A DNA stretch of 64,000 nucleotides from Magnolia sinica (Eukaryota > Streptophyta > Magnoliopsida > Magnoliales > Magnoliaceae): positions 22,824,032 to 22,888,031 of the forward strand of contig NC_080582.1 of the NCBI RefSeq assembly GCF_029962835.1, written 5' to 3'. Each line of letters opens with the position of its first letter. Within the stretch, counting starts at the first letter, position 1. This document shows positions 1 through 64,000 of this stretch, in pieces. The notes below the pieces were generated by a model. It was given only the letters and a program-made list of their open reading frames with translations, did not search any database and had not been told where the DNA came from. Made by a program: the position numbers and the translations under genes.

Positions 1-103
1 CATGTGTCCTTTAGACTCAGAAGAGAAGATACTTCAGTTTTAAGATTCTCAATTTCAGATTTTAAATCAACAATTAGTAAGTTTTGAACTCCAAATCGCA
101 TTT

Positions 104-1350
104 TTATTTTTCAAAACAATCTGAAATTTGAGATTTTTCTAAGACAAGTGATTCAAAACAATTTTTGAGTTTAGAAAACTTTTCTTTTTGAATTTTAAGT
201 TTGACAGCAATTTTACAACTTTCCTTATATAGGGCATTGTAAGCGTCTTGAAGATCATCTTCATTTTCACATTCACTATTCAGATTTTCTTCACTTGTAG
301 AGTCATTATCTGAAAATGTGAATTTGGCTAGAGTCATAAGAGCTTTAACCTCATTGCCCGACTCAGTTTCAGAATCTTCTGATTCAGAAGAACCTTCAGA
401 ATCAGATGATTCATCCCATGTAGCCAACATACCCTTCTTCTTGGGTTTGTCCCTTTTAGGACATCTATTTGCTAAGTGCCCATATTCTAGACAGTTGTAA
501 CATTGACTATCTTTCAAAGATTTTTGAAATTTGGGTCTAAACTTCTTTTTATCATTTGATTTTTGAAAATCAACCCTTTTCTTGCTTTTGAAAATCTTGT
601 AAAATTTTTTAGCTAAAAGAGCCATATCATCTTCTGAATCAGAATTTTCTTCTGAATTACATTTAGAAGATTTTAGTGCGATAGATTTTCCTTTAGGAGC
701 TTTAAAGTTTAACTCGTAGGTTTGTAGTGAACCAACTAGTTCTTCTACCCTCATATTATCCGTATCACGAAGTTCTTGGATCGCAGTTACTTTAGAATTG
801 AACCGTTCAGGAAGTGAGCGTAATATTTTTGCACACACTTTACTTCTGGGATTTTGTCGCTAAGACCCCACATTGAGTTTACAATGTCATTCAATCTAGT
901 GTAAAAGTCCATAAACATTTCATTTTCCTCCATATGAATTTCTTCAAATCTGGTTGTGAGGAGTTGGACTTTAGATTTTTTGACAATTGTAGTACCCTCG
1001 TGTGTCATTTCTAATATATCCCAAGCTTGCTTTGCAGTATCACAGGAAATGATTCTTTTGAACTCATCCGGTGATAGTGCGCAAATAATTGCATTTAGTG
1101 CTTTAGCATTTGCACTACTCTCACTTTTCTGAAGAGTGGTCCATTGGTAATATGGTGTGACTTTCATTGATTTTGAACCATCAACCCCAGTAACTTCCAT
1201 GATAGGAGGATTCCATTCAGTCACTATGGCTTGCCACACATTTTCATCCATTGATTTGAGGAAGATCCTCATTCTGGCTTTCCAATAGGCATAATTGGAG
1301 CCATCAAAGGGTGGAGGCCTAGTGACTGAAAGGCTATCAAAATTTGACAT
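104..1350 (-). pseudogene. gag: copia gag polyprotein, frameshifted
   Basis: Gag forms the capsid that packages retrotransposon RNA in the cytoplasm. The reading frame starts at the ATG at 1350 with MSNFDSLSVTRPPPFDGSNY, the usual N-terminus (DUF4219/UBN2 region) of plant copia gag. It continues through the UBN2 capsid fold to a break near 838-842. From there the protein continues in another frame (LRSLPERF...) down to 104. The break looks like the loss of one A in a short A run. The second half holds one CCHC knuckle (CYNCLEYGHLANRC), basic flanks, an acidic Ser/Asp/Glu stretch and a predicted coiled coil. The two parts together are near normal gag length. One frameshift implies modest age. 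Confidence 0.88.
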
Positions 1351-1411
1351 CTTAAATAGCTTAAATCGTTAGCTCAGGAATTAAATCCAAGAATAAAAAA
1401 AGAGCTATTAG

Positions 1412-1423
1412 GCTCTGATACCA
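1412..1423 (-). other. primer binding site, tRNA-iMet
   Basis: The minus strand reads TGGTATCAGAGC, the complement of the 3' end of plant initiator methionine tRNA. It lies two bases from the CA that ends the LTR. It marks the start of reverse transcription and fixes element orientation. Confidence 0.95.
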
Positions 1424-2608
1424 CTTGAAAAGGCCAAGCTATATGTCCTAGAGGGGGGGTGAATAGGACAGTGCCAAATTAAAACTTATAACAGCGGAAT
1501 TAAAATGAATATGATAGCCAAAGTAAATCACAATGCAGTAAATTAAAATAACCTCAAAATTCAGATCTTGAGAGGTTGATACAAACGTTGTTCTAAGGAC
1601 AACCTTACACCAAAAACAGAGTTTATGGTAGGACAACCTTATTTCTAGAAAGATCTTTGTATCAAGTCTCAAACCGAAGAGGAATACAATAATAAATATA
1701 AACTGAATTGAAATAACTTGAATAAAAAATGTATTGTTCTAGGGACAGCCATACACCATAAAAATGGCAGGGCAACCTTGCTGGAACAACTTTCAAATGA
1801 AATTGCAAATCAAGCGATAAAGGAATAGCAAAAAATAAATTCTAAACTATTACAACATTCCCACAATGCTTGAATTAAATAATTACAACATTCACCACCA
1901 AACATACATCCCACAAAAGAATAATTAAAAATTAGAAGAATAAAACAATCAAACACAAGGGTTTATAGTGGTTCGCCTGTGTGTTCACCAACTGTTAAAC
2001 AACAGCCACACAAAAAGCTACTCCACTCCTAATATCCTCACACAGGGGATATTAGCGTTCACTAAAAATAGGTTTTCCCAGGTTCACCCAAAACCCTTAC
2101 AATTGTGTCTTTGTATGTGGGCTTACACAATTAAAAAAACCCCACTTCTGAGTTTTCCTGGCTTTCCTCAGATAACCAATATAACAAGATTTTTCTGGCA
2201 AATCTTGAAAGAAACCAAAATAATAGAAAGGAATTTACAATATGTAAAATACTTGAATATCTCCTTCATTGTAGCAGCCCGGTAGAACCAAATCAAAGTA
2301 GATGATTGAATGTCCAAGTTCAATGTCCAGTACTCGATTACAATGGTTCTAATTCTAATTGATTTTAAATTAAACCAAATAGGGCTTGCCTTAATTGATT
2401 TTGATTCCAAAGAAAGGGAATAATAATTCCTCTTTATCAAATCAGATTGGAATATAAGAAACAAAATCAATTAAAATAAAGCTAAGGAAAGAGAATATTA
2501 AATAAGCACACTTAGCTTAGATGGAGCACAGAATTATCTCTCAGAAGTTCGACGAAGATTGGCTTGAATAGATTAATTAAATCGATGATTTCTTCTGAGA
2601 TTCGTGCA

Positions 2609-2617
2609 CTATTTATA
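2609..2617 (-). promoter_or_regulatory. LTR TATA box
   Basis: The minus strand reads TATAAATAG, a consensus plant TATA box, within the LTR. A transcription start would be expected about 30 bases downstream, near 2580. Its place just downstream of the palindromic repeat cluster fits a U3/R boundary. Confidence 0.6.
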
Positions 2618-2637
2618 AGTGAGAAGATCGGGTCTTC

Positions 2638-2992
2638 GACTGGTCTAGAGTGCTCTTCGACTAGTCGAAGCACTAACAGATATTTGAAAAATCCAGCGGG
2701 ATATGCTTTGACCATTCTACGATCGTCGTAGGTCACCTACGACCGGTCGTAGGTTTCCTTCGATTGGTTGTAGGTCCTGCAAATCTTCGCCGGACTTCGA
2801 GTCGAAGATTGTACGATCGTCGAAGATCGGGCCGACACTGCCTACGATCGGTCGAATGCAGTTCTGGACTAGTCAAGGCTAATGATTTTATTCGGAATTT
2901 GTAACAAACTCACGACTGGTCGAGGAATATCTTAGACTGGTCGAAGCAAGTCTAGGACTAGTCGAAGAAGACCTAGGACTAGTCGAAGAACA
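2638..2992. repeat. palindrome cluster in the LTR U3
   Basis: A family of 10-bp palindromes of the form CGACYRGTCG recurs here. CGACTAGTCG is at 2658-2667. A perfect 18-bp palindrome, CCTACGACCGGTCGTAGG, is at 2736-2753. Near copies follow at about 2822-2875 and 2912-2990, often with AAGA or AGG after them. They sit just upstream of the LTR TATA box on the minus strand. Repeated dyads in U3 are a plausible site for dimeric transcription factors; this is inference. Confidence 0.7.
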
Positions 2993-3388
2993 GACCAATC
3001 ACATGTAAAATAAACATTCGGTTTATGTATCCGAAATGACCTACTTCTAAGGTCAACCTATGGTCAATCAAACCTCAACCATGAAGTATGGACATTGAAA
3101 CATTAGGAACAAGAGACCTTGAAGTATGAGCCTTGAAGTCTTGATGTAGATCAAACCTTGATGTAGCTCAATCTTGAAAGTGTACAAACTGCCTTGAACT
3201 CTTCTTGAAGTCATGCAGCTTGAGTCTTGTCTTGTGAGCAGTTCTTTCATTCAAGATTGATCCTTGTACTTGTGAGCTTTGCTTGTTGTGAGCTTAGCTT
3301 GTTCATGAATGTTGATCTTTGAAAGAGCTTCACTTAAGCAAGTTATATATAACATAACAGTGATTTTGTCATCACAAATTTGACAACA

Positions 3389-3522
3389 GACAGGGATAAA
3401 AACTATAGCACTTACACTTACCTCCAATCGTTGTCGGGAAAGCTTCGACGATGGCTCCGGTTACAACGAGATGAGTAGAGAGGGGATGAAAGGGTGGAGG
3501 TGCACCAACATTCACACCCCAT

Positions 3523-3570
<48 letters not shown>

Positions 3571-4710
3571 TTTCTTCTCTTTCTCTTCTTTCTTTCTCCC
3601 TTTTTCTCTTGTTATAGGCATGAAATTTGTATGGGAGGAGGTGCCCAAACAAGGGCCTTATATAGAGCCAGAATTGGTGAAAATGGTCCTAAGGGCTAGG
3701 TTTTTACTATACTAGCCCTAGGGGAGTATGTTTCTACCCTTTGGGGGCCACTACAGGACTTGGGAGTCGACAACCACCGTTGGATAATTGTCCCTAGTGA
3801 TGATCTACACATAAATGCAATCAACCTGCCGTTTGGACACGTCGATCGACAAGTATGATCAGAAGTCTGTTCGACGGTCATCGATGGTCGATCGGAGCCA
3901 TAGCTATACGGATATGTGTAAGATATTAACTTATATTGTTGCCCTAAATTTGGTCATGATCTAACGATCCGAAAGTTACAACTTCGGTAAAGACCGAATA
4001 CAGATAATTGACTTAAGTTCTTAGTTAATTTCAGGAATATTCGCATAACTCATGTACCAACCTTGCAAGTCCAAGTTGAGCGATTCGAGGCACAATCACA
4101 GCTTAATGTCTCACGATGGACGTCAAGCCCACTAAGACAAATGTATTTCCATAACCTCGGGTTTAGTGGCCCACTAATGAGTAGTCTAGTGCTTGTTTGG
4201 ATAATCAAGGTATTTTCGGAATGAATTGGGTATCGAGATTTCTTGTATACAATGATTAGTGTTTGGATTAGCTAAGTTCATAGTGTGGCCTATTCGCAAC
4301 TAGTGAAAATAATGATTCAAACATAATCGCTTTAAACCGTCGGTTCTTAGGCTAAAAGGATACTGGGTTAGTTTGGTTTGTTAATTAAGATCAGACCCAT
4401 AATTGTCTCGACCTTAGGTAGGTCTTTATTTACTTGCAGTTGTTTTGATTAGTCAGTGATAAGTCAACTAAATTTGGGCCTTATGTGAATAAATCACGAG
4501 GCTAAGCCCAATGTTTAAGTAATCGGGCGAATTCGTTGGCTTCCTATGGTTTATTAAATTGGATTTGTGCAGTTCCTTACCAGTACCACCAGTGTATAGG
4601 CTCACCTCGAGTATTAGGGGTCAGCTAGTAACAACGTGAGCTAATTATAACATAAAATGTTCAAGGATTTGTTGAAATCCAAAACAGTGAAAATTCAAGA
4701 CGTTATAATC
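3389..4710. other. non-coding stretch, no recognised gene
   Basis: No recognisable gene lies here. A CT/GA microsatellite is at 3524-3564. On the minus strand a TATA-like CTATATAAGG near 3654-3665 precedes the GA-rich run and a short open frame starting at 3527, which together resemble an LTR or gene promoter with a GA-rich leader. No matching long terminal repeat or reliable ends were found, so the origin is left open. Confidence 0.4.
3524..3564. repeat. CT/GA microsatellite
   Basis: This is about 20 uninterrupted CT units. It creates spurious Ser/Leu and Arg/Glu open frames on the two strands. Confidence 0.95.
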
Positions 4711-5727
4711 CACTTACACCTGATCGCCTTCCTCCCAACAGACAGTTCAACTAGCTCCAACATTTGATTTTAATATAGAGAATCTATATCTTCATGCATA
4801 CTATCTTCCACTTTTCTATATCTTTATCTTCTAAAGATTTCTAAAAAGTACATGGATTCTCCTCATCTATAATGAGAGCAAATGCAATATTAAAGTCATT
4901 CATGTATCTCAACAGTAATCGGTGATCCCTTAGGGAATTTCTCCTGACAGGTGGCAATTTTACCTCTTCTTATACCTTAATATGCAGCTTAGGTTCCTCA
5001 AGTATCTCAGTCTTGTCTAATTTCACATTAATAACTAACTTTTTTGTTTTCTTTTTCTCATCCTTCTGAAACAATGAACCCTTATTAGATTCGACATCTC
5101 AGCTGATAATGATCTTCCATGAAGTACAGTTTAACAACTTGTAACATTTCAACCCTATCACCATAACTAACAAAAGTATACTTTTTTGCTCTTTAGTTTA
5201 GCTTATCTCTCTAAACAAATGATATATGAGAGTAAGCATCACAACAAAAAATTCTCAAACCCGAATAATCAACTGCCTGACCACTCCATACTTATGAATT
5301 TCACAACCAATAACTATAAAGGTAGACCTATTCACCAGATAATAAGTTATAAAAACGTACATCTTCAGCCTAAAGCACTTTGCCTAATTTAGAATTGCTC
5401 GATATACTTCGAGTCCTTTATAAAAGAGTCTGGTTCATACGTTCTGTCACACCATTATGCTCCGGCATATGCCTCACTGTGTTGTGCCTGACTATTTCCT
5501 CATTCTTATGATACTAATTAAATTCTTTTGAAGTAAATTCCATACCATTATCTGTTCTCATAACTTTCACTTTTGCCATGTCTATTTTTCAACTATTGTT
5601 TTTCACATCTTGAAAGTGGCAAACACATTCGATTTATGTTTCAATATATAAATCCAGACTTTCTTAGAGGAGTCACCTATAGATGTGACAAAGTAAGATG
5701 ATTCTCCTCTAGAAACAATGGACGATG
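4711..5727 (-). pseudogene. pol: copia integrase core and start of reverse transcriptase, decayed
   Basis: Minus-strand translation in shifting frames gives a MPEHNGVTERMN-like block (about 5430-5470), matching the copia integrase motif around HNGVAERMN. Below it come YLVNRS-like text (about 5330-5360), SGLRIF-CDAY text (about 5250), the acidic linker before RT (4985-5110), and finally an ELVEL-VGRKAIRCKWI-like RT start near 4711-4760. Each block is broken by stops. Integrase inserts element cDNA into the host genome; this copy cannot do so. Confidence 0.6.
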
Positions 5728-6462
5728 CTACCCGTAAACAAGTTTCCCTTTACAGACATATTTTTTTTGTTTTAAAATGCAACCCCGACTATTTCCATAT
5801 ATACAATGTGTATATACATCCAAATCAAAGCTTTTAAAACAAAGAATTAACTTACATCGAGAAGTACCTTCATACCCCCACTTAGTCATGTGGCCTAAGT
5901 ATGCATGCCACAAACATGTTGATCTAGAATCTGTTAAAGATATTGCAGTTCCATCAGATATAGTATTTCCAATCAACCAATAAAAATTATTTCTTTGTTC
6001 TGCCTTCATTATTGTAAGAGCCCATTTTGAAACCTTCAGGGCACCATCATAACCGGTGAACTTGCAACCAATTGCATCTACAACTCTTAAAGAGATCAGA
6101 TTCTTCTTTAAGTCTGGAATGTGCCTCACATATATAAGAGTATGCTCCACCCCATCAAATATCCTGATGCGAACTGAACCAATTTCAATAATCTTGCGGG
6201 CATCATCATTTTCCATAAGAACCAGCCCACCATTATACTCATTATATGTAATAAACCAACTATGATGAGGATACATATGGTACAATGCCCTTGTATCCAA
6301 GATCTTTTCTTGATAGGAATTCTCAGCCTTGGTTGTCGACAATACATCACAACCATCTGTGCCTTCACCAGATTCAACTGAATTAGATTTCTTCGGCGAA
6401 TCATCTGACTTCTCATCCTTTAGGGCTTTGTAAAACTGACAATCCTTTTCTAAATGTCTCAT
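5728..6462 (-). pseudogene. pol: copia protease and GAG-pre-integrase region
   Basis: The open frame begins just after a zinc-knuckle remnant (MRHLEKDC). It reads through a protease domain whose catalytic DSG/DTG triad is altered to DTR (LDTRALYHM), followed by the conserved VRHIPDLKKNLISL block and a pre-integrase LWHAYLGHM block with the first His pair of the integrase zinc site. It then drifts into non-homologous text near 5800. In copia elements the protease cleaves the polyprotein; loss of the catalytic Gly would inactivate it. Confidence 0.8.
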
Positions 6463-6593
6463 CCTCTAACAATTCTAACACATCAACTTTTCTTTACTCT
6501 TGACTTGGATCTAGATTGCGGTTTTCCCTTCTCTCACTTAGACAGTCTTTTTCGAGTAAATAATGCATCAGTAGAGCTACATTAATCGTCGCT

Positions 6594-6956
6594 CTAATGT
6601 CGCAACTGCTTCGATTGAAGGGTTACGATAATAGTCTCGATGTCTAAAGTATCACTACTATGGCAAAGAGTACCAACTAGATACTTGAACGACTCAGGGA
6701 GAGATTTCAACAAAATTAGGGCTTTCTCTTCCTCCTCGATCTTCACCTCAACACTCACCAACTTGCAAACTAATTTGTTGAGCGTGTTGATATGTTCAGA
6801 TAGATCTGACCCTTCCTTCATTTTCAGAGTATAAAACCATATCTTTAAAAATATACAATTTGTGAGAGATTTCATCATGTAAATACTCTCCAATTTCGCC
6901 CATAAACCAGCAGTAATCGTTTCATCTATGATATTGTAAAGGACTTCATTGACCAA
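6594..6956 (-). pseudogene. gag: copia gag (UBN2 capsid region), fragment
   Basis: The protein contains VNEVLYNIIDETITAGLWAKLESIYM-like text, then a leucine-rich LNKLVCKLVSVEVKIEEEEKALILLKSLPESF block, the standard UBN2 (gag-polypeptide of copia) domain. The upstream part of gag between 6957 and about 7150 is too decayed to follow. The zinc knuckle lies in the next segment at about 6440-6500. Confidence 0.75.
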
Positions 6957-7209
6957 GCATAATTAAATTGTATTAATTTTCCTTTGTTCAAGTTCATCTC
7001 AATCTTCTCCTTCAAAGATTCTGAATGATGCGCTTTTTCAAGGAGTGCATACTGTAACCCTTGTTAAACTATGAGGGCTTTCATCTTCAATCTTATAGTT
7101 CAAAGTTTTTTTTACCTATGAATTTATCTGTCTCGAACTTCACATTTGACCCCCTTGACGTCATATCTCAAATCTAAAGTAACAAACCAACCTCTCTCTA
7201 ATACTACCT

Positions 7210-7433
7210 GCTGGAGATCCGGCCCTGCGGAAGCACCTTAATTTGGATTGAAACAAACAAGAGAAAACGAAAATCCAATCAAACGGATAGAAAATGCACG
7301 ATTTTTACATCGAAAACCGTTGTAAAAAAACAAAAAAAAAAAACAAAACAAAAAAAAAACCACGGCACAAACTCATCAATCTACTATACAAATAAGATTA
7401 CAGGGATAGAGAGAACATACAGCAAAAACCTTC

Positions 7434-7465
<32 letters not shown>

Positions 7466-7708
7466 AGAGGCTCTAAAAAGCATTTTAAAAAATAAAAATC
7501 GTACATCACTCTTAACCGCAATATAACTAACCATAAAAACCACTCTTTCATTAGAGAAATATCAAAAATTTCTCTCTAAGAGGGTCCATTAACAATTGAG
7601 CCTTGTTAACGAGAAACACAGGTCATATGGGCTCAAAAAAAAAGAAAAAAAAAAAGAAAAGAAAAAAAGAATAGACCCAATAGTGACTTTGGTGCCACAA
7701 TTTTAACA
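7210..7708 (-). repeat. probable 5' LTR of the degenerate copia element
   Basis: On the minus strand a TGTTAAAATTGTGGCACC start at 7708 and a CCAGCA end at 7210 bracket about 500 bases. Right next to the end lies GGTAGTATTAGAG (7196-7208), a damaged version of the tRNA-iMet primer site. A CT microsatellite at 7432-7465 and A-rich runs lie inside. No second LTR was found to confirm it. Confidence 0.5.
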
Positions 7709-9919
7709 GGCCACAACATGTGAACTCGCATATTTTAGGCATAAGTTTACGTTATTCCCATTGATGTGCCCCATCTAATTTTTTTTTCAGGCTTATCTTT
7801 TCATAACCATGGTTACCCCTAATCTGACTGCACTACATCTGATGGCTAGTAGATCAACACGTGGTGGTACCACTGTAAGCAAGATCAAGATGAGATCTCC
7901 GCAGCAGATGCGATCTTCAGGAGGAGATCGTGAAGTGTAAGAAAAGTTGTCGGTACAAGACACATGTCAACACACCTGTAAAAATTTGTTATAAAGACAC
8001 GTTGCAAAATAAGAGAGGCCATAGGTTCCATAATAACCTAAAAGGATGTTCAGGACCACTGTTTTAATTGGCAATGGCTTTTCTTGTGACGCATGACAGC
8101 ATACAAGTGGCTGTACATAAGACGACCTATAAGTGAAAAGCTTTAAAACGCAAAATTACTGCAGCACATGGCAAAACATAATTGGCCATAGACCTCCACA
8201 AGCAAGTTGGTCATGCAAATATCATAAAAACACCTCTCAAGTGCTTGCCAAACAATTAGCTGATTAGGAAAAAATAAAAAATAAAAAATCTCAATGACTT
8301 GTCATGGCTTAGAATTATAATTGGCCACATCTACTAGTTGGCCAGTTAATTCATAAAAAATTACATATGTATATTCTAATACAAGTCACCAATAAATCAC
8401 CTTACACTTCTAGAAATTCAATAAAAAAAATGATGAGCTGAAGGTCCACGTCACTCCAATACAACACCACTACTCTTTCAACATTGTACTACCTATCCTT
8501 TATCCGCCATGACTACTTATCATCATCATCATTATTATTATTTAATCTAACTCCTTTATTAACGAGCGCCATGTTGTAAATCAGCCCAGATCAATTAAAT
8601 TAGAATTAGTTAGCTTGCCATCTTATGTCCATGATTTCATCATTAGAGTTGAGAAGGTCTCTAGGTCTTGAAGATATGGCCAAAGGAGCCATCTTGTCAC
8701 CAGCCTAGAGATCCCACTCAACCAGCTCACCATGAAGTTTGATCAAATTTAATTATGGTTGCCTCACCATGAAATTTAAGCAGGCAACAAGTGGTCATTC
8801 CATGACAATCTTACCTATAGAGTGAGGTTCCAAGTAACAAAAGTAGCCGTTCTCACGACTGTCTCATGACAAAATGAGGACCAAAAGCTCGATAAACAGG
8901 TTGTCACCCAACCAACCTTCCCACCATGAAGTACACATTCTCACGATGAAGTGAAGACCAGAAGCTCGGTAAACAGGTTGTCACCCAACCAACCTTCCCA
9001 TCATGAAGTACACAGCAAAGTGATGAACAATCAATCATCTAACCATGACTAACTCACTACTAGCTTAGTTGCATAGGGCAACAAACTAACTGTCGTTTTC
9101 AACGCCGTCTCACCACAAAGCCTACCAGTGTTACAAATGAACTGTAAAAGATTCACCCCACCATTGGTTATCTTAACACAAAACCTAGACCTGCGGAAAA
9201 AAAAAAGAAAAAAAGAGTAGTCATTTCAATGATTGCCTTTCTATGAAGTCAGTCCAGAGACAATCTGACGTCTATTCCACCTGCGAACCACTATTGTCTC
9301 ACATAACGAGTCTAGCCGCATGATAAATGGACTATTATATCTAACGACCGTCTTATCATAAAGCCAGCCAAGAATGCAATCCACCTTTCATGCCCAACGA
9401 CCTTCTTGTCTACGAAACACGGTATTTTATCAAATGATTAACAAATTATTGTTAATTATCCTTTTTATTCTCTTTTTCCATTCGATTTTAGTTAGACATA
9501 TTAATATTATTGATTTTGGCCTCATTTTGTTTTTAATAAATATTGTGTTATTGTTAACAGCATAAGCTATCACCTACTTAATTGAAACTTCTTTCTTCAA
9601 AGGCATAAAGAACTCATTACAAGGATAAGCCTTCCCTTTCATCAACAGCCTGATTCTTCATGATCGATGATCAGATAAACGGCGCATTTTCATGAATTCA
9701 ATCTTAATCAATCTATCTCACCACCTAAGGTCACAAGGTATTCATTACTTCAATTCAAACCACATTTGACTCTGACATGCACCGCACGTACAGATGACCG
9801 AATGTGAGACAAACAAATATAAGGGTTATCACCTTATTGCAGGAGTGGAGTCCCACATACAACATGGTGGGCCCAAAGAGCTTGGTGTTGTCCGCGCGGC
9901 ATAAATCAGTGGTTGTAAA
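7709..9919. other. non-coding, no recognised gene
   Basis: No coding sequence is recognisable in these 2.2 kb. The sequence is A/T-rich, with A runs and a CAT/ATT microsatellite near 8520-8550. A 58-base segment is duplicated in direct orientation (8879-8936 and 8956-9013, period 77) with only a few differences. The short open frames are not supported by any family resemblance. Confidence 0.5.
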
Positions 9920-9944
9920 CACTACAAGAAAATAGGCCTTTAGC

Positions 9945-10375
9945 CTCAATATTTTAGCCTCAATTGAAAAAACGGAGGCTAAATGTGTTTTTTAACCTTA
10001 GTTGCTAAGGAACCGATGCTAAAAGTTCATTTTTAGCTTCAGTTGCATAGAAATCGAGGCCAAAAGTTTATCTTTTAGCCTCAGTTGCATAGGAACCGAG
10101 GCGAAAAGTCTACCTTTTAGCCTCAGTTGCATAGGAACCGAGGTGAAAAGTCTACCTTTTAGTCTCACTTGCATAGGAACCGAGGTGAAAAGTCTACTTT
10201 TTAGCCTCAGTTGCATGGGAACTGAGGCCAAAAGTCTACCTTTTAGCCTCGGTTGCATAGGAACCGAGGTGAAAAGTCTACCTTTTAGCCTCAGTTGCAT
10301 AGGAACCGAGGCCAAAAGTCTACTATTTCACCTCATTTGCATAGGATTGATGCCAAAAGTGTACTTATTGAGACA
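9945..10375. repeat. left subterminal repeat array of the 7-kb CACTA
   Basis: About nine tandem copies of a roughly 41-bp unit, TTTTAGCCTCAGTTGCATAG followed by GAACCGAGGC and AAAAGTCTACC, lie just inside the left end. Each unit is itself a weak dyad (GCCTC/GAGGC). Such arrays are transposase-binding regions in studied CACTA elements. An outlying unit at about 10875-10910 shows that the array was split by the foldback element at 10378-10830. Open frames across it are repeats, not genes. Confidence 0.88.
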
Positions 10376-10377
10376 TG

Positions 10378-10830
10378 CAATGGCCCCACAGGCCACCGAG
10401 CGGCCATCGTGATGTATGACTTCTACCCACACCGTTCATCCATTTTTGTCATATCATTTTAGAATACTGGACAAAAAATAAGACAGATTCAAGTCTTAAA
10501 TGGACCACACAGTGAGGATTAAATTCCTACCATTAAAAAATTCTCAGGGCCACATAAGTTATAGAACAGTATGATATTTATTTTTTCACTTCATCCAGGT
10601 ATATATAACCGTATCAACAGGTTGGATGGAAAATAAATGGCACGGTGAGCCCTAAGAAGGTTTCAATGGTGGCGTCCTTAGCACCGCTTCTTCTTATGGT
10701 GTGGTGCACTTAAGCCTTTCATCTGCCTTATTTTTTATCTAGTATTTTAAAATGATATAGAAAAATGGATGGACGGTGTGGATAAAAGTAATACGTCCCC
10801 TTAGTGGCCCGTGGGGCCTCCGCCTGTACC
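10378..10830. mobile_element. foldback (MITE-like) element inside the CACTA end
   Basis: The segment has long imperfect inverted ends. The left arm runs GGCCCCACAGGCC...CACACCGTTCATCC...ATCATTTTAGAATA; the right arm, reversed, runs GGCCCCACGGGCC...CACACCGTCCATCC...ATCATTTTAAAATA. It interrupts the left subterminal array. It belongs to the same foldback family as several other elements in the window. Exact ends and target duplication were not settled. Confidence 0.7.
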
Positions 10831-11933
10831 GAGCTCGGAACAAGAGGGGGTAGTACCTAATCCACGCCCTACTTTTTACCCTCAATTGCCTAGAGCCGAG
10901 GCTAAAAGTACGAGAGACTCGCCATCGGTAGGTTTTTACCTGAACGAAACCACAAAAATGAAAAGAACAAAAGAAAGAGGAGAGAGAGAGGGAGGGAGAG
11001 ATCGTAGCAAGAAAAGGGTAGGAAGATGAAAAAAATGTAAAAATCGAAGATCTGATCTTCAATCGATCTCGACATCGCCAGGTACATACGAATCTCCCTT
11101 CGATCTGGGTTATTCACCGTGCAATCTGGCATTTCTTTCCATTTCTTCGACCATTCGTCGCTGATTGAAGAAGGGAATCGCTAGGGTTTCGTGGCTCTTG
11201 GAGTGTCGGTTCCTCCCGAAATTGTGGTGGGAATCGCTAGGATTTTTTTTTTTTGGTAGGAATGGTTGGGTTTTGATGCGTTTGGTGGAAAAAGATTCAA
11301 AAAATTCAATCTTGTGCCTCTTTTTTTTTTCCTGCATTTTGTGTGTTTTTGCCGGAATTGCTGAGTTTCTAGAAATTGCTTTTGATTTTGTTGGGGAGAG
11401 TTAGGTTTTGGATGCGGTAGATGTGGGAGAAATCCCAAAGGTTTTATTTTTTGCGTATTGTGTATGAGTTGTGGTTTGATTTGTAGGAATTTGCTTTGGA
11501 GTTTCTGAGATTGGCCCCTTTCGGAGATCGCTCTTCGACTCTGATGTGATTTGTTTGGAAATTAGGGTTTTGGCCTTTTTTTTAAGCAATGCTGCATCTG
11601 GTGAATTTTCGGAGAAGTGGAAATTCAACAAGCATTTGTCTAATAAATCAGATGCTTTGATGTTCTTTTCTGAGATTTAGTTTCATTTCATTTTACTGCA
11701 TTTTCTTTCCATACCAGTAAGGAAAATGTGGTTTTTTGGTTTTTGGTCATGCGATCTAAAACCCTTTTTTATTTATTTATTTATTTATTATTATTTTTTC
11801 TATTTTCTATGTTTTCAGAAAAATGTCAGCAATAATTGTTAGATTTCTTGATATTTATTTCATAGCTTCAGTATTCATGCAACAGGGATTTTCTTCATCA
11901 TTGGTCATGGTGTTTCCTGTTTATTCTTCCCAG
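10831..11933. other. possible captured 5' leader and intron sequence
   Basis: The region has no recognisable protein. It has features of the 5' part of a plant gene: a purine-rich stretch (10970-11040), a less AT-rich stretch with a good splice donor (GCCAG/GTACATACG near 11080-11092), then T-rich text with GCTAGGGTTT motifs. It may be captured promoter or leader sequence, but its donor gene is unknown. The short open frames on both strands are unsupported. Confidence 0.3.
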
Positions 11934-12451
11934 GTACCTACACAGTTCAAGCTCACTGGGCCAATTCCACCTGAATTGGGGAACATGTCCAAGCTAAGCT
12001 ATCTGTGAGGGTTCTTACTTTAAAATAAAATTTCCATTTCGAGGATATTTGTGTGTAAATTATTTCTGATAGTTTCCTTCTACAGGCAATTGAACAACAA
12101 TGAACTGGTTGGTAGCATTCCGGCCGAGCTTGGACAGCTGGAGTTGTTTGAATTGGGCATGTCAAAGATCGAATGGTTCCATTCCATCTGAATTCCTGAA
12201 GCTGGAGAGTAACATATCTGTAAGTCTTAACGAAAAGATATTAGAGATGGGCCAGTCATTTGTGAACATATTCTAATTTACAATGACGTCTTTGCACAGA
12301 GGCTTGCAGTTATTAAGTGCACATGCTTTCATTAGTATATTTATATTTTTACCAATCTATATTTTCTTTTAAACTGCAGAAACTTCTCATCGAACAATTT
12401 CAAAGGGTGGATCCCTGTTGAGTTAGGGTGCATAATAAATCTTGATACTCT
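11934..12451 (+). pseudogene. captured fragment of an ERECTA-LIKE receptor kinase (LRR exons)
   Basis: Three exon-like blocks encode leucine-rich repeats. Exon 11934-12004 gives KLTGPIPPELGNMSKLSYL. Exon 12086-12219 gives QLNNNELVGSIPAELGQLE, then a shifted GSIPSEFLKLE. Exon 12380-12451 gives SSNNFKGWIPVELGCIINL. The last exon is exactly 72 nt and the first 71, the known one-repeat-per-exon design of LRR kinase genes. The text matches the ERL1/ERL2 extracellular domain of ERECTA-family kinases, which sense peptide signals in stomatal and organ patterning. Introns keep GT/AG ends. Several repeats are missing inside exon 2, two frameshifts are present, and no transmembrane or kinase part is captured. 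Confidence 0.85.
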
Positions 12452-13753
12452 GTAGATTGCAATGTAAGCTTTCAATGATTATCAGGAGAAAGAGGACTTT
12501 TACTACCCTTTAAAAAAATCTCTTATATTGATTATTTTACAAGCCTTTGCTCAACTATTGCAAGCTCCTCATGATGATGCTCAAATTATCATAACAGATC
12601 GTTTCCCTGTCCCCATATTGGTTATTTGTGATCAGCATGGTTCCTAGGCTTGTAAATGTCTTTTGGCTTCAACCTGTGAAATAGACCACTCTACTTTTAA
12701 TTCCTTAATATAATTTCCATGGAGTTGGGTATTCTCACTTCTGGATTACTCATGATTCACCATTCAGTTCCTGTAAAAAGGCCAATTGCTGTCAAGGATG
12801 AGATAGATTGCATGCCCTATCCAACTACAGGTGATCTCCTTTTTGCTCTGATTTTAGCAGCCATTTTTTAAAAAAAAAAAAACTTTGGTTGACTAATCAT
12901 TGTCTTTTTGCACCTCTATTTGGAAACTTGAAAAATCTCTAGTCGATTCGATCAGTTCATCAAGACTCAGGAAAGTAAAAAAAGAAAAAAGAAAAAAAGA
13001 TGTGACTCTGTCTAGACAGGTAACTTGGTCAAGTCGATTCGACTCAACAAAACTCAAAAAACAAATTGCCTAGATTTACCATATTTATAACTTTTAAGTC
13101 ATAAATATTACCATGTTTTGTTATTCAAGAGTCAAAAAGCTTGATCTTTAATTGACCGGCCACACTTTTGAGTCGAGTTTTTCTAGTTATAAAGCTTGAT
13201 CATTTTGATATTCAATGCAATGGTTCATGTAGGTGGTACCAAGTGGTTGCACAAGAACATAGAATTTGGAAGGATCATAAATTTCTTTTTTGCCAATGCA
13301 TGCAATATGAGACAGATTTGGAATGAGAAATTGAATCCCAAGTAACTTTTGCTACAACATGAAAGTTTTTTATACTTAAGGAAAAAATGTTAGTTTCATT
13401 ACTAGTCATTAATTCAGAAATTATATAAACATAAAAGTCACCTAACATTCAGAAATTAATTCCGGTTAATGTGCATGTTTGTTACGCTTGGACTATATGT
13501 GAACAGCAGATTGAACTATTTTCTAATCTACTGAATTAGGTGAACTCAAACTACAAATTGGGGAAATTAGAAAACGAACTAAATAAGCCTACACCAACTA
13601 ACTGTGCTGCGAACTATGAATTTTTTTTATTTTTTTTATTTTTGACAATGATTTTATTAAGAAACAAAAAGGAAACAAAGGCAGCAACAAAACAGAGATA
13701 CCAAAACAGTGATCATCCAATCTCATGCTCTATTTTCTTTCTCTTTTTGACAG
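12452..13753. other. intergenic part of the Pack-CACTA with one exon-like block
   Basis: This is mostly AT-rich sequence without a recognisable gene. The exception is a 63-nt block at 12768-12830 bounded by AG and GT. It is open in one frame as VPVKRPIAVKDEIDCMPYP and looks like an internal exon of an unidentified gene. Poly-T and poly-A runs near 12866-12882 and 13620-13645 may mark joins. Confidence 0.4.
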
Positions 13754-14076
13754 GTCTGGATATTACTAAGGGAGAGGATGCAGTTCAACATGAACCAGAA
13801 AAAATGGCGAAATCTGTACCATCTGATCTAATCTTTGATATTCTGACACGGGTCCCATTCATATTTTTATTTAGTTGCGGATGCGTAAGCAAGTCCTGGC
13901 AAAGCATCGCTCACATGCCATATTTCATACGCCAACATTGCAAAAGAACCATGACCATCTCTGGATTTTTCATCCAAAGCATGGTGCGCAACCGTTACAG
14001 ATCCACATTCATCTCTTTCTACAACTCACCTGAGATTCCACCACCATCTCTCTCTACCTCCTTTCATAGAGGCTAG
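13754..14076 (+). pseudogene. captured F-box gene fragment
   Basis: After a TTTTTGACAG acceptor the frame reads through a leader to MAKSVPSDLIFDILTRVP. It continues with FSCGCVSKSWQSIAHMPYFI, the core of an F-box, then TISGFFIQS, a phrase typical of the start of F-box-associated domains. F-box proteins bind SKP1 and choose targets for ubiquitination. The fragment stops at 14076, far short of the usual 350-450 residues, with no C-terminal domain. The second F-box helix has VPFIFLF where VKSLLR is usual, so divergence is clear. The subfamily is not identified. Confidence 0.72.
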
Positions 14077-14214
14077 CATACTTGCTTGCTGCATTACACT
14101 TTGGGGACCACATGATGTGAGGATAATCACTCACCAGTCATGTTTCCACATGAATGTTTTTTCTCTATTAACTATGGTGTGATCTTAATTCGTTTGTTGT
14201 GGTCCTTGTTATAG

Positions 14215-14968
14215 GGAGGTTTTGGAATGAAGCAATATCTTGGTGAACTAATGCCAGTAATTGTTGAAGCCCTCTTGGATGGAGCTGCTGTTATAAAGTG
14301 TGAAGTGGCTGTCTCAACTCTTGGTCAAGTTGTACAGAGCACTGGGTATGCTATGTCCTCTAATTTGCTGTTCTCAATTTAATATTACATCACCTGACAT
14401 TGCATGGTCATTGACCAGTCTTAGCTATGATTGGTAATAGCTTGCCCCATATGGCATGCTTTCTAAGAGTCTCGATGACCAGTTCTCAGGACACATCTTC
14501 TTTCTTCTTTCAGTCACCAATACAATTCCAAATTTTTCTTAAGTTCCATTTGATTGACATTAAATAAATAAAATGATATGCTTTCGATAAGAGGAACAAA
14601 AGAAAAGATTTTCAATTCCCAAAAAATGATCTCCAAGGGGCTTCTACCTTTGTGAATTTTATTTTTCCTTGCAAGTATTGGTCCAAACTGGTTCTCTCTA
14701 ATTTCTTTTAATGAGAACTCCCCATGATTGTGTCTACAAAAGCTGAGCCCAGGTTAACTCTCTGCTGTTCTGCTTCTTGATCCGTGAGCATTTATATTAA
14801 CTGAACTGGGGATGCATTTTGAGTTTCCCTTTAAATAAGTTTCTATAACTCATAGGGATAATAGTTTTGATTAATGTCGGATTGATTTCTTTCGTTTGGC
14901 AGTTATGTGATTGCTCCATACAAAGAGTACCCACAATCGCTTGGTTTACTATTGAAATTGTTAAAGGA
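14215..14968 (+). pseudogene. captured fragment of TOR kinase (two exons)
   Basis: The first exon (14215-14345) encodes GGFGMKQYLGELMPVIVEAL and runs to VSTLGQVVQSTG. An intron (14346-14902, GT...AG) follows, then exon 14903 onward encodes [21 protein letters not shown]. Across the join the reading frame is kept. This is the HEAT-repeat region of plant Target Of Rapamycin, the nutrient-sensing protein kinase of the TORC1 complex. Only about 65 residues of a protein of roughly 2,400 are present, and no kinase domain. The second exon is cut at about 14968, where alpha-amylase sequence begins directly. One likely Arg-to-Cys change (KCEVAVSTL) is the only oddity in the first exon. Confidence 0.9.
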
Positions 14969-14969
14969 G

Positions 14970-15240
14970 CCGATGGATTGGGTTCAAACAGCTGGTGGAT
15001 TGCGACAGCCTTTGATTTTACAACTAAAGGGGTTCTCCAAGCTGCAGTGCAAGGGGAATTGTGGCGGATGAAGGACATGGATGGGAGGCCGCCCGGAATG
15101 ATTGGATTGTGGCCAAAAAAGAGTGTCACATTCATCAACAATCATGATACAGGATCCACACAACAATTATGGTCATTCCCTTCGGATAAAGTCATGCAAG
15201 GATATGCTTATGTTCTCACCCATCTAGGAATCCCTTCCAT
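14970..15240 (+). pseudogene. captured alpha-amylase exon fragment
   Basis: The text begins DWVQTAGG. After a one-base frame break near 14998 it continues [20 protein letters not shown], then through [15 protein letters not shown] to [16 protein letters not shown] and [17 protein letters not shown]. This is the C-terminal part of the TIM-barrel of plant alpha-amylase (GH13), an endo-hydrolase of starch. It includes the NHDT motif, whose Asp is one of the three catalytic carboxylates. The wording is closest to the cytosolic AMY2-like group, a judgement from memory. The block ends at a good donor (ATA/GTGAGT at 15241), so it looks like a genuine 3' exon boundary. The other two catalytic residues and the C-terminal beta domain are absent. 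Confidence 0.92.
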
Positions 15241-16499
15241 AGTGAGTTCTAATCATCTACTGTTGTTATAGTTTTTTTTTTTTTTTTTTAATTATTTTTA
15301 AAAAATTTCTCCTACTGTAAGTATCCATAAAATTACATGTCCTCTGAGATTTGGATGGTTACAAGCACAATTGAACTGGTATGCTCCACCATACATGGAC
15401 TGAAAAAAAAATTTTACTTTCCTAGCACATTTGAAGTGTCAGCTATTAGGTCCCTAATCAAACAGTTTGCGAAGAACCATGGTGTGTGCATTGAATAAAC
15501 TTGAGTGAGATGTGTTCAAGAAGGTCCTGCACACATCTCACTTAACCATTGCCAAGATTCCATTGACCTGATGTTCCAAAAGGTTAAAAGCAAAGTTATT
15601 TCTGTTTTTGTTTTTAGGTTCAGTCACTTTCTCAGGTTGTAATAGGGAAGACAACACGGGGAGTTTTGTTCATTTGACACATGGACAGTCGCACACACAA
15701 AATGTCTACCCTATTAAGTACCTGACCTGAACCAACTTGCTATTTTATACCTCTTTAGTATATTTGTTTATTCTTGGTGAGATTTTTGTCTATTGATACT
15801 AGCACTCTTTCTAGCATTCAATCGATGCATGCTTGTGCCACATGTACAATGTTTGTGTGCATGCATAGAGGTTGATATATTCTGCTATCATCCACAAACT
15901 GACTATTGGATTGAATAACATTTTCCCCCATTGAAGATCTGTACCATTTTTGATAGATATCACAATGATATTGATGTTTCTGTCTTATTGCAAAGTAGCA
16001 ATGAAGGTTTCTTTCATTTCTTTTACTCTCATATGTTTTTGCTTGGATATCCATATGCTTGTACATGTTTCAAATAAGTCTATTTTAGACTTCATATGGT
16101 AACTTTGTTTTTTTGACATTTAAATGCTGAGAAAGAAACCTCTAAAGCTGTTAAAAGTAAAATAAGGAGCCAGTGGAGCAATTTAAACTGTCGATATGAT
16201 GGACTCCACTATAAATTATTGCTAATGGCGAGTTCTTCTTTGCAGATGCTTTCAGACAACCGAAAGCTGTAGTTGCGCATCAGCCAAGCAAAAGTCATAC
16301 CCAAATCTTGCGTTGTGACTTTGTATTATTTATAGAACCTAAGATTGTGTAATAGTTTGATTGAGTTTGTTTTGAAAACTTTAAATAGACTGTTGTTAAC
16401 CGTTTTGTTGGTATTGTGACTTTCATGATTGATTGTTCCATGAGTGGATTGAATGAATGGATTAGTAGTTTAAATAAATATTTAAAAAAATCAAACATT
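15241..16499. other. non-coding interior of the Pack-CACTA
   Basis: No recognisable gene is seen. The first part continues from the amylase donor site and is probably captured intron. A T-rich tract with TTTGCAG at about 16237-16245 resembles a splice acceptor, followed by a short open stretch without family resemblance. Confidence 0.4.
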
Positions 16500-16925
16500 T
16501 TTAGCCTCAATTTGTAACCGAGGCTTGGCTTTAGCCTCTGTTGTTGAGAACCAAGGCTGAAATTCCCGTGTCTAAAGGCTTTAGCCTCGGTTGTTGAGAA
16601 TCAAGGTTAAAAATAGATTTAGCTTCGGTTGGAGGCAATTGAGGCTAAAATTTTGGATTTAGTCTCGGTTGGAAACAATGGAGGCTAAAATTTTGATTTA
16701 GCCTCATTTCGAGAAAACTGAAGCTAAAAAGGTTCTTTTAGCCTCACTTGAAGAACTGAGGCTATAAAAGTCATTTTAGCTTGGGTTGCTAAATCAGAGG
16801 CTAAAGCCTTTAGCAACCGGGGTTTCAACCTCGGTTTGGATAACTGAGGCAAAACTGAGGCTAAAAGCTCTAGCCTCAGTTTTTAACCTTTTTAGCCACA
16901 GTTTTGAACCGAGGCTAAAGCCCCC
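16500..16925. repeat. right subterminal repeat array of the 7-kb CACTA
   Basis: About ten degenerate units of TTTAGCCTCGGTTG...GAGGCTAAA lie just inside the right end. They mirror the left array but are less regular and vary from about 30 to 45 bases. The open frame at 16786-17022 crosses it and the element end, and is not a gene. Confidence 0.85.
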
Positions 16926-16941
16926 TTTTCTTGTAGTGAAA

Positions 16942-17545
16942 TTACTCCAGCCCAGTTTAGGTGGGGTTGTTGTTCGCCCAGCCTTTAATAGACTATATGA
17001 GTGGGCCCGGTCCTTAAACTGAATCTGATCCGTTTACTTCATTGGACCTCATTTTCTATCCGGACCCTACCCGCTAGGCTTCCCATAGCCCTAACCTAGC
17101 TCAAAAGCAGGTCCGGTTGGGTGACCCACACACTGATCAGCTGATCTGAACCATTGTTGCCAAAGCCCATCATTCGTGATAGCCTAGGAAGTGTATGGAA
17201 TCTTGACTACACAAAAGTTATGCTGGTTCGCTCATCAAGAATGGAAGCCTATATGAAAAATAATGGACGGTTTAAAGAAACTTGGCAATGACCCACAATC
17301 AACGTAGATGTGTGGTCTATCTGATCAGTGGACCAGATTGACTTGCATGTGATCTTTATGATAAGGATCATCATTTATGCGGCTCTGATGTTCCACCGAC
17401 CATCATTTATGCTCCAGTGTGGTAGACTCTCAGGAGTTTCAACACCTGGTCAAGGGGAGTGAGTGTGTGGGGGTGTGTTTGCGTGTGTAAAAAAAATAAA
17501 AAAGTGTAAATACGAGATGAAATGAGGTGTGGTGGAAAAAATTAG
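16942..17545. other. non-coding, no recognised gene
   Basis: This is unique-looking sequence between the CACTA element and the tandem duplication, with GGCCC-rich phrases like those of the foldback family. Nothing coding is visible. Confidence 0.4.
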
Positions 17546-19722
17546 CACCCTTTGTGAGGCCTTATAAACAAGATCGACCCCTTGTTTATTGTAGGGTTGC
17601 CAATGGTATGGTCCAGCCCAACACTTACGACCCAGGGCTCTAGCGCAACCCAGAAATTTTGGTTGAAACTAGGCTCATCGGGCCCAAAAATTGGTAAAAT
17701 GCATTGCCCTCTTAAATTTTCTTAATCTATGAATGGACCACATATACATAAAAAATTATTTTTTTTTTTAAAAAAAAATGAATTTCACGTTCAAAATAAA
17801 TTATTATTAAAGAATTAGAATAACATATTTATAAAAATTTACACATGTACATGTAAAGATAGGTGAGATGGACTGAGTCAAGCTAAAGTAACTTGAGTTC
17901 AAAGCCAACCCAAAAATTGATCTAGCCATGCATGTGAAGCTGAACCTTGGTCCATTGGCCAAGCACATAGGTCTAAGCTTGGCCCAAAGCTGGGTTGGAC
18001 GGAGATGGCCAACCGGACCATTTCCAATAAAGAGAAAAATGCTCTAATTTTTTAACAGCACTTACAAGTTACAGTGCTTCTGGTTGCATCAATTCAATTA
18101 GATAATTTGATTGATTTGAACTATCCTTCAAATCCATGGCACCTTTTTTAACCTACTATGCAAAAATTCTTAACCTGGCAATTCAATCCATCCTTGATTT
18201 GACCTTAATCTCCGTAGTCATCTTTTTCCAAACTATGGATGGGATGGCTACGATCGCCTAACAAAAGTGATTCTTTAGAATTATAATCAATTTATGATTG
18301 TGGTTAACAAATAAATGGGTCAAATTACAGATTGGACAATTTTTGTGTAAATCATTTTGACTGTCAATATTAAAGACCATTGATTGAACAGTTCATATTT
18401 GTCAAATTGGTGCAATGCTTTTATGGTTGCTCATGAAATTTCTCTTGGACCTGATGAATAGTCTAGATTAATGGATTGAACTGTCCAATTTTCACAATGC
18501 AACTGGAAGCACCATAACATATAGTGTTGTAGGAGCACTTCCCCAGTGAAAACCATTTTGATTGATAAAATTCCCGTAGCTATCTAATTATTTCATGAAT
18601 TTTTCTTTTCATGTCCCTCTCATGTAAGTTGAAAAGTTTTCATGATAATTTTTATTAGTGAGGTTTGTGTCATGTCGGCCATCTGTAATGGGACATTCTA
18701 GATAAATGGTGGGGATCATCTTGTGGTGGAAAAGAAAGGAAAACCAACTCTTTAGGGGCCAATTGGACGCACCCTCAAAAGGAGAGTTTGATCCTAAACA
18801 CAATTTGAGATAAACCTCCATTTGTATTGTCCATTTAAATGGAATTTCACAAAGCTGCATGATATCTTGCCCTTCTAAATAAGAGCTAAAAAGTCACTAG
18901 CTAAAAATCAATTAGATTGATTTTTATGTATGACAAAGTCAAGAACAATCACATGAATGATATAATCAAAAGAAATTAGGCAAGAGAGTTGGATCAAGGG
19001 TTGTAACGTACGAACTTTGTGATCGGTTGTCCATCTATTGAAAAACTATTGATGAGCAGGTATGCATTTGGCAATGCTTAAGGCTATTAGCTCTTAAACC
19101 AGTTTCAAAAAATAGGTTTTAGAGATTAATTTTGAGTTTTGAGATTAAAAAATAATTTTAATAACTTACGGGTTTTACTATTTTTAGGATAATTTAGTTT
19201 GGAGAGTTCTTGAACAGTTTCAAAGCCTTACTTAAGTTATGAAAAAAAATAAAAAATTTAACTTAATTTAAAAATTATTTACTTTTTCTAATAAACTTTT
19301 ACTATTTTATAAACCTACTATTTTAAGAAAATTATTATAAAATTATGAATTTATAATTTAAGGTCATATAAGCCATTTGAAAGGATTGGGTTATGACCAT
19401 CAGCTTAGGATATGAATTCCACACAAGAGCCTCTGGCACAACTTGGGACGAGAACCCAGGTGGGTGACCCCAATGTTTGTGGGAAATCCACTTGGTCCAT
19501 CCATTTCTCCAAACCATGTTAAGACGTTAGACTAAAATTGATGCAAATCCAAAACTGACTAAAATTGATGCAAATCCAAAACTCAAATGAGCCGCACGAT
19601 AAGAAAATGCAAGCAGGTAAATGCCACCTTCGAAACCTCCCTGAGTTGACCATGATGTTTATATGCCATCCATATCGTTCATAAAGCCATTTCTACTAGG
19701 ATGAATTGAAAACAAAAAAATA
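17546..19722. repeat. tandem duplication, unit 1 (2.18 kb)
   Basis: Unit 1 starts with AGCACCCTTTGTGAGGCC and TTATAAACAAGATCGACCCC. It is repeated in the same order and orientation by unit 2, with many substitutions and small indels spread along the whole length. It has no coding content. A 27-bp segment is itself doubled at 19531-19584 in this copy only. The degree of divergence suggests an old duplication. Confidence 0.85.
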
Positions 19723-21843
19723 ACACCTTTTGTGAGGCTTTATAAACAAGACCGACCCCTTGTTTATTGTAGGGCTGCAAATGGTCTGGCCCAGTCCAAT
19801 ACTTAATATATAGCCCAACCCAGAAATTTTGGTTGAACCTAGGCTCATCAGGCCCAAAAATTGGTAAAATTCATTAACCTATTAAATTTTCTTAATCAAT
19901 AAATTTATAAATTTATGAAGTGGACTACATATGCATAAAAAAATAATAATAATAATAAATAAATAAATTTGCATTCAAAATAGATAATTGTTAGAGAAGT
20001 ATAATAACATATTTGTAGAAATTTACGCATGTATATATAAAGACGGATTAGGCTGGACTGAGTCAAGCTAAAATACCTTAGAGTCCAAGGCCAACCTAAA
20101 AATTGACCGGGCCATGCATGTGAGTCCCAAGCTTAGTCCATTTGCCAAGCAAGTAGGTATAAGCCTAACCCAAAGCCTGGTTGGACGGTCATGGTTAACC
20201 CAACCATTTCCAATAAAGAGAAAAAGCACTGCTTCTTTCACGGTATAAGTTATAGTGCTCCTGGTTGCATCAATTTAATTCGATGATTTGGTTGATTTGA
20301 ACTGTCCTTTAATTCCAGTATACAGTTTTTAATCTACCATGCAAAAATTCCACTAATTCGACAACTCAACCCATCCTTGATTTGACCTTATTTTCAGTAG
20401 CCATCTTTTTCTATGATTGCCTAACGAAAGTGATGCTTTAGAATTATAAGCAATATATGATGGTAGTTAACAAATAAATGGTTCAAATTATTGTTTGGAT
20501 CTTTTTTGCGTAAATCATCTTGACTGTCTATATTAAAGACCATTGATCGAACAGTTAATATTTGTCAAATTGGCGCAGTGCTTTTATGGTTGCCTATGAA
20601 ATGTCTGTTGGACCTGATGAACAGTCAAGATTAATGGATTGGACTGTCCAATTGCCACGATGCAATGGGAAGCACTATAACCTATAGCACTTCCCCCAGT
20701 GAAAACCATTTTGATTGATAAAATTCCTGTAGTTGTCTGATTATTTCATGATTTTTTTTTTTTCATGTCCCTATCATGTAAGTTTAGAAGTTTTTCATGA
20801 TAATTTTTATTAGTGAGATTTGTGCCATGTCGGCAATCTGTAATGGGACTTTGTAGATAAATGGTAGGGATCATCTTGTGGTGGGAGAGAAAGGGAAATC
20901 AACTCTTTAGGCTCCATTTGGACACACCGTCAGAAGGAGAGTTAGATCCTTAACATAATTTGAGATAAACTTCGATTCGTATTGTGCATTTAAATGGATT
21001 TGCATAAACCCGCCTGATTTCTCACCCGTCCAAATAGGGGTTGAAAAGCCACTTACTAAAAATCAATTGAATTGATTTTTATGTATGACAAAGGCAAGGA
21101 CAATCACATGGATGATTATACTCAAAATAAATTAGGCAAGAGAGTCCGATCAAGGTTCCGACACCATTATAACTTGTAATGTGTGTAACTTTGTGATCTG
21201 TTATTCGTTTTCTGCGATTGAAAAACTATTGGCAAGCTGGTATACATTTGACAATGCTTAAGTCTATTATCTCTTAAACAATTTTCAAAAACTAGGTTTT
21301 AGGGATTAGTTTTGAGTTTTGAGATAAAATTTATTTTTAATAATTTACAAGCTTTACTATTTTAGAGTAATTTAGTTTGGAGAATTCTTAAACAATTTAA
21401 AATCCTTATTTAAATCATGGAAAAAAATTAATTTACTCTTTATTAAACTTTTATTATTTTATAAACCTACTATTTTAAAAAATTTATTATTTTAGAAAAA
21501 TTATGATTTAAAAAAGGTCATATAAGTCATGTGAAAGGATTGGGTTATGCCCATCTGCTCTGGATATCAATTTCCTGCAAAAGCCTTTTGCAGAACTTCT
21601 TGTGACGAGGAGAACCCGCGCATGCCCACTGGGGAAATTCACCTAGTCCATCCATTTTCCTAAACCATGATAAGACGTGAGCCTAAAAATAATACAAATA
21701 CAAAACTAAAGTGAGCTGCACAGCAAGAAAATGCAAGTAGGTAAATGTCTACCTTCCAAACCTCCCTGGATCTTCCGTGATATTTATATGCCATCCCCGT
21801 TCATAAGGTCATTTCTACTTGGATGAACTAAAAACACAAAAAA
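19723..21843. repeat. tandem duplication, unit 2 (2.12 kb)
   Basis: This is the second copy of the unit, directly abutting the first. Shared landmarks include TTGTTTATTGTAGGGCTGC, GGTTGGACGG, the ATTGATAAAATTCC phrase and the GATAAGACGT phrase near the end. It has no coding content. Confidence 0.85.
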
Positions 21844-22494
21844 TTGCCTGATCCAAAACTTCTTTTCCCCACTAATGTTTCAACAGTGGATGTTCAATCC
21901 TCTATCATGCCACCCAGTTGATTTTGGATTTGCATCATTTTTCGGCCCATGTCCTAACTCGATCAGGTAAAAATGGATGGGCGGAGTGAATTTCTCAAAC
22001 ATCACGCTGGGCCCGACCTAACTTCCCGGATTTCCGCATGTCTGTGCATGGCAGGTAAAATATCACTGACTCATGATAAAGACCCTTTACCATGTCTTTA
22101 TCACGTTTAGCCAACTTGCTTCAGTAAAAAGGACAATTGAATATTTTTAATTCCATTCCTTTAATAAGTTTACACCTATAATCAAATGGGTGTGATTTTT
22201 GATCCGTCATATATTGAAACTGGGACCTATAATTTTAATAGTTCAATTTGAATTAGTTGTATGCCACGTGTACAACTTCTCAGTGCCTGCATATTATCCA
22301 TACCAGCCTAGATACCAGAGTATCAGATATTTCCTCAACCCTTTATACAGGATAATAGCCATCGTTTTGAATCTTCGATAGGATTCGGTGACAAGACCTG
22401 TCCATGATTCAATCCACAATGCTTTTTGGAAAAATAGGAACCCCATCCACAACGTTTTGAGCATGAAATGGACAAGATTGGGTGCTGATGCAAA
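21844..22494. other. non-coding, no recognised gene
   Basis: No gene is recognised. The text at about 22200-22300 (CCACGTGTACAACTTCTCAG) resembles part of the 530-bp repeat unit found at 55.8-58.0 kb. Confidence 0.35.
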
Positions 22495-22546
22495 CACCAC
22501 CCAGCTAGGTAGTGTTTGGTGCTGTAGGGCCCTTCGTGATGTATAT
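22495..22546. mobile_element. foldback element, left half (split by the giant CACTA)
   Basis: The left arm reads CAGCTAGGTAGTG...GCTGTAGGGCCC...GTGATGTAT. Its inverted partner lies 33 kb away at 55580-55662 (TACATCATGGTGGGCCC...CAGCACTCAACACCACCTAGCTGAG). Without the intervening CACTA element, sharing one TAT, the arm continues smoothly into GTTTTATATCCGCACTGTCC at 55197, as in other copies of this family. Confidence 0.85.
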
Positions 22547-22559
22547 CACTACAACAAAT

Positions 22560-22935
22560 CCCACCTTTAGTGCTGAAAATTTTCGTAGCTAAAAGCCACA
22601 TTTTCGTAACTAGAAAGTTTTAGTGACAAAAATTTTCGTCGCTAAAAGTCCGACGCAAAAGGTTTTTATCGACGAAAATTTTGAATCGTCGTCAAAGGCA
22701 ACCTTTTTAGTGACGAATTTTTTTGTCGCTAAAAAACCTTTTACCAACAAATTTTTTTGTCGCTAAAAAAACTTTTAGCGACGATAGTTTTCGTCGCTAA
22801 AAATAATTACAAAATTTTAGCGACGAATATTTTCATCGGTAAAAAATAAATGTTAAACTTGTGGCGACGATAGTTTTCATCGCTAAAAATAATTACAAAA
22901 CTTTTAGCGACGAATAATTTTTCATAGGTAAATGT
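22560..22935. repeat. left subterminal repeats of the giant CACTA
   Basis: Roughly nine copies of a TTTTAGCGACGAAAATTTTC-type dyad, spaced irregularly at 30-60 bases, lie just inside the left end. The same dyad makes up the right-end array at 54.1-55.2 kb, which ties the two ends to one element. Confidence 0.88.
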
Positions 22936-23751
<816 letters not shown>

Positions 23752-23993
23752 ATCATAGTGGCATAGGTCCTTATCCTCAGTTATATTGGCAAGGAGATGG
23801 TTCACACGAACCACGCACTTTGAGCCGAGAGTTTCGAACCCGGGCCGAGCCGAGAATCGGATCACCTTCGTTGATGATGGTGGCGGCAGCTGCTGCGCTG
23901 GTGCTGGCACCGTCGACGGTGCTGGCGTAGGTTCTACAATTGGATACATCCAACGATATTGTACTGGGCCTACAAGGTTCGCCTCGTGCGGTA
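23752..23993 (-). pseudogene. captured ARGONAUTE N-terminal fragment (AGO1/5/10 type)
   Basis: On the minus strand a Pro/Ala-rich leader (EPTPAPSTVPAPAQQLPPP) is followed by STKVIRFSARPGFETLGSKC, then VVRVNHLLANITEDKDLCHYD. This is the start of the N domain of AGO1/AGO5/AGO10-clade ARGONAUTEs, where RPG..G..C.V.ANHF and KDL.HYDV are conserved. ARGONAUTEs load small RNAs and direct RNA or DNA silencing. The frame ends at TATGAT/GTAAGA (donor at 23751-23747), so the original exon boundary is kept. Only about 70 residues of a protein of roughly 900-1,050 are present. The usual NHF is NHL here. The exon start is not clear; 23993 is the furthest the open frame can be argued. Confidence 0.83.
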
Positions 23994-24029
23994 AGTGAAT
24001 CGTTACAATGAAAAGACTAGAGTCAGTTT

Positions 24030-25223
24030 ACGAAAATATGTTTAAAATTAGGATAGGTTATAGGTTTAGGTGATATGTTTAGGTTTAGGGAATTGAGAAT
24101 AGGTTAAAGTTTAGGTTTAGGAAATCGGGTTCGGGTTCGGGATCGGGTTTAGGTTTGGGTTTTCAAGTTTAGGTTTAGGTTTAGGTTAAGGAGTTGAGAT
24201 TAGGATTAGGTGTAGGTTTAAGTTTAGGGATTCAAGAATACATTTAGGTTTTAGGTTTCGGTTTAGGTTTTAGGTTATAGGTTTAGGTTTATGTTTTAAG
24301 TTTAGGTTAAGGTTAGGTTATAGGTTATAAGTTTAGGTTATAAGTTATAGGTTATAAGTTATAGGTTATAGGTTATAGGTTTTGGTTTAGGTTAAGGTTA
24401 AAGTTTAGATTATAGGTTATAGGTTATAGGTTATAGCTTTAGGGAATTGAGAATAGGTTAAGGTTTAGGTTTAGGAAATTGGGTTTGGGTTCGGGATTGG
24501 GTTTAGGTTTGGGTTTTCAAATTTAGGTTAGGGAGTTGAGATTAGGATTATGTGTAGGTTTAGGTTTAGGGATTTGAGAATAAATTTAGGTTTAGGTTTA
24601 GGTTTTAGGTTTAGGTTTAGGTTTAGGTTATAGGTTATAGGTTTAGGTTTAGGTTATAGGTTAAGGTTTAGGTTATAGGTTATAGGTTTAGGTTTAGGTT
24701 ATAGGTTTTGGAATTTGAGAATAGGTTTATGTTATAAGTATAAGTTTAGGTTAATGTTGTAGGTTATAAGTTTATGTTAATGTTGTAGGTTATAAGTTTA
24801 GGTTTAGGGATTTGAGAATACATTTACGTTTTAGTTTTAGGTTTAAGTTTTATGTTTAGGTTTAGGTTACAGGTTTAGGTTTAGGTTATAAGTGTAGGTT
24901 ATAGGTTTAGGTTTAGGTTAGGTTATAGGTTGAGGTTTAGGGAATTGAGTTTAGGTTAAGGTTTAGGTTTAGGTTATAGGTTTTGGGATTTGAGAATAGG
25001 TTTAGGTTATAAGTATAGGTTTAGGTTAATGTTGTAGGTTATAGGTTTAGGTTATAAGTTTATGTTAATGTTGTAGGTTATAGGTTTAGTTTTAGGGATT
25101 TGAGAATACATTTAGGTTTTAGGTTTAGGTTTAGGTTTTACGTTTAGGTTAAGATTACAAGTTTAGGTTATAGGTTTAGGTTTAGGTTATAAGTGTAGGT
25201 TATAGGTTTAGGTTTAGGTTAGA
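24030..25223 (+). repeat. TTTAGG-like degenerate repeat block, part 1
   Basis: Over a kilobase is made of GGTTTAGGTTTAGGTTATAG-type text: units of 6 (GGTTTA) and 7-8 bases (GGTTATA, GGTTAAG) in mixed order. The plus strand is almost free of C. It resembles plant telomere DNA (TTTAGGG) but most units have GG, not GGG. Longer marker phrases (GGGATTTGAGAATACATTTA; GGGAGTTGAGATTAGGATTA) recur here and in the other parts, showing a higher-order repeat. It is interrupted at 25224 by an LTR element. Confidence 0.9.
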
Positions 25224-26538
25224 TGATGAGGGTTGAATATTACATATTAGACCCGTTATTACCTGATTTTACATACATGATAATGCTTAATGTCATATTT
25301 TAATTGTGTTTTTGTTGCAGGATGTAATTAGGAGTGTGGACTAAAAAAGAGCACTATAAGCACGAAATTAATGCTACGAAGTCACCAAAGCAAGGGACGG
25401 ACTCCAAAGGATCAACATTGATGAATTTACACACTAGGGATCCGAGGAAATCAAGTCGTTCACGTTAAAGAGGCCCGAAATTAGTCCAAAATGTAAGATC
25501 ACAGAGTTTCCACCATTTGATTGACTTAAAACTTTATATATGGGATGGGGGCCATAAATTAACCGTTACACGTAAAATATCAGCCATTGGATATCTCAGG
25601 AAGTGGCCTAACGGACAGATCAGCCCCTTAATTCCTTAAGTGGGGCTCACCTACAATCTGGATATGCTTCAAAGTTATTTTCAACTCATTTTAGGAGGTG
25701 ATACAGCAGATGGACAGTGCAGATTTCCCATAAACATTATAGTGGATCCCACACCATGGTGGGTGTACACCATGCACATGTAGTAGCGCCGCTCACCGGA
25801 CAGGCTAAGTCGGTCCAAGCATCGCTGACCCAAATCTTCTAAAAATGGCTATTTCCATTTACTGCTTCCTATGTAACAAACAGACGCTGTCCATTTTGCG
25901 AAAGTTAGTGGGCAACCATCAGGGCCCGTACGGTTGATCCAAGCCATCTATCTTGTAAAGGGCCTTGAAAGAATCAAACCCAAGCTGATATTTGGTGCCA
26001 ATGCACACACGCACGTGCTCTCTACAAAGGTTACAAGCGGACTACCCTGCGACGTTCAAAACAATTTTAGCGTGATTACTTCTTTTGGCCGCATCAACGG
26101 ACAACCAAAATTGATCAGGTCCGACCGGTTTTTCGAGAGGAATCCAATAAACGGATTGGATTTTACTTCTAACATCAATGTGGGCCCCACTAAGCATTGC
26201 AACGCTGTTACGTGAGAAAGAAGAAGTCTGGACGCCGACCAATGTTTGCGGAAGTTGCACGATCATGGCCATGATCAGATGGCTGATCTGATCCGTCCAT
26301 CGTATAGGCCAGCCAATAAACGTCCCAGGAGATGTTGATTTTATGGATAAAGTGCAAAGAATAAGGGACTTATGAAGCCCCGAAGGTGGCTGCGAAAAGG
26401 CTTATGCGAATTCTGCTGCGGAACTGACTTCAGCCGACTCAAGCCTCGCCACCGCCCCTGGCATCTATAAAAGGGCTTGAGACATCCAAAGCAAGGGAAA
26501 GCAGCAGAAGGGAGAACAAGATCTAGAGCTGGGGAGAG

Positions 26539-26590
<52 letters not shown>

Positions 26591-27316
26591 GAAAGAAGGG
26601 AAGGATGTTCTTATTGTTTAAATTTTATTTTTCCTTCATTATAATTGATTTTATGGATTGCTAATTTCTTGCCTAGGGCTGAGATGTAGCCCCTAATTTG
26701 AATAACTCTTGTATGTGTTGAATTCATCTAATTTGATTGTTTGTTTCTTTCCCTAGTGTGCTTAACTAAATTTCTGTACTTCTCCATTCTATGAGCTTAA
26801 CCAAAGTCTAGATGTGGATATTGTTTGGAATCTTATTCTAGGTGCTTATGTCTGACCATGAATAGGTTTCCTATAGAGAAATAAATAGGAATTACATCTC
26901 TTCACGCCTGACCATGGATGGAAAGATGTGATCCTTATGCTTTAAGAGATTATACATTCTGTGTGCCCGACCAAGGACATAGAGTGTGTTTTATTTATAA
27001 ATATATATCAATCTGAATTAGGGTGAATCAACAAGTAAAATAAGGGTCAGGATAATTAGGGGTGGATTCGAAAGTTCTAGTCTTCTCCTTGATTGAATTT
27101 TCCTTACTGCTCTCGGTTATTTTTCATAAATTTGTGATAGTTTACTTAATAGTTCACTAAACCCTTTGTTGGATTAGTTAAGAAGAGTCGTAAATTTCAA
27201 ATTGTGACAACCAGTCCTCGTGGGAACGATCTCGTAATACGTACCATATCTACATCTGATTCGTATACTTAAGAGTTTAAAATCATTTAAATCAGATTGG
27301 TTTAAATAAAACATCA
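25224..27316 (+). repeat. 5' LTR of the Athila-type element
   Basis: It starts TGATGAGGGTTGAATATT and ends AATAAAACATCA. It contains a TATA box (TATAAAAGG, 26466-26474) and a GA microsatellite (about 26544-26587) just downstream in the leader position. The open frames at 25934-26272 recur in the other LTR and have no product. Confidence 0.92.
26466..26474 (+). promoter_or_regulatory. LTR TATA box (5' LTR)
   Basis: TATAAAAGG fits the plant TATA consensus and is conserved in the 3' LTR at 33526-33534. Transcription would start near 26500. Confidence 0.65.
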
Positions 27317-27322
27317 AGTTTT

Positions 27323-27340
27323 TGGCGCCGTTGCCGGGGA
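27323..27340 (+). other. primer binding site, tRNA-Asp type
   Basis: TGGCGCCGTTGCCGGGGA lies six bases after the 5' LTR. It is the primer site that characterises the Athila group and relatives and matches the 3' end of plant tRNA-Asp. Confidence 0.88.
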
Positions 27341-27669
27341 CTGTTTTGATCCAAATTGGATTTAGGATTCTTTCTTATCATAATTCATAGCCTTAGGATT
27401 TTTCTCGCATTATTTTAGGAAACTTAATTTGTTTTTATTTTTATTTTTGTTTACAGGAATTGAGGAAGGAAGCTGCAAAATAAAATTGTCTTCAAAAGGA
27501 GGAGCTCCCAAATCTTCAGACATCAGTCATCTCCTTTCCCGGGTTCTTTCTTCCAATTCTTGTTTACATAGTTTTATATTTTTTTTAGGAAATTCATAAT
27601 TTTTAGTTTTATTTCTCTTAGGTTGCATCTTAGTTTAGTTTTCTTTCTTAAATTGCAGTAATTCAGTTT
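27341..27669 (+). other. element leader
   Basis: This is the untranslated leader between primer site and gag. It is T-rich, with no gene. Confidence 0.6.
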
Positions 27670-29486
27670 TTGCTGGGACGTAGATCTCTGAACATTGAAC
27701 TAGCACCTTTTGATCCTGAAATAAATAGAACATTTCGTAGAAGATTTAGAAACATCCTATTTGAAATGGCGAACGAGAATGGAATTAAAGCTCTTAGAGA
27801 TTATTCAGCTCCTGTCCAATTTAATGCATCTTCATGCATGGTGTTGCCAGCCACCCCGGCAGCATACTTTGAACTTAAACCTGGGGTCATACAATTGTTG
27901 CCCTCCTTTTATGGTTTAGATAAGGAGGATAAGGAGGATCCATATCATCATGTGAAAGAATTCTTAAACATTTGCTCTACCTTTAGGTTCCAAAACTTTT
28001 CAAATGATTCGATCTGTTTGCGTCTTTTTCCTTTTTCTTTGAAGGATAAGGCGAAAGCATGGTTGAATTCTCTAAGAGTTAGGTCTATCACTACTTGGGA
28101 CCATCTGACTAAGAAGTTCTTAAACAAGTTCTTCCCTGTTCACAAAACTAATGCTCTTCGTAGAGAAATTACTAATTTCACACAAAAAGAGGTGAGCACT
28201 TTCATGAATGTTGGGAAAGATGGAAGGACTTACTTCAAAAATGTCCACACCATGGTTTTGAAAAGTGGCAACAGGTTCAATACTTCTATGACGGTTTGAC
28301 ACCCCAAAACCGTCGCATGGTTGATGCCACCAGTGGAGGGTCATTCATGACCAAAAGCGATGTTGAAGCTTGAAATTTCTTTGAAACCTTATGTGAAAAC
28401 TCCCAGTAATGAGATTATTCAAATAGAGGTGAAAGAAGTCCTCAACCATAGAAGAAAGGTGGTATATAGGAGGTAGGAGTCACGCCAGATCTTTATGCCA
28501 AGATTGATAACCTGACAAAGAAAGTGGATGTTTTGATGTTAAATAATGGACCTCCACAACCAACTCAAGCCAAGTCATGTGCCATATGTTCCAGTCCCAC
28601 CCATCCTACACAGTCTTGTCCATCTAGTACAGCATTTTTAGAATTTCTCTCTAAACAAGTGCATGCTATGAACACTTTTCGGAGACCTGGGAATGATCCT
28701 TACTCAGATACCTACAACCTAGGGTGGGCTAGACATCTAAATTTTTCTTAGGCAAAAGAACCACAACAAGAAGGACCATCTGAAAATCCTCCAATGCAAC
28801 CTTACCCTCAAGTTGGCAGTCAACAGCTTCAACAGTTTCCACAATATCAACAAGTTCCTTCACAATCAAGGAAACCATCTCTTGAAGATACACTCAATCT
28901 GTTTATGCAGAGTTCTCTTCAATTTCAAAAAGATACCCAACAAACTTTACAAGCTAACCAGCAAAGCTTACATGCAAATGCGCAATCTATTGCCAAGCTG
29001 GAATTACAGTTGAGTCAACTTGCTGCCACATTGAGTGAGATAGAGAAAGGCAAGTTTCCTAGCCAACCTATGGCAAATCCAAAAGGACAGTATGAGATTG
29101 ACTCTAATTCAAACCAATAACAATATCATGAGCAAGCCAAATCAATCATTACCCTCAAGTCCGGTAAACAGATCGAGAACAAAGTAGAGATGCCTAGGGA
29201 AGAATCAAATTCCAAATCAGAAGATCAAAATGAAGCAGAGACACATACTAATGCATCGAAAGCCCAAAAGCACTCTGACTCTCCAGGTACCACTCATGTG
29301 CCATCCTATGTACCTAAAGCACCTTTTCCTCAACGTCTGGCACCAGTTAAGAAAGGAAACAACTTTAATGAGATATTGGACATGTTTAAGCAAGTGAAAA
29401 TTAACATTCCATTGCTTGATGCTATCAAGCAAGCCCCTGCTTATGCTCAGTTTCTTAAAGATTTATGCACTCAAAGATTAAGATGA
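27670..29486 (+). pseudogene. gag: Athila-type gag, broken
   Basis: The first open frame (27670-28299) carries RDYSAPVQFNASSC, then the capsid core (FYGLDKEDKEDPYHHVKEFL, LRLFPFSLKDKAKAWLNSLR, WDHLTKKFLNKFFP), the retrotrans_gag domain. A frameshift near 28215 moves the text to another frame (HGFEKWQQVQYFYDGLTPQN). Later open pieces are 28524-28751, with a CAICSSPTHPTQSC zinc-like motif, 28794-29120, Gln-rich and probably coiled coil, and 29190-29486, with YVPKAPFPQRLAP just before protease. In intact elements Gag builds the particle. Stops and shifts make this copy non-functional. Confidence 0.85.
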
Positions 29487-29616
29487 ATGTTCATAAGAAG
29501 GTCTTCCTTGCAGAGCAACTCAGCTCCATGATTCAAAACAAACCCCTCCTAAATTTAGGGATCCAGGAGCTCCTTCCATTTCTTGTGTCATAGGAGATCA
29601 TAATATTGAGAAGACA

Positions 29617-30852
29617 TTGCTTGATTTAGGGGTGAGCGTTAATTTGTTGCCATATTCTATGTATGAGCAGCTAGGACTTGGTGAGCTGAAATCAACTAAA
29701 ATAACACTCCAACTAGCTGATAGATCTGTCAAGGTGCCTCGTGGTGTTATTGAGGATGTGCTAATCCAGGTTGATAAGTTTTATTTTCTAGTGGATTTCA
29801 TCGTTCTAGATACTCAGCCTGTCCAGAATCCTACTAGTCAAATCCCGGTTATCCTGGGACGTTCATTCTTAGCCACATCCAATGCTATCATAAATTGCAG
29901 GAATGGAGTTATGAAGTTGTCTTTTGGTAACATGAAGATTAAACTCAATGTTTTCAATGCTGGACAACAACCGTCAGACTCGGATGATATATTTGAAGTG
30001 AACATGATTGAAAGTCTAGTGTATGACTCTTTCCTTAAATCTTCTGAAGATGCTCTTGAGACTTGTTTAGCACATTTTGGCGTAGATTTTGACATAGAAA
30101 GTTCTATCCAAGAAGTCAATGCATTACTTGACTTTAATCCTGAAATGGATACTACAAAATAGAAAGCTAGAGTGGAACTTCTTCCACCACCTGAGTCTAA
30201 AATGGTCCCATCTATTGAGAAACCACCCGAACTTGACCTTAAACAATTACCTGAAACTCTCAAGTATGCATTCTTAGGTCCTTCTGAAACCCTGCTTGTC
30301 ATCGTAACTTCTAACCTTGATAAGGAACAAGAGGGTAAGTCACTTAATGTTCTTAGAGAATATAAGGCAGCCATTGGGTAGACAATAGCGGACATAAAGG
30401 GAATAAGCCCTATTGTGTGTATGCATCATATTCATCTTAAAGAAAATGCAAAAACGTCGTATGAAATGCAAAGGAAGCTTAACCCTAACATGAAAGAGGT
30501 CGTTTGAGCAGAGGTGCTTAAATTGTTAGATGTTGGTATCATTTACCCCATTTCAGATAGCACATGGGTCAGCCCAATTCAAGTTGTTCCCAAAAAGTCT
30601 GGGATTACGGTGAAAAAAATTGATGATAATGAATTACTTCCAACCCACATGACTATGGGTTGGCGAGTTTGTATTAATTATCGTAAACTGAACCTGGTCA
30701 TAAGGAAGGATCACTTTCCTCTTCCTTTCATAGACCAGATACGTGAGAGATTAGCAGGGCATAGCTACTGTTGTTTCCTGAATGGTTATTCCGGGTATAA
30801 TCAGATTCTCATTGCTCTCGCGGGTATTTTCAAAGTAAATGGTCAACGTTGA
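29617..30852 (+). pseudogene. pol: Athila-type pol: protease and N-terminal RT, then deletion
   Basis: A single frame, broken by three stops (TAG at 30160, TAG at 30379, TGA at 30505), covers two domains. The retropepsin-like protease has LDLGVSVNLLPYSMYEQLGL at the catalytic site and VILGRSFLATSNAIINC at the flap and C-terminal part. RT follows with LLDVGIIYPISDSTWVSP, VPKKSGITV, WRVCINYRKLN and FPLPFIDQ. At about 30818 the text jumps from the RT phrase LNGYSGYNQI to the end of integrase (FKVNGQR, then LKPY in a shifted frame). The RT catalytic YxDD block, RNase H and the integrase core are therefore lost in one internal deletion. Confidence 0.88.
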
Positions 30853-32282
30853 AACCATATTTTAGAGATTTGGTTAATAAAGATGTTGTGGAAATTTATC
30901 TGGAGGACCCATGTTAGTAAGATTGATTAATTCATGGTCCACGGTTGCTTGCATCGCTTGTTTGGCTGAAGACGTTAAACTTAGCGCTCCTGGGAGGCAA
31001 CCTAGCTTTTCATTCCATTACATTTTCTTAGTTAGTTAGTTCAATGTTTGTGGGTAACATTGCTGCAAACCCTCACGAGACTACAACTCGTCCACTAGGG
31101 GCAACCTAGGGGTTTAAAGGCTTGTTGCATACGCTAAATGCAATCGAGAGAACCTGCGAAAGTGGTATAGGTAGGATCTTCTTTTTGTGATTGTATTTTT
31201 GTCATTTTACTTTGTTGATTTCTCTTTTGTGTTGACTCGCTTTTATGTTGATATTTTTGGAAAAGCTTCTTGATTCTCCGTCCAGGTATTATCTTTCCAT
31301 CACTCCTCTTTTATTTTTGTTGTCCCATGTGCATTGCATGCTTATTTCTTTTACATTGAGGACAATGTAGATTTTAGGTTAGGGGTGGGAGATTAGGTTA
31401 CCTAATCAGTATTTTCTTGGTCTTGAGCAAACAATTGTGAAAATTTTTTAATTGGAATTTCTTGTGAAGTCAAAGTGATGTTGAAGGATAGTTGTGATTT
31501 TAACATTACAAGATACAGAATGTTGGTAATTTATGACTCTGGGATTCAGTATATGTTAGATTTCACAGTTAAGTTTGAGTTGTTAACCCATGATTAGAAG
31601 CTTTAAACATTGATTGAGTCATGATTTCACAGGACGCATCTTGCTTACACATTGAATGATTAACTTGGTAATCACTAAGCATGAAAAGAATTAGCCCGAA
31701 AAAAAAAATGGCAGTAAGAAGAATTGAAAGGGTAAGTCACATAATCTTCATCATAGGTTTGTTCCCTATAGGTGTAGATTCGATCCCCCATGATTGACAT
31801 TTAGAAAAAGTTAGGCGACAAGTTTTCACCATCGGTTTGCTCCCTATAGGTGAGGATTTGATTCCCCTCCTTGGCATTACTATTCATAAAGAAAATCAAA
31901 GGCTGATAGAATGAAAAGTTAATCTATAAGGCAAGTGTTGGTTTCAGGTTTGGTTGTCATGAATTCTGTTGTTAATTACCAATGATAATATGAAATTGAC
32001 AATTAGATCTCTTAATGATTGTAAGCCGAGATTACACTATATACTCATGGAACTCAATGTTTAGAATTGTTCTAATTAATGGATTAATATTTTGAACTTG
32101 ATTATGAAGTTTACCATGACCTTGTTTCCAGGAGAAAATTCCACTCACCATTCATGAATCTTAAAATTCTCACATCTCGACTATTTGTTCACAAGTCACT
32201 CAGGTTTACAGGAATTGTCGTGTATTTCTGAAATTATTTTTCGTATGTTTTGCTCAGGACTAGCAAAATGCTGGTTGGGAGT
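30853..32282 (+). other. 3' untranslated spacer of the Athila-type element
   Basis: After the pol remnant comes a long non-coding spacer, as usual in this group. It includes GCTCCTGGGAGGCAACCTAG and a short internal repeat (ATAGGTGTAGATTCGATCCC at 31769-31788 and a similar phrase at 31847-31867). A purine-rich stretch just before 32283 is the likely polypurine tract. Confidence 0.6.
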
Positions 32283-33607
32283 TGTAAAGAGGGTTGAATA
32301 TTGCATATTAGACCCGATTATTACCTAATTTTATATAAATGATAATGCTTAATGTCATATTCTAATTGTGTTTTTGTTGCAGAATGTAATTAGGAGCGGG
32401 GACTGAAAAAGAGCACTACAAGCATGGAATTAATGCTGCGAAGTCACCAAAGCAAGGGACGGACTCCAAAGGACCAACATTGATGAATTTACATGCCAGA
32501 GATCCGAGAAAATCAAGCCGTTCACGTTAAAGAGGCCCGAAATTGGTCTAAAATGTAAGATCACAGGGTTCCCGCCATTCGATTAACTTAAAACTTCATA
32601 TATGGGATGAGGGTCATAAATTAACCGTACACATAAAATTTTAGCCATTGGATATCTCGGGAAGTGTCCCAACTGACAGATCATACCCTTAATTCCTTAA
32701 GTGGGGCTCACCTACAATCTGGATATGCTTCAAAGTTATTTTCAACTCATTTTAGGAGGTGATACAATAGATGGACGGTACAGATTTCCCATAAACATTA
32801 TAGTGGATTCCACACTGAGGTGGGTGTGCACCATGCACATGTAGTAGCGCCGCGCACCGGGCAGGCTAAGTCGGTCCAAGCATCGCTGACCCGAATCTTC
32901 TAAAAACGGCTATTTCCATTTTTAGCTTCCTATGTAACGAACGGACACTGTCCATTTTGCGAAAGTTAGTGGGCCACCATCAGGGCCCGTACGAATGATC
33001 CAAGCCGTCCATCTTGTAAAGGGCCTTGAAAGAATTGAACCCAAGCTGATATTTGGCGCCAATGAACACACGCACATGCTCTCTACAAAGGTCACAAGCG
33101 AACTGCCCTGCGACGTTCAAAACGATTTTAGCATGATTGCTTCTTTTGGCCGCATCAACGGACAACCAAAATTGATCATGTCCGACCGGTTTTTCGAGAG
33201 GAATCCAATGAACGGATTGGATTTTACTTTTGACATCAACGTGGGCCCCACTGAGCCTCGCAGCGCTGTTACGTGTGAAAGAAGACGTCCGGACGCCGAC
33301 CGATGTTTGCAGAAGTGTATGATCATGGCCGTGATCAGATGGTTGATCTGATCCGTCCATCGTATATTCCAGCTAATAAACGTTCCAGAAGACGATGATT
33401 TTACGAATAAAGTGTAAAGAACAAGGGACTTATGAAGCCCCGAAGGTGGCTGCGAAAAGGCTTATGCGAATTCTGCTGCGGAACCGACTTCAGTCGACTC
33501 AAGCCTCGCCACCGCCCCTGGCATATATAAAAGGGCTTGAGACGTCCAGAGCAAGGGAGAGCAGCAGAAGGGAGAACGAGATCTAGAGCTGGGGAGAGAA
33601 GAAAGAG

Positions 33608-33661
<54 letters not shown>

Positions 33662-34374
33662 GAAAGAAGGGAAGGATGTTCTTATTGTTTAAATTTTATT
33701 TTTCCTTCATTATAATTGATTTTATGGATTACTAATTTCTTGCCTAGGGTTGAGATGAAGCCCCTAATTTGAATAACTCTTATATGTGTTGAATTGATCT
33801 AATTTGATTGATTTATTTCTTTCTCTAGTGTGCTTAACTGAAATTTCTGTACTTCTCCATTCTATGAGCTTAACCAAAGTCTAGATGTAGATATTGTTTG
33901 GAATCTTATTCTAGGTGCTTGTGTCTGACCATGAACATGTTTCCTATAAAGAAATAAATAGGAATTACATCTCTCCATGCCTGACCATGGATGGAAAGAT
34001 GTGATCCTTATGTTTTAAGTGTGCCAGACCAAGGACATAGAGTGTGCTTTATTTATAAATATATATCAATCTGAATTAGGGTGAATCAACAAGTAAAATA
34101 AGGGTCAAGATAATTAGGGGTGGATTCGAAAGTCCTAGTCTTCTCCTTGATTGAATTTTCCTTATTGCTTTCGGTTATTTTTCATAGATTTGTGATAGTT
34201 TACTTAATAGTTCGCTAAACTCTTTGTTGGATTAGTTAAGAAGAGTCGTAAATTTCGAATTGTGACAACCAATCCTCGTGGGAACGATCTCATAATACGT
34301 ACCATATCTACATCTGATTCGTATACTTGCGAATTTAAAATCATTTAAATCAGATTGGTTTAAATAAAACATCA
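32283..34374 (+). repeat. 3' LTR of the Athila-type element
   Basis: It starts TGTAAAGAGGGTTGAATATT and ends AATAAAACATCA, parallel to the 5' LTR along its length. It has the TATA box at 33526-33534 and a longer GA microsatellite at about 33608-33658. A short deletion near 34015 separates it from the 5' copy. Confidence 0.92.
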
Positions 34375-35689
34375 TTAGGTTATATAAGTTAAGGTTTAGG
34401 AAATTGAGAATAGGTTAAGGTTTAGGTTTAGGAAATCGGGTTGGAGTTTAGGTTTGGGTTTTCAAGTTCAGGTTTAGGTTTAGGTTAGGGAGTTGGGATT
34501 GGGATTAGGTGTAGGTTTAGGTTTAAGGATTTGAGAATACATTTAGGTTTTAGGTTTAGGTTTAGGTTTTAGGTTATAGGTTTAGGTTATAGGTTTAGGT
34601 TTAGGTTAAGGTTAGGTTATACGTTATAGGTTATAGGTTAAGGTTTAGGTTATAGGTTTTGGTTTAGGTTAAGGTTAAGGTCATAGGTTATAGCTTTAGG
34701 GAATTGAGAATATGTTAAGGTTTAGGTTTAGAAAATCGGGTTCGGGTTCGGGATCGGGTTTAGGTTTGGGTTTTCAAGTTTAGGTTCAAGTTTAGGTTAG
34801 GGAGTTGAGATTAGGATTAGGTGTACGTTTAGATTTAGGGATTTGAGAATACATTTAGGTTTTAGGATTAGGTTTAGGTTTAGGTTTAAGTTATAGGTTT
34901 AGGTTTAGGTTATAAGTGTAGGTTATAGGTTTAGGTTTAGGTTAGGTTATAGGTCAAGGTTTAGGGAATTGAGTTTAGGTTATAGGTTAGAGGTTTAAGT
35001 TATAGGTTATATGTTATAGGTTAAGGTTTAGGTCATAGGTTAAGGTTTAGGTTGAGGTTTAGGTTATAGGTTTTGGGATTTGAGAATAGGTTTAGGTTAT
35101 AAGTATAGGTTTAGGTTAATATTGTAGGTTATAAGTTTATGTTAATGTTGTAGGTTATAGGTTTAGGTTAAGGTTTAGGTTTAGGTTATAGGTTTTGAGA
35201 TTTGAGAATAGGTTTAGGTTATAAGTATAGGTTTAGGTTAATGTTGTAGGTTATAAGTTTATGCTAATGTTGTAGGTTATAGGTTTAGGTTTAGGGATTT
35301 GAGAGTACATTTACGTTTTAAGTTTAGGTTTAGGTTTTACGTTTAGGTTTAGGTTTAGGTTATATGTGTAGGTTATAGGTTTAGGTTTAGGTTATATGTG
35401 TAGGTTATAGGTTTATGTTTAGGTTAGGTTATAGGTTAAGGTTTAGGGAATTGAGTTTAGGTTATAGGTTTAGGTTATAGGTTAAGGTTATAGGTTAAGG
35501 TTTAGGCTATAGGTTAAGGTTTAGGTTTAGGTTAAGGTGTAGGTTTAAGTTTAGGTTGGTTTTGGGATTTGAGAATAGGTTTAGGTGAAGGTTATAAGTT
35601 TAGGTTTAGGAAATTGGGTTCGGGTTTGGGTTTGAGTTTAGGTTTTCAAGTTTAAGTTTAGGTTAAGAAGTTCAGATTAGGATTAGGTG
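34375..35689 (+). repeat. TTTAGG-like degenerate repeat block, part 2
   Basis: This continues part 1 in the same strand sense after the Athila-type insertion. The same marker phrases recur (GGGAATTGAGAATA, GAAATCGGGTT, GGGTTTTCAAGTT, TTGAGAATACATTTA) at intervals of a few hundred bases. It stops at the solo LTR at 35690. Confidence 0.9.
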
Positions 35690-36505
35690 TGTAAGGCCCG
35701 TATCCTAGTCCGTACCGTTCCACTAGCTTCCGCGGTCCTTCCTATCGAATTTTGACAATCCTCGACCCGTATCCGATGTTTGCCCGCGATCCTAAGCCGA
35801 GTCCTACATGCTGAAGTCGGCTCGAACCGAAACTTGTATCTTAGAGACCGCGCCGTCACCGCGGTTCCAACGCCGCGATCACGCACCGAACCGATACCCA
35901 GGTCAGAAGATGTGGGCCCACGTTCATTTCGAGAAAAACGCCCCGCGTTGCGAACTTCGAGGGAATCTCTACAACATGTCCTATTAATCAATCAATCAAT
36001 CAATGTCAAGTACAACCATATCTCAAGTACAACAACCCATCCCTCTTTTTTCACAAGTCAACCCTCTCTCTCCCTACCCATTCCTCTTTTTCCAAAATTC
36101 AAACATAGCCATGCCTCTTTTACAAAATTTTCAAACAAACCCATCACTCCATCACCTCTTATCATTTCCATCACCTCACTCTCTATCTCATTTCTCAAAT
36201 CTCCCAAGCAACCCAAACTCCATACGTCCAAGCTCCTCACTCCCAACTCCAAGTGTGGCCCACTCTTCCCACCTTCTCATCTTCCATCTCAACCTTTCAA
36301 TCATCATCTACCACCATCAAAACTCCCATCAACCTCCATCAAAGGCAAGCTAAGGAGCATAAGAGCCTAAAAGAGCAAGGACGAGGCCTAGAGGTGGGTG
36401 ATCCACCGTTAATTTCAATTTTAAGGGTCTACTTGTTGTGGGACCCACTTGATGTATGCATTGTTTAAGGAGGGCCCATAGTGGCGAGGTCCCTCCCTTT
36501 CTCAC

Positions 36506-36548
<43 letters not shown>

Positions 36549-39500
36549 TCTCTCTTCCTGTTTATATGGCCCACCTTAATGTATCATCCTCACCATCTGA
36601 TCATGAGGCCCACCATGTTGCTGCCCATTTTTAAGACAGACATGATGAAGGGGACATACAAATATCAGTTTGATCCTAGCTGGTGGGCCACGCTGTGTGG
36701 ACCCCACCCTGATGCATGGAGTATCCATGCTGTCCTGTACGAGGACCGCAATGATTTATGGGCTGGATTGCCCCGTCCAGCTTGCTGGACGGTCAGGCCT
36801 ACTCAATGCTAAACCGGATTTGGCCAGTGAGACTACAACAGCTATATAACTGTTGTAATGGCATCGTCAGAGAGCTGGGCCCCATCAATCAGCATGTATT
36901 CCGTCCCACCGTCCACCTATTTACATGGGACCCACCCCACACATGCGACAAGTGTGAGGCTGCGGCCCACCAGAGGCCTTTGGTGTATGAATTTTTGTCC
37001 AACCGTCTGTCTGGACGCTGGACGCATAGCAAATAAATAAATAAATAAATATATTTAAGTTTTTTTAGGGGTTGCTCATACAGGCCCCACCTTGATTTAT
37101 GTATATAATCCACACCGTCTATCCCGTTCCCCAGCTCATTTTAGGCGTTGAGCCGAGAAATGAAGCTAAACCGACTTTCTGGTAGGCCATAGCATTGAGA
37201 ATAGTACTTTCACTGTTGAATTACACCCCGATATTTCTATACACCAAAACCCATCAAATATTGAGCTTGATGGGTTTATATTAAGACATGGGAACCAACG
37301 GCTGGGTCGGATTCCCCTGATAAGGGCCCCACATAGGAAAAACTGTGAAAAATCCCCTTTTTTCCAAAAAACAAATATATTGTTTATTAGGCAGCAACAC
37401 ACAAGCGGACGCAGCAGCATCCTGCGGTTGCGCATGGACAGGAGAAAGGGCAGGGACGAGTCCCAGCCGTGGGCCCCACCATGATGTGTGTGAACATTAA
37501 GGCCGTGCATTTGATGGCCCCTCCTTGCCGTGGGGCATCCCAAAAATCAGCCGTACTTGGGAGCTCAGGTGGCTCGCACGGCAAAAAACAGTGATGAATT
37601 GAACGTCTGCCATAGGAACTCTGTTCCAGACGTCTTGGAGAAATATAAAATTTATACTTTTATGTCTGTGTGACCGTATCTACAGATGGATGGCAAATAA
37701 AAGTTGTGGTGGGCCCTCGGTGGGACCCACCCGTGATGGGGTTGGTTTGGTTAGTGTACCACACATCAACCCTATAGCTGTTGACGTGGCAGGTCATGTG
37801 GAGCCCACCTTGGTGACATGTGCACCCAATGTGTGGGACCCTCTTGATGTATGTGTTGTATCCTAACCATCCATCCCATTGGCAAGCCCGTCTTAAGGCT
37901 TAGGACTAAAAATAAGACAGGTCAAGGATCACGTGGACCATACTGTAGAAACAGTGGGTTTGAACGTCCACCATTTAAACCCTCGAGCTACCGGGTTTGG
38001 ACCTAAATGATATTTGTTTTCCCTCTAGATCCAGGCCTTTGTGACCATGAATAGGCTGGATGGGAAATAAACCCTATGATGGGGCCCACTACAATTTAAC
38101 CGTGGAAAAATCATTATCTCTACTTGTCGCACCCCAAACTCGGTGACCAGATTCACAAGGAACCCGATGGCTGGTTCTGTCCGCAACAGCCTCCATAGTA
38201 CCCCATTCTCGGTTCCTGAGGTAGGTTCCGATCCTAGGATCTTACAAGGAGGATTTCCATAATAGTATAATCATTCCAATACGAGCATACCCAAGATCAC
38301 AGCAAGTATATCTGAGAATAATGAAGAGCACACATCACAAAATCCACTAAGAATTTGAACTTTTGCAAGCTTATATTAGGTCTGAAAGGACATACATAAG
38401 ATAATGGGAAAAGAGAGAAAAGGGTCAACAACACTGGAGTCCTCAAGCTCAACTCTACTCCACGCTCTACTGCTACGTCGCCTGCCTAGAGCTTCCTGCA
38501 CACATCAATTGTGCATAAGCTTAAGCTTAGAGGGTGGTGAAGGTGTGTGATAATAGTGCACAGAAGAATAATAGGGGATATAGGAAGAAAATATGATCAA
38601 AGCCAACACCACCAGTCTTAGCAGGGCTGTTATGAACGCAAGAAGCTATACCAAAGTAGTACAATAATGCAGGAAGTCATACCAAGGCTATATAATGCAA
38701 TGAGTACTGTAATGCAATGAATACTAGGTGTCATGCTAAGGCTTAACATGAATACTATGCAATATGCAATACGAAGTAATACCAGTGCTTATATCCAATC
38801 CACATATCAAGTACATTTCCATCATAGGGAAATCACTGGGGTCCATTACACTGCTAGATGACTGCCGCTCTACAGACCCCGCATAGTCAAACGAGCGTAA
38901 GAGACCTCACTACCCGCCTGTGGACAGCCAATCACTAGCAAGGCCTGTCGGTAGCAGACCCATTCATGAGCTGGTCAGACTCAGCCTAGCAATGCCTCCT
39001 TCCATCAGGCGAGTAAGGCCACACCCTATCCAACCGACTACACGACAATGAGAGTCGCGGCCTAACAGTATAAGGCCCACATGCGCTCATATATTCCACC
39101 CGGTCACGGCGTTGGAGCAGATCCTTGGTACCATGGAAGTTTTGGAAATTTCACCCATGGGCATCCTATGCACCCGGTATGCTCAAGTAACATTTTTGGT
39201 ATCCAAATATGGTCATCCACGATGTATTTGTGGAGGCTACAGCCCTAATGAAGCAAGGGCAATAATGCTCATATGTTATTCAATGCCAAATGCATGAATC
39301 ACGCAATCAATCATGCATCAATTTCAAGCACCAACGTGCTCAAGAGGAAATACTACGTCCGTCGGAGAAGGTAACATACAATGCCCAATGACACAATATG
39401 ACCATACACGCATAATGGTTTAGTGTCAACCAAGCATACAATGATGTACATGGGTCATGAGGATGAATTTAATCACACTATATGGTGATATACAATGTAT

Positions 39501-42500
39501 ATTGCATTCCTCCTATCCAAGAAGGAACCAAGACTAGGTACTTAGACAATATCCTTAAGGAATTAATCCAACTTCTAGTGGGGGCCCATTTACCTGGGGT
39601 AGCGCATGAGGCTAAGTATACAAGCTACGGGTCTAAGTAATATAACAATGAGCTTAGCAAGAGTCTAAGATGATATCCAATCACTCTTTAATACAACTGG
39701 GTCTAGAGGGGTCCATAATGGGGACATTTAACCACCATTCCCCAAAAAGGCTTATCAACCATGAACTATATGGATAAAAGGCCCCAGGCCTACATTTAAG
39801 ATAAAAATAAAGGTATCCACATACATATATTCCTCATAATAGGCCATAAAAAGATATTGTACCACTTATAATAACATGGGCTTAAGAGGAGAATTAAGGC
39901 CCAAGGCTCAATTCCCAATGGCCATAGAATCCATGCATTAAGTTGGACTTTGTGGGTAGCCCGCGTACACAATATACGGCCAGAAAAATAAGTTTAAGTT
40001 TGGATGAAATGGGCCCCACTACATCAGCCCAATAACTAGCAATTTAAGTGGGCAACTAAGGGCCCAATATTATCCTTATCTCAGCCCACAAGTCCATCAA
40101 AATGGTGGAAGTCGGCCCAATATATGGTTGGGCCAAGCTGGGACGTTCCAACCCACTCTAGACCCATGGGACGCCCCAAAAACCTGATCTAAGATGGGGT
40201 CCTCATGTGATCACTAAAGGTGACCCAAAAGAATGCATTGATTAAGCCCAAAGATTGTAATAGAACATAAGCATGCAACACGTACACAAGTTCTCAATAT
40301 GGTGGGCTCCACAGCCAAATAAAGTTTTAACCATACAATTGTATATTTAAGGACCTTTGATAAACTTTTGACCCGTTTGACCTCGTAGACCTGCTAAGGT
40401 CCAGAAATTAGTTAAGTCTGTGAAAATAATCTCATGAAGGCCAACTATACTCACTGGGGGACCCCACCAGATGGAGAGTGTGTATATATCATGAAAAGAT
40501 CAAGTGGGCCAGCTAATGGTTTGTGAGTCCAGTAGCAGCCCAAGGCAGAGAGTGCTTCCATGATCGGGCGATCCAAGGCTTAAATGGCCTGGACCAACGA
40601 ACGTTGAGGTAGGCTCCACATACATCCAGATTTAGCCTCAAATAAACGATCCAGGGTCTATGGTGGGCCTTTAACCATCCATAGAGAAACCCATGGGCCT
40701 ACCTTAGGATCACTCAGGAGGACATTCAACCTCAACTAGGTCCCAAAAGGTAGCCTGTTACGTATACAAAGAAAGGTCCAAGGCACAATCAATCCATGGC
40801 CTAGTGGGCAATACACTAAGCCCCATACATAAGCAACCTGGTGGGCCCTTAAGCAAGGTTAGGGTCCAACCATAAGGGTCATGGGTTCACTCATTGTGGT
40901 GGGCCTTATGGGAAGCTCATTATCCCAAACATATGGAAATCCTTATTTTTAACACAAGTAAGTTGGGCCTCACATCTCGGCCTAAGTATGGATTTACTAT
41001 AGTGGGCCAACAAGGGCCCAACTACTTGAGTATTTGGCCCATAAGACCCATCACAATGACATGGTAAATATATGACCCAAGGGTTCAACGGGCCTATCAA
41101 AAGTTTCAGCCCAACCAAGGCTATAAGGCCCATACTTAACTAGGAGACTAGCCCAAGAAGAATCTAATTGGAATGGGCCTTGAATCATGCATTAATTAAA
41201 CCCAAAAATTTAAAATTAAGATGGTAAGATAACTATCTTAGTCCTCCTCAGATCTAATGGGTCATATTGCCCCAAAACAACATCTATAGGCAACAATTAT
41301 TGGGCTCAATGCTAAATTCCAGCCCACCCAAATTTCTGGGTTGGTTGGAGTCCAACAATAGAAGTATTTCTTAGTATATTTAATCCCTGATGGACCACAC
41401 ACATCATTGTGGTCCCTACCAGATGAGAAAAGATATATAACACATATATCAAGTGGGTCAGGCCGTTGGAATGCAGTCTCGGCAGTAGCCTAAGGCAGGG
41501 ATGTCCCATGTGTAGGCAACCCTATGGGCCCGAGGTATTTAGCTCAAAAATTCAACTAATGGACCCCAATTGAATACCAAAAAAAGGAGGATGATCAATC
41601 TCCTAAGGACCTCACATGGATAGGTGGTGGGATATACAACACATCAAGGTGGGCCCACGAAGTAGGCTGGACGCCCCAGCCTAGGTGTCCCTGCCTAGCG
41701 GGCTACTCCCGGCCACACCACGGCCAGCTCAAATGTCCGTTGGGTTTAAAATATTTTAAGGTGACACTTTCATATGTGGGACACACCTTCATAAACTTTC
41801 AGGATTTTTGAACACTTATAAATATTTCAATTAATTTAAATGATACAGACTGTCCAGAAAATCGGACTAACCTGGACGTCCCAACGTGGTGGGCCAGTCC
41901 GACCCTCGTCACGGTGTGCACAGGGGTCCATTAACCCTGAAATTTGTTTGGTGAGTCCTATCATGAGTGGACCACACTTTTAAAATATTTCAGAATTTTT
42001 AAACATTTAGAAATATTTTAATTCATTTAAAGAAATCAATCTGTCCTGAAAATTGGACTGATCTGGACACCATATTATAATGGCCCGGTCCAGCCACCAC
42101 CATGGTATGTACAGAAATCCATTGGCCCAAAAATTTTGTAGGTGGGTCCTAAAATGAGTGGGTCACTTCTCTGTATATTTTTATAATTTTTAGACACCTA
42201 AAAGTATTTTAATAAATTTCAGAATTCCAACCTGTCCAGGGTGGATTGTTGGAATTGTATCTGTCCCTATGTTTGGGACCACATAGGGTGGGCCTGGACC
42301 TACCCAAACCCTTGAAAAATTAGGAGAAAAGGTGTACCTACATCTGGACAATAAGTGGGGTCTACTGGAGTGGCCCACTTCTTCCAAAAAGTCAGGTGAA
42401 TATAGTGTTTTCCTCCATACTGTATTGCTGAACTGTCTAGAAATTTCTGGACAGTTAGCCATCTTTGGCCCAACCCATGGGCCTCAAACTTGGGAGGTAG

Positions 42501-45500
42501 GGTGTGGACCCCATACCACATAAAAGTGGGGTCCACACACTACAAAAATCCTAAAGAAATTTGAGATAAAAAGGCCTGCAAATACGCCTAAATAGTAACT
42601 CAAAATACATGCTCCAACTGGGCCTGAAATCTGGACAGCAACATAGGCTGTCCATATTTCAACCCATGCAAATAAATCAAGGGGTCCATAGCCCTGATTC
42701 CTCATGTAGGGTACACCCTAATAGGTTTACAAAATTTCAGACCCATTAGAGCTCTCAAGCCTCCATAAAAATCCATTTTAGAGGTCATCCAAACCATGCA
42801 TGCATGATTGGGCCTAGACGTCTAATCAAGGTGGGCTTGGACGTCCCATCTTGCTGGGGGCCTAGGATGTTGTTGACCTACGTTGGTGGGCCACACATCA
42901 TTAGATAATATATAGAAGTAGATAAGGGAAATGAGAGAGAGAAGGAGCAAGATCGGCCATAGGTGGGAGGTCCCGCCACTAGTGGGCCACACACACACAA
43001 ATCCACACCATCACTACATCATATACTTACATGCAAGCCAAGATACATCAAAATAAGTTGCTGGATGGTAAGGATCCCTTCCCTACATGCATGCAAAGGC
43101 CTATGTGGCCCATGTGATGCAAGGATTAAGAGGAAATCATCATAGGAATGGGTTGTGAAGGATCTAGGCCCTTGGCCTTCATCCTAGGAACCATGTAGGA
43201 CCTCCACCATGGATTGGTGGGTCTTACATGCTTCCATGCATGCAAGGAAAAGAAAGAAAAAAGAAGAAAGAGAGAAGGATCTAAGGAGAGCACACACCTA
43301 AATGGATCCTACTCTAAAGTTACATCAATCTACTCTTCATGCTCCAAGGGACAAGTTTCAATGGGTGAGATGGATTATTGAAGGCTATATGGGAGAGGAT
43401 TTGAGGGAGAAGGGGCTGGAGAAGAGAGGAATATGGAAGAAAAGTTGCTGGAAATTCTAGCAATGGAGGGAAATGAGAGGGAGGGAGAGAATAAAGAGAG
43501 AGAAAAATGCCATCATTATTTTGTAAGAGAAGTCATCATAGCATAAGGAGGAGATTACAATGTTTAGGCCTTTAGACTAGGCTTAAATAGTGTTTGTTGA
43601 GATGGGTGGTGTTTCCATAGCATTTGTGTGGTGTGTGTGTGTGTGTAGTGTGCATGGGGACTTGTGCCATGGGTGATGTGGTCCACATGCATTTCACCTA
43701 GGTGGACCACATGATCAATGGTCATATAATGAAATGTACACAACTTTTGATCTACATATCGAATTTATGCACGAAATGCAGTGTTGGAACCGCGGCGATG
43801 ATGCGGTCGCAATGGCATAAGTCTCGGGTCAATCTGAGTCGGGTCTATGTGACCGAACTCAAGGATGACCACAAATACTATCCGAGGGTCGCGGGTCACC
43901 AAAATTTGACCGGTAGGACTGCGGGACCAAAATGGATAAAGTGCATATATACACGCACACATGCACACATGCGAACTCGGGTCAGGTCTCACACTACTGC
44001 TAGTTATTGTATAGTCCAGTTGATCTTTTGATATGATTCATTATATATATATATATATATATATATTGATTTCTAAAAATAGATGAGTTGGGTTCGACCT
44101 ATTTGAACTCGGCCCATTCGACTTGGCCCATTGTTTCGGCCCATTTGACTAGACCCAATGTGATATACGAGGCCTGACGTTGAGGCCCACATGGATATAC
44201 ATGAGGCCTATGTGATGCAGCCCATTTGATGTATTTGGAGCCCTTGGGTCGAGGCCCAACGAGATGTACATAAGGCCCATTGCAATGTATGATTTCACCA
44301 TGGGTTATGTAATAATGTTCATGATAGATCATGCCTTGGGAGCAATGATGGTTTGATGCCCACATTGTAAGGATGATGTTGGTTAAATGTCCGCATTGTC
44401 ACTCGCCCTAGGGCCCATTGATAGGCCCATACTTGTAGTGTGTAGGCCGTCTAGGCCCATCTTCGTTATGAACAGAGCCCATCACCATATAACATGTTTA
44501 GTATAGATCCCTGATTCAGGTTCATACACATCATATGTATGCTTGATATGAGGAGTGACTGAGCATAGCATATGCCCTTGGGCAGATTGTTTATGGGCTC
44601 CCTGATAGGCGGAGTTGCCTCGCATGAGCGTTCGGTACGCGCAGGATTGTTACATGTCTGATAGTATGATTCATACACTTGCATTTATGTGATTGTGATT
44701 ATTATATGGCCTAGCAACATCAGGGTCATAGTCTCCATAGACACATCGTGGGTGGCTGGATTGGATACCGAAAATATTGTTACTAAGCATCGGGGCGCCA
44801 TAGATGTCCCTGGGTGAAAATCTCTAAACCCGATGGTACTAGAGGATGACTCCAATGTCGAGACCGAGTGGAGATATGAGCGCACGAGAGCCGAATACTT
44901 GGAGGCCGTGTCTCCCACTGTGTCGTGGTCGATTAGAAAGGAGTGTGGCCTTACTCGCCTGAGAGTAGGGGGCAATACTAGGCTGAGTTTGACCAGCTCG
45001 TGAATAGGTCCATTATCGACTTGCCGGATAGGTATTGGCAGACTATTAGCCAGGCGGATAGTGAGGTTTTTTACGCTCACTTGGAATGTGCGGCTAGGAG
45101 AGCGGCCGTGCCATTTGGAGTGTATTAAACCCCGGTGATTATTCAAAATGAGAACTGTACTGATATATGATGAGGATTGGCATGCTTGAGTTGCATCTCA
45201 CATCGCATGGCCGTGTTATGGCCAATAGCATTCATACCTTACACCACATACCTTGGTACGGCTGATTGCATTCATGTACTCATCACCATGATTCCGCATT
45301 ACTCTGACCTTGCATTCTGAGCACGCTTATATTGCGCACACACTTACACCACCCTCTAAGCTTTCTATAAGCTTATGCATGATCGATGCGTGCAAGTGAC
45401 GCTAGGACGCAGCCATAGCCTCGTCAGAGTTGGAGCATACAGTCGAGCTTTTGGAGTTTCTGTTATTATCATCATCTTGCATTTCCCTTTCGTACGCATT

Positions 45501-45748
45501 GTACTCAAAAGTTTTTTATCATAGTAGATTTTGTGATGGTGTTCTTGTGGTTATTGTTCGTGGGTTATGCTTATGGTTATGCTTGTACAGAATCAAAATC
45601 ATGTTTGAAATCCTCCTTATAGGATCCCAGGATCGGAACCTGGTGTATGGGTGCCAGGAGCCGAGAATGGGGTACTATGGAGGCTGTCGACGCTGGATTC
45701 GACGATCGAGAATTTTGTGAGCCCGGTTTTCGAGTTTGGGGCGTGACA
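35690..45748 (+). mobile_element. solo LTR A (about 4.2 kb), split by solo LTR B
   Basis: It starts TGTAAGGCCCGTATCC and ends TTTGGGGCGTGACA, with AGGTG on both sides (35685-35689 and 45749-45753). The target duplication is convincing but lies in repeat-rich DNA where AGGTG is common. Without the inner insertion (38125-43993 plus one CTACT) the length is about 4.2 kb. Start and end match the start and end of B in the opposite orientation, so both are single LTRs of one gypsy-like family with very large LTRs. No gag or pol is seen. Features inside include a CT microsatellite (36506-36554), foldback-like GGGCCCACC text, and short unsupported open frames. Confidence 0.78.
38125..43993 (-). mobile_element. 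solo LTR B (5.9 kb), opposite orientation, inside A
   Basis: On the minus strand it starts TGTGAGACCTGACCCGAG at 43993 and ends TTTGGGGTGCGACA at 38125. The flanks are CTACT on both sides (38120-38124 and 43994-43998). Its end region (GGATCGGAACCT, GAATGGGGTACTATGGAGGC) matches the end of A at about 45620-45690, and its start region (CCGCGGTTCCAAC near 43785-43797) matches A at about 35860. It contains many GGGCCC phrases and about three imperfect 180-bp tandem units at 41735-42240, which may explain its extra length. No coding sequence is recognised. Confidence 0.78.
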
Positions 45749-47270
45749 AGGTGTAAGTTTAGGTTAAGGAGTTGAGATTAGGATTAAGTGTAGGTTAAGG
45801 TTTAGGGAATTGAGAATAGGTTTAGATTAAGGTTATAAGTTTAGGTTTAGGAAATCGGGTTTGGGTTCGGGTTTAGGTTTGGGTTTTCAAGTTTAGGTTT
45901 AGGTTTAGGTTATGGAGTTGAGATTACGATTAGGTGTAGGTTTAGGTTTAGGGATTTGAGAATACGTTAAGGTTTAGGAAATCGGGTTCGGGTTCGAGAT
46001 CGGGTTTACGTTTGGGTTTTAGGTTTAGGTTTAGGTTATAGGTTATAAGTGTAGGTTTATGTTTAGGTTTTAGGTTTAGGTTATAGGTTATAGCATTCGG
46101 TTAGAGGTTTAGGTTTAGGTTTAGGTTATAAGTTTTGGGATTTGAGAATAGGTTTAGGTTATAAGAATAGGTTTAGGTTTAGGTTTTATGTTTATGTTAA
46201 GGTTATAGGTTTAAGTTATATGTTTAGGTTTAAGTTATAAGTGTAGGTTATAGGTTTAGGTTTAGGTTAGATTATAGGTTAAGGTTTAGGGAATTGAGTT
46301 TAGGTTTTAGGTTTAGGTTATAGGTTAAGGTTTAGGTTTAAGTTTAGGTTATAGGTTTTGTGATTTGAGAATAGGTTTAGGTGAAGGTTATAAGTTTAGG
46401 TTTAGGAAATTGAGTTCGGGTTCGGGATCGGGTTTAGGTTTGGGTTTTCAAGTTTAGGTTTAGGTTTAGGTTAGGGAGTTGAGATTAGGATTAGGTCTGG
46501 GTTAAGGTTTAGGAAATTGAGAATATGTTTAGGTTAAGGTTTTAAGTTTAGGTTTAGGAAATCGGGTTCGGGTTCGGGTTTAGGTTTGGGTTTTCAAGTT
46601 TACGTTTAGGTTAAGGAGTTGAGATTAGGATTAGGTGTATGTTTAGGTTTAAGGATTTGAGAATACATTTAGGTTTTAGGTTTAGGTTTAGGTTTTAGGT
46701 TTAGGTTAAGGTTAGCTTATAGGTTATAAGTTTTGGTTATAAGTTATAGGTTATAGGTTAAGGTTTAGGTTATAGGTTTTGGTTTAGGTTAAGGTTATAG
46801 GTTTAAATTTAGGTTAATGTTGTAGGTTATAGGTTTAGGTTATAAGTTTATGTTAATGTTGTAGGTTATAGGTTTAGGTTTAGGTTTAGGTTTAAGGATT
46901 TGAGAATACATTTACTTTTGAGGTTGAGGTTTAGGTTTTACGTTTAGGTTAAGGTTACAGGTTTAGGTTTAGGTTTAGGTTTAGGTTATAAGTGTAGGTA
47001 TTAGGTTTAGGTTTAGGTTACGTTATAGGTTAAGGTTTAGGGAATTGAGTTTAGGTTATAGGTTATAGGTTATAGGTTAAGGTTTAGGTTATAGGTTAAG
47101 GTTTAAGTTTAGGTTATAGGTTTAGGTTTAGGTCATAGGTTTATGTTTAGGTTATAAGTTTAGGTCATAGGTTTAGGTTTAGTTTATAGGTTTAGGTTTA
47201 GGTTTAAGTTATAGGTTTAAGTTTAGGTTTAGGGAATCAGGTTCAGTTTCGGATCGGGTTTAGGTATTCT
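45749..47270 (+). repeat. TTTAGG-like degenerate repeat block, part 3
   Basis: The block resumes with GGTGTAAGTTTAGGTTAAGG after solo LTR A, in the same strand sense. It has the same unit types and marker phrases. It ends near 47270, where unrelated sequence begins. Confidence 0.9.
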
Positions 47271-47397
47271 CTAGTATTATCTATTATTGAACCTAGTATT
47301 ATCTACTACATACTAGTAACATACAACCAATATTGGGGCACCATACCATAAGCATCAAGAATTTCATGTCCCCCTAAACAAGATATCCTACATTGAT

Positions 47398-47439
<42 letters not shown>

Positions 47440-47556
47440 GTTCTTTATTTTCATTTACATTCGCAAATACATTCATCATCCATCGAAGAAAATTGAAACA
47501 AGTATTGTCACTTTATGACTAACGGTTGAAAAGGAAAATCATGCATCTTATCTTAC
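47271..47556. other. non-coding, AT microsatellite
   Basis: No gene is recognised. An AT dinucleotide run lies at 47399-47434. On the minus strand this would be the intron downstream of the AGO4-like exon ending at 47557. Confidence 0.45.
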
Positions 47557-47901
47557 CGTCGCAATTGACGGCACGTCAGACTAGCCTGGGGAACCATGAT
47601 ACATCCATCCCCAGGATGATTGTGGGAACTCCAAAAATCGAGGGAATGGAAAGTGAGCGTTCAACTACAAGTAAAGAATTCATTCCACCAAGCTGTTGAA
47701 AAGAAAGGAAATGAGGTCGTCAGCTAGACAGAGAGATCACACCTGAAAGTCCATAGGGAAGGGACATGATATTTCAGTGACAGTTCACCTTGGCATTTAT
47801 CTTCAAAAGAACATTTGTCAGGCATTGGTCATTGACTCTTTGAGGTGCAATGCATTGAATGACAATACCCAATTTTGGCAGGTTCTTTTTCTTCCATGGA
47901 C
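47557..47901 (-). pseudogene. captured AGO4-clade ARGONAUTE PIWI fragment (two exons)
   Basis: On the minus strand an exon at 47901-47789 encodes GPWKKKNLPKLGIVIQCIAP and on through NDQCLTNVLLKINAK, ending at AAG/GTGAAC. The intron runs to CAACAG at 47693. The next exon (47692-47557) encodes LGGMNSLLVVERSLSIPSIF, then GVPTIILGMDVS, and after a one-base loss GSPG-SDVPSIAT, ending at ACG/GTAAGA. This is the start of the PIWI domain of AGO4/6/9-type ARGONAUTEs, which guide RNA-directed DNA methylation. The Asp of GMDVSH is the first catalytic residue of the slicer triad and is present; the following His codon is damaged and the Gln codon is a TAG stop. Introns rule out a retrocopy. Confidence 0.92.
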
Positions 47902-47934
47902 CTTCAGAAATGGCACAAACTCATACATTAAATG

Positions 47935-48612
47935 TAAAGTTTAGGTTATAGGTTTAGGTTTAGGTTAGGTTATAGGTTAAGGTTTAGGGAATTGAGTTTA
48001 GGTTATATGTTATAGGTTATAGGTTATAGGTTAAGGTTTAGGTTATAGGTTATAGGTTTAGGTTAAGGTTTAGGTTTAGGTTATAGGTTTTGGGATTTGA
48101 GGATAGATTTAGGTTAATGTTGTAGTTTATAGGTTTAGGTTATAAGTTTATGTTAATGTTGTAGGTTATAGGTTTAGTTTATAGGTTTAGATTTAGGTTT
48201 AGGTTTAAGGATTTGAGAATACATTTAGATTTTAGGTTTAGGTTTAGGTTTTACGTTTAGGTTAAGATTACAGGTTTAGGTTATAGGTTTAGGTTTAGGT
48301 TATAAGTGTAGGTTATATGTTTATGTTTAGGTTAGCTTATAGGTTAAGGTTTAGGGAATTGAGAATAGGTTGAGTTTTAGGTTTAGGAAATTAGGTTCGG
48401 GTTCGGGTTCGGGTTTGGGTTTGGGTTTTCAAGTTTAGGTTTAGGTTAAGGAGTTGAAATTAGGATTATGTGTAGGTTTAGGTTTAAGGGAATTGAAAAT
48501 ACATTTAGGTTTTAGCTTTAGGTTTAGGTTATAGGTTTAGGTTTAGGTTAGGTTATAGGTTAAGTTTTAGGGAATTGAGAATAGGTTAAGGTTTAGGTTT
48601 AGGAAAATCAGG
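47935..48612 (+). repeat. TTTAGG-like degenerate repeat block, part 4
   Basis: This is another 0.7 kb of the same repeat in the same strand sense, directly next to the AGO4-like exon. At 48399-48425 it has five or more GGG runs spaced by three bases. Confidence 0.9.
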
Positions 48613-49032
48613 TTCCTGAATTTCTTCAACTATCTGTTTTGGTCTAGATGGTATTCTCACAATCCATCTCTAACACCAACTCCACCACCACCACCACATG
48701 GTTCTCAGGGGGAAGGAGAATCGCACTACAGGTTCACCTCTTCAAAGCATGTTGGAGTTGACAATATACCTTAGAAAACATTATCTTGTCTTTTGATGAT
48801 TTTTCCCCTCAACTTATCTTGACTACTTTGTAATTATAAAAGAAAAGATAGAAAGAAAGAAAAGTAAAGTAAAGAAAGAAAGAAATATCATGTTGGTCGT
48901 GTGGGGCCCACTTTAGTGGCAATGCCAGGTTTAGAAACATAAAAACAACAAGGAGAACTGATAAAGAGTACTTCAAGGTGCATGAAAACATAAAAACCAT
49001 GTAGACTAAAAACAACAAGGAGAACTTCTCAC
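48613..49032. other. no recognised gene
   Basis: The segment at 48619-48780 is less repetitive and has short open frames on both strands with no family resemblance. A 20-base phrase around AACAACAAGGAGAAC is doubled (about 48945-48960 and 49010-49025). It may be captured intron of the COG8 fragment that follows. Confidence 0.35.
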
Positions 49033-49235
49033 CATGCACTGATCAAGGATATTTGAAAGTGATCCACCTTCAGTAATCTTGGGGAGCATGGTCTTCAAAG
49101 TGTTCAGGTGAGAAGTAATTTGATGCATAGCCTAACTAAAAAGAAGGCCACCATCATAGTTCTCTTCACTTCCAGATGTATCACGGAGAATATGGCTCTA
49201 TATTGATTAACAACATCAAAAAGATGCATCCTATG
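49033..49235 (-). pseudogene. captured COG8 exon fragment
   Basis: On the minus strand [16 protein letters not shown] is followed, after a frame break, by [16 protein letters not shown], a TAG stop, and [20 protein letters not shown] then [13 protein letters not shown]. It ends at ATG/GTGAGA. The text matches, from memory, subunit 8 of the conserved oligomeric Golgi (COG) complex, which tethers vesicles in retrograde Golgi traffic. About 67 residues of roughly 570-600 remain. The frameshift and stop show it is not functional. A similarity search would settle the identity. Confidence 0.75.
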
Positions 49236-50167
49236 ACAATTCACCATTCCTTTTAAGTACTCATAAACATTTCTTTGTCCAAGTCATCAAGAATGCTTAC
49301 AAGCCACATCTCTCACACACATGCAAGCACACATACACGACACCAAGGACATTGCTCATTAAAAAACGCGCATGTAAAGGATAAGGTGTTGAGGATCAGA
49401 TGACACCAAGAGCATAGTTGATTAAAGAATGCACGCCCACACACAATCATCATAGCTAATTGAAAAAAAAAAAAAAAAGATTACAAGGCACAATCAAGAA
49501 CAAGAAAATCAAAATTGATGATGGTAGATTAGTGAAGTAGAGGCATATTGAGAAGAACTCAAATGAGCCTGATTAACTTGATTCTGATATCAACAGAGTC
49601 ATCCATAAGGGACCTCAAACACCATCAATACTGGTTGCTCATATTTCTTCTGTACTACAGAAAGGAATATATCTAGACTTGCAGGTGCTCTGGATGGCTC
49701 ATATGACAACATGGCTCACCTATGTAAGATCCAATCCATTCATCAGGCAGGACCCACCCCAAGAACCATCCACACCCATAAGTTGGAAATGGGTCATCAG
49801 CAATCATTTCTAACAATCCATTGCCATCACACGCGCATGGACACCCAATGAAGGAAGAATGGCCCATGCTATTTTTAGACCAGAGCATCTGCACGTTGTG
49901 GCCCACTGATGAACAGTTCAGATTCCGTACACATGTGACACATTGGCAGGTGCCCCGTGAGTGCAGCTGCGAGTAGGACGTGCCAGTTAAAAGTCCCAAT
50001 CCATCCAACACAAAATTACCAATTTCCAGTCTGAAACCGATAATCATATTTCACAAAATAGCATAATAAACAGACAACTACAAATCACAATCCAACATAT
50101 ATAGAAAATGACATTCTGCATTTCTACCCATTAGAAGCACTGCCATAGCAGAAGATGCTCGGAAAGA
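49236..50167. other. no recognised gene
   Basis: Non-coding text with an A run (49460-49479). 49675-50045 has an open frame on the minus strand, but its translation looks like the GGGTGGGTCCTGCCTG-type repeat text found elsewhere rather than a protein. Confidence 0.4.
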
Positions 50168-50596
50168 TTATCCCGCATTAGTCAAACACCCATCGAAACC
50201 CAACAGCATCAGCTTGTATAATCTCAAAAATCCCAAAAATAAAGAGAGAACTAAGAAGAAGAAAAAAACCCAACAACAGAAATAACAAGAAAGCAAACAG
50301 AACAAACCCAACAAGAAAAATAGTTCTTCTTCATCTTCAACATACAAAAGCAGGATTGAGAGGGAATGGGAAAAGAGAAGCTTACGTTGCTCGATGGAAG
50401 GCTGAAGACGCTGCCAATGGAAGATGACTTGCTCAATGGAAGGTTGAAGACGCTGCTCGATGGAAGAGGCCACTGCCAATTGAAGGTTGAAGACGCGCTC
50501 GATGTAAGGTTGAACTCCCGCTCGATGAAAATGGGAAAATAGGAAACGACGCTCAACATTTTGGCATTCCTCTTCTAAATCACGTAAACGTTTCAA
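50168..50596 (-). CDS. uncertain ORF, 142 codons, possibly part of a captured exon
   Basis: I do not recognise this product. The first residues (MKRLRDLEEECQNVERRF) are charged and helical, and are preceded on the minus strand by a TTCAG/ATTTG splice-acceptor-like site, so they could be a small captured exon. The middle encodes a degenerate Ile-Glu-Gln repeat that comes from four or five copies of a GCTCGATGGAAGGTTGAAGA DNA unit. The end is hydrophobic (Phe/Leu/Cys-rich) and could be read as one membrane segment, but it comes from T-rich DNA. It is more likely non-coding than a gene. Confidence 0.2.
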   Translation of the reverse strand: MKRLRDLEEECQNVERRFLFSHFHRAGVQPYIERVFNLQLAVASSIEQRLQPSIEQVIFHWQRLQPSIEQRKLLFSHSLSILLLYVEDEEELFFLLGLFCLLSCYFCCWVFFFFLVLSLFLGFLRLYKLMLLGFDGCLTNAG

Positions 50597-50869
50597 ATCT
50601 GAACAAGTGTTAGTTTACCATTGTTTATAACAAACAACTTGATAACAACCGTACATGCAAGAAGGACCATTTTCTGGATAGTTAAGATGTATTAATAATA
50701 AAATTATAAATATTAAACATTTATAACTAGACGAATTATTTGAATGGTCTGGATAACTCTATATGATTTCCACTAATTTCATAAACAAGTCACCACCATT
50801 TTATATTCTGTACAAAACTCGCAGTTTTTTTAAAGGAGAAAAAATGGTAAAAATAGCTTTGGAAATGGG

Positions 50870-51240
50870 AGGGCTTTATGAGCCCCACCATGATGGATAT
50901 GTTTCATCCATGTCGTCCATCCATTTCTCTACATCATTTTAGGATAGATTCCCGAAATTAAGCCTTAATTAAGTCTCAGGTGGACCACAAAAGGAGAATA
51001 TGTTGGACGGTTGGACGTCCACCATTCAAATATCATCTTGATATAAAACTTTTATTGCCTTTAGAAGTTTTTAATGGTGGGCACATCACTGTCCCACTGT
51101 TTTTTGTGCTAGGGTCCACTGGAGCTTTGGATTTAACTCGTTCTTTGGATATTGCCCTAAAATGATCTCTCTAAATGGATGGAAGGTGTGGATATAAAAC
51201 ATACATCATGGTGGGGCCCAAAAATGAGAGGTATATAAAT
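50870..51240. mobile_element. foldback (MITE-like) element
   Basis: The left arm (AGCCCCACCATGATGGATATG, CGTCCATCCATTTCTC) and the right arm (CATACATCATGGTGGGGCCC, AAATGGATGGAAGGTGTGG) are inverted copies over about 60 bases, with CATTTTAGG/CCCTAAAATG at their inner edges. No coding content. Ends are approximate. Confidence 0.7.
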
Positions 51241-51880
51241 ATCAGGTGGACCACACCACATGAAAACAATAGTGATTGGATATCCATCATTTAAATCCTT
51301 GTAAGGCCCCTCATCCAAGTGGGACACACATAATGCGTGGGCTGGATATGTGAATCACATTTAGGTGGGCCCAATATATGATTATGAATGTTTTAAGGAA
51401 ACCCCTCTCTAATACAGTTAGGTGTGTTACTCAGTACCCTCAGCATACTGAGTAAACTCTATGGGGTCCACCATTATTTAATTTATCCACTCCGTTCATC
51501 CATGTTAACAGATAATTTTAGGTCTAGATAACAAAAAGGAAGCATATCGAAAGCTCAAGTGGACCACACCACAAGAAATAGTGTGATTGAACCTCTACCA
51601 TTGAAAATTTCTTGGAGGCCACAGAAGTTTTGGATCAAGCTGATGTTTGTGTTTTCTTTTCATCCATATCTTTTTGATATTATGAATAGGTTGGATGACA
51701 AATAAACATTACTATGGGCCTAAGGAAGGTATCAACGGTGGAAATCATTATTCCACACAATTTCATGTGGCATCGTCACTTCAGTAACGAGCCTGACTAC
51801 TCAACCTGTCAGTAGCTAATCCGCGTCCCTCTCTCAAGTGTTTTGAGGACTGGTTAGGGCGCCGACCCTAACCAGTGCCT
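51241..51880. other. foldback-family remnants, no gene
   Basis: It contains one-sided foldback arms (for example TATGGGGTCCACCATTATTT at 51459) and no coding sequence. Confidence 0.4.
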
Positions 51881-51886
51881 ATTTCA

Positions 51887-51929
<43 letters not shown>

Positions 51930-52275
51930 TTGATCTCCCTCTCGATCTCGATCAGTCTCCCTCTCTCCCTCTCCCTCTCCAACTCGGAGCTCGACGAAGA
52001 GAGCCTCAACGAGCACAACCAGGTAATTCTTGGTCTGCGTCTTCTAGGATTTTTTTTCCACCTGTTTCTCTCTTGGTAAAACCCTCTATAGCGAAAATGG
52101 TGAAAGGGCACAAGGGCGAGCATGTTAGGTTGTACGTGAGAGGAACAAGTACCCATTGACATCTCTGGTTCAGATCGAGGGTGTGAATACAATGGAGGAG
52201 GTGGCCTGGTATTGCGGCATGAGGATGTCATACATCTACAAGGCCAAGGTCAAGAAGGATGAAAACCCTCTCAAT
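51881..52275 (+). pseudogene. captured RPL35A (eL33) 5' gene fragment
   Basis: After a CT-rich leader (51889-51924 microsatellite) there is a leader exon ending CACAACCAG/GTAATT, an intron to TCTATAG near 52090, and an ATG at 52097 encoding [17 protein letters not shown]. About 11 residues are then missing, and the text resumes at 52150 as [20 protein letters not shown], then [16 protein letters not shown]. This is large-subunit ribosomal protein eL33 (plant name RPL35A), about 110 residues in full. The 3' third is gone and the tail runs into a second CT-rich stretch. The leader intron argues against a retrocopy, although no intron lies in the part of the coding region that is kept. It is the only captured piece on the plus strand of the giant element. 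Confidence 0.9.
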
Positions 52276-54109
52276 CCTCTCGATCCCTCTACCCATCTGT
52301 CTCCCACTCCCTCACTGTCGATCGCCCGATCTCTCTTTCTCTCTCACTCTCTCTATTCCCCTCTCTCTCTCTCTCTACATATGAGAAAGATATTGGGCAA
52401 ACAAGATTGATCAACAATTTCAATGAAATTTGATTTAAACATCTAAGTTATTTACTCTTCAATCTGAACTGATTAGATTGTCTAAAAACAATTAAAGGTT
52501 CCATTAGTGGATGTGCCTAATAATTTAGTAATTTTATTTTTTGTCTCATGCCATAAGCTAATCTTTAAAAATAGATGGACAGCATGGATTAAACACATAC
52601 ATCATGGTGGGGCCCATACAGCACCAACCACCAGCCATTAGATGGTGTAGGGGGAGGAGTTGATCTGTTCCCCTTATTTGTGGTGTGGTCCATTTATAAT
52701 CTTTGGATATGATTCATTTTTTGGATAATTCTATAAAATGATCACGAAAAATGGATGAACGATGTGGGTTTATCCTAAATTTTCGGTAAATCCCAAACTC
52801 AAGTGGAGCATGCTACACAAAACAGTGTGGAATAATGATTTCCACCGTTGATATGTACCTTCCTTGGGCCCACAGTAATGTTTATTTGTCATCCAACATG
52901 TTCATAATATCAAAAAGATATGAATGAAAGGAAAACACAAACATCAACCTAAATGTGGGCCACACCACATAATATAATGGAGAGGGGTTTCCTTAAAACA
53001 TTCATAATCATATATTGGGCCTGCCTAAATGCGATTCATATATCCAACCCACTCATTATGTGTGTCCCACTTGGTTGAGGCGTTAGACCAAGTTTCAACC
53101 GCATCCAAAACTCATGTCGGCCCCACCAAGTGCTTTTATATTTTTTTAGGATGTCTTCAATTAGTTTTAGATGGTATGGCCCACTTGAGTTTCATTTACC
53201 AATGATTTTTGAGATATCTCATAACCTAAAGGGGACACATCAAATCCACGGTGTTGATGTTTGACACACATCATGATGAGGCCCACAAAACTTACTAACA
53301 TCAATTCTTAGGTTCTCACGAGGTCAATAAGTTGGGTCACAATTTTGACCAGAATATTTGACCCATTTTACATGTCTGGTCCATTCACTCTATTTTACTG
53401 ATCACTACCCTCAATTTGACTAGTTACTCACCCCGATCATGCTACATATGAGAAAGATATTGGGCAAACAAAATTGATCAACAATTTGAGTGAATTTTGA
53501 TTTAAACATCTGAAGTTATTTACTCTTCAATCTAGACTGATCAGATTGTCCAAAAACAATTAAAGGTTCAATTAGTAGATGTGCATAATAATTTAGTAAT
53601 TTTATTTTTCACAGATAAATTTCAATTTCCTTTTAAAAATAACAATTTTTCTTTTCAAAATGTATATTTTTTCTCTTTTAACAAAATATCATTTTTATTA
53701 ACAAATATTTCAAAAAATATTTAAAATGCAAATTCTGAATTTTTTTTTCAAAATCTCAAAAATTTTCTCATATTTTAATTTTTTATCAAAAATTTCAAAT
53801 TGCCGATTTTTTTCTTCGAAAGCATCATTTTGTTCTCAAAATTTTTCTCAAACATTGTTAAAATTTCTAAACTTCTCAATATTTTTTTTCATGTGATATT
53901 ACAAATCAGTTAAATATTACATTTTAATTATATATATATACAAAAATTTTCAAAAATTAAAACATTTTTACATTATTATCGACAGTTTTCAGCCGTCGGG
54001 AAAAAGATTTAGGAAAAACATTTCCCAACGAACATTTCCATCGGTAAAAGTCTTACCACAAACATTTCCAAGACAGCACGAAATTTTTTTTGTGAAAATT
54101 CAAAACACC
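52276..54109. other. non-coding, direct repeats and foldback remnants
   Basis: A segment of about 165 bp is repeated in direct orientation (52377-52541 and 53442-53612), starting ACATATGAGAAAGATATTGG and ending TTTAGTAATTTTATTTTT. Between the copies lie foldback-type arms. 53613-54000 is very AT-rich with AAAATTTTTC-type text. No gene is seen. Confidence 0.6.
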
Positions 54110-55170
54110 CTTTAGTGAACATTTTCGTCGCTAAAGGTGGCTTTTAGCTACGAAATTAATTTCGTCGGTAAAATTAAAATTCTCAACTTTTGTCTTTTCA
54201 AAAATTCAAAACACTCTTTAGAGACGAATATTTTCGTCACTAAAAGCACCTTTAGCTACGAAATTAATTTCGTCGCTGAAAGGAAACTTCTCGACTTTTT
54301 TATCTTATTAAAAATTCAAAACACCCTTTAGCGACGAAAAATTTCATCGCTAAAGGTGGTTTTTAGCTACGAAATTTATTTCTTCGCTAAAAGGAAACTT
54401 CTTAACTTATTTGTTTTTTTGAAAAATTCAAAACACCTTTTAGCGACGAAAATTTTCGTCGCTAAAGGTGGCTTTTAGCCACGAAATTAATTTCGTCGCT
54501 AAAAGGAAACTTCTCGACTTTTTTTATCTTTTCAAAAATTCAAAACACCCTTTAGCGACGAAAATGTTTGTCGCTAAAGGTGTCTTTTAGCTACGAAATT
54601 TATTTCGTCGCTAAAAGGAAACTTCTCGACTTTTTTGTTTTTTTCAAAAATTCAAAACACCCTTTAACGACGATAATTTTCGTCGCTAAATGTGGCTTTT
54701 GGGTACAAAATTAATTTCGTCGCTAAAAGGAAATATCTCGACTTTTTTATTTTTTCAAAAATTCAAAACACCCTTTAGCGAAGAAAATTTTCGTCACTAA
54801 AAGCCACCTTTAGCTACGAAAATAATTTCGTCGCTAAAAGGAAACTTCTCGACTTTTTGTTTTTTTTTTCAAAAATTCAAAACACCCTTTAGCGATGAAA
54901 ATTTTCATTGCTAAAGGTGGTTTTTAGCTACGAAATTAATTTCGTCACTAAAAGGAAGCTTCTCGACTTTTTCATCTTTTCAAAAATTCAAAACACCCTT
55001 TAGCGACGAATATTTTCGTCACTAAAAGCCACCTTTAGCTATGCTAAAAGGAAACTTCTCGACTTTTTATTTTTTTCAAAAATTCAAAACACCCTTTAGC
55101 AATGAAAATTTTCATCGCTAAAAGTCAATTTTAGTGATGAAAAAAATTTCATCGCTAAAAGTTTCGTGGG
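54110..55170. repeat. right subterminal tandem array of the giant CACTA
   Basis: About ten tandem units of roughly 108-112 bp are present. Each unit carries two palindromes: a GCGACGAAAATTTTCGTCGC dyad and a GCTACGAAATTAATTTCGTC dyad. Between units lies GGAAACTTCTCGACTTTTTT and CAAAAATTCAAAACACC. Individual units have point changes in the dyads. The palindromic repeats are probable transposase-binding sites. Confidence 0.9.
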
Positions 55171-55193
55171 TAAAAACCCTCTTTTTTGTAGTG

Positions 55194-55662
55194 TATGTTT
55201 TATATCCGCACTGTCCATCAGTCTTGTCTGCTCATTTTACAGAAGGAGTCCAAACAGAAAGTAGATCTGACACTCAAGTGGACCATACTGTGGGAAACAG
55301 TGGGGAGGATGACACCCACTGTTGAAACATTCTCAAGGCCCCCCATAATGGTTTTTGTTTTTTTTTTGTTTTTTTTTTGTTTTTTTTTTTTGTTTTTTTT
55401 TCATCGAACCCATTGATAAGATCACATAATGGATGAAGGGAATGCACAAATATCAACTCGATTCAAAATTGTGGCCCTCAAGAAGTTTTTAATGGTGGGT
55501 GTTCAATCTCCACTGTTTCATGTAGTGTGGTTTACTTGAGCTTTTGATCTGCTTATTTTTGGGTTCATGCCCTAAATGATGAAAAAAGGATGGATGGTGT
55601 GGATAAAAGACATACATCATGGTGGGCCCACAGCACTCAACACCACCTAGCTGAGTCACCAC
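55194..55662. mobile_element. foldback element, right half (split by the giant CACTA)
   Basis: This is the continuation of the element whose left arm is at 22495-22546. The right arm, with GGATGGATGGTGTGG, TACATCATGGTGGGCCC and CACCACCTAGCTGAG, is the inverted match of that left arm. A run of T's broken by single G's lies at 55350-55400. Confidence 0.85.
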
Positions 55663-55854
55663 CCAATCCGCTTTCATGAAGTGTGTCGTGATGTTCCTGT
55701 CCGCACCAGTAAGGCCCGTGAGTATGGTCTGACCCAGGTTTTAAAAACTGTTGCCGTATCGATCACTGCCCAAACCAGGCAAAATCGGTGGAATATGAGC
55801 CACTGTACTTTATTCCATCCAAATCAGATGGCTATTATTTTTTATAACTGTAAC
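55663..55854. other. no recognised gene
   Basis: Short non-coding stretch before the tandem array. Confidence 0.4.
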
Positions 55855-57966
55855 CTATATCATCCACCACTTGTCCCACTATTTAGACAGTTTGGATGTG
55901 CCATTGATGAGAAGGATGAATCATCAACATGGTTTGACGGTCCTGATTAAACAAACTAATATCTATGAATCAGATTTTAGGATTCTTCAGTGAATCTGAT
56001 TTTGGACTGGTAATCAGCAAAGGTGGTTTCCACATATTAGTTGGTTTGATTTGGGACAATCTACGTCCACAATTTTTGAATGCCTTTGTATCAAATGTCA
56101 TGCTGTGTTAAAGCACCGAAACATGAGGGCCTAAATATTTCGCTATGTTTGTGGGCTCATATTGATGCACGTGTTTATACCACTATAGATATACAATTAT
56201 CACAAAAAACAAGCTATCTAGAACTGCAATGGACCACACAATGGAAATGGTGCAAAAACTCCCGTTAAACATCCAAAATTCAAGTGGTCTGAACCACCGA
56301 GCCTTGCATCAGCCTTATATTTCCGGCATTTCTTAGTCTTGATAAGGCATGCCTGATAATTAGGTTTGTAAGGTGTAATCTATATTATCCACCACTGTGT
56401 CCCACTATTTAGACGGTTTGGATGTGCCATCGATGAGAAGGATAAATCATTACCAAGGTTTGATGGTCCTAATTAAACTAACTAGTATCTATGAATCAGA
56501 TGTTAGGATTTTTCAGTAAATCTGATTTTGGACTGTTACTCAGCAAAGGTGGGTTCCACAGATTAGTTGATTTGATTTGAGATATTCCACGTGTACAATT
56601 TTTTAATGCCTGTGTATCAAATGTCATGCTGTGTTTAAGTAATGAAACATGAGGACCTAAATATACACCATGTTTGTGGGCTCATATTGATGCACGTGTT
56701 TATGCCGACCTTAGATATACAATTATCACAAAAAATAAGTTAATCTAAAATTGCCGTGGACCATGCAACAGGAACGGTGTAAAAACTCTCATCAAACATC
56801 CAAAATTCAAGTCGTTTGAACCACCGAGCCTTGCATCAGCCTTATATTTCCAGCATTCCTTAGTCTTGATAGGGCATGCCTGATAATTGGGTTTGAAAGG
56901 TATAAAGTAATCTATATTATCCACCACGAGTCCCACTATTTAGATGGTTTGGATGTGTCATCGATGAGAAGGATGAATCATCACCATGGTTTGATGGTCC
57001 TAATTAAACGAACTAGTATCTATGAATCAGATGTTAGGATTCTTCAGTAAATCTGATTTTGGATTGTTACTCAGCAAAGGTGGGTTCCACAAATTAGCTG
57101 GTTTGATTTGAGATATTCCCCGTGTACAATTTTTGAATGCTGGTGTATCAAATGCCATGCTGTGTTAAAGTAATGAAACGTGAGGGCCTAAATATACACC
57201 ATGTTTGTGGGCTCATATTGATGCATGTGTTTATGCCGACCGTAGATATACAATTATCACAGAAAACAAGCTGATCTAAAACTGCGATGGACCACACAAT
57301 GGAAACGGTGTAAAAACTCCCAATAAACATCCAAAATTCAAGTGATCTAAACCACCGAGCCTTGCATCAGCCTTATATTTCTGGCATTCCTTAGTCATGA
57401 TAGGGCATGCCTGATAATTGGGTTTGAAAAGTGTAAAGTAATCTATATTATCCATCATGTGTCCCACTATTTAGACGGTTTAGATGTGCCATCGATGAGA
57501 AGGATGAATTATCACCATGGTTTGACGGTCCTAATTAAATGAACTAATATCTATGAATCAGATGTTAGGATTCTTTAGTGAATCTGATTTTGGACTGTTA
57601 CTCAGCAAAGGTGGGTTCCACAAATTAGTTGGTTTGATTTGAGATATTCCACGTGTACAATTTTTTAATGCTTGTGTATCAAATGTCATGCTTTGTTAAA
57701 GCACCGAAACATGAGGACCTAAATATACACCATGTTTGTGGGCTCATATTGATGCACGTGTTTATACTGACCGTAGAGATACAATTATCACAAAAAAACA
57801 AGCTGATTTAAAACTGTGATGGACTACACAATGGAAACGGTGTAAAAAATACCATTAAACATCCAAAATTCAAGTGGTCTGAACCATCGAGCCTTGCATC
57901 AACCTTATATTTCCGGCATTCTTTAGTCTTGATAGGGCATGCTTGATAATTGGGTTTGAAAGGTTT
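55855..57966. repeat. 530-bp tandem repeat array, four copies
   Basis: Units begin with CTATATTATCCACCAC at 55855, 56380, 56912 and 57443 (periods 525, 532 and 531). Each contains CCCACTATTTAGACGGTTTGG, CTATGAATCAGATGTTAGGA, TGTTTGTGGGCTCATATTGA and CCGAGCCTTGCATCAGCC in order. Copies differ by scattered substitutions and short indels; the first is the most diverged. There is no coding content; the short open frames repeat from unit to unit. Confidence 0.92.
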
Positions 57967-58243
57967 AAACACTGTATCTTGGTTTCACAAGTTGATAAGA
58001 GCATGCTATAAACCCTAAAACCCAACCAAAATGCATCCAAAGTTCAAGCCCAAGTGTAAGCTCATTTCAAGCCCAAGCCTAAGCCATTAATCTTTAGGAC
58101 TATGATAAGACAAATTTGAGTAGATAAGAGAAAATTATCACCCAATAGGGGGTTCTCATAGAAAATAGGACCCACCATGTGGCATGATGCGCCACCCACC
58201 TCGTAGAATCCTACAATATTTGATTATGGGATTAGATGGGGTA
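57967..58243. other. no recognised gene
   Basis: Non-coding sequence between the tandem array and the direct repeat. Confidence 0.4.
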
Positions 58244-58434
58244 TGACAAAGCAAGCATGCGTTGAGCATCTCCCCGAAGCTCGAAAAACTCCTATGCCCT
58301 CACTTTTGCCTAAATTATACTATTTGCCACTGTCCCATCCATCCATCCACATTATGTCTCATGGTGCTCACATTTTAGTAACCAATTCCAACCCTTAGAG
58401 CTATTTTACCCCTAAACTTTATAGAAATAACTAT
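58244..58434 (+). repeat. 191-bp direct repeat, copy 1
   Basis: This reads TGACAAAGCAAGCATGCGTT ... TTATAGAAATAACTAT. Reading base by base I see no difference from copy 2 at 59124-59314. Confidence 0.93.
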
Positions 58435-58484
58435 TCGACCAGGGGCATTTTAACTCGACTCGACTCAACTTGGCTCGATTAATA

Positions 58485-58579
<95 letters not shown>

Positions 58580-59123
58580 TTTTAAGTTTAAACTTAAAAA
58601 TAAAAAAATAAAAAACAAACCTTAGAGTCTCTATCCGACTGCACGCACCCCCTTCCCTTTCCCTTTCTTCTCTTTCTCTCCCACTGCCAACCACACGCCC
58701 GCCCCGACCACCACCACCAGTTTTCATTTCAGCTCCACAATAGTATGATTTCAATATCTTAAGATATACTTCTTGGGCTAGAAATCCAAGAAATCTGAGA
58801 TGAGTTCTTCTCAGATTTGTTAAAGCTTTAAGGAAATCCAATGATCTGATTGGCTAGAGCTCTTTACTTGGATTTCTAATCTGTGTTATGCTCTATTTCT
58901 TTTTTAGCACTTGGATTTCTGCTAGCGGAAGAAGATCAAGAACAGATCGGTTCTTACAGGTTTTCTCATCTGATTCAAAGCTTTGTTTGATTTTTTTTCA
59001 TTGGGTTTTGCTTTGATTCTCTTAAGTTTTTTGAATTTTTCATCAATGGAGGAGGATCAAGAACAGAATCCGTTACTCTATCACCCAACATGCTCGAGCT
59101 TAACTCGAACTCAACTCGGCTTT
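58435..59123. other. 689-bp segment between identical repeats
   Basis: Non-coding. It begins and ends with related Thr-Arg-like DNA (AACTCGACTCGACTCAACTT; GCTTAACTCGAACTCAACTC). It contains an AT microsatellite (about 58489-58575) and a doubled AGATCAAGAACAGA phrase (58937 and 59054). Confidence 0.6.
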
Positions 59124-59314
59124 TGACAAAGCAAGCATGCGTTGAGCATCTCCCCGAAGCTCGAAAAACTCCTATGCCCTCACTTTTGCCTAAATTATAC
59201 TATTTGCCACTGTCCCATCCATCCATCCACATTATGTCTCATGGTGCTCACATTTTAGTAACCAATTCCAACCCTTAGAGCTATTTTACCCCTAAACTTT
59301 ATAGAAATAACTAT
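59124..59314 (+). repeat. 191-bp direct repeat, copy 2
   Basis: Identical, as far as I can read, to copy 1 in the same orientation, at a distance of 880 bases. Confidence 0.93.
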
Positions 59315-60099
59315 AAAGTTACTCCAAAACCCTATAAATATCCCTTCCCATTTTATGTTTAACCATCTCTTATCATTCACCATTCACTAAGAAAGCTTAA
59401 GGGAGAGAAGAGTGAGAGAAGAAGAGTGAAATCTACCTCATCCATCCATGAAAGACAATAAGACTACAAGAGAGGAAGCCCTTCTAACATTAGGTCAACT
59501 TAGTCAAACCCCTAACCTTCACCACTTGAGCCATCAAAAAGCTGATCTAGTCTGCCCAAGTCAATCCTTGCAACAAACGCATTCACCCACTCGCCCAACT
59601 GTAATCAACTTTATCCATACTTGCATTCGCACTGTGGATCATTATCTCTACTCTCAACCCACCTGCTCATCTAGTCGGCCCAAGTGTATGCTCTGTGGCT
59701 CACCAATATACCAAATCTTGCTTATCAAAACTTTACATCGACTAAGTTTCGACCTCTTTCCAAGTAAGTGAGTCCGGGTAGACTTGTCTAAGCCAATCCA
59801 TTGCTTACAGTAGCATTGCATCACCACACTACATTCCACACACATTGGCATCATTTGTTCAGAAGAACTGATTCAATCCCTGATATTTTGTCATATCCTA
59901 TGAAGTAGAAACCTTACGCTTGTAGGACAAAGAGAGTGCCCATCACCTTCTCCCTTTATAACCATGGTCCCTTACCTACAATTCCGAGCGCACCGAGTTG
60001 CATTGTCTTTGGATCCTTTGGATGGTCCAAATGCAGCCCACAACTGAGAACTTAAGGAAAAGCGAGTCTTCCTCTGAGACTCTCGATTTAAAAAGTCTC
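59315..60099 (+). other. promoter-like stretch with an unsupported ORF
   Basis: A TATA box (CTATAAATATCCC near 59333) is followed by a purine-rich leader and an ATG at 59448 that opens 107 codons (MKDNKTTREEALLTLGQLSQ...). The protein is not recognised: it is Ser/His/Pro-rich with low-complexity text. It could be an LTR-type promoter and leader; I would not call a gene. Confidence 0.3.
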
Positions 60100-60435
60100 C
60101 ACACATGTGTCTTTGGCCCGAAATGAATGTATGTGGTTTATCCACGCCATCCATCCATTTTTCCAACTCATTTTATAGGTTGACCCCAAAATTGAAGCAT
60201 ATCCAAGCTTAAGTGGAGCACACCACAGGAAAAAGTGTGAATTGAATGTCCACCTCTGAAAATTTCTTTGGGCCATAGAAATTTTGGCACAAGCTAATAT
60301 TTGTGTTTTCCATTCATCCATGTTTGTGTAATGTTATTTAGTAAAATGGATGGCGGAGTGGATAAAATAGGTAAATCATGGTGAGCCCCACAGAGTTTAC
60401 TCAGTACCGTAAGCATACTTAGCTGCTCAATACGC
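60100..60435. mobile_element. foldback element
   Basis: The left arm (TGTGGTTTATCCACGCCATCC, CTCATTTTATAGG) faces an inverted right arm (AAAATGGATGGCGGAGTGG, AAATCATGGTGAGCCCC). Ends are approximate. Confidence 0.6.
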
Positions 60436-60499
60436 TTACAGTCCTCATGGGAAGCAGATTGGCTTGTGTTCCACACACCAACGATGTGGCTAGTGTGTT

Positions 60500-60965
60500 G
60501 ACGTTACCCAGTTCTGTGGGTCCCATCATGAGGTATGAATTATATCCAAACCATCCATCCACTTGGTAAACTCGTCATGGGGCTTGAACTGAAAATAAGA
60601 CATATCCGAAAATTAAGTGGACCACATTGTAAAAGGCAGTGGGGGATTGAACGCCTGCCATTGAAAACCTTTTGGGGGTTAACAGAAATTTTGGATTAAA
60701 ATGATATATATATATATATATATATATTTTCTCTTCATCCATGTCTGTGTGACCTGATGAAAAGATTGGATGGAAAGTAAACACTATAATGGGCCCTACG
60801 AATGTTTTAACGGTGAGAATCATTGGCCCCACTGCTATTTGTAGTGTGGTCCACTTGAGCCTTGGAAATTACTCATTTTTGGGAGAAGGATCTAAAATGA
60901 TCCCACCAAATGGGTGATGAACGGTGAGATATGATAAATACATCATTGTGGGGAAATGTAACTTT
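60500..60965. mobile_element. foldback element
   Basis: The left arm (TGGGTCCCATCATGAGGTATG, CAAACCATCCATCCACTTGG) faces an inverted right arm (CCAAATGGGTGATGAACGG, TACATCATTGTGGGG). A short AT microsatellite lies at 60703-60727. Confidence 0.6.
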
Positions 60966-61071
60966 GATCTCCTTGAACCGTTCATGCAACTCGGCGTACC
61001 CACACCAGCTGGATTGGTGGTGTGTGGTACACCAACCAATCCGCCCATCCTGATGGGGGTGGTACCGGACG

Positions 61072-61555
61072 CGGATTCCCTAAGAAAGCCTTTCGCAGGA
61101 ACTTCCTGTGTTGGGATGCTACGTGGGGCCACGATGTTTATGAGAAATCTACACCATACATCCGTTATTTCAAATCATTTTAGGACATTAGAACAAAAAT
61201 TAGGTGGATCCAAACCTCAAGTGGGTCGCAGGAGAAGAAACAATGGAGATTCCATGACCACTATTTAAACATTTGTATGGCTACAAAAGTTTAGGAAAAG
61301 GCTAATGGTTTTGCGTTTTCACTTCATCCCACTGGCAATGAACTCAAGAACAGTTTGGATGGCATGTAAACATCAAGGTGGAGCCCAGTAATGTAAGCCT
61401 TTAATTTTGGATCCACCTAATTTTTGGTATCATCTCCTAAAATGACATGAAAAATGGATGAACAGGTAGATATTTCATAAACATCATGGTGGCCCCATGT
61501 AGCATCCTAGCGCAGGGACTTCCTAGGAAAGGCTTTCGCTAGAAATCCACATCCG
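61072..61555. mobile_element. foldback element with long arms
   Basis: Over 100 bases at each end pair up. The left has GAAAGCCTTTCGCAGGAACTT, GGGATGCTACGTGGGGCCA and TTTATGAGAAATCTACACC; the right, reversed, has CGAAAGCCTTTCCTAGGAAG, AGGATGCTACATGGGGCCA and TTTATGAAATATCTACC. This is the clearest copy of the family in the window. No coding content. Confidence 0.85.
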
Positions 61556-61599
61556 GGTGGTACCCATGCATCCAAGGGACACGGATTGCCTCGTGATGC

Positions 61600-62105
61600 T
61601 GCTAGTCACCAGGTGGCTACCGCAAAGAATACTATGGGCCCCACCATAATGTATGTGTTTAATCCACACTGTCCATCCATTTTGAATGATTATTTTAAAG
61701 GATGAGCTAAAAATGAGGTGTAGAACTAAATCTCAAATGGACCACACCACAGGAAAAATCGGTGATTCAATGCCCACCATTAAAAACTTCTTGAGCTCCA
61801 CAAGTTTTGGATAAATTGGGTATTTTTATTTTCTTATCATCCAAGTCTGTGTGACCTAACAAACAGGTTGGATGGCAAATGAACATTATAGTGGGCCTTA
61901 TGAAGTTTTTAACTATGGGTGTTCAATCACCATTGTTTTCCTGTGATGTAGTCCATTTGAGATTTAGATCTACCTTGTTTTTGGGTTCATGTTCGAAAAT
62001 GATATGAAAAATTAGATGAACAGCATGGATAAAACACATACATCATGATCGATGCACAAAGCACTGTCCAATAGCTACCTAGTTACCGGCATCGTGCAAT
62101 CCCCG
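61600..62105. mobile_element. foldback element
   Basis: The left arm (CACCAGGTGGCTACCGC, GGGCCCCACCATAATGTATG, CACACTGTCCATCCATTTTG) faces an inverted right arm (AAATTAGATGAACAGCATGG, CATACATCATGATCGATGC, AGCTACCTAGTTACCGG). Confidence 0.75.
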
Positions 62106-62189
62106 TGAGCATGCTGGAGTCTCTCCTCAAGTTATTATTTTTCAAGAGTCATTCTCAATGCTATTGAATCTCAGCTGTGAGTGTAATAT

Positions 62190-62225
<36 letters not shown>

Positions 62226-62533
62226 ATGTTAAACTCTCTATCATACACAAATTAATGCACTCAAAATCTATGTATGTGCAGTTTGATCCCAAATAATAGA
62301 CTTTTAAATTTGCTAATCTCGATCCAATGCAAATACAAGAATCCTCCAAATTCATGAATTTGAAAAGAATGCGTATTTGGTAAAACCATAAAGAATTGAA
62401 GTTAGATGGGCCACAACAATGGAAACAATGGGGGAGAAGGCCCACCATGAAGTAATATCCAATTGTTTTTTTTTTTTTTTTTTTTCATTTTGAAAGCTTC
62501 ACTATAAGATATATTTGTTAAGTACTACCTCAT
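62106..62533. other. no recognised gene, microsatellites
   Basis: A TG dinucleotide run is at 62196-62224 and a T run at about 62465-62486. Nothing coding. Confidence 0.6.
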
Positions 62534-63681
62534 TTAAGTGGTTATTAGATGGTGCTTTGTGGGTGCCACCATGTTAATATGATGTTCTGAGTTGTTGCCT
62601 CTTATGCTCCTAGCATGAGCTTGATGTGCTCTGTTAGAATCCCCTCCACTTGCGAGTCTACCAAATATGGTGTGGATCTCCCCTGTCGGTTCATTATCGT
62701 TCCGATGACTTTTCTGCTCAGCCCTTTGATCTGGTCGCTCTTCCCTCCTCCTATGGACGTATTCCCACAAATGTCCATTATGGATTAGAGCTTCAATTTC
62801 TTTCTTGAGGTCGAAGCAATCGCTGGTGGCATGGCCATAGTCGCAATGGAAGTAACAATACTTCCTCTTATCTCACTTCTCAGCATCGGTCTTCATCCTG
62901 TTCGGCCACCTCAGGATCCTTTTGCCACGAACTTCCATAAGGACCTGCTCCGTGGTGGCGTTTAAAGGAGTGTAAGACTTGCTTTAGTTCAGGCATTGGC
63001 TCTTGCTCGAGTCCTCATCCCTTCTTCTCTTGTTGTTGACAGCCTGCAGCTGCACCTCTTTACGTTTCTTATCCTTAGCCGAACTCCAGGCACTCTGGGC
63101 AGCCTTTTGCGAGCTGAAAAGCTCCTCAGCGTTAGAGTAGTTCTGGGCCCGGTTGAGGAGGTCGGCTAAGGTCGTTGAACGGTTTTTGTCGATCGAGAAG
63201 AAAACCCTTCCTTCTCAAAAACCGGCTATCATTGCGGCCAGAGCTATCTAGTCTAAGTAACCTTTTACTTGCATCGCTTCCGGGTTGAACTGTGCAATGT
63301 AGTCTTTCAACAGTTCGTTCTCCCTTTGGGTAATAGTGAGGAGATGAGTCGTTCGTTTTCGCATGTCCTTCCCACCAATAAACTGCATGATGAAGGTTTT
63401 ACTGAGAATTACGGACGAGCTTATAGACTTCGGTTTCAGTTGTCGATACCACCTTCGCACTGCTCCTAACAAGGTTAGGGAGAAAAATCGGCACATAACC
63501 GAGCTCGAAGCAAAATAGAGCTCCATTCAAACCCTAAATGATTCGAAGTACCCGGCAGGATTGCCAGTCCCAGAGTAGGAGGTGATCTATGAATTCCAGA
63601 ATCTAGGCGAGAGTTGGCTCCCATGATATCATCAGTGAACGGAGGCTTGGTCTCTTCCAGCATGGCTTTGATGGAGGTCAA
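62534..63681 (-). pseudogene. gag: Ty3/gypsy gag (Tat-like), broken
   Basis: On the minus strand the order is an ETKPPFTDDIMGA leader (63681-63600), then a capsid domain (63526-63248; SVMCRFFSLTLLGAVRRWYR, SKTFIMQFIGGKDMRKRTTH, LLTITQRENELLKDYIAQFN). A linker with AQNYSNAEELF follows, then a CYFHCDYGHAT-DC-DLKKEIE block (about 62870-62790), and EIHTIFGRLASGGDSNRAHQ (to 62534), the phrase that precedes protease in Tat/Ogre-type gypsy elements. Several stops and frameshifts break it. Protease and everything after are missing: the sequence changes to non-coding at 62533. The gag of such elements builds the particle; this is a relic. Confidence 0.85.
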
Positions 63682-64000
63682 GACTTCTACGCAGTAGGCC
63701 TAGCGGATGTCACCGATTTGACCTTGTATTTCAGTTGAGTGTGAAATATTACATCTTTCCCCCTATTTATACCTTGGTTTTATAAACATGATAGTACTTA
63801 ATCAATCTAATTATGCATATTTCATTTATGAGGTGATTTCAAGAGTTTAAGGTAAAAGTGATGCCAAAAGAAAGATTTATACTCAAAAGATTACTAAATG
63901 AATATTTAGATATTTGAAAGTCATTAATGAAGAATTCACATACCAAAGATTGAAGGAAACCAAGTGAGGGATGAAGAGAATCGAAGATTTGAAGTGAAGA
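63682..64000. other. no recognised gene
   Basis: This is upstream (5') of the minus-strand gag and would be leader or LTR if the element is intact on that side. No primer site is recognisable before the window ends. Confidence 0.4.

Follow-up and report, generated by a model that had tools for sequence, protein, structure and literature searches.

A Pack-CACTA-type element carrying pieces of two ARGONAUTE genes in Magnolia sinica

Limits and composition of the element

The window analyzed here, a stretch of 64,000 nucleotides from Magnolia sinica, harbors a CACTA transposon with DNA of two ARGONAUTE (AGO) genes in its interior (Table 1). The element possesses CACTA-type terminal inverted repeats, CACTACAACAAA and TTTTTTGTAGTG, and a 3-bp target site duplication (TSD), and was inserted as a single unit. 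Its flanks belong to a palindromic MITE and, once joined, give one alignment across the insertion site to the other arm of the MITE (194 columns, 71%). The left end is found at 11 places with at most 3 mismatches, including the present element. A second CACTA transposon lies at 9920-16938 of the window; joining its flanks in the same empty-site test gave no spanning match.

Table 1. Features of the CACTA element and its interior (positions in the window)
Feature	Coordinates	Strand	Remarks
Pack-CACTA-type element	22547-55193		ends CACTACAACAAA (left) and TTTTTTGTAGTG (right); TSD TAT/TAT
Left end plus family body; palindromic subterminal repeats	22547-23135	+	common to two sister ends: L045 as far as 23147, L046 as far as 23135
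Captured AGO5/MEL1-type DNA	23130-23930	-	exon 23752-23930 and part of the following intron
DUF4218 CACTA-transposase remnant	23938-24006	-	in frame with the AGO5 exon; Pfam
Degenerate TTTAGG array, first part	24053-25223	+
Nested gypsy-type LTR retrotransposon within array	25224-34374	+	foreign to the original element
TTTAGG array, second part	34375-35689	+
Second nested insertion within array	35690-45748		TG...CA; TSD AGGTG/AGGTG
TTTAGG array, third part	45749-47265	+
Captured AGO4 DNA	47487-47940	-	exon 47789-47901, intron 47693-47788, exon 47557-47692
Second TTTAGG array, flush with the AGO4 breakpoint	47941-48615 (ends approximate)	+
COG8 (Dor1) fragment, two frames	49030-49289	-	Pfam matches in two neighboring stretches (E 5.4e-6 and 2.3e-6)
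RPL35A fragment	52141-52263	+	Pfam E 4.6e-7; E 6e-9 in another scan
Right end, ~112-bp subterminal repeats	54095-55193	-

The initial annotation had described a giant CACTA. It is indeed one element, swollen by two nested insertions, and would otherwise measure ~13.4 kb, with the AGO pieces ~4.3 kb from each other. The gypsy-type insertion has LTRs at ~25224-27316 and ~32285-34374 that are 91.9% identical, and its flanks, TTAGA/TTAGG, are alike at 4/5 positions; no Pfam domain was found in the second insertion. Both reside in an array of degenerate TTTAGG repeats, a 41-bp motif of which occurs at 857 places genome-wide compared with 0 for a reversed control. The arrays were rejected both as telomere DNA and as DNA brought in along with the AGO genes, given the genome-wide spread of this motif, the rarity of TTTAGGG (7/5/5/3 occurrences vs 65/65/81/35 of TTTAGG), and the absence of TTTAGGTTTAGG from the AGO4 and AGO5 stretches examined.

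The element is without a functional transposase of its own. The sole trace of one in six-frame Pfam scans is a DUF4218 remnant of 23 residues, which stayed under the 27-bit cut-off with a long query (24.3 bits, E 3e-5) and passed it with a short one (29.9 bits); neither Transposase_21 nor DUF4216 was detected in the element (six frames, E 0.01-0.05). At least four unrelated gene pieces are present: AGO5, AGO4, COG8, and RPL35A. The latter two were identified by Pfam only; for COG8, which yielded 0 PDB matches at E ≤1, the split over two frames indicates that the fragment is probably frameshifted. Further Pfam matches (DUF3915, IFP_35_N, DUF7420, YnaM, and DUF6526) were judged low-complexity or weak and set aside.

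The two AGO pieces and their parent loci

Both AGO pieces proposed by the initial annotation are real, lie on the minus strand inside this one CACTA, and have close relatives in the same genome. The AGO5 piece is 91-92% identical to three clustered loci (L019, L020, and L021) on contig C13. Its exon had been placed at 23752-23993; the AGO portion ends at 23930, positions ~23938-24006 form the DUF4218 remnant, and AGO5 homology extends in the other direction as far as 23130. An AT repeat within the piece (23211-23309) has no counterpart at that point in the C13 loci. At the protein level, the N piece matches a Magnolia sinica MEL1-like protein (E 3.6e-20), the sole pass among 19 candidates, as well as AtAGO10 in a PDB search (27.8 bits, E 2.7e-5). 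Because it spans just the beginning of the ArgoN domain, the piece matches this Pfam model weakly, at 14.5 bits vs a cut-off of 30.9. The exon has an open frame and retains its splice donor, and a 4-bp CAAA overlap marks the edge between transposon and AGO5 sequence.

For the PIWI piece, annotated as 47557-47901, two AGO4-type exons were confirmed within a wider region of homology with intron sequence at both edges (Table 1). This region is 91.05% identical over 458 bp, introns included, to an AGO4 gene on contig C7 (L033, 3895-4345). Unspliced, the piece stays under the Pfam cut-off of 28.9 bits with a score of 21.1; manual splicing, with the reading frame rejoined across a 2-nt frameshift, raises the score to 62.5 bits (E 5.1e-17). 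The frameshift lies in the exon at 47557-47692, which a stop codon disrupts as well. It shares 71/85 residues with a Cinnamomum AGO4 vs 39/79 with an AGO5-clade protein. A protein alignment had hinted that 21 nt were missing, in frame, ahead of the AGO4 GPW codons; this deletion was discarded, as the bases in question match an intron of the AGO4 gene. For the captured coding DNA, identifiable parents are the closest loci found, namely the AGO5 loci on C13 and the AGO4 gene on C7, and this location on different contigs agrees with the earlier view that two AGO clades were captured separately. Introns are kept in both pieces, which indicates that genomic DNA was copied.

Capture history and decay

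Three sister ends were compared with the left part of the element. Two of them (L045 and L046) match its body to 23147 and 23135, i.e., to where AGO5 starts, and L045 then continues into the array without AGO5; the third (L044) diverges earlier. The junction of array and AGO4 occurs at 1 place in the whole genome. AGO4 3' segments are also dispersed elsewhere in the genome and fall into two or more groups with different boundaries.

Among the changes that separate the AGO pieces from their parent loci, 38/64 are C>T or G>A, compared with 6/38 in a single control pair of two AGO5 cluster loci. Such changes affect 21/131 CG and CHG sites vs 17/290 CHH sites (p 0.0015). This excess and its enrichment at CG/CHG sites suggest, from the mutation pattern, that the element and its pieces had been methylated. 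The decay pattern hints that the silencing machinery acted on the element, not the reverse.

Very probably, the locus represents a non-autonomous Pack-CACTA element, methylated and decayed, in which the AGO pieces are neutral, accidental passengers. Breaks inside an older family member would have been repaired with short, unrelated genomic stretches (AGO5, AGO4, COG8, and RPL35A) being copied or joined in, for which the CAAA overlap may be a sign. The element would then have entered the MITE in one insertion, after which it would have been methylated, received its two nested insertions, and decayed. The element limits, the close parent loci, the AGO breakpoints, the single junction of array and AGO4, and the nested insertions were observed directly; repair-type capture, methylation, the order of events, and the lack of function are what we infer.

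Weighing the readings of the AGO cargo

Neutral capture has to account for the choice of cargo. Drawing 2 AGOs among 4 recognizable cargo genes at random is very unlikely (1.5e-6 to 6e-6, assuming 15-30 AGO loci among 30,000 genes) and counts against this reading, as do the open frame and the retained splice donor of the AGO5 exon. The chance argument, already made in the initial annotation, loses force given that the host genome is rich in AGO-like DNA, with 80 Piwi matches and the dispersed AGO4 3' copies. These same copies, in their differently bounded groups, underlie a broader proposal in which AGO genes are recurrent cargo genome-wide and RNA from the copies tunes AGO4 and AGO5 down, relaxing transposon silencing. 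We give this proposal little credence; if true, it would constitute a distributed counterpart of miR820 that relaxes silencing for transposons at large. For the present element itself, the initial annotation had speculated that small RNAs matching AGO transcripts might weaken silencing. In a wider form of this anti-silencing reading, RNA from the AGO pieces might reduce AGO4 and AGO5 through small RNAs or by serving as a decoy, in a miR820-like manner. A CACTA-borne small RNA directed against a silencing gene has precedent (PMC3459959). Pieces and parents still share exact 21-mers, at 6, 12, and 5 of 159 positions of the AGO5 exon for the three loci and at 15/93 and 15/116 for the AGO4 exons, so that divergence does not refute the idea. 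A 21-pair foldback (47891-47912/47738-47761) was considered as a pre-miRNA and dismissed, as 4/25 shuffles match or beat its stem. The folds of the two pieces do not stand out from shuffles either (z-scores -1.40 and -1.14), no miRNA-type hairpin beyond shuffles was found in either, and Rfam gave no miRNA at gathering score in the window. Together with the failure to see either piece again within the window, directly repeated or inverted, the unmultiplied junction of array and AGO4, and the methylation-type decay, these data render an anti-silencing role highly improbable.

Exon shuffling, in which a chimeric transposase-AGO5 exon and the AGO4 exons might be spliced into transcripts as in Tgm-Express1 (PMC1947982), appears improbable as well. 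The fusion is in frame and followed by a GTAAGA donor, and the intron of the AGO4 piece is intact with GT...AG; however, an in-frame fusion is expected by chance in 1 of 3 cases, the chimeric frame lacks its own start codon and has a stop upstream, and the second AGO4 exon carries the frameshift and stop. Finally, two CACTA ends could by chance surround a host locus that gathered AGO pseudogene pieces, in line with the patchwork interior and with subterminal repeats that are mostly just 60-66% alike between left and right end. This explanation is disfavored and hardly credible given the matching TSDs, the way the joined flanks align to the second arm of the MITE across the insertion point, and a left body common to two sister ends up to the AGO5 breakpoint.

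A transposon with pieces of transposon-silencing genes offers a natural test of gene capture feeding back on silencing. In the literature searched, which mostly excluded subscription papers and preprints, we found no report of ARGONAUTE pieces in CACTA elements, and in the available portions of the literature followed up for AGO4, this protein is named just as part of the pathway. Pack-CACTA (Pack-TYPE) transposons are known from Arabidopsis, rice, and maize (PMC8903248), with their mechanism reviewed in PMC13317346 and PMC8616336. They share with the present element CACTA ends, a TSD, the lack of an own transposase, and gene pieces from several loci, whereas here two pieces stem from RNA-silencing genes and the interior consists largely of TTTAGG array and nested insertions. 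Tgm-Express1, a CACTA of soybean whose five host gene pieces are spliced into transcripts (PMC1947982), likewise combines exons and introns from several genes and retains their splice sites, but the magnolia element has other cargo and is decayed. Rice CACTA elements carry miR820, which lowers OsDRM2 and whose precursor is possibly derived from this target silencing gene (PMC3459959). They resemble the present element in harboring sequence, exon plus intron, related to a gene of the DNA methylation pathway; miR820, however, is an expressed miRNA with at least 5 copies, whereas the magnolia element has no hairpin beyond shuffles and a junction of array and AGO4 that occurs once.

Structure of the CACTA element

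The searched genome comprises 1.84 Gb in 127 contigs, in which the window corresponds to C10:22824032-22888031. Both element ends carry palindromic subterminal repeats of a single kind, mostly 60-66% alike. When the left and right flanks are joined, a single alignment (194 columns, 71%) runs across the insertion site against 55656-55473, the other arm of a palindromic MITE interrupted by the element, and the interval is for this reason best interpreted as a single insertion. Pfam searches of all six frames over the full length found neither Transposase_21 nor DUF4216, the sole transposase trace being a 23-residue DUF4218 remnant, so that the element is, judged by its coding content, non-autonomous. 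The initial annotation had called it giant: its extent is real, but its size is swollen by two nested insertions, both lying within a degenerate TTTAGG array, and coordinate arithmetic leaves ~13.4 kb once they are removed, with the ARGONAUTE (AGO) pieces ~4.3 kb apart.

Features of the element and its flanks
Feature	Position	Details
CACTA element	22547-55193	ends CACTACAACAAA and TTTTTTGTAGTG; TAT/TAT either side
AGO5 piece	23130-23930	minus strand
AGO4 piece	47487-47940	minus strand; exons 47789-47901 and 47557-47692
TTTAGG arrays	24053-25223, 34375-35689, 45749-47265, 47941-48615	degenerate, strand-biased
Gypsy-type element	25224-34374	flanks TTAGA/TTAGG, 4/5 alike
snoR71 (Rfam)	28153-28258	minus strand; 46.9 bits
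TG...CA insertion	35690-45748	TSD AGGTG/AGGTG, perfect 5 bp
Inverted pair	38123-39489 and 44481-45750	64%
RPL35A piece	52097-52290	~10 codons apparently missing
Second CACTA	9920-16938	TSD AAA/AAA; TTTAGCCTC-type subterminal repeats
Tandem duplication (flank)	17536-21842	2.2 kb, 78%
Tandem repeat (flank)	55841-57969	approximately 530 bp, about 89%

The LTRs of the gypsy-type element are 91.9% identical (K2P 0.073 over 2076 sites). The snoR71 match lies antisense in its gag frame; possibly the Rfam family model itself catches retrotransposon sequence. The TG...CA insertion is a GC-richer 10-kb segment with no Pfam domain, and its inverted pair is unlike ordinary LTRs. A 41-bp array motif occurs at 857 genome places at ≤3 mismatches (reversed control, 0), and in L045, a sister CACTA examined from its left end, the body likewise runs on into such an array. 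The RPL35A piece seemingly reads without an intron through the usual exon limits and is perhaps a retrocopy. No transposase was found in the second CACTA, whose cargo includes an F-box piece (E 1.8e-7).

Two ARGONAUTE pieces and their probable sources

The pieces belong, as initially proposed, to two different AGO clades. The PIWI piece matches Cinnamomum AGO4 at 71/85 residues vs 39/79 for an AGO5-clade protein. At the DNA level its 458-bp alignment to C7:15628394-15628844 shows 91.05% identity, and intron sequence lies at either edge; this is the best match among the loci compared and not necessarily the closest in the genome. This locus is part of an AGO4 gene (L033 and L032) that matches residues 35 to 858 of the Cinnamomum protein, and relative to it the piece shows a 2-nt deletion and a CAG-to-TAG change. 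The piece departs at 3 of 46 positions that are ≥98% conserved in the AGO4 clade (111 full ungapped rows out of 120), where clade proteins depart at 0.15 on average and 5 at most. It begins flush with the second TTTAGG array (47941-48615), a junction found at one genome place at ≤3 mismatches.

The N-domain exon reaches E 2.7e-5 against AtAGO10, falls below the cut-off for ArgoN in Pfam, and has as its best match a Magnolia MEL1-like protein (E 3.6e-20, one match among 19 candidates; 46/61 residues). The M. sinica MEL1-like protein maps to L019 on contig C13 (residues 1-203 at 100%, 215-304 at 97.8%; the match edges may fall on introns), which makes this plant genome very likely that of M. sinica or a close relative. 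Exon and intron of the piece match L019 and its AGO5-type neighbors L020 and L021 at 91.2-92.0%, AT repeat excluded, while these loci are 94.5-95.9% identical among themselves; two other AGO-like N exons (L023, L024) reach 52-53% in protein at most. Since the piece is about equally distant from all three clustered C13 loci, it may derive from an ancestor of theirs or from a further member. The initial assignment of an AGO N-domain exon at 23752-23993 holds except for its right end: AGO5 homology stops at about 23930, beyond which LVGPVQYRWMYPI is CACTA transposase (DUF4218) in frame with the AGO5 exon.

The 39-bp left end occurs at 11 genome places at ≤3 mismatches, this element included, of which four (this element and its sisters L044, L045 and L046) were compared over ~1.5 kb inward. 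L044 diverges early, at 22920-22932. The other two sisters share the body up to the AGO5 start, L045 to 23147 and L046 to 23135; L045 continues with a short AT-rich stretch and then a CCTAAA/TTTAGG array, and L046 with other sequence, with no array among the 12 matches listed. Given this shared body and a CAAA overlap of both sequences at the join, the AGO5 piece looks like a capture into a pre-existing family body.

AGO4 copies elsewhere and the chance of a double capture

That two AGO captures are unlikely by chance, as initially argued, agrees with a random-draw probability of ~1.5e-6 to 6e-6 (four cargo genes; an assumed 15-30 AGO loci per 30,000 genes), but this overstates the surprise, as the case was singled out post hoc. 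AGO-like DNA is moreover abundant, with at least 80 Piwi exon-level matches at E ≤1e-3 (130 of 245 candidates scored), which further weakens the argument. Among the Piwi matches listed, eight besides the C7 gene share a profile span of 240-275 (with one base of play) in a 72-73-residue frame. All four loci taken at or beside such matches (L034-L037, on C15, C19, C14 and C4) are 82-94% identical to the AGO4 gene, introns included, so AGO4 DNA has repeatedly been duplicated to other sites. L034 and L036 have one internal deletion in common and the starts of L035 and L037 lie ≤10 bp apart, so these segments form at least two dispersed groups. Neither a TTTAGG array nor a vehicle was identified in the 3.3-5.4-kb stretches examined; the 8-base CACTACAA occurs once, in L037, ~1 kb from its AGO4 copy. 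This dispersed duplication is the most interesting remaining lead. At C12:15.10-15.17 Mb and C11:8.00-8.13 Mb, AGO-like Piwi frames also cluster, many of them interrupted by stops, which suggests local AGO duplication and decay.

Silencing and comparison with known systems

The initial annotation speculated that the AGO cargo weakens silencing of its own carrier through small RNAs matching AGO transcripts, an idea that excessive divergence from the parents would have refuted. Exact 21-mers are in fact shared, at 6, 12 and 5 of 159 AGO5 exon positions with L019, L020 and L021, and at 15/93 and 15/116 positions of the AGO4 exons with their parent, so cross-matching is possible as far as sequence goes. 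Other evidence speaks against such a role. Folding of the two pieces does not stand out clearly from that of shuffled sequences (z -1.40 with 8/100 shuffles as good, and z -1.14 with 11/100); in the AGO4 piece, a foldback of 21 pairs was equalled or beaten in 4/25 shuffles, and the three other strands tested in 10/25, 21/25 and 19/25. Within the window, the matches listed, apart from those mostly in simple repeats or arrays, included no inverted or additional copy of either piece, and no miRNA reached the Rfam gathering scores. Both pieces are sense-oriented relative to the transposase remnant.

The decay of the pieces points the same way. C>T or G>A changes account for 38 of the 64 parent-to-piece differences (AGO4 17/30, AGO5 21/34), vs 17 in the opposite direction (p 0.006), where AGO5 differences were counted only at sites on which the three C13 loci agree, AT repeat excluded, and all counts include changes on the parents' own branch. 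The C>T and G>A changes hit 11/65 CG, 10/66 CHG and 17/290 CHH sites (CG and CHG vs CHH, p 0.0015). By comparison, changes of this type made up 6/38 in the one control pair, L020 vs L019. This CG- and CHG-weighted excess has the pattern of methylated-cytosine decay and suggests that the element has been targeted by silencing. Since the same pattern would arise in any methylated transposon, it counts against a successful escape but not against effects of every kind. The observation itself is real and well resolved, and the AGO cargo is most likely neutral.

Copy number aside, the element shows the features tested of Pack-CACTA, as outlined in three sources (PMC8903248, PMC13317346, PMC8616336). 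Two further accounts describe Tgm-Express1, whose cargo has usable splice sites (PMC1947982), and miR820, a CACTA-borne small RNA directed against a methylation gene (PMC3459959). Its interest lies in the test that the element makes possible and in the repeated spread of AGO4 sequence: the kind of element is already known, and what is new is the AGO cargo.
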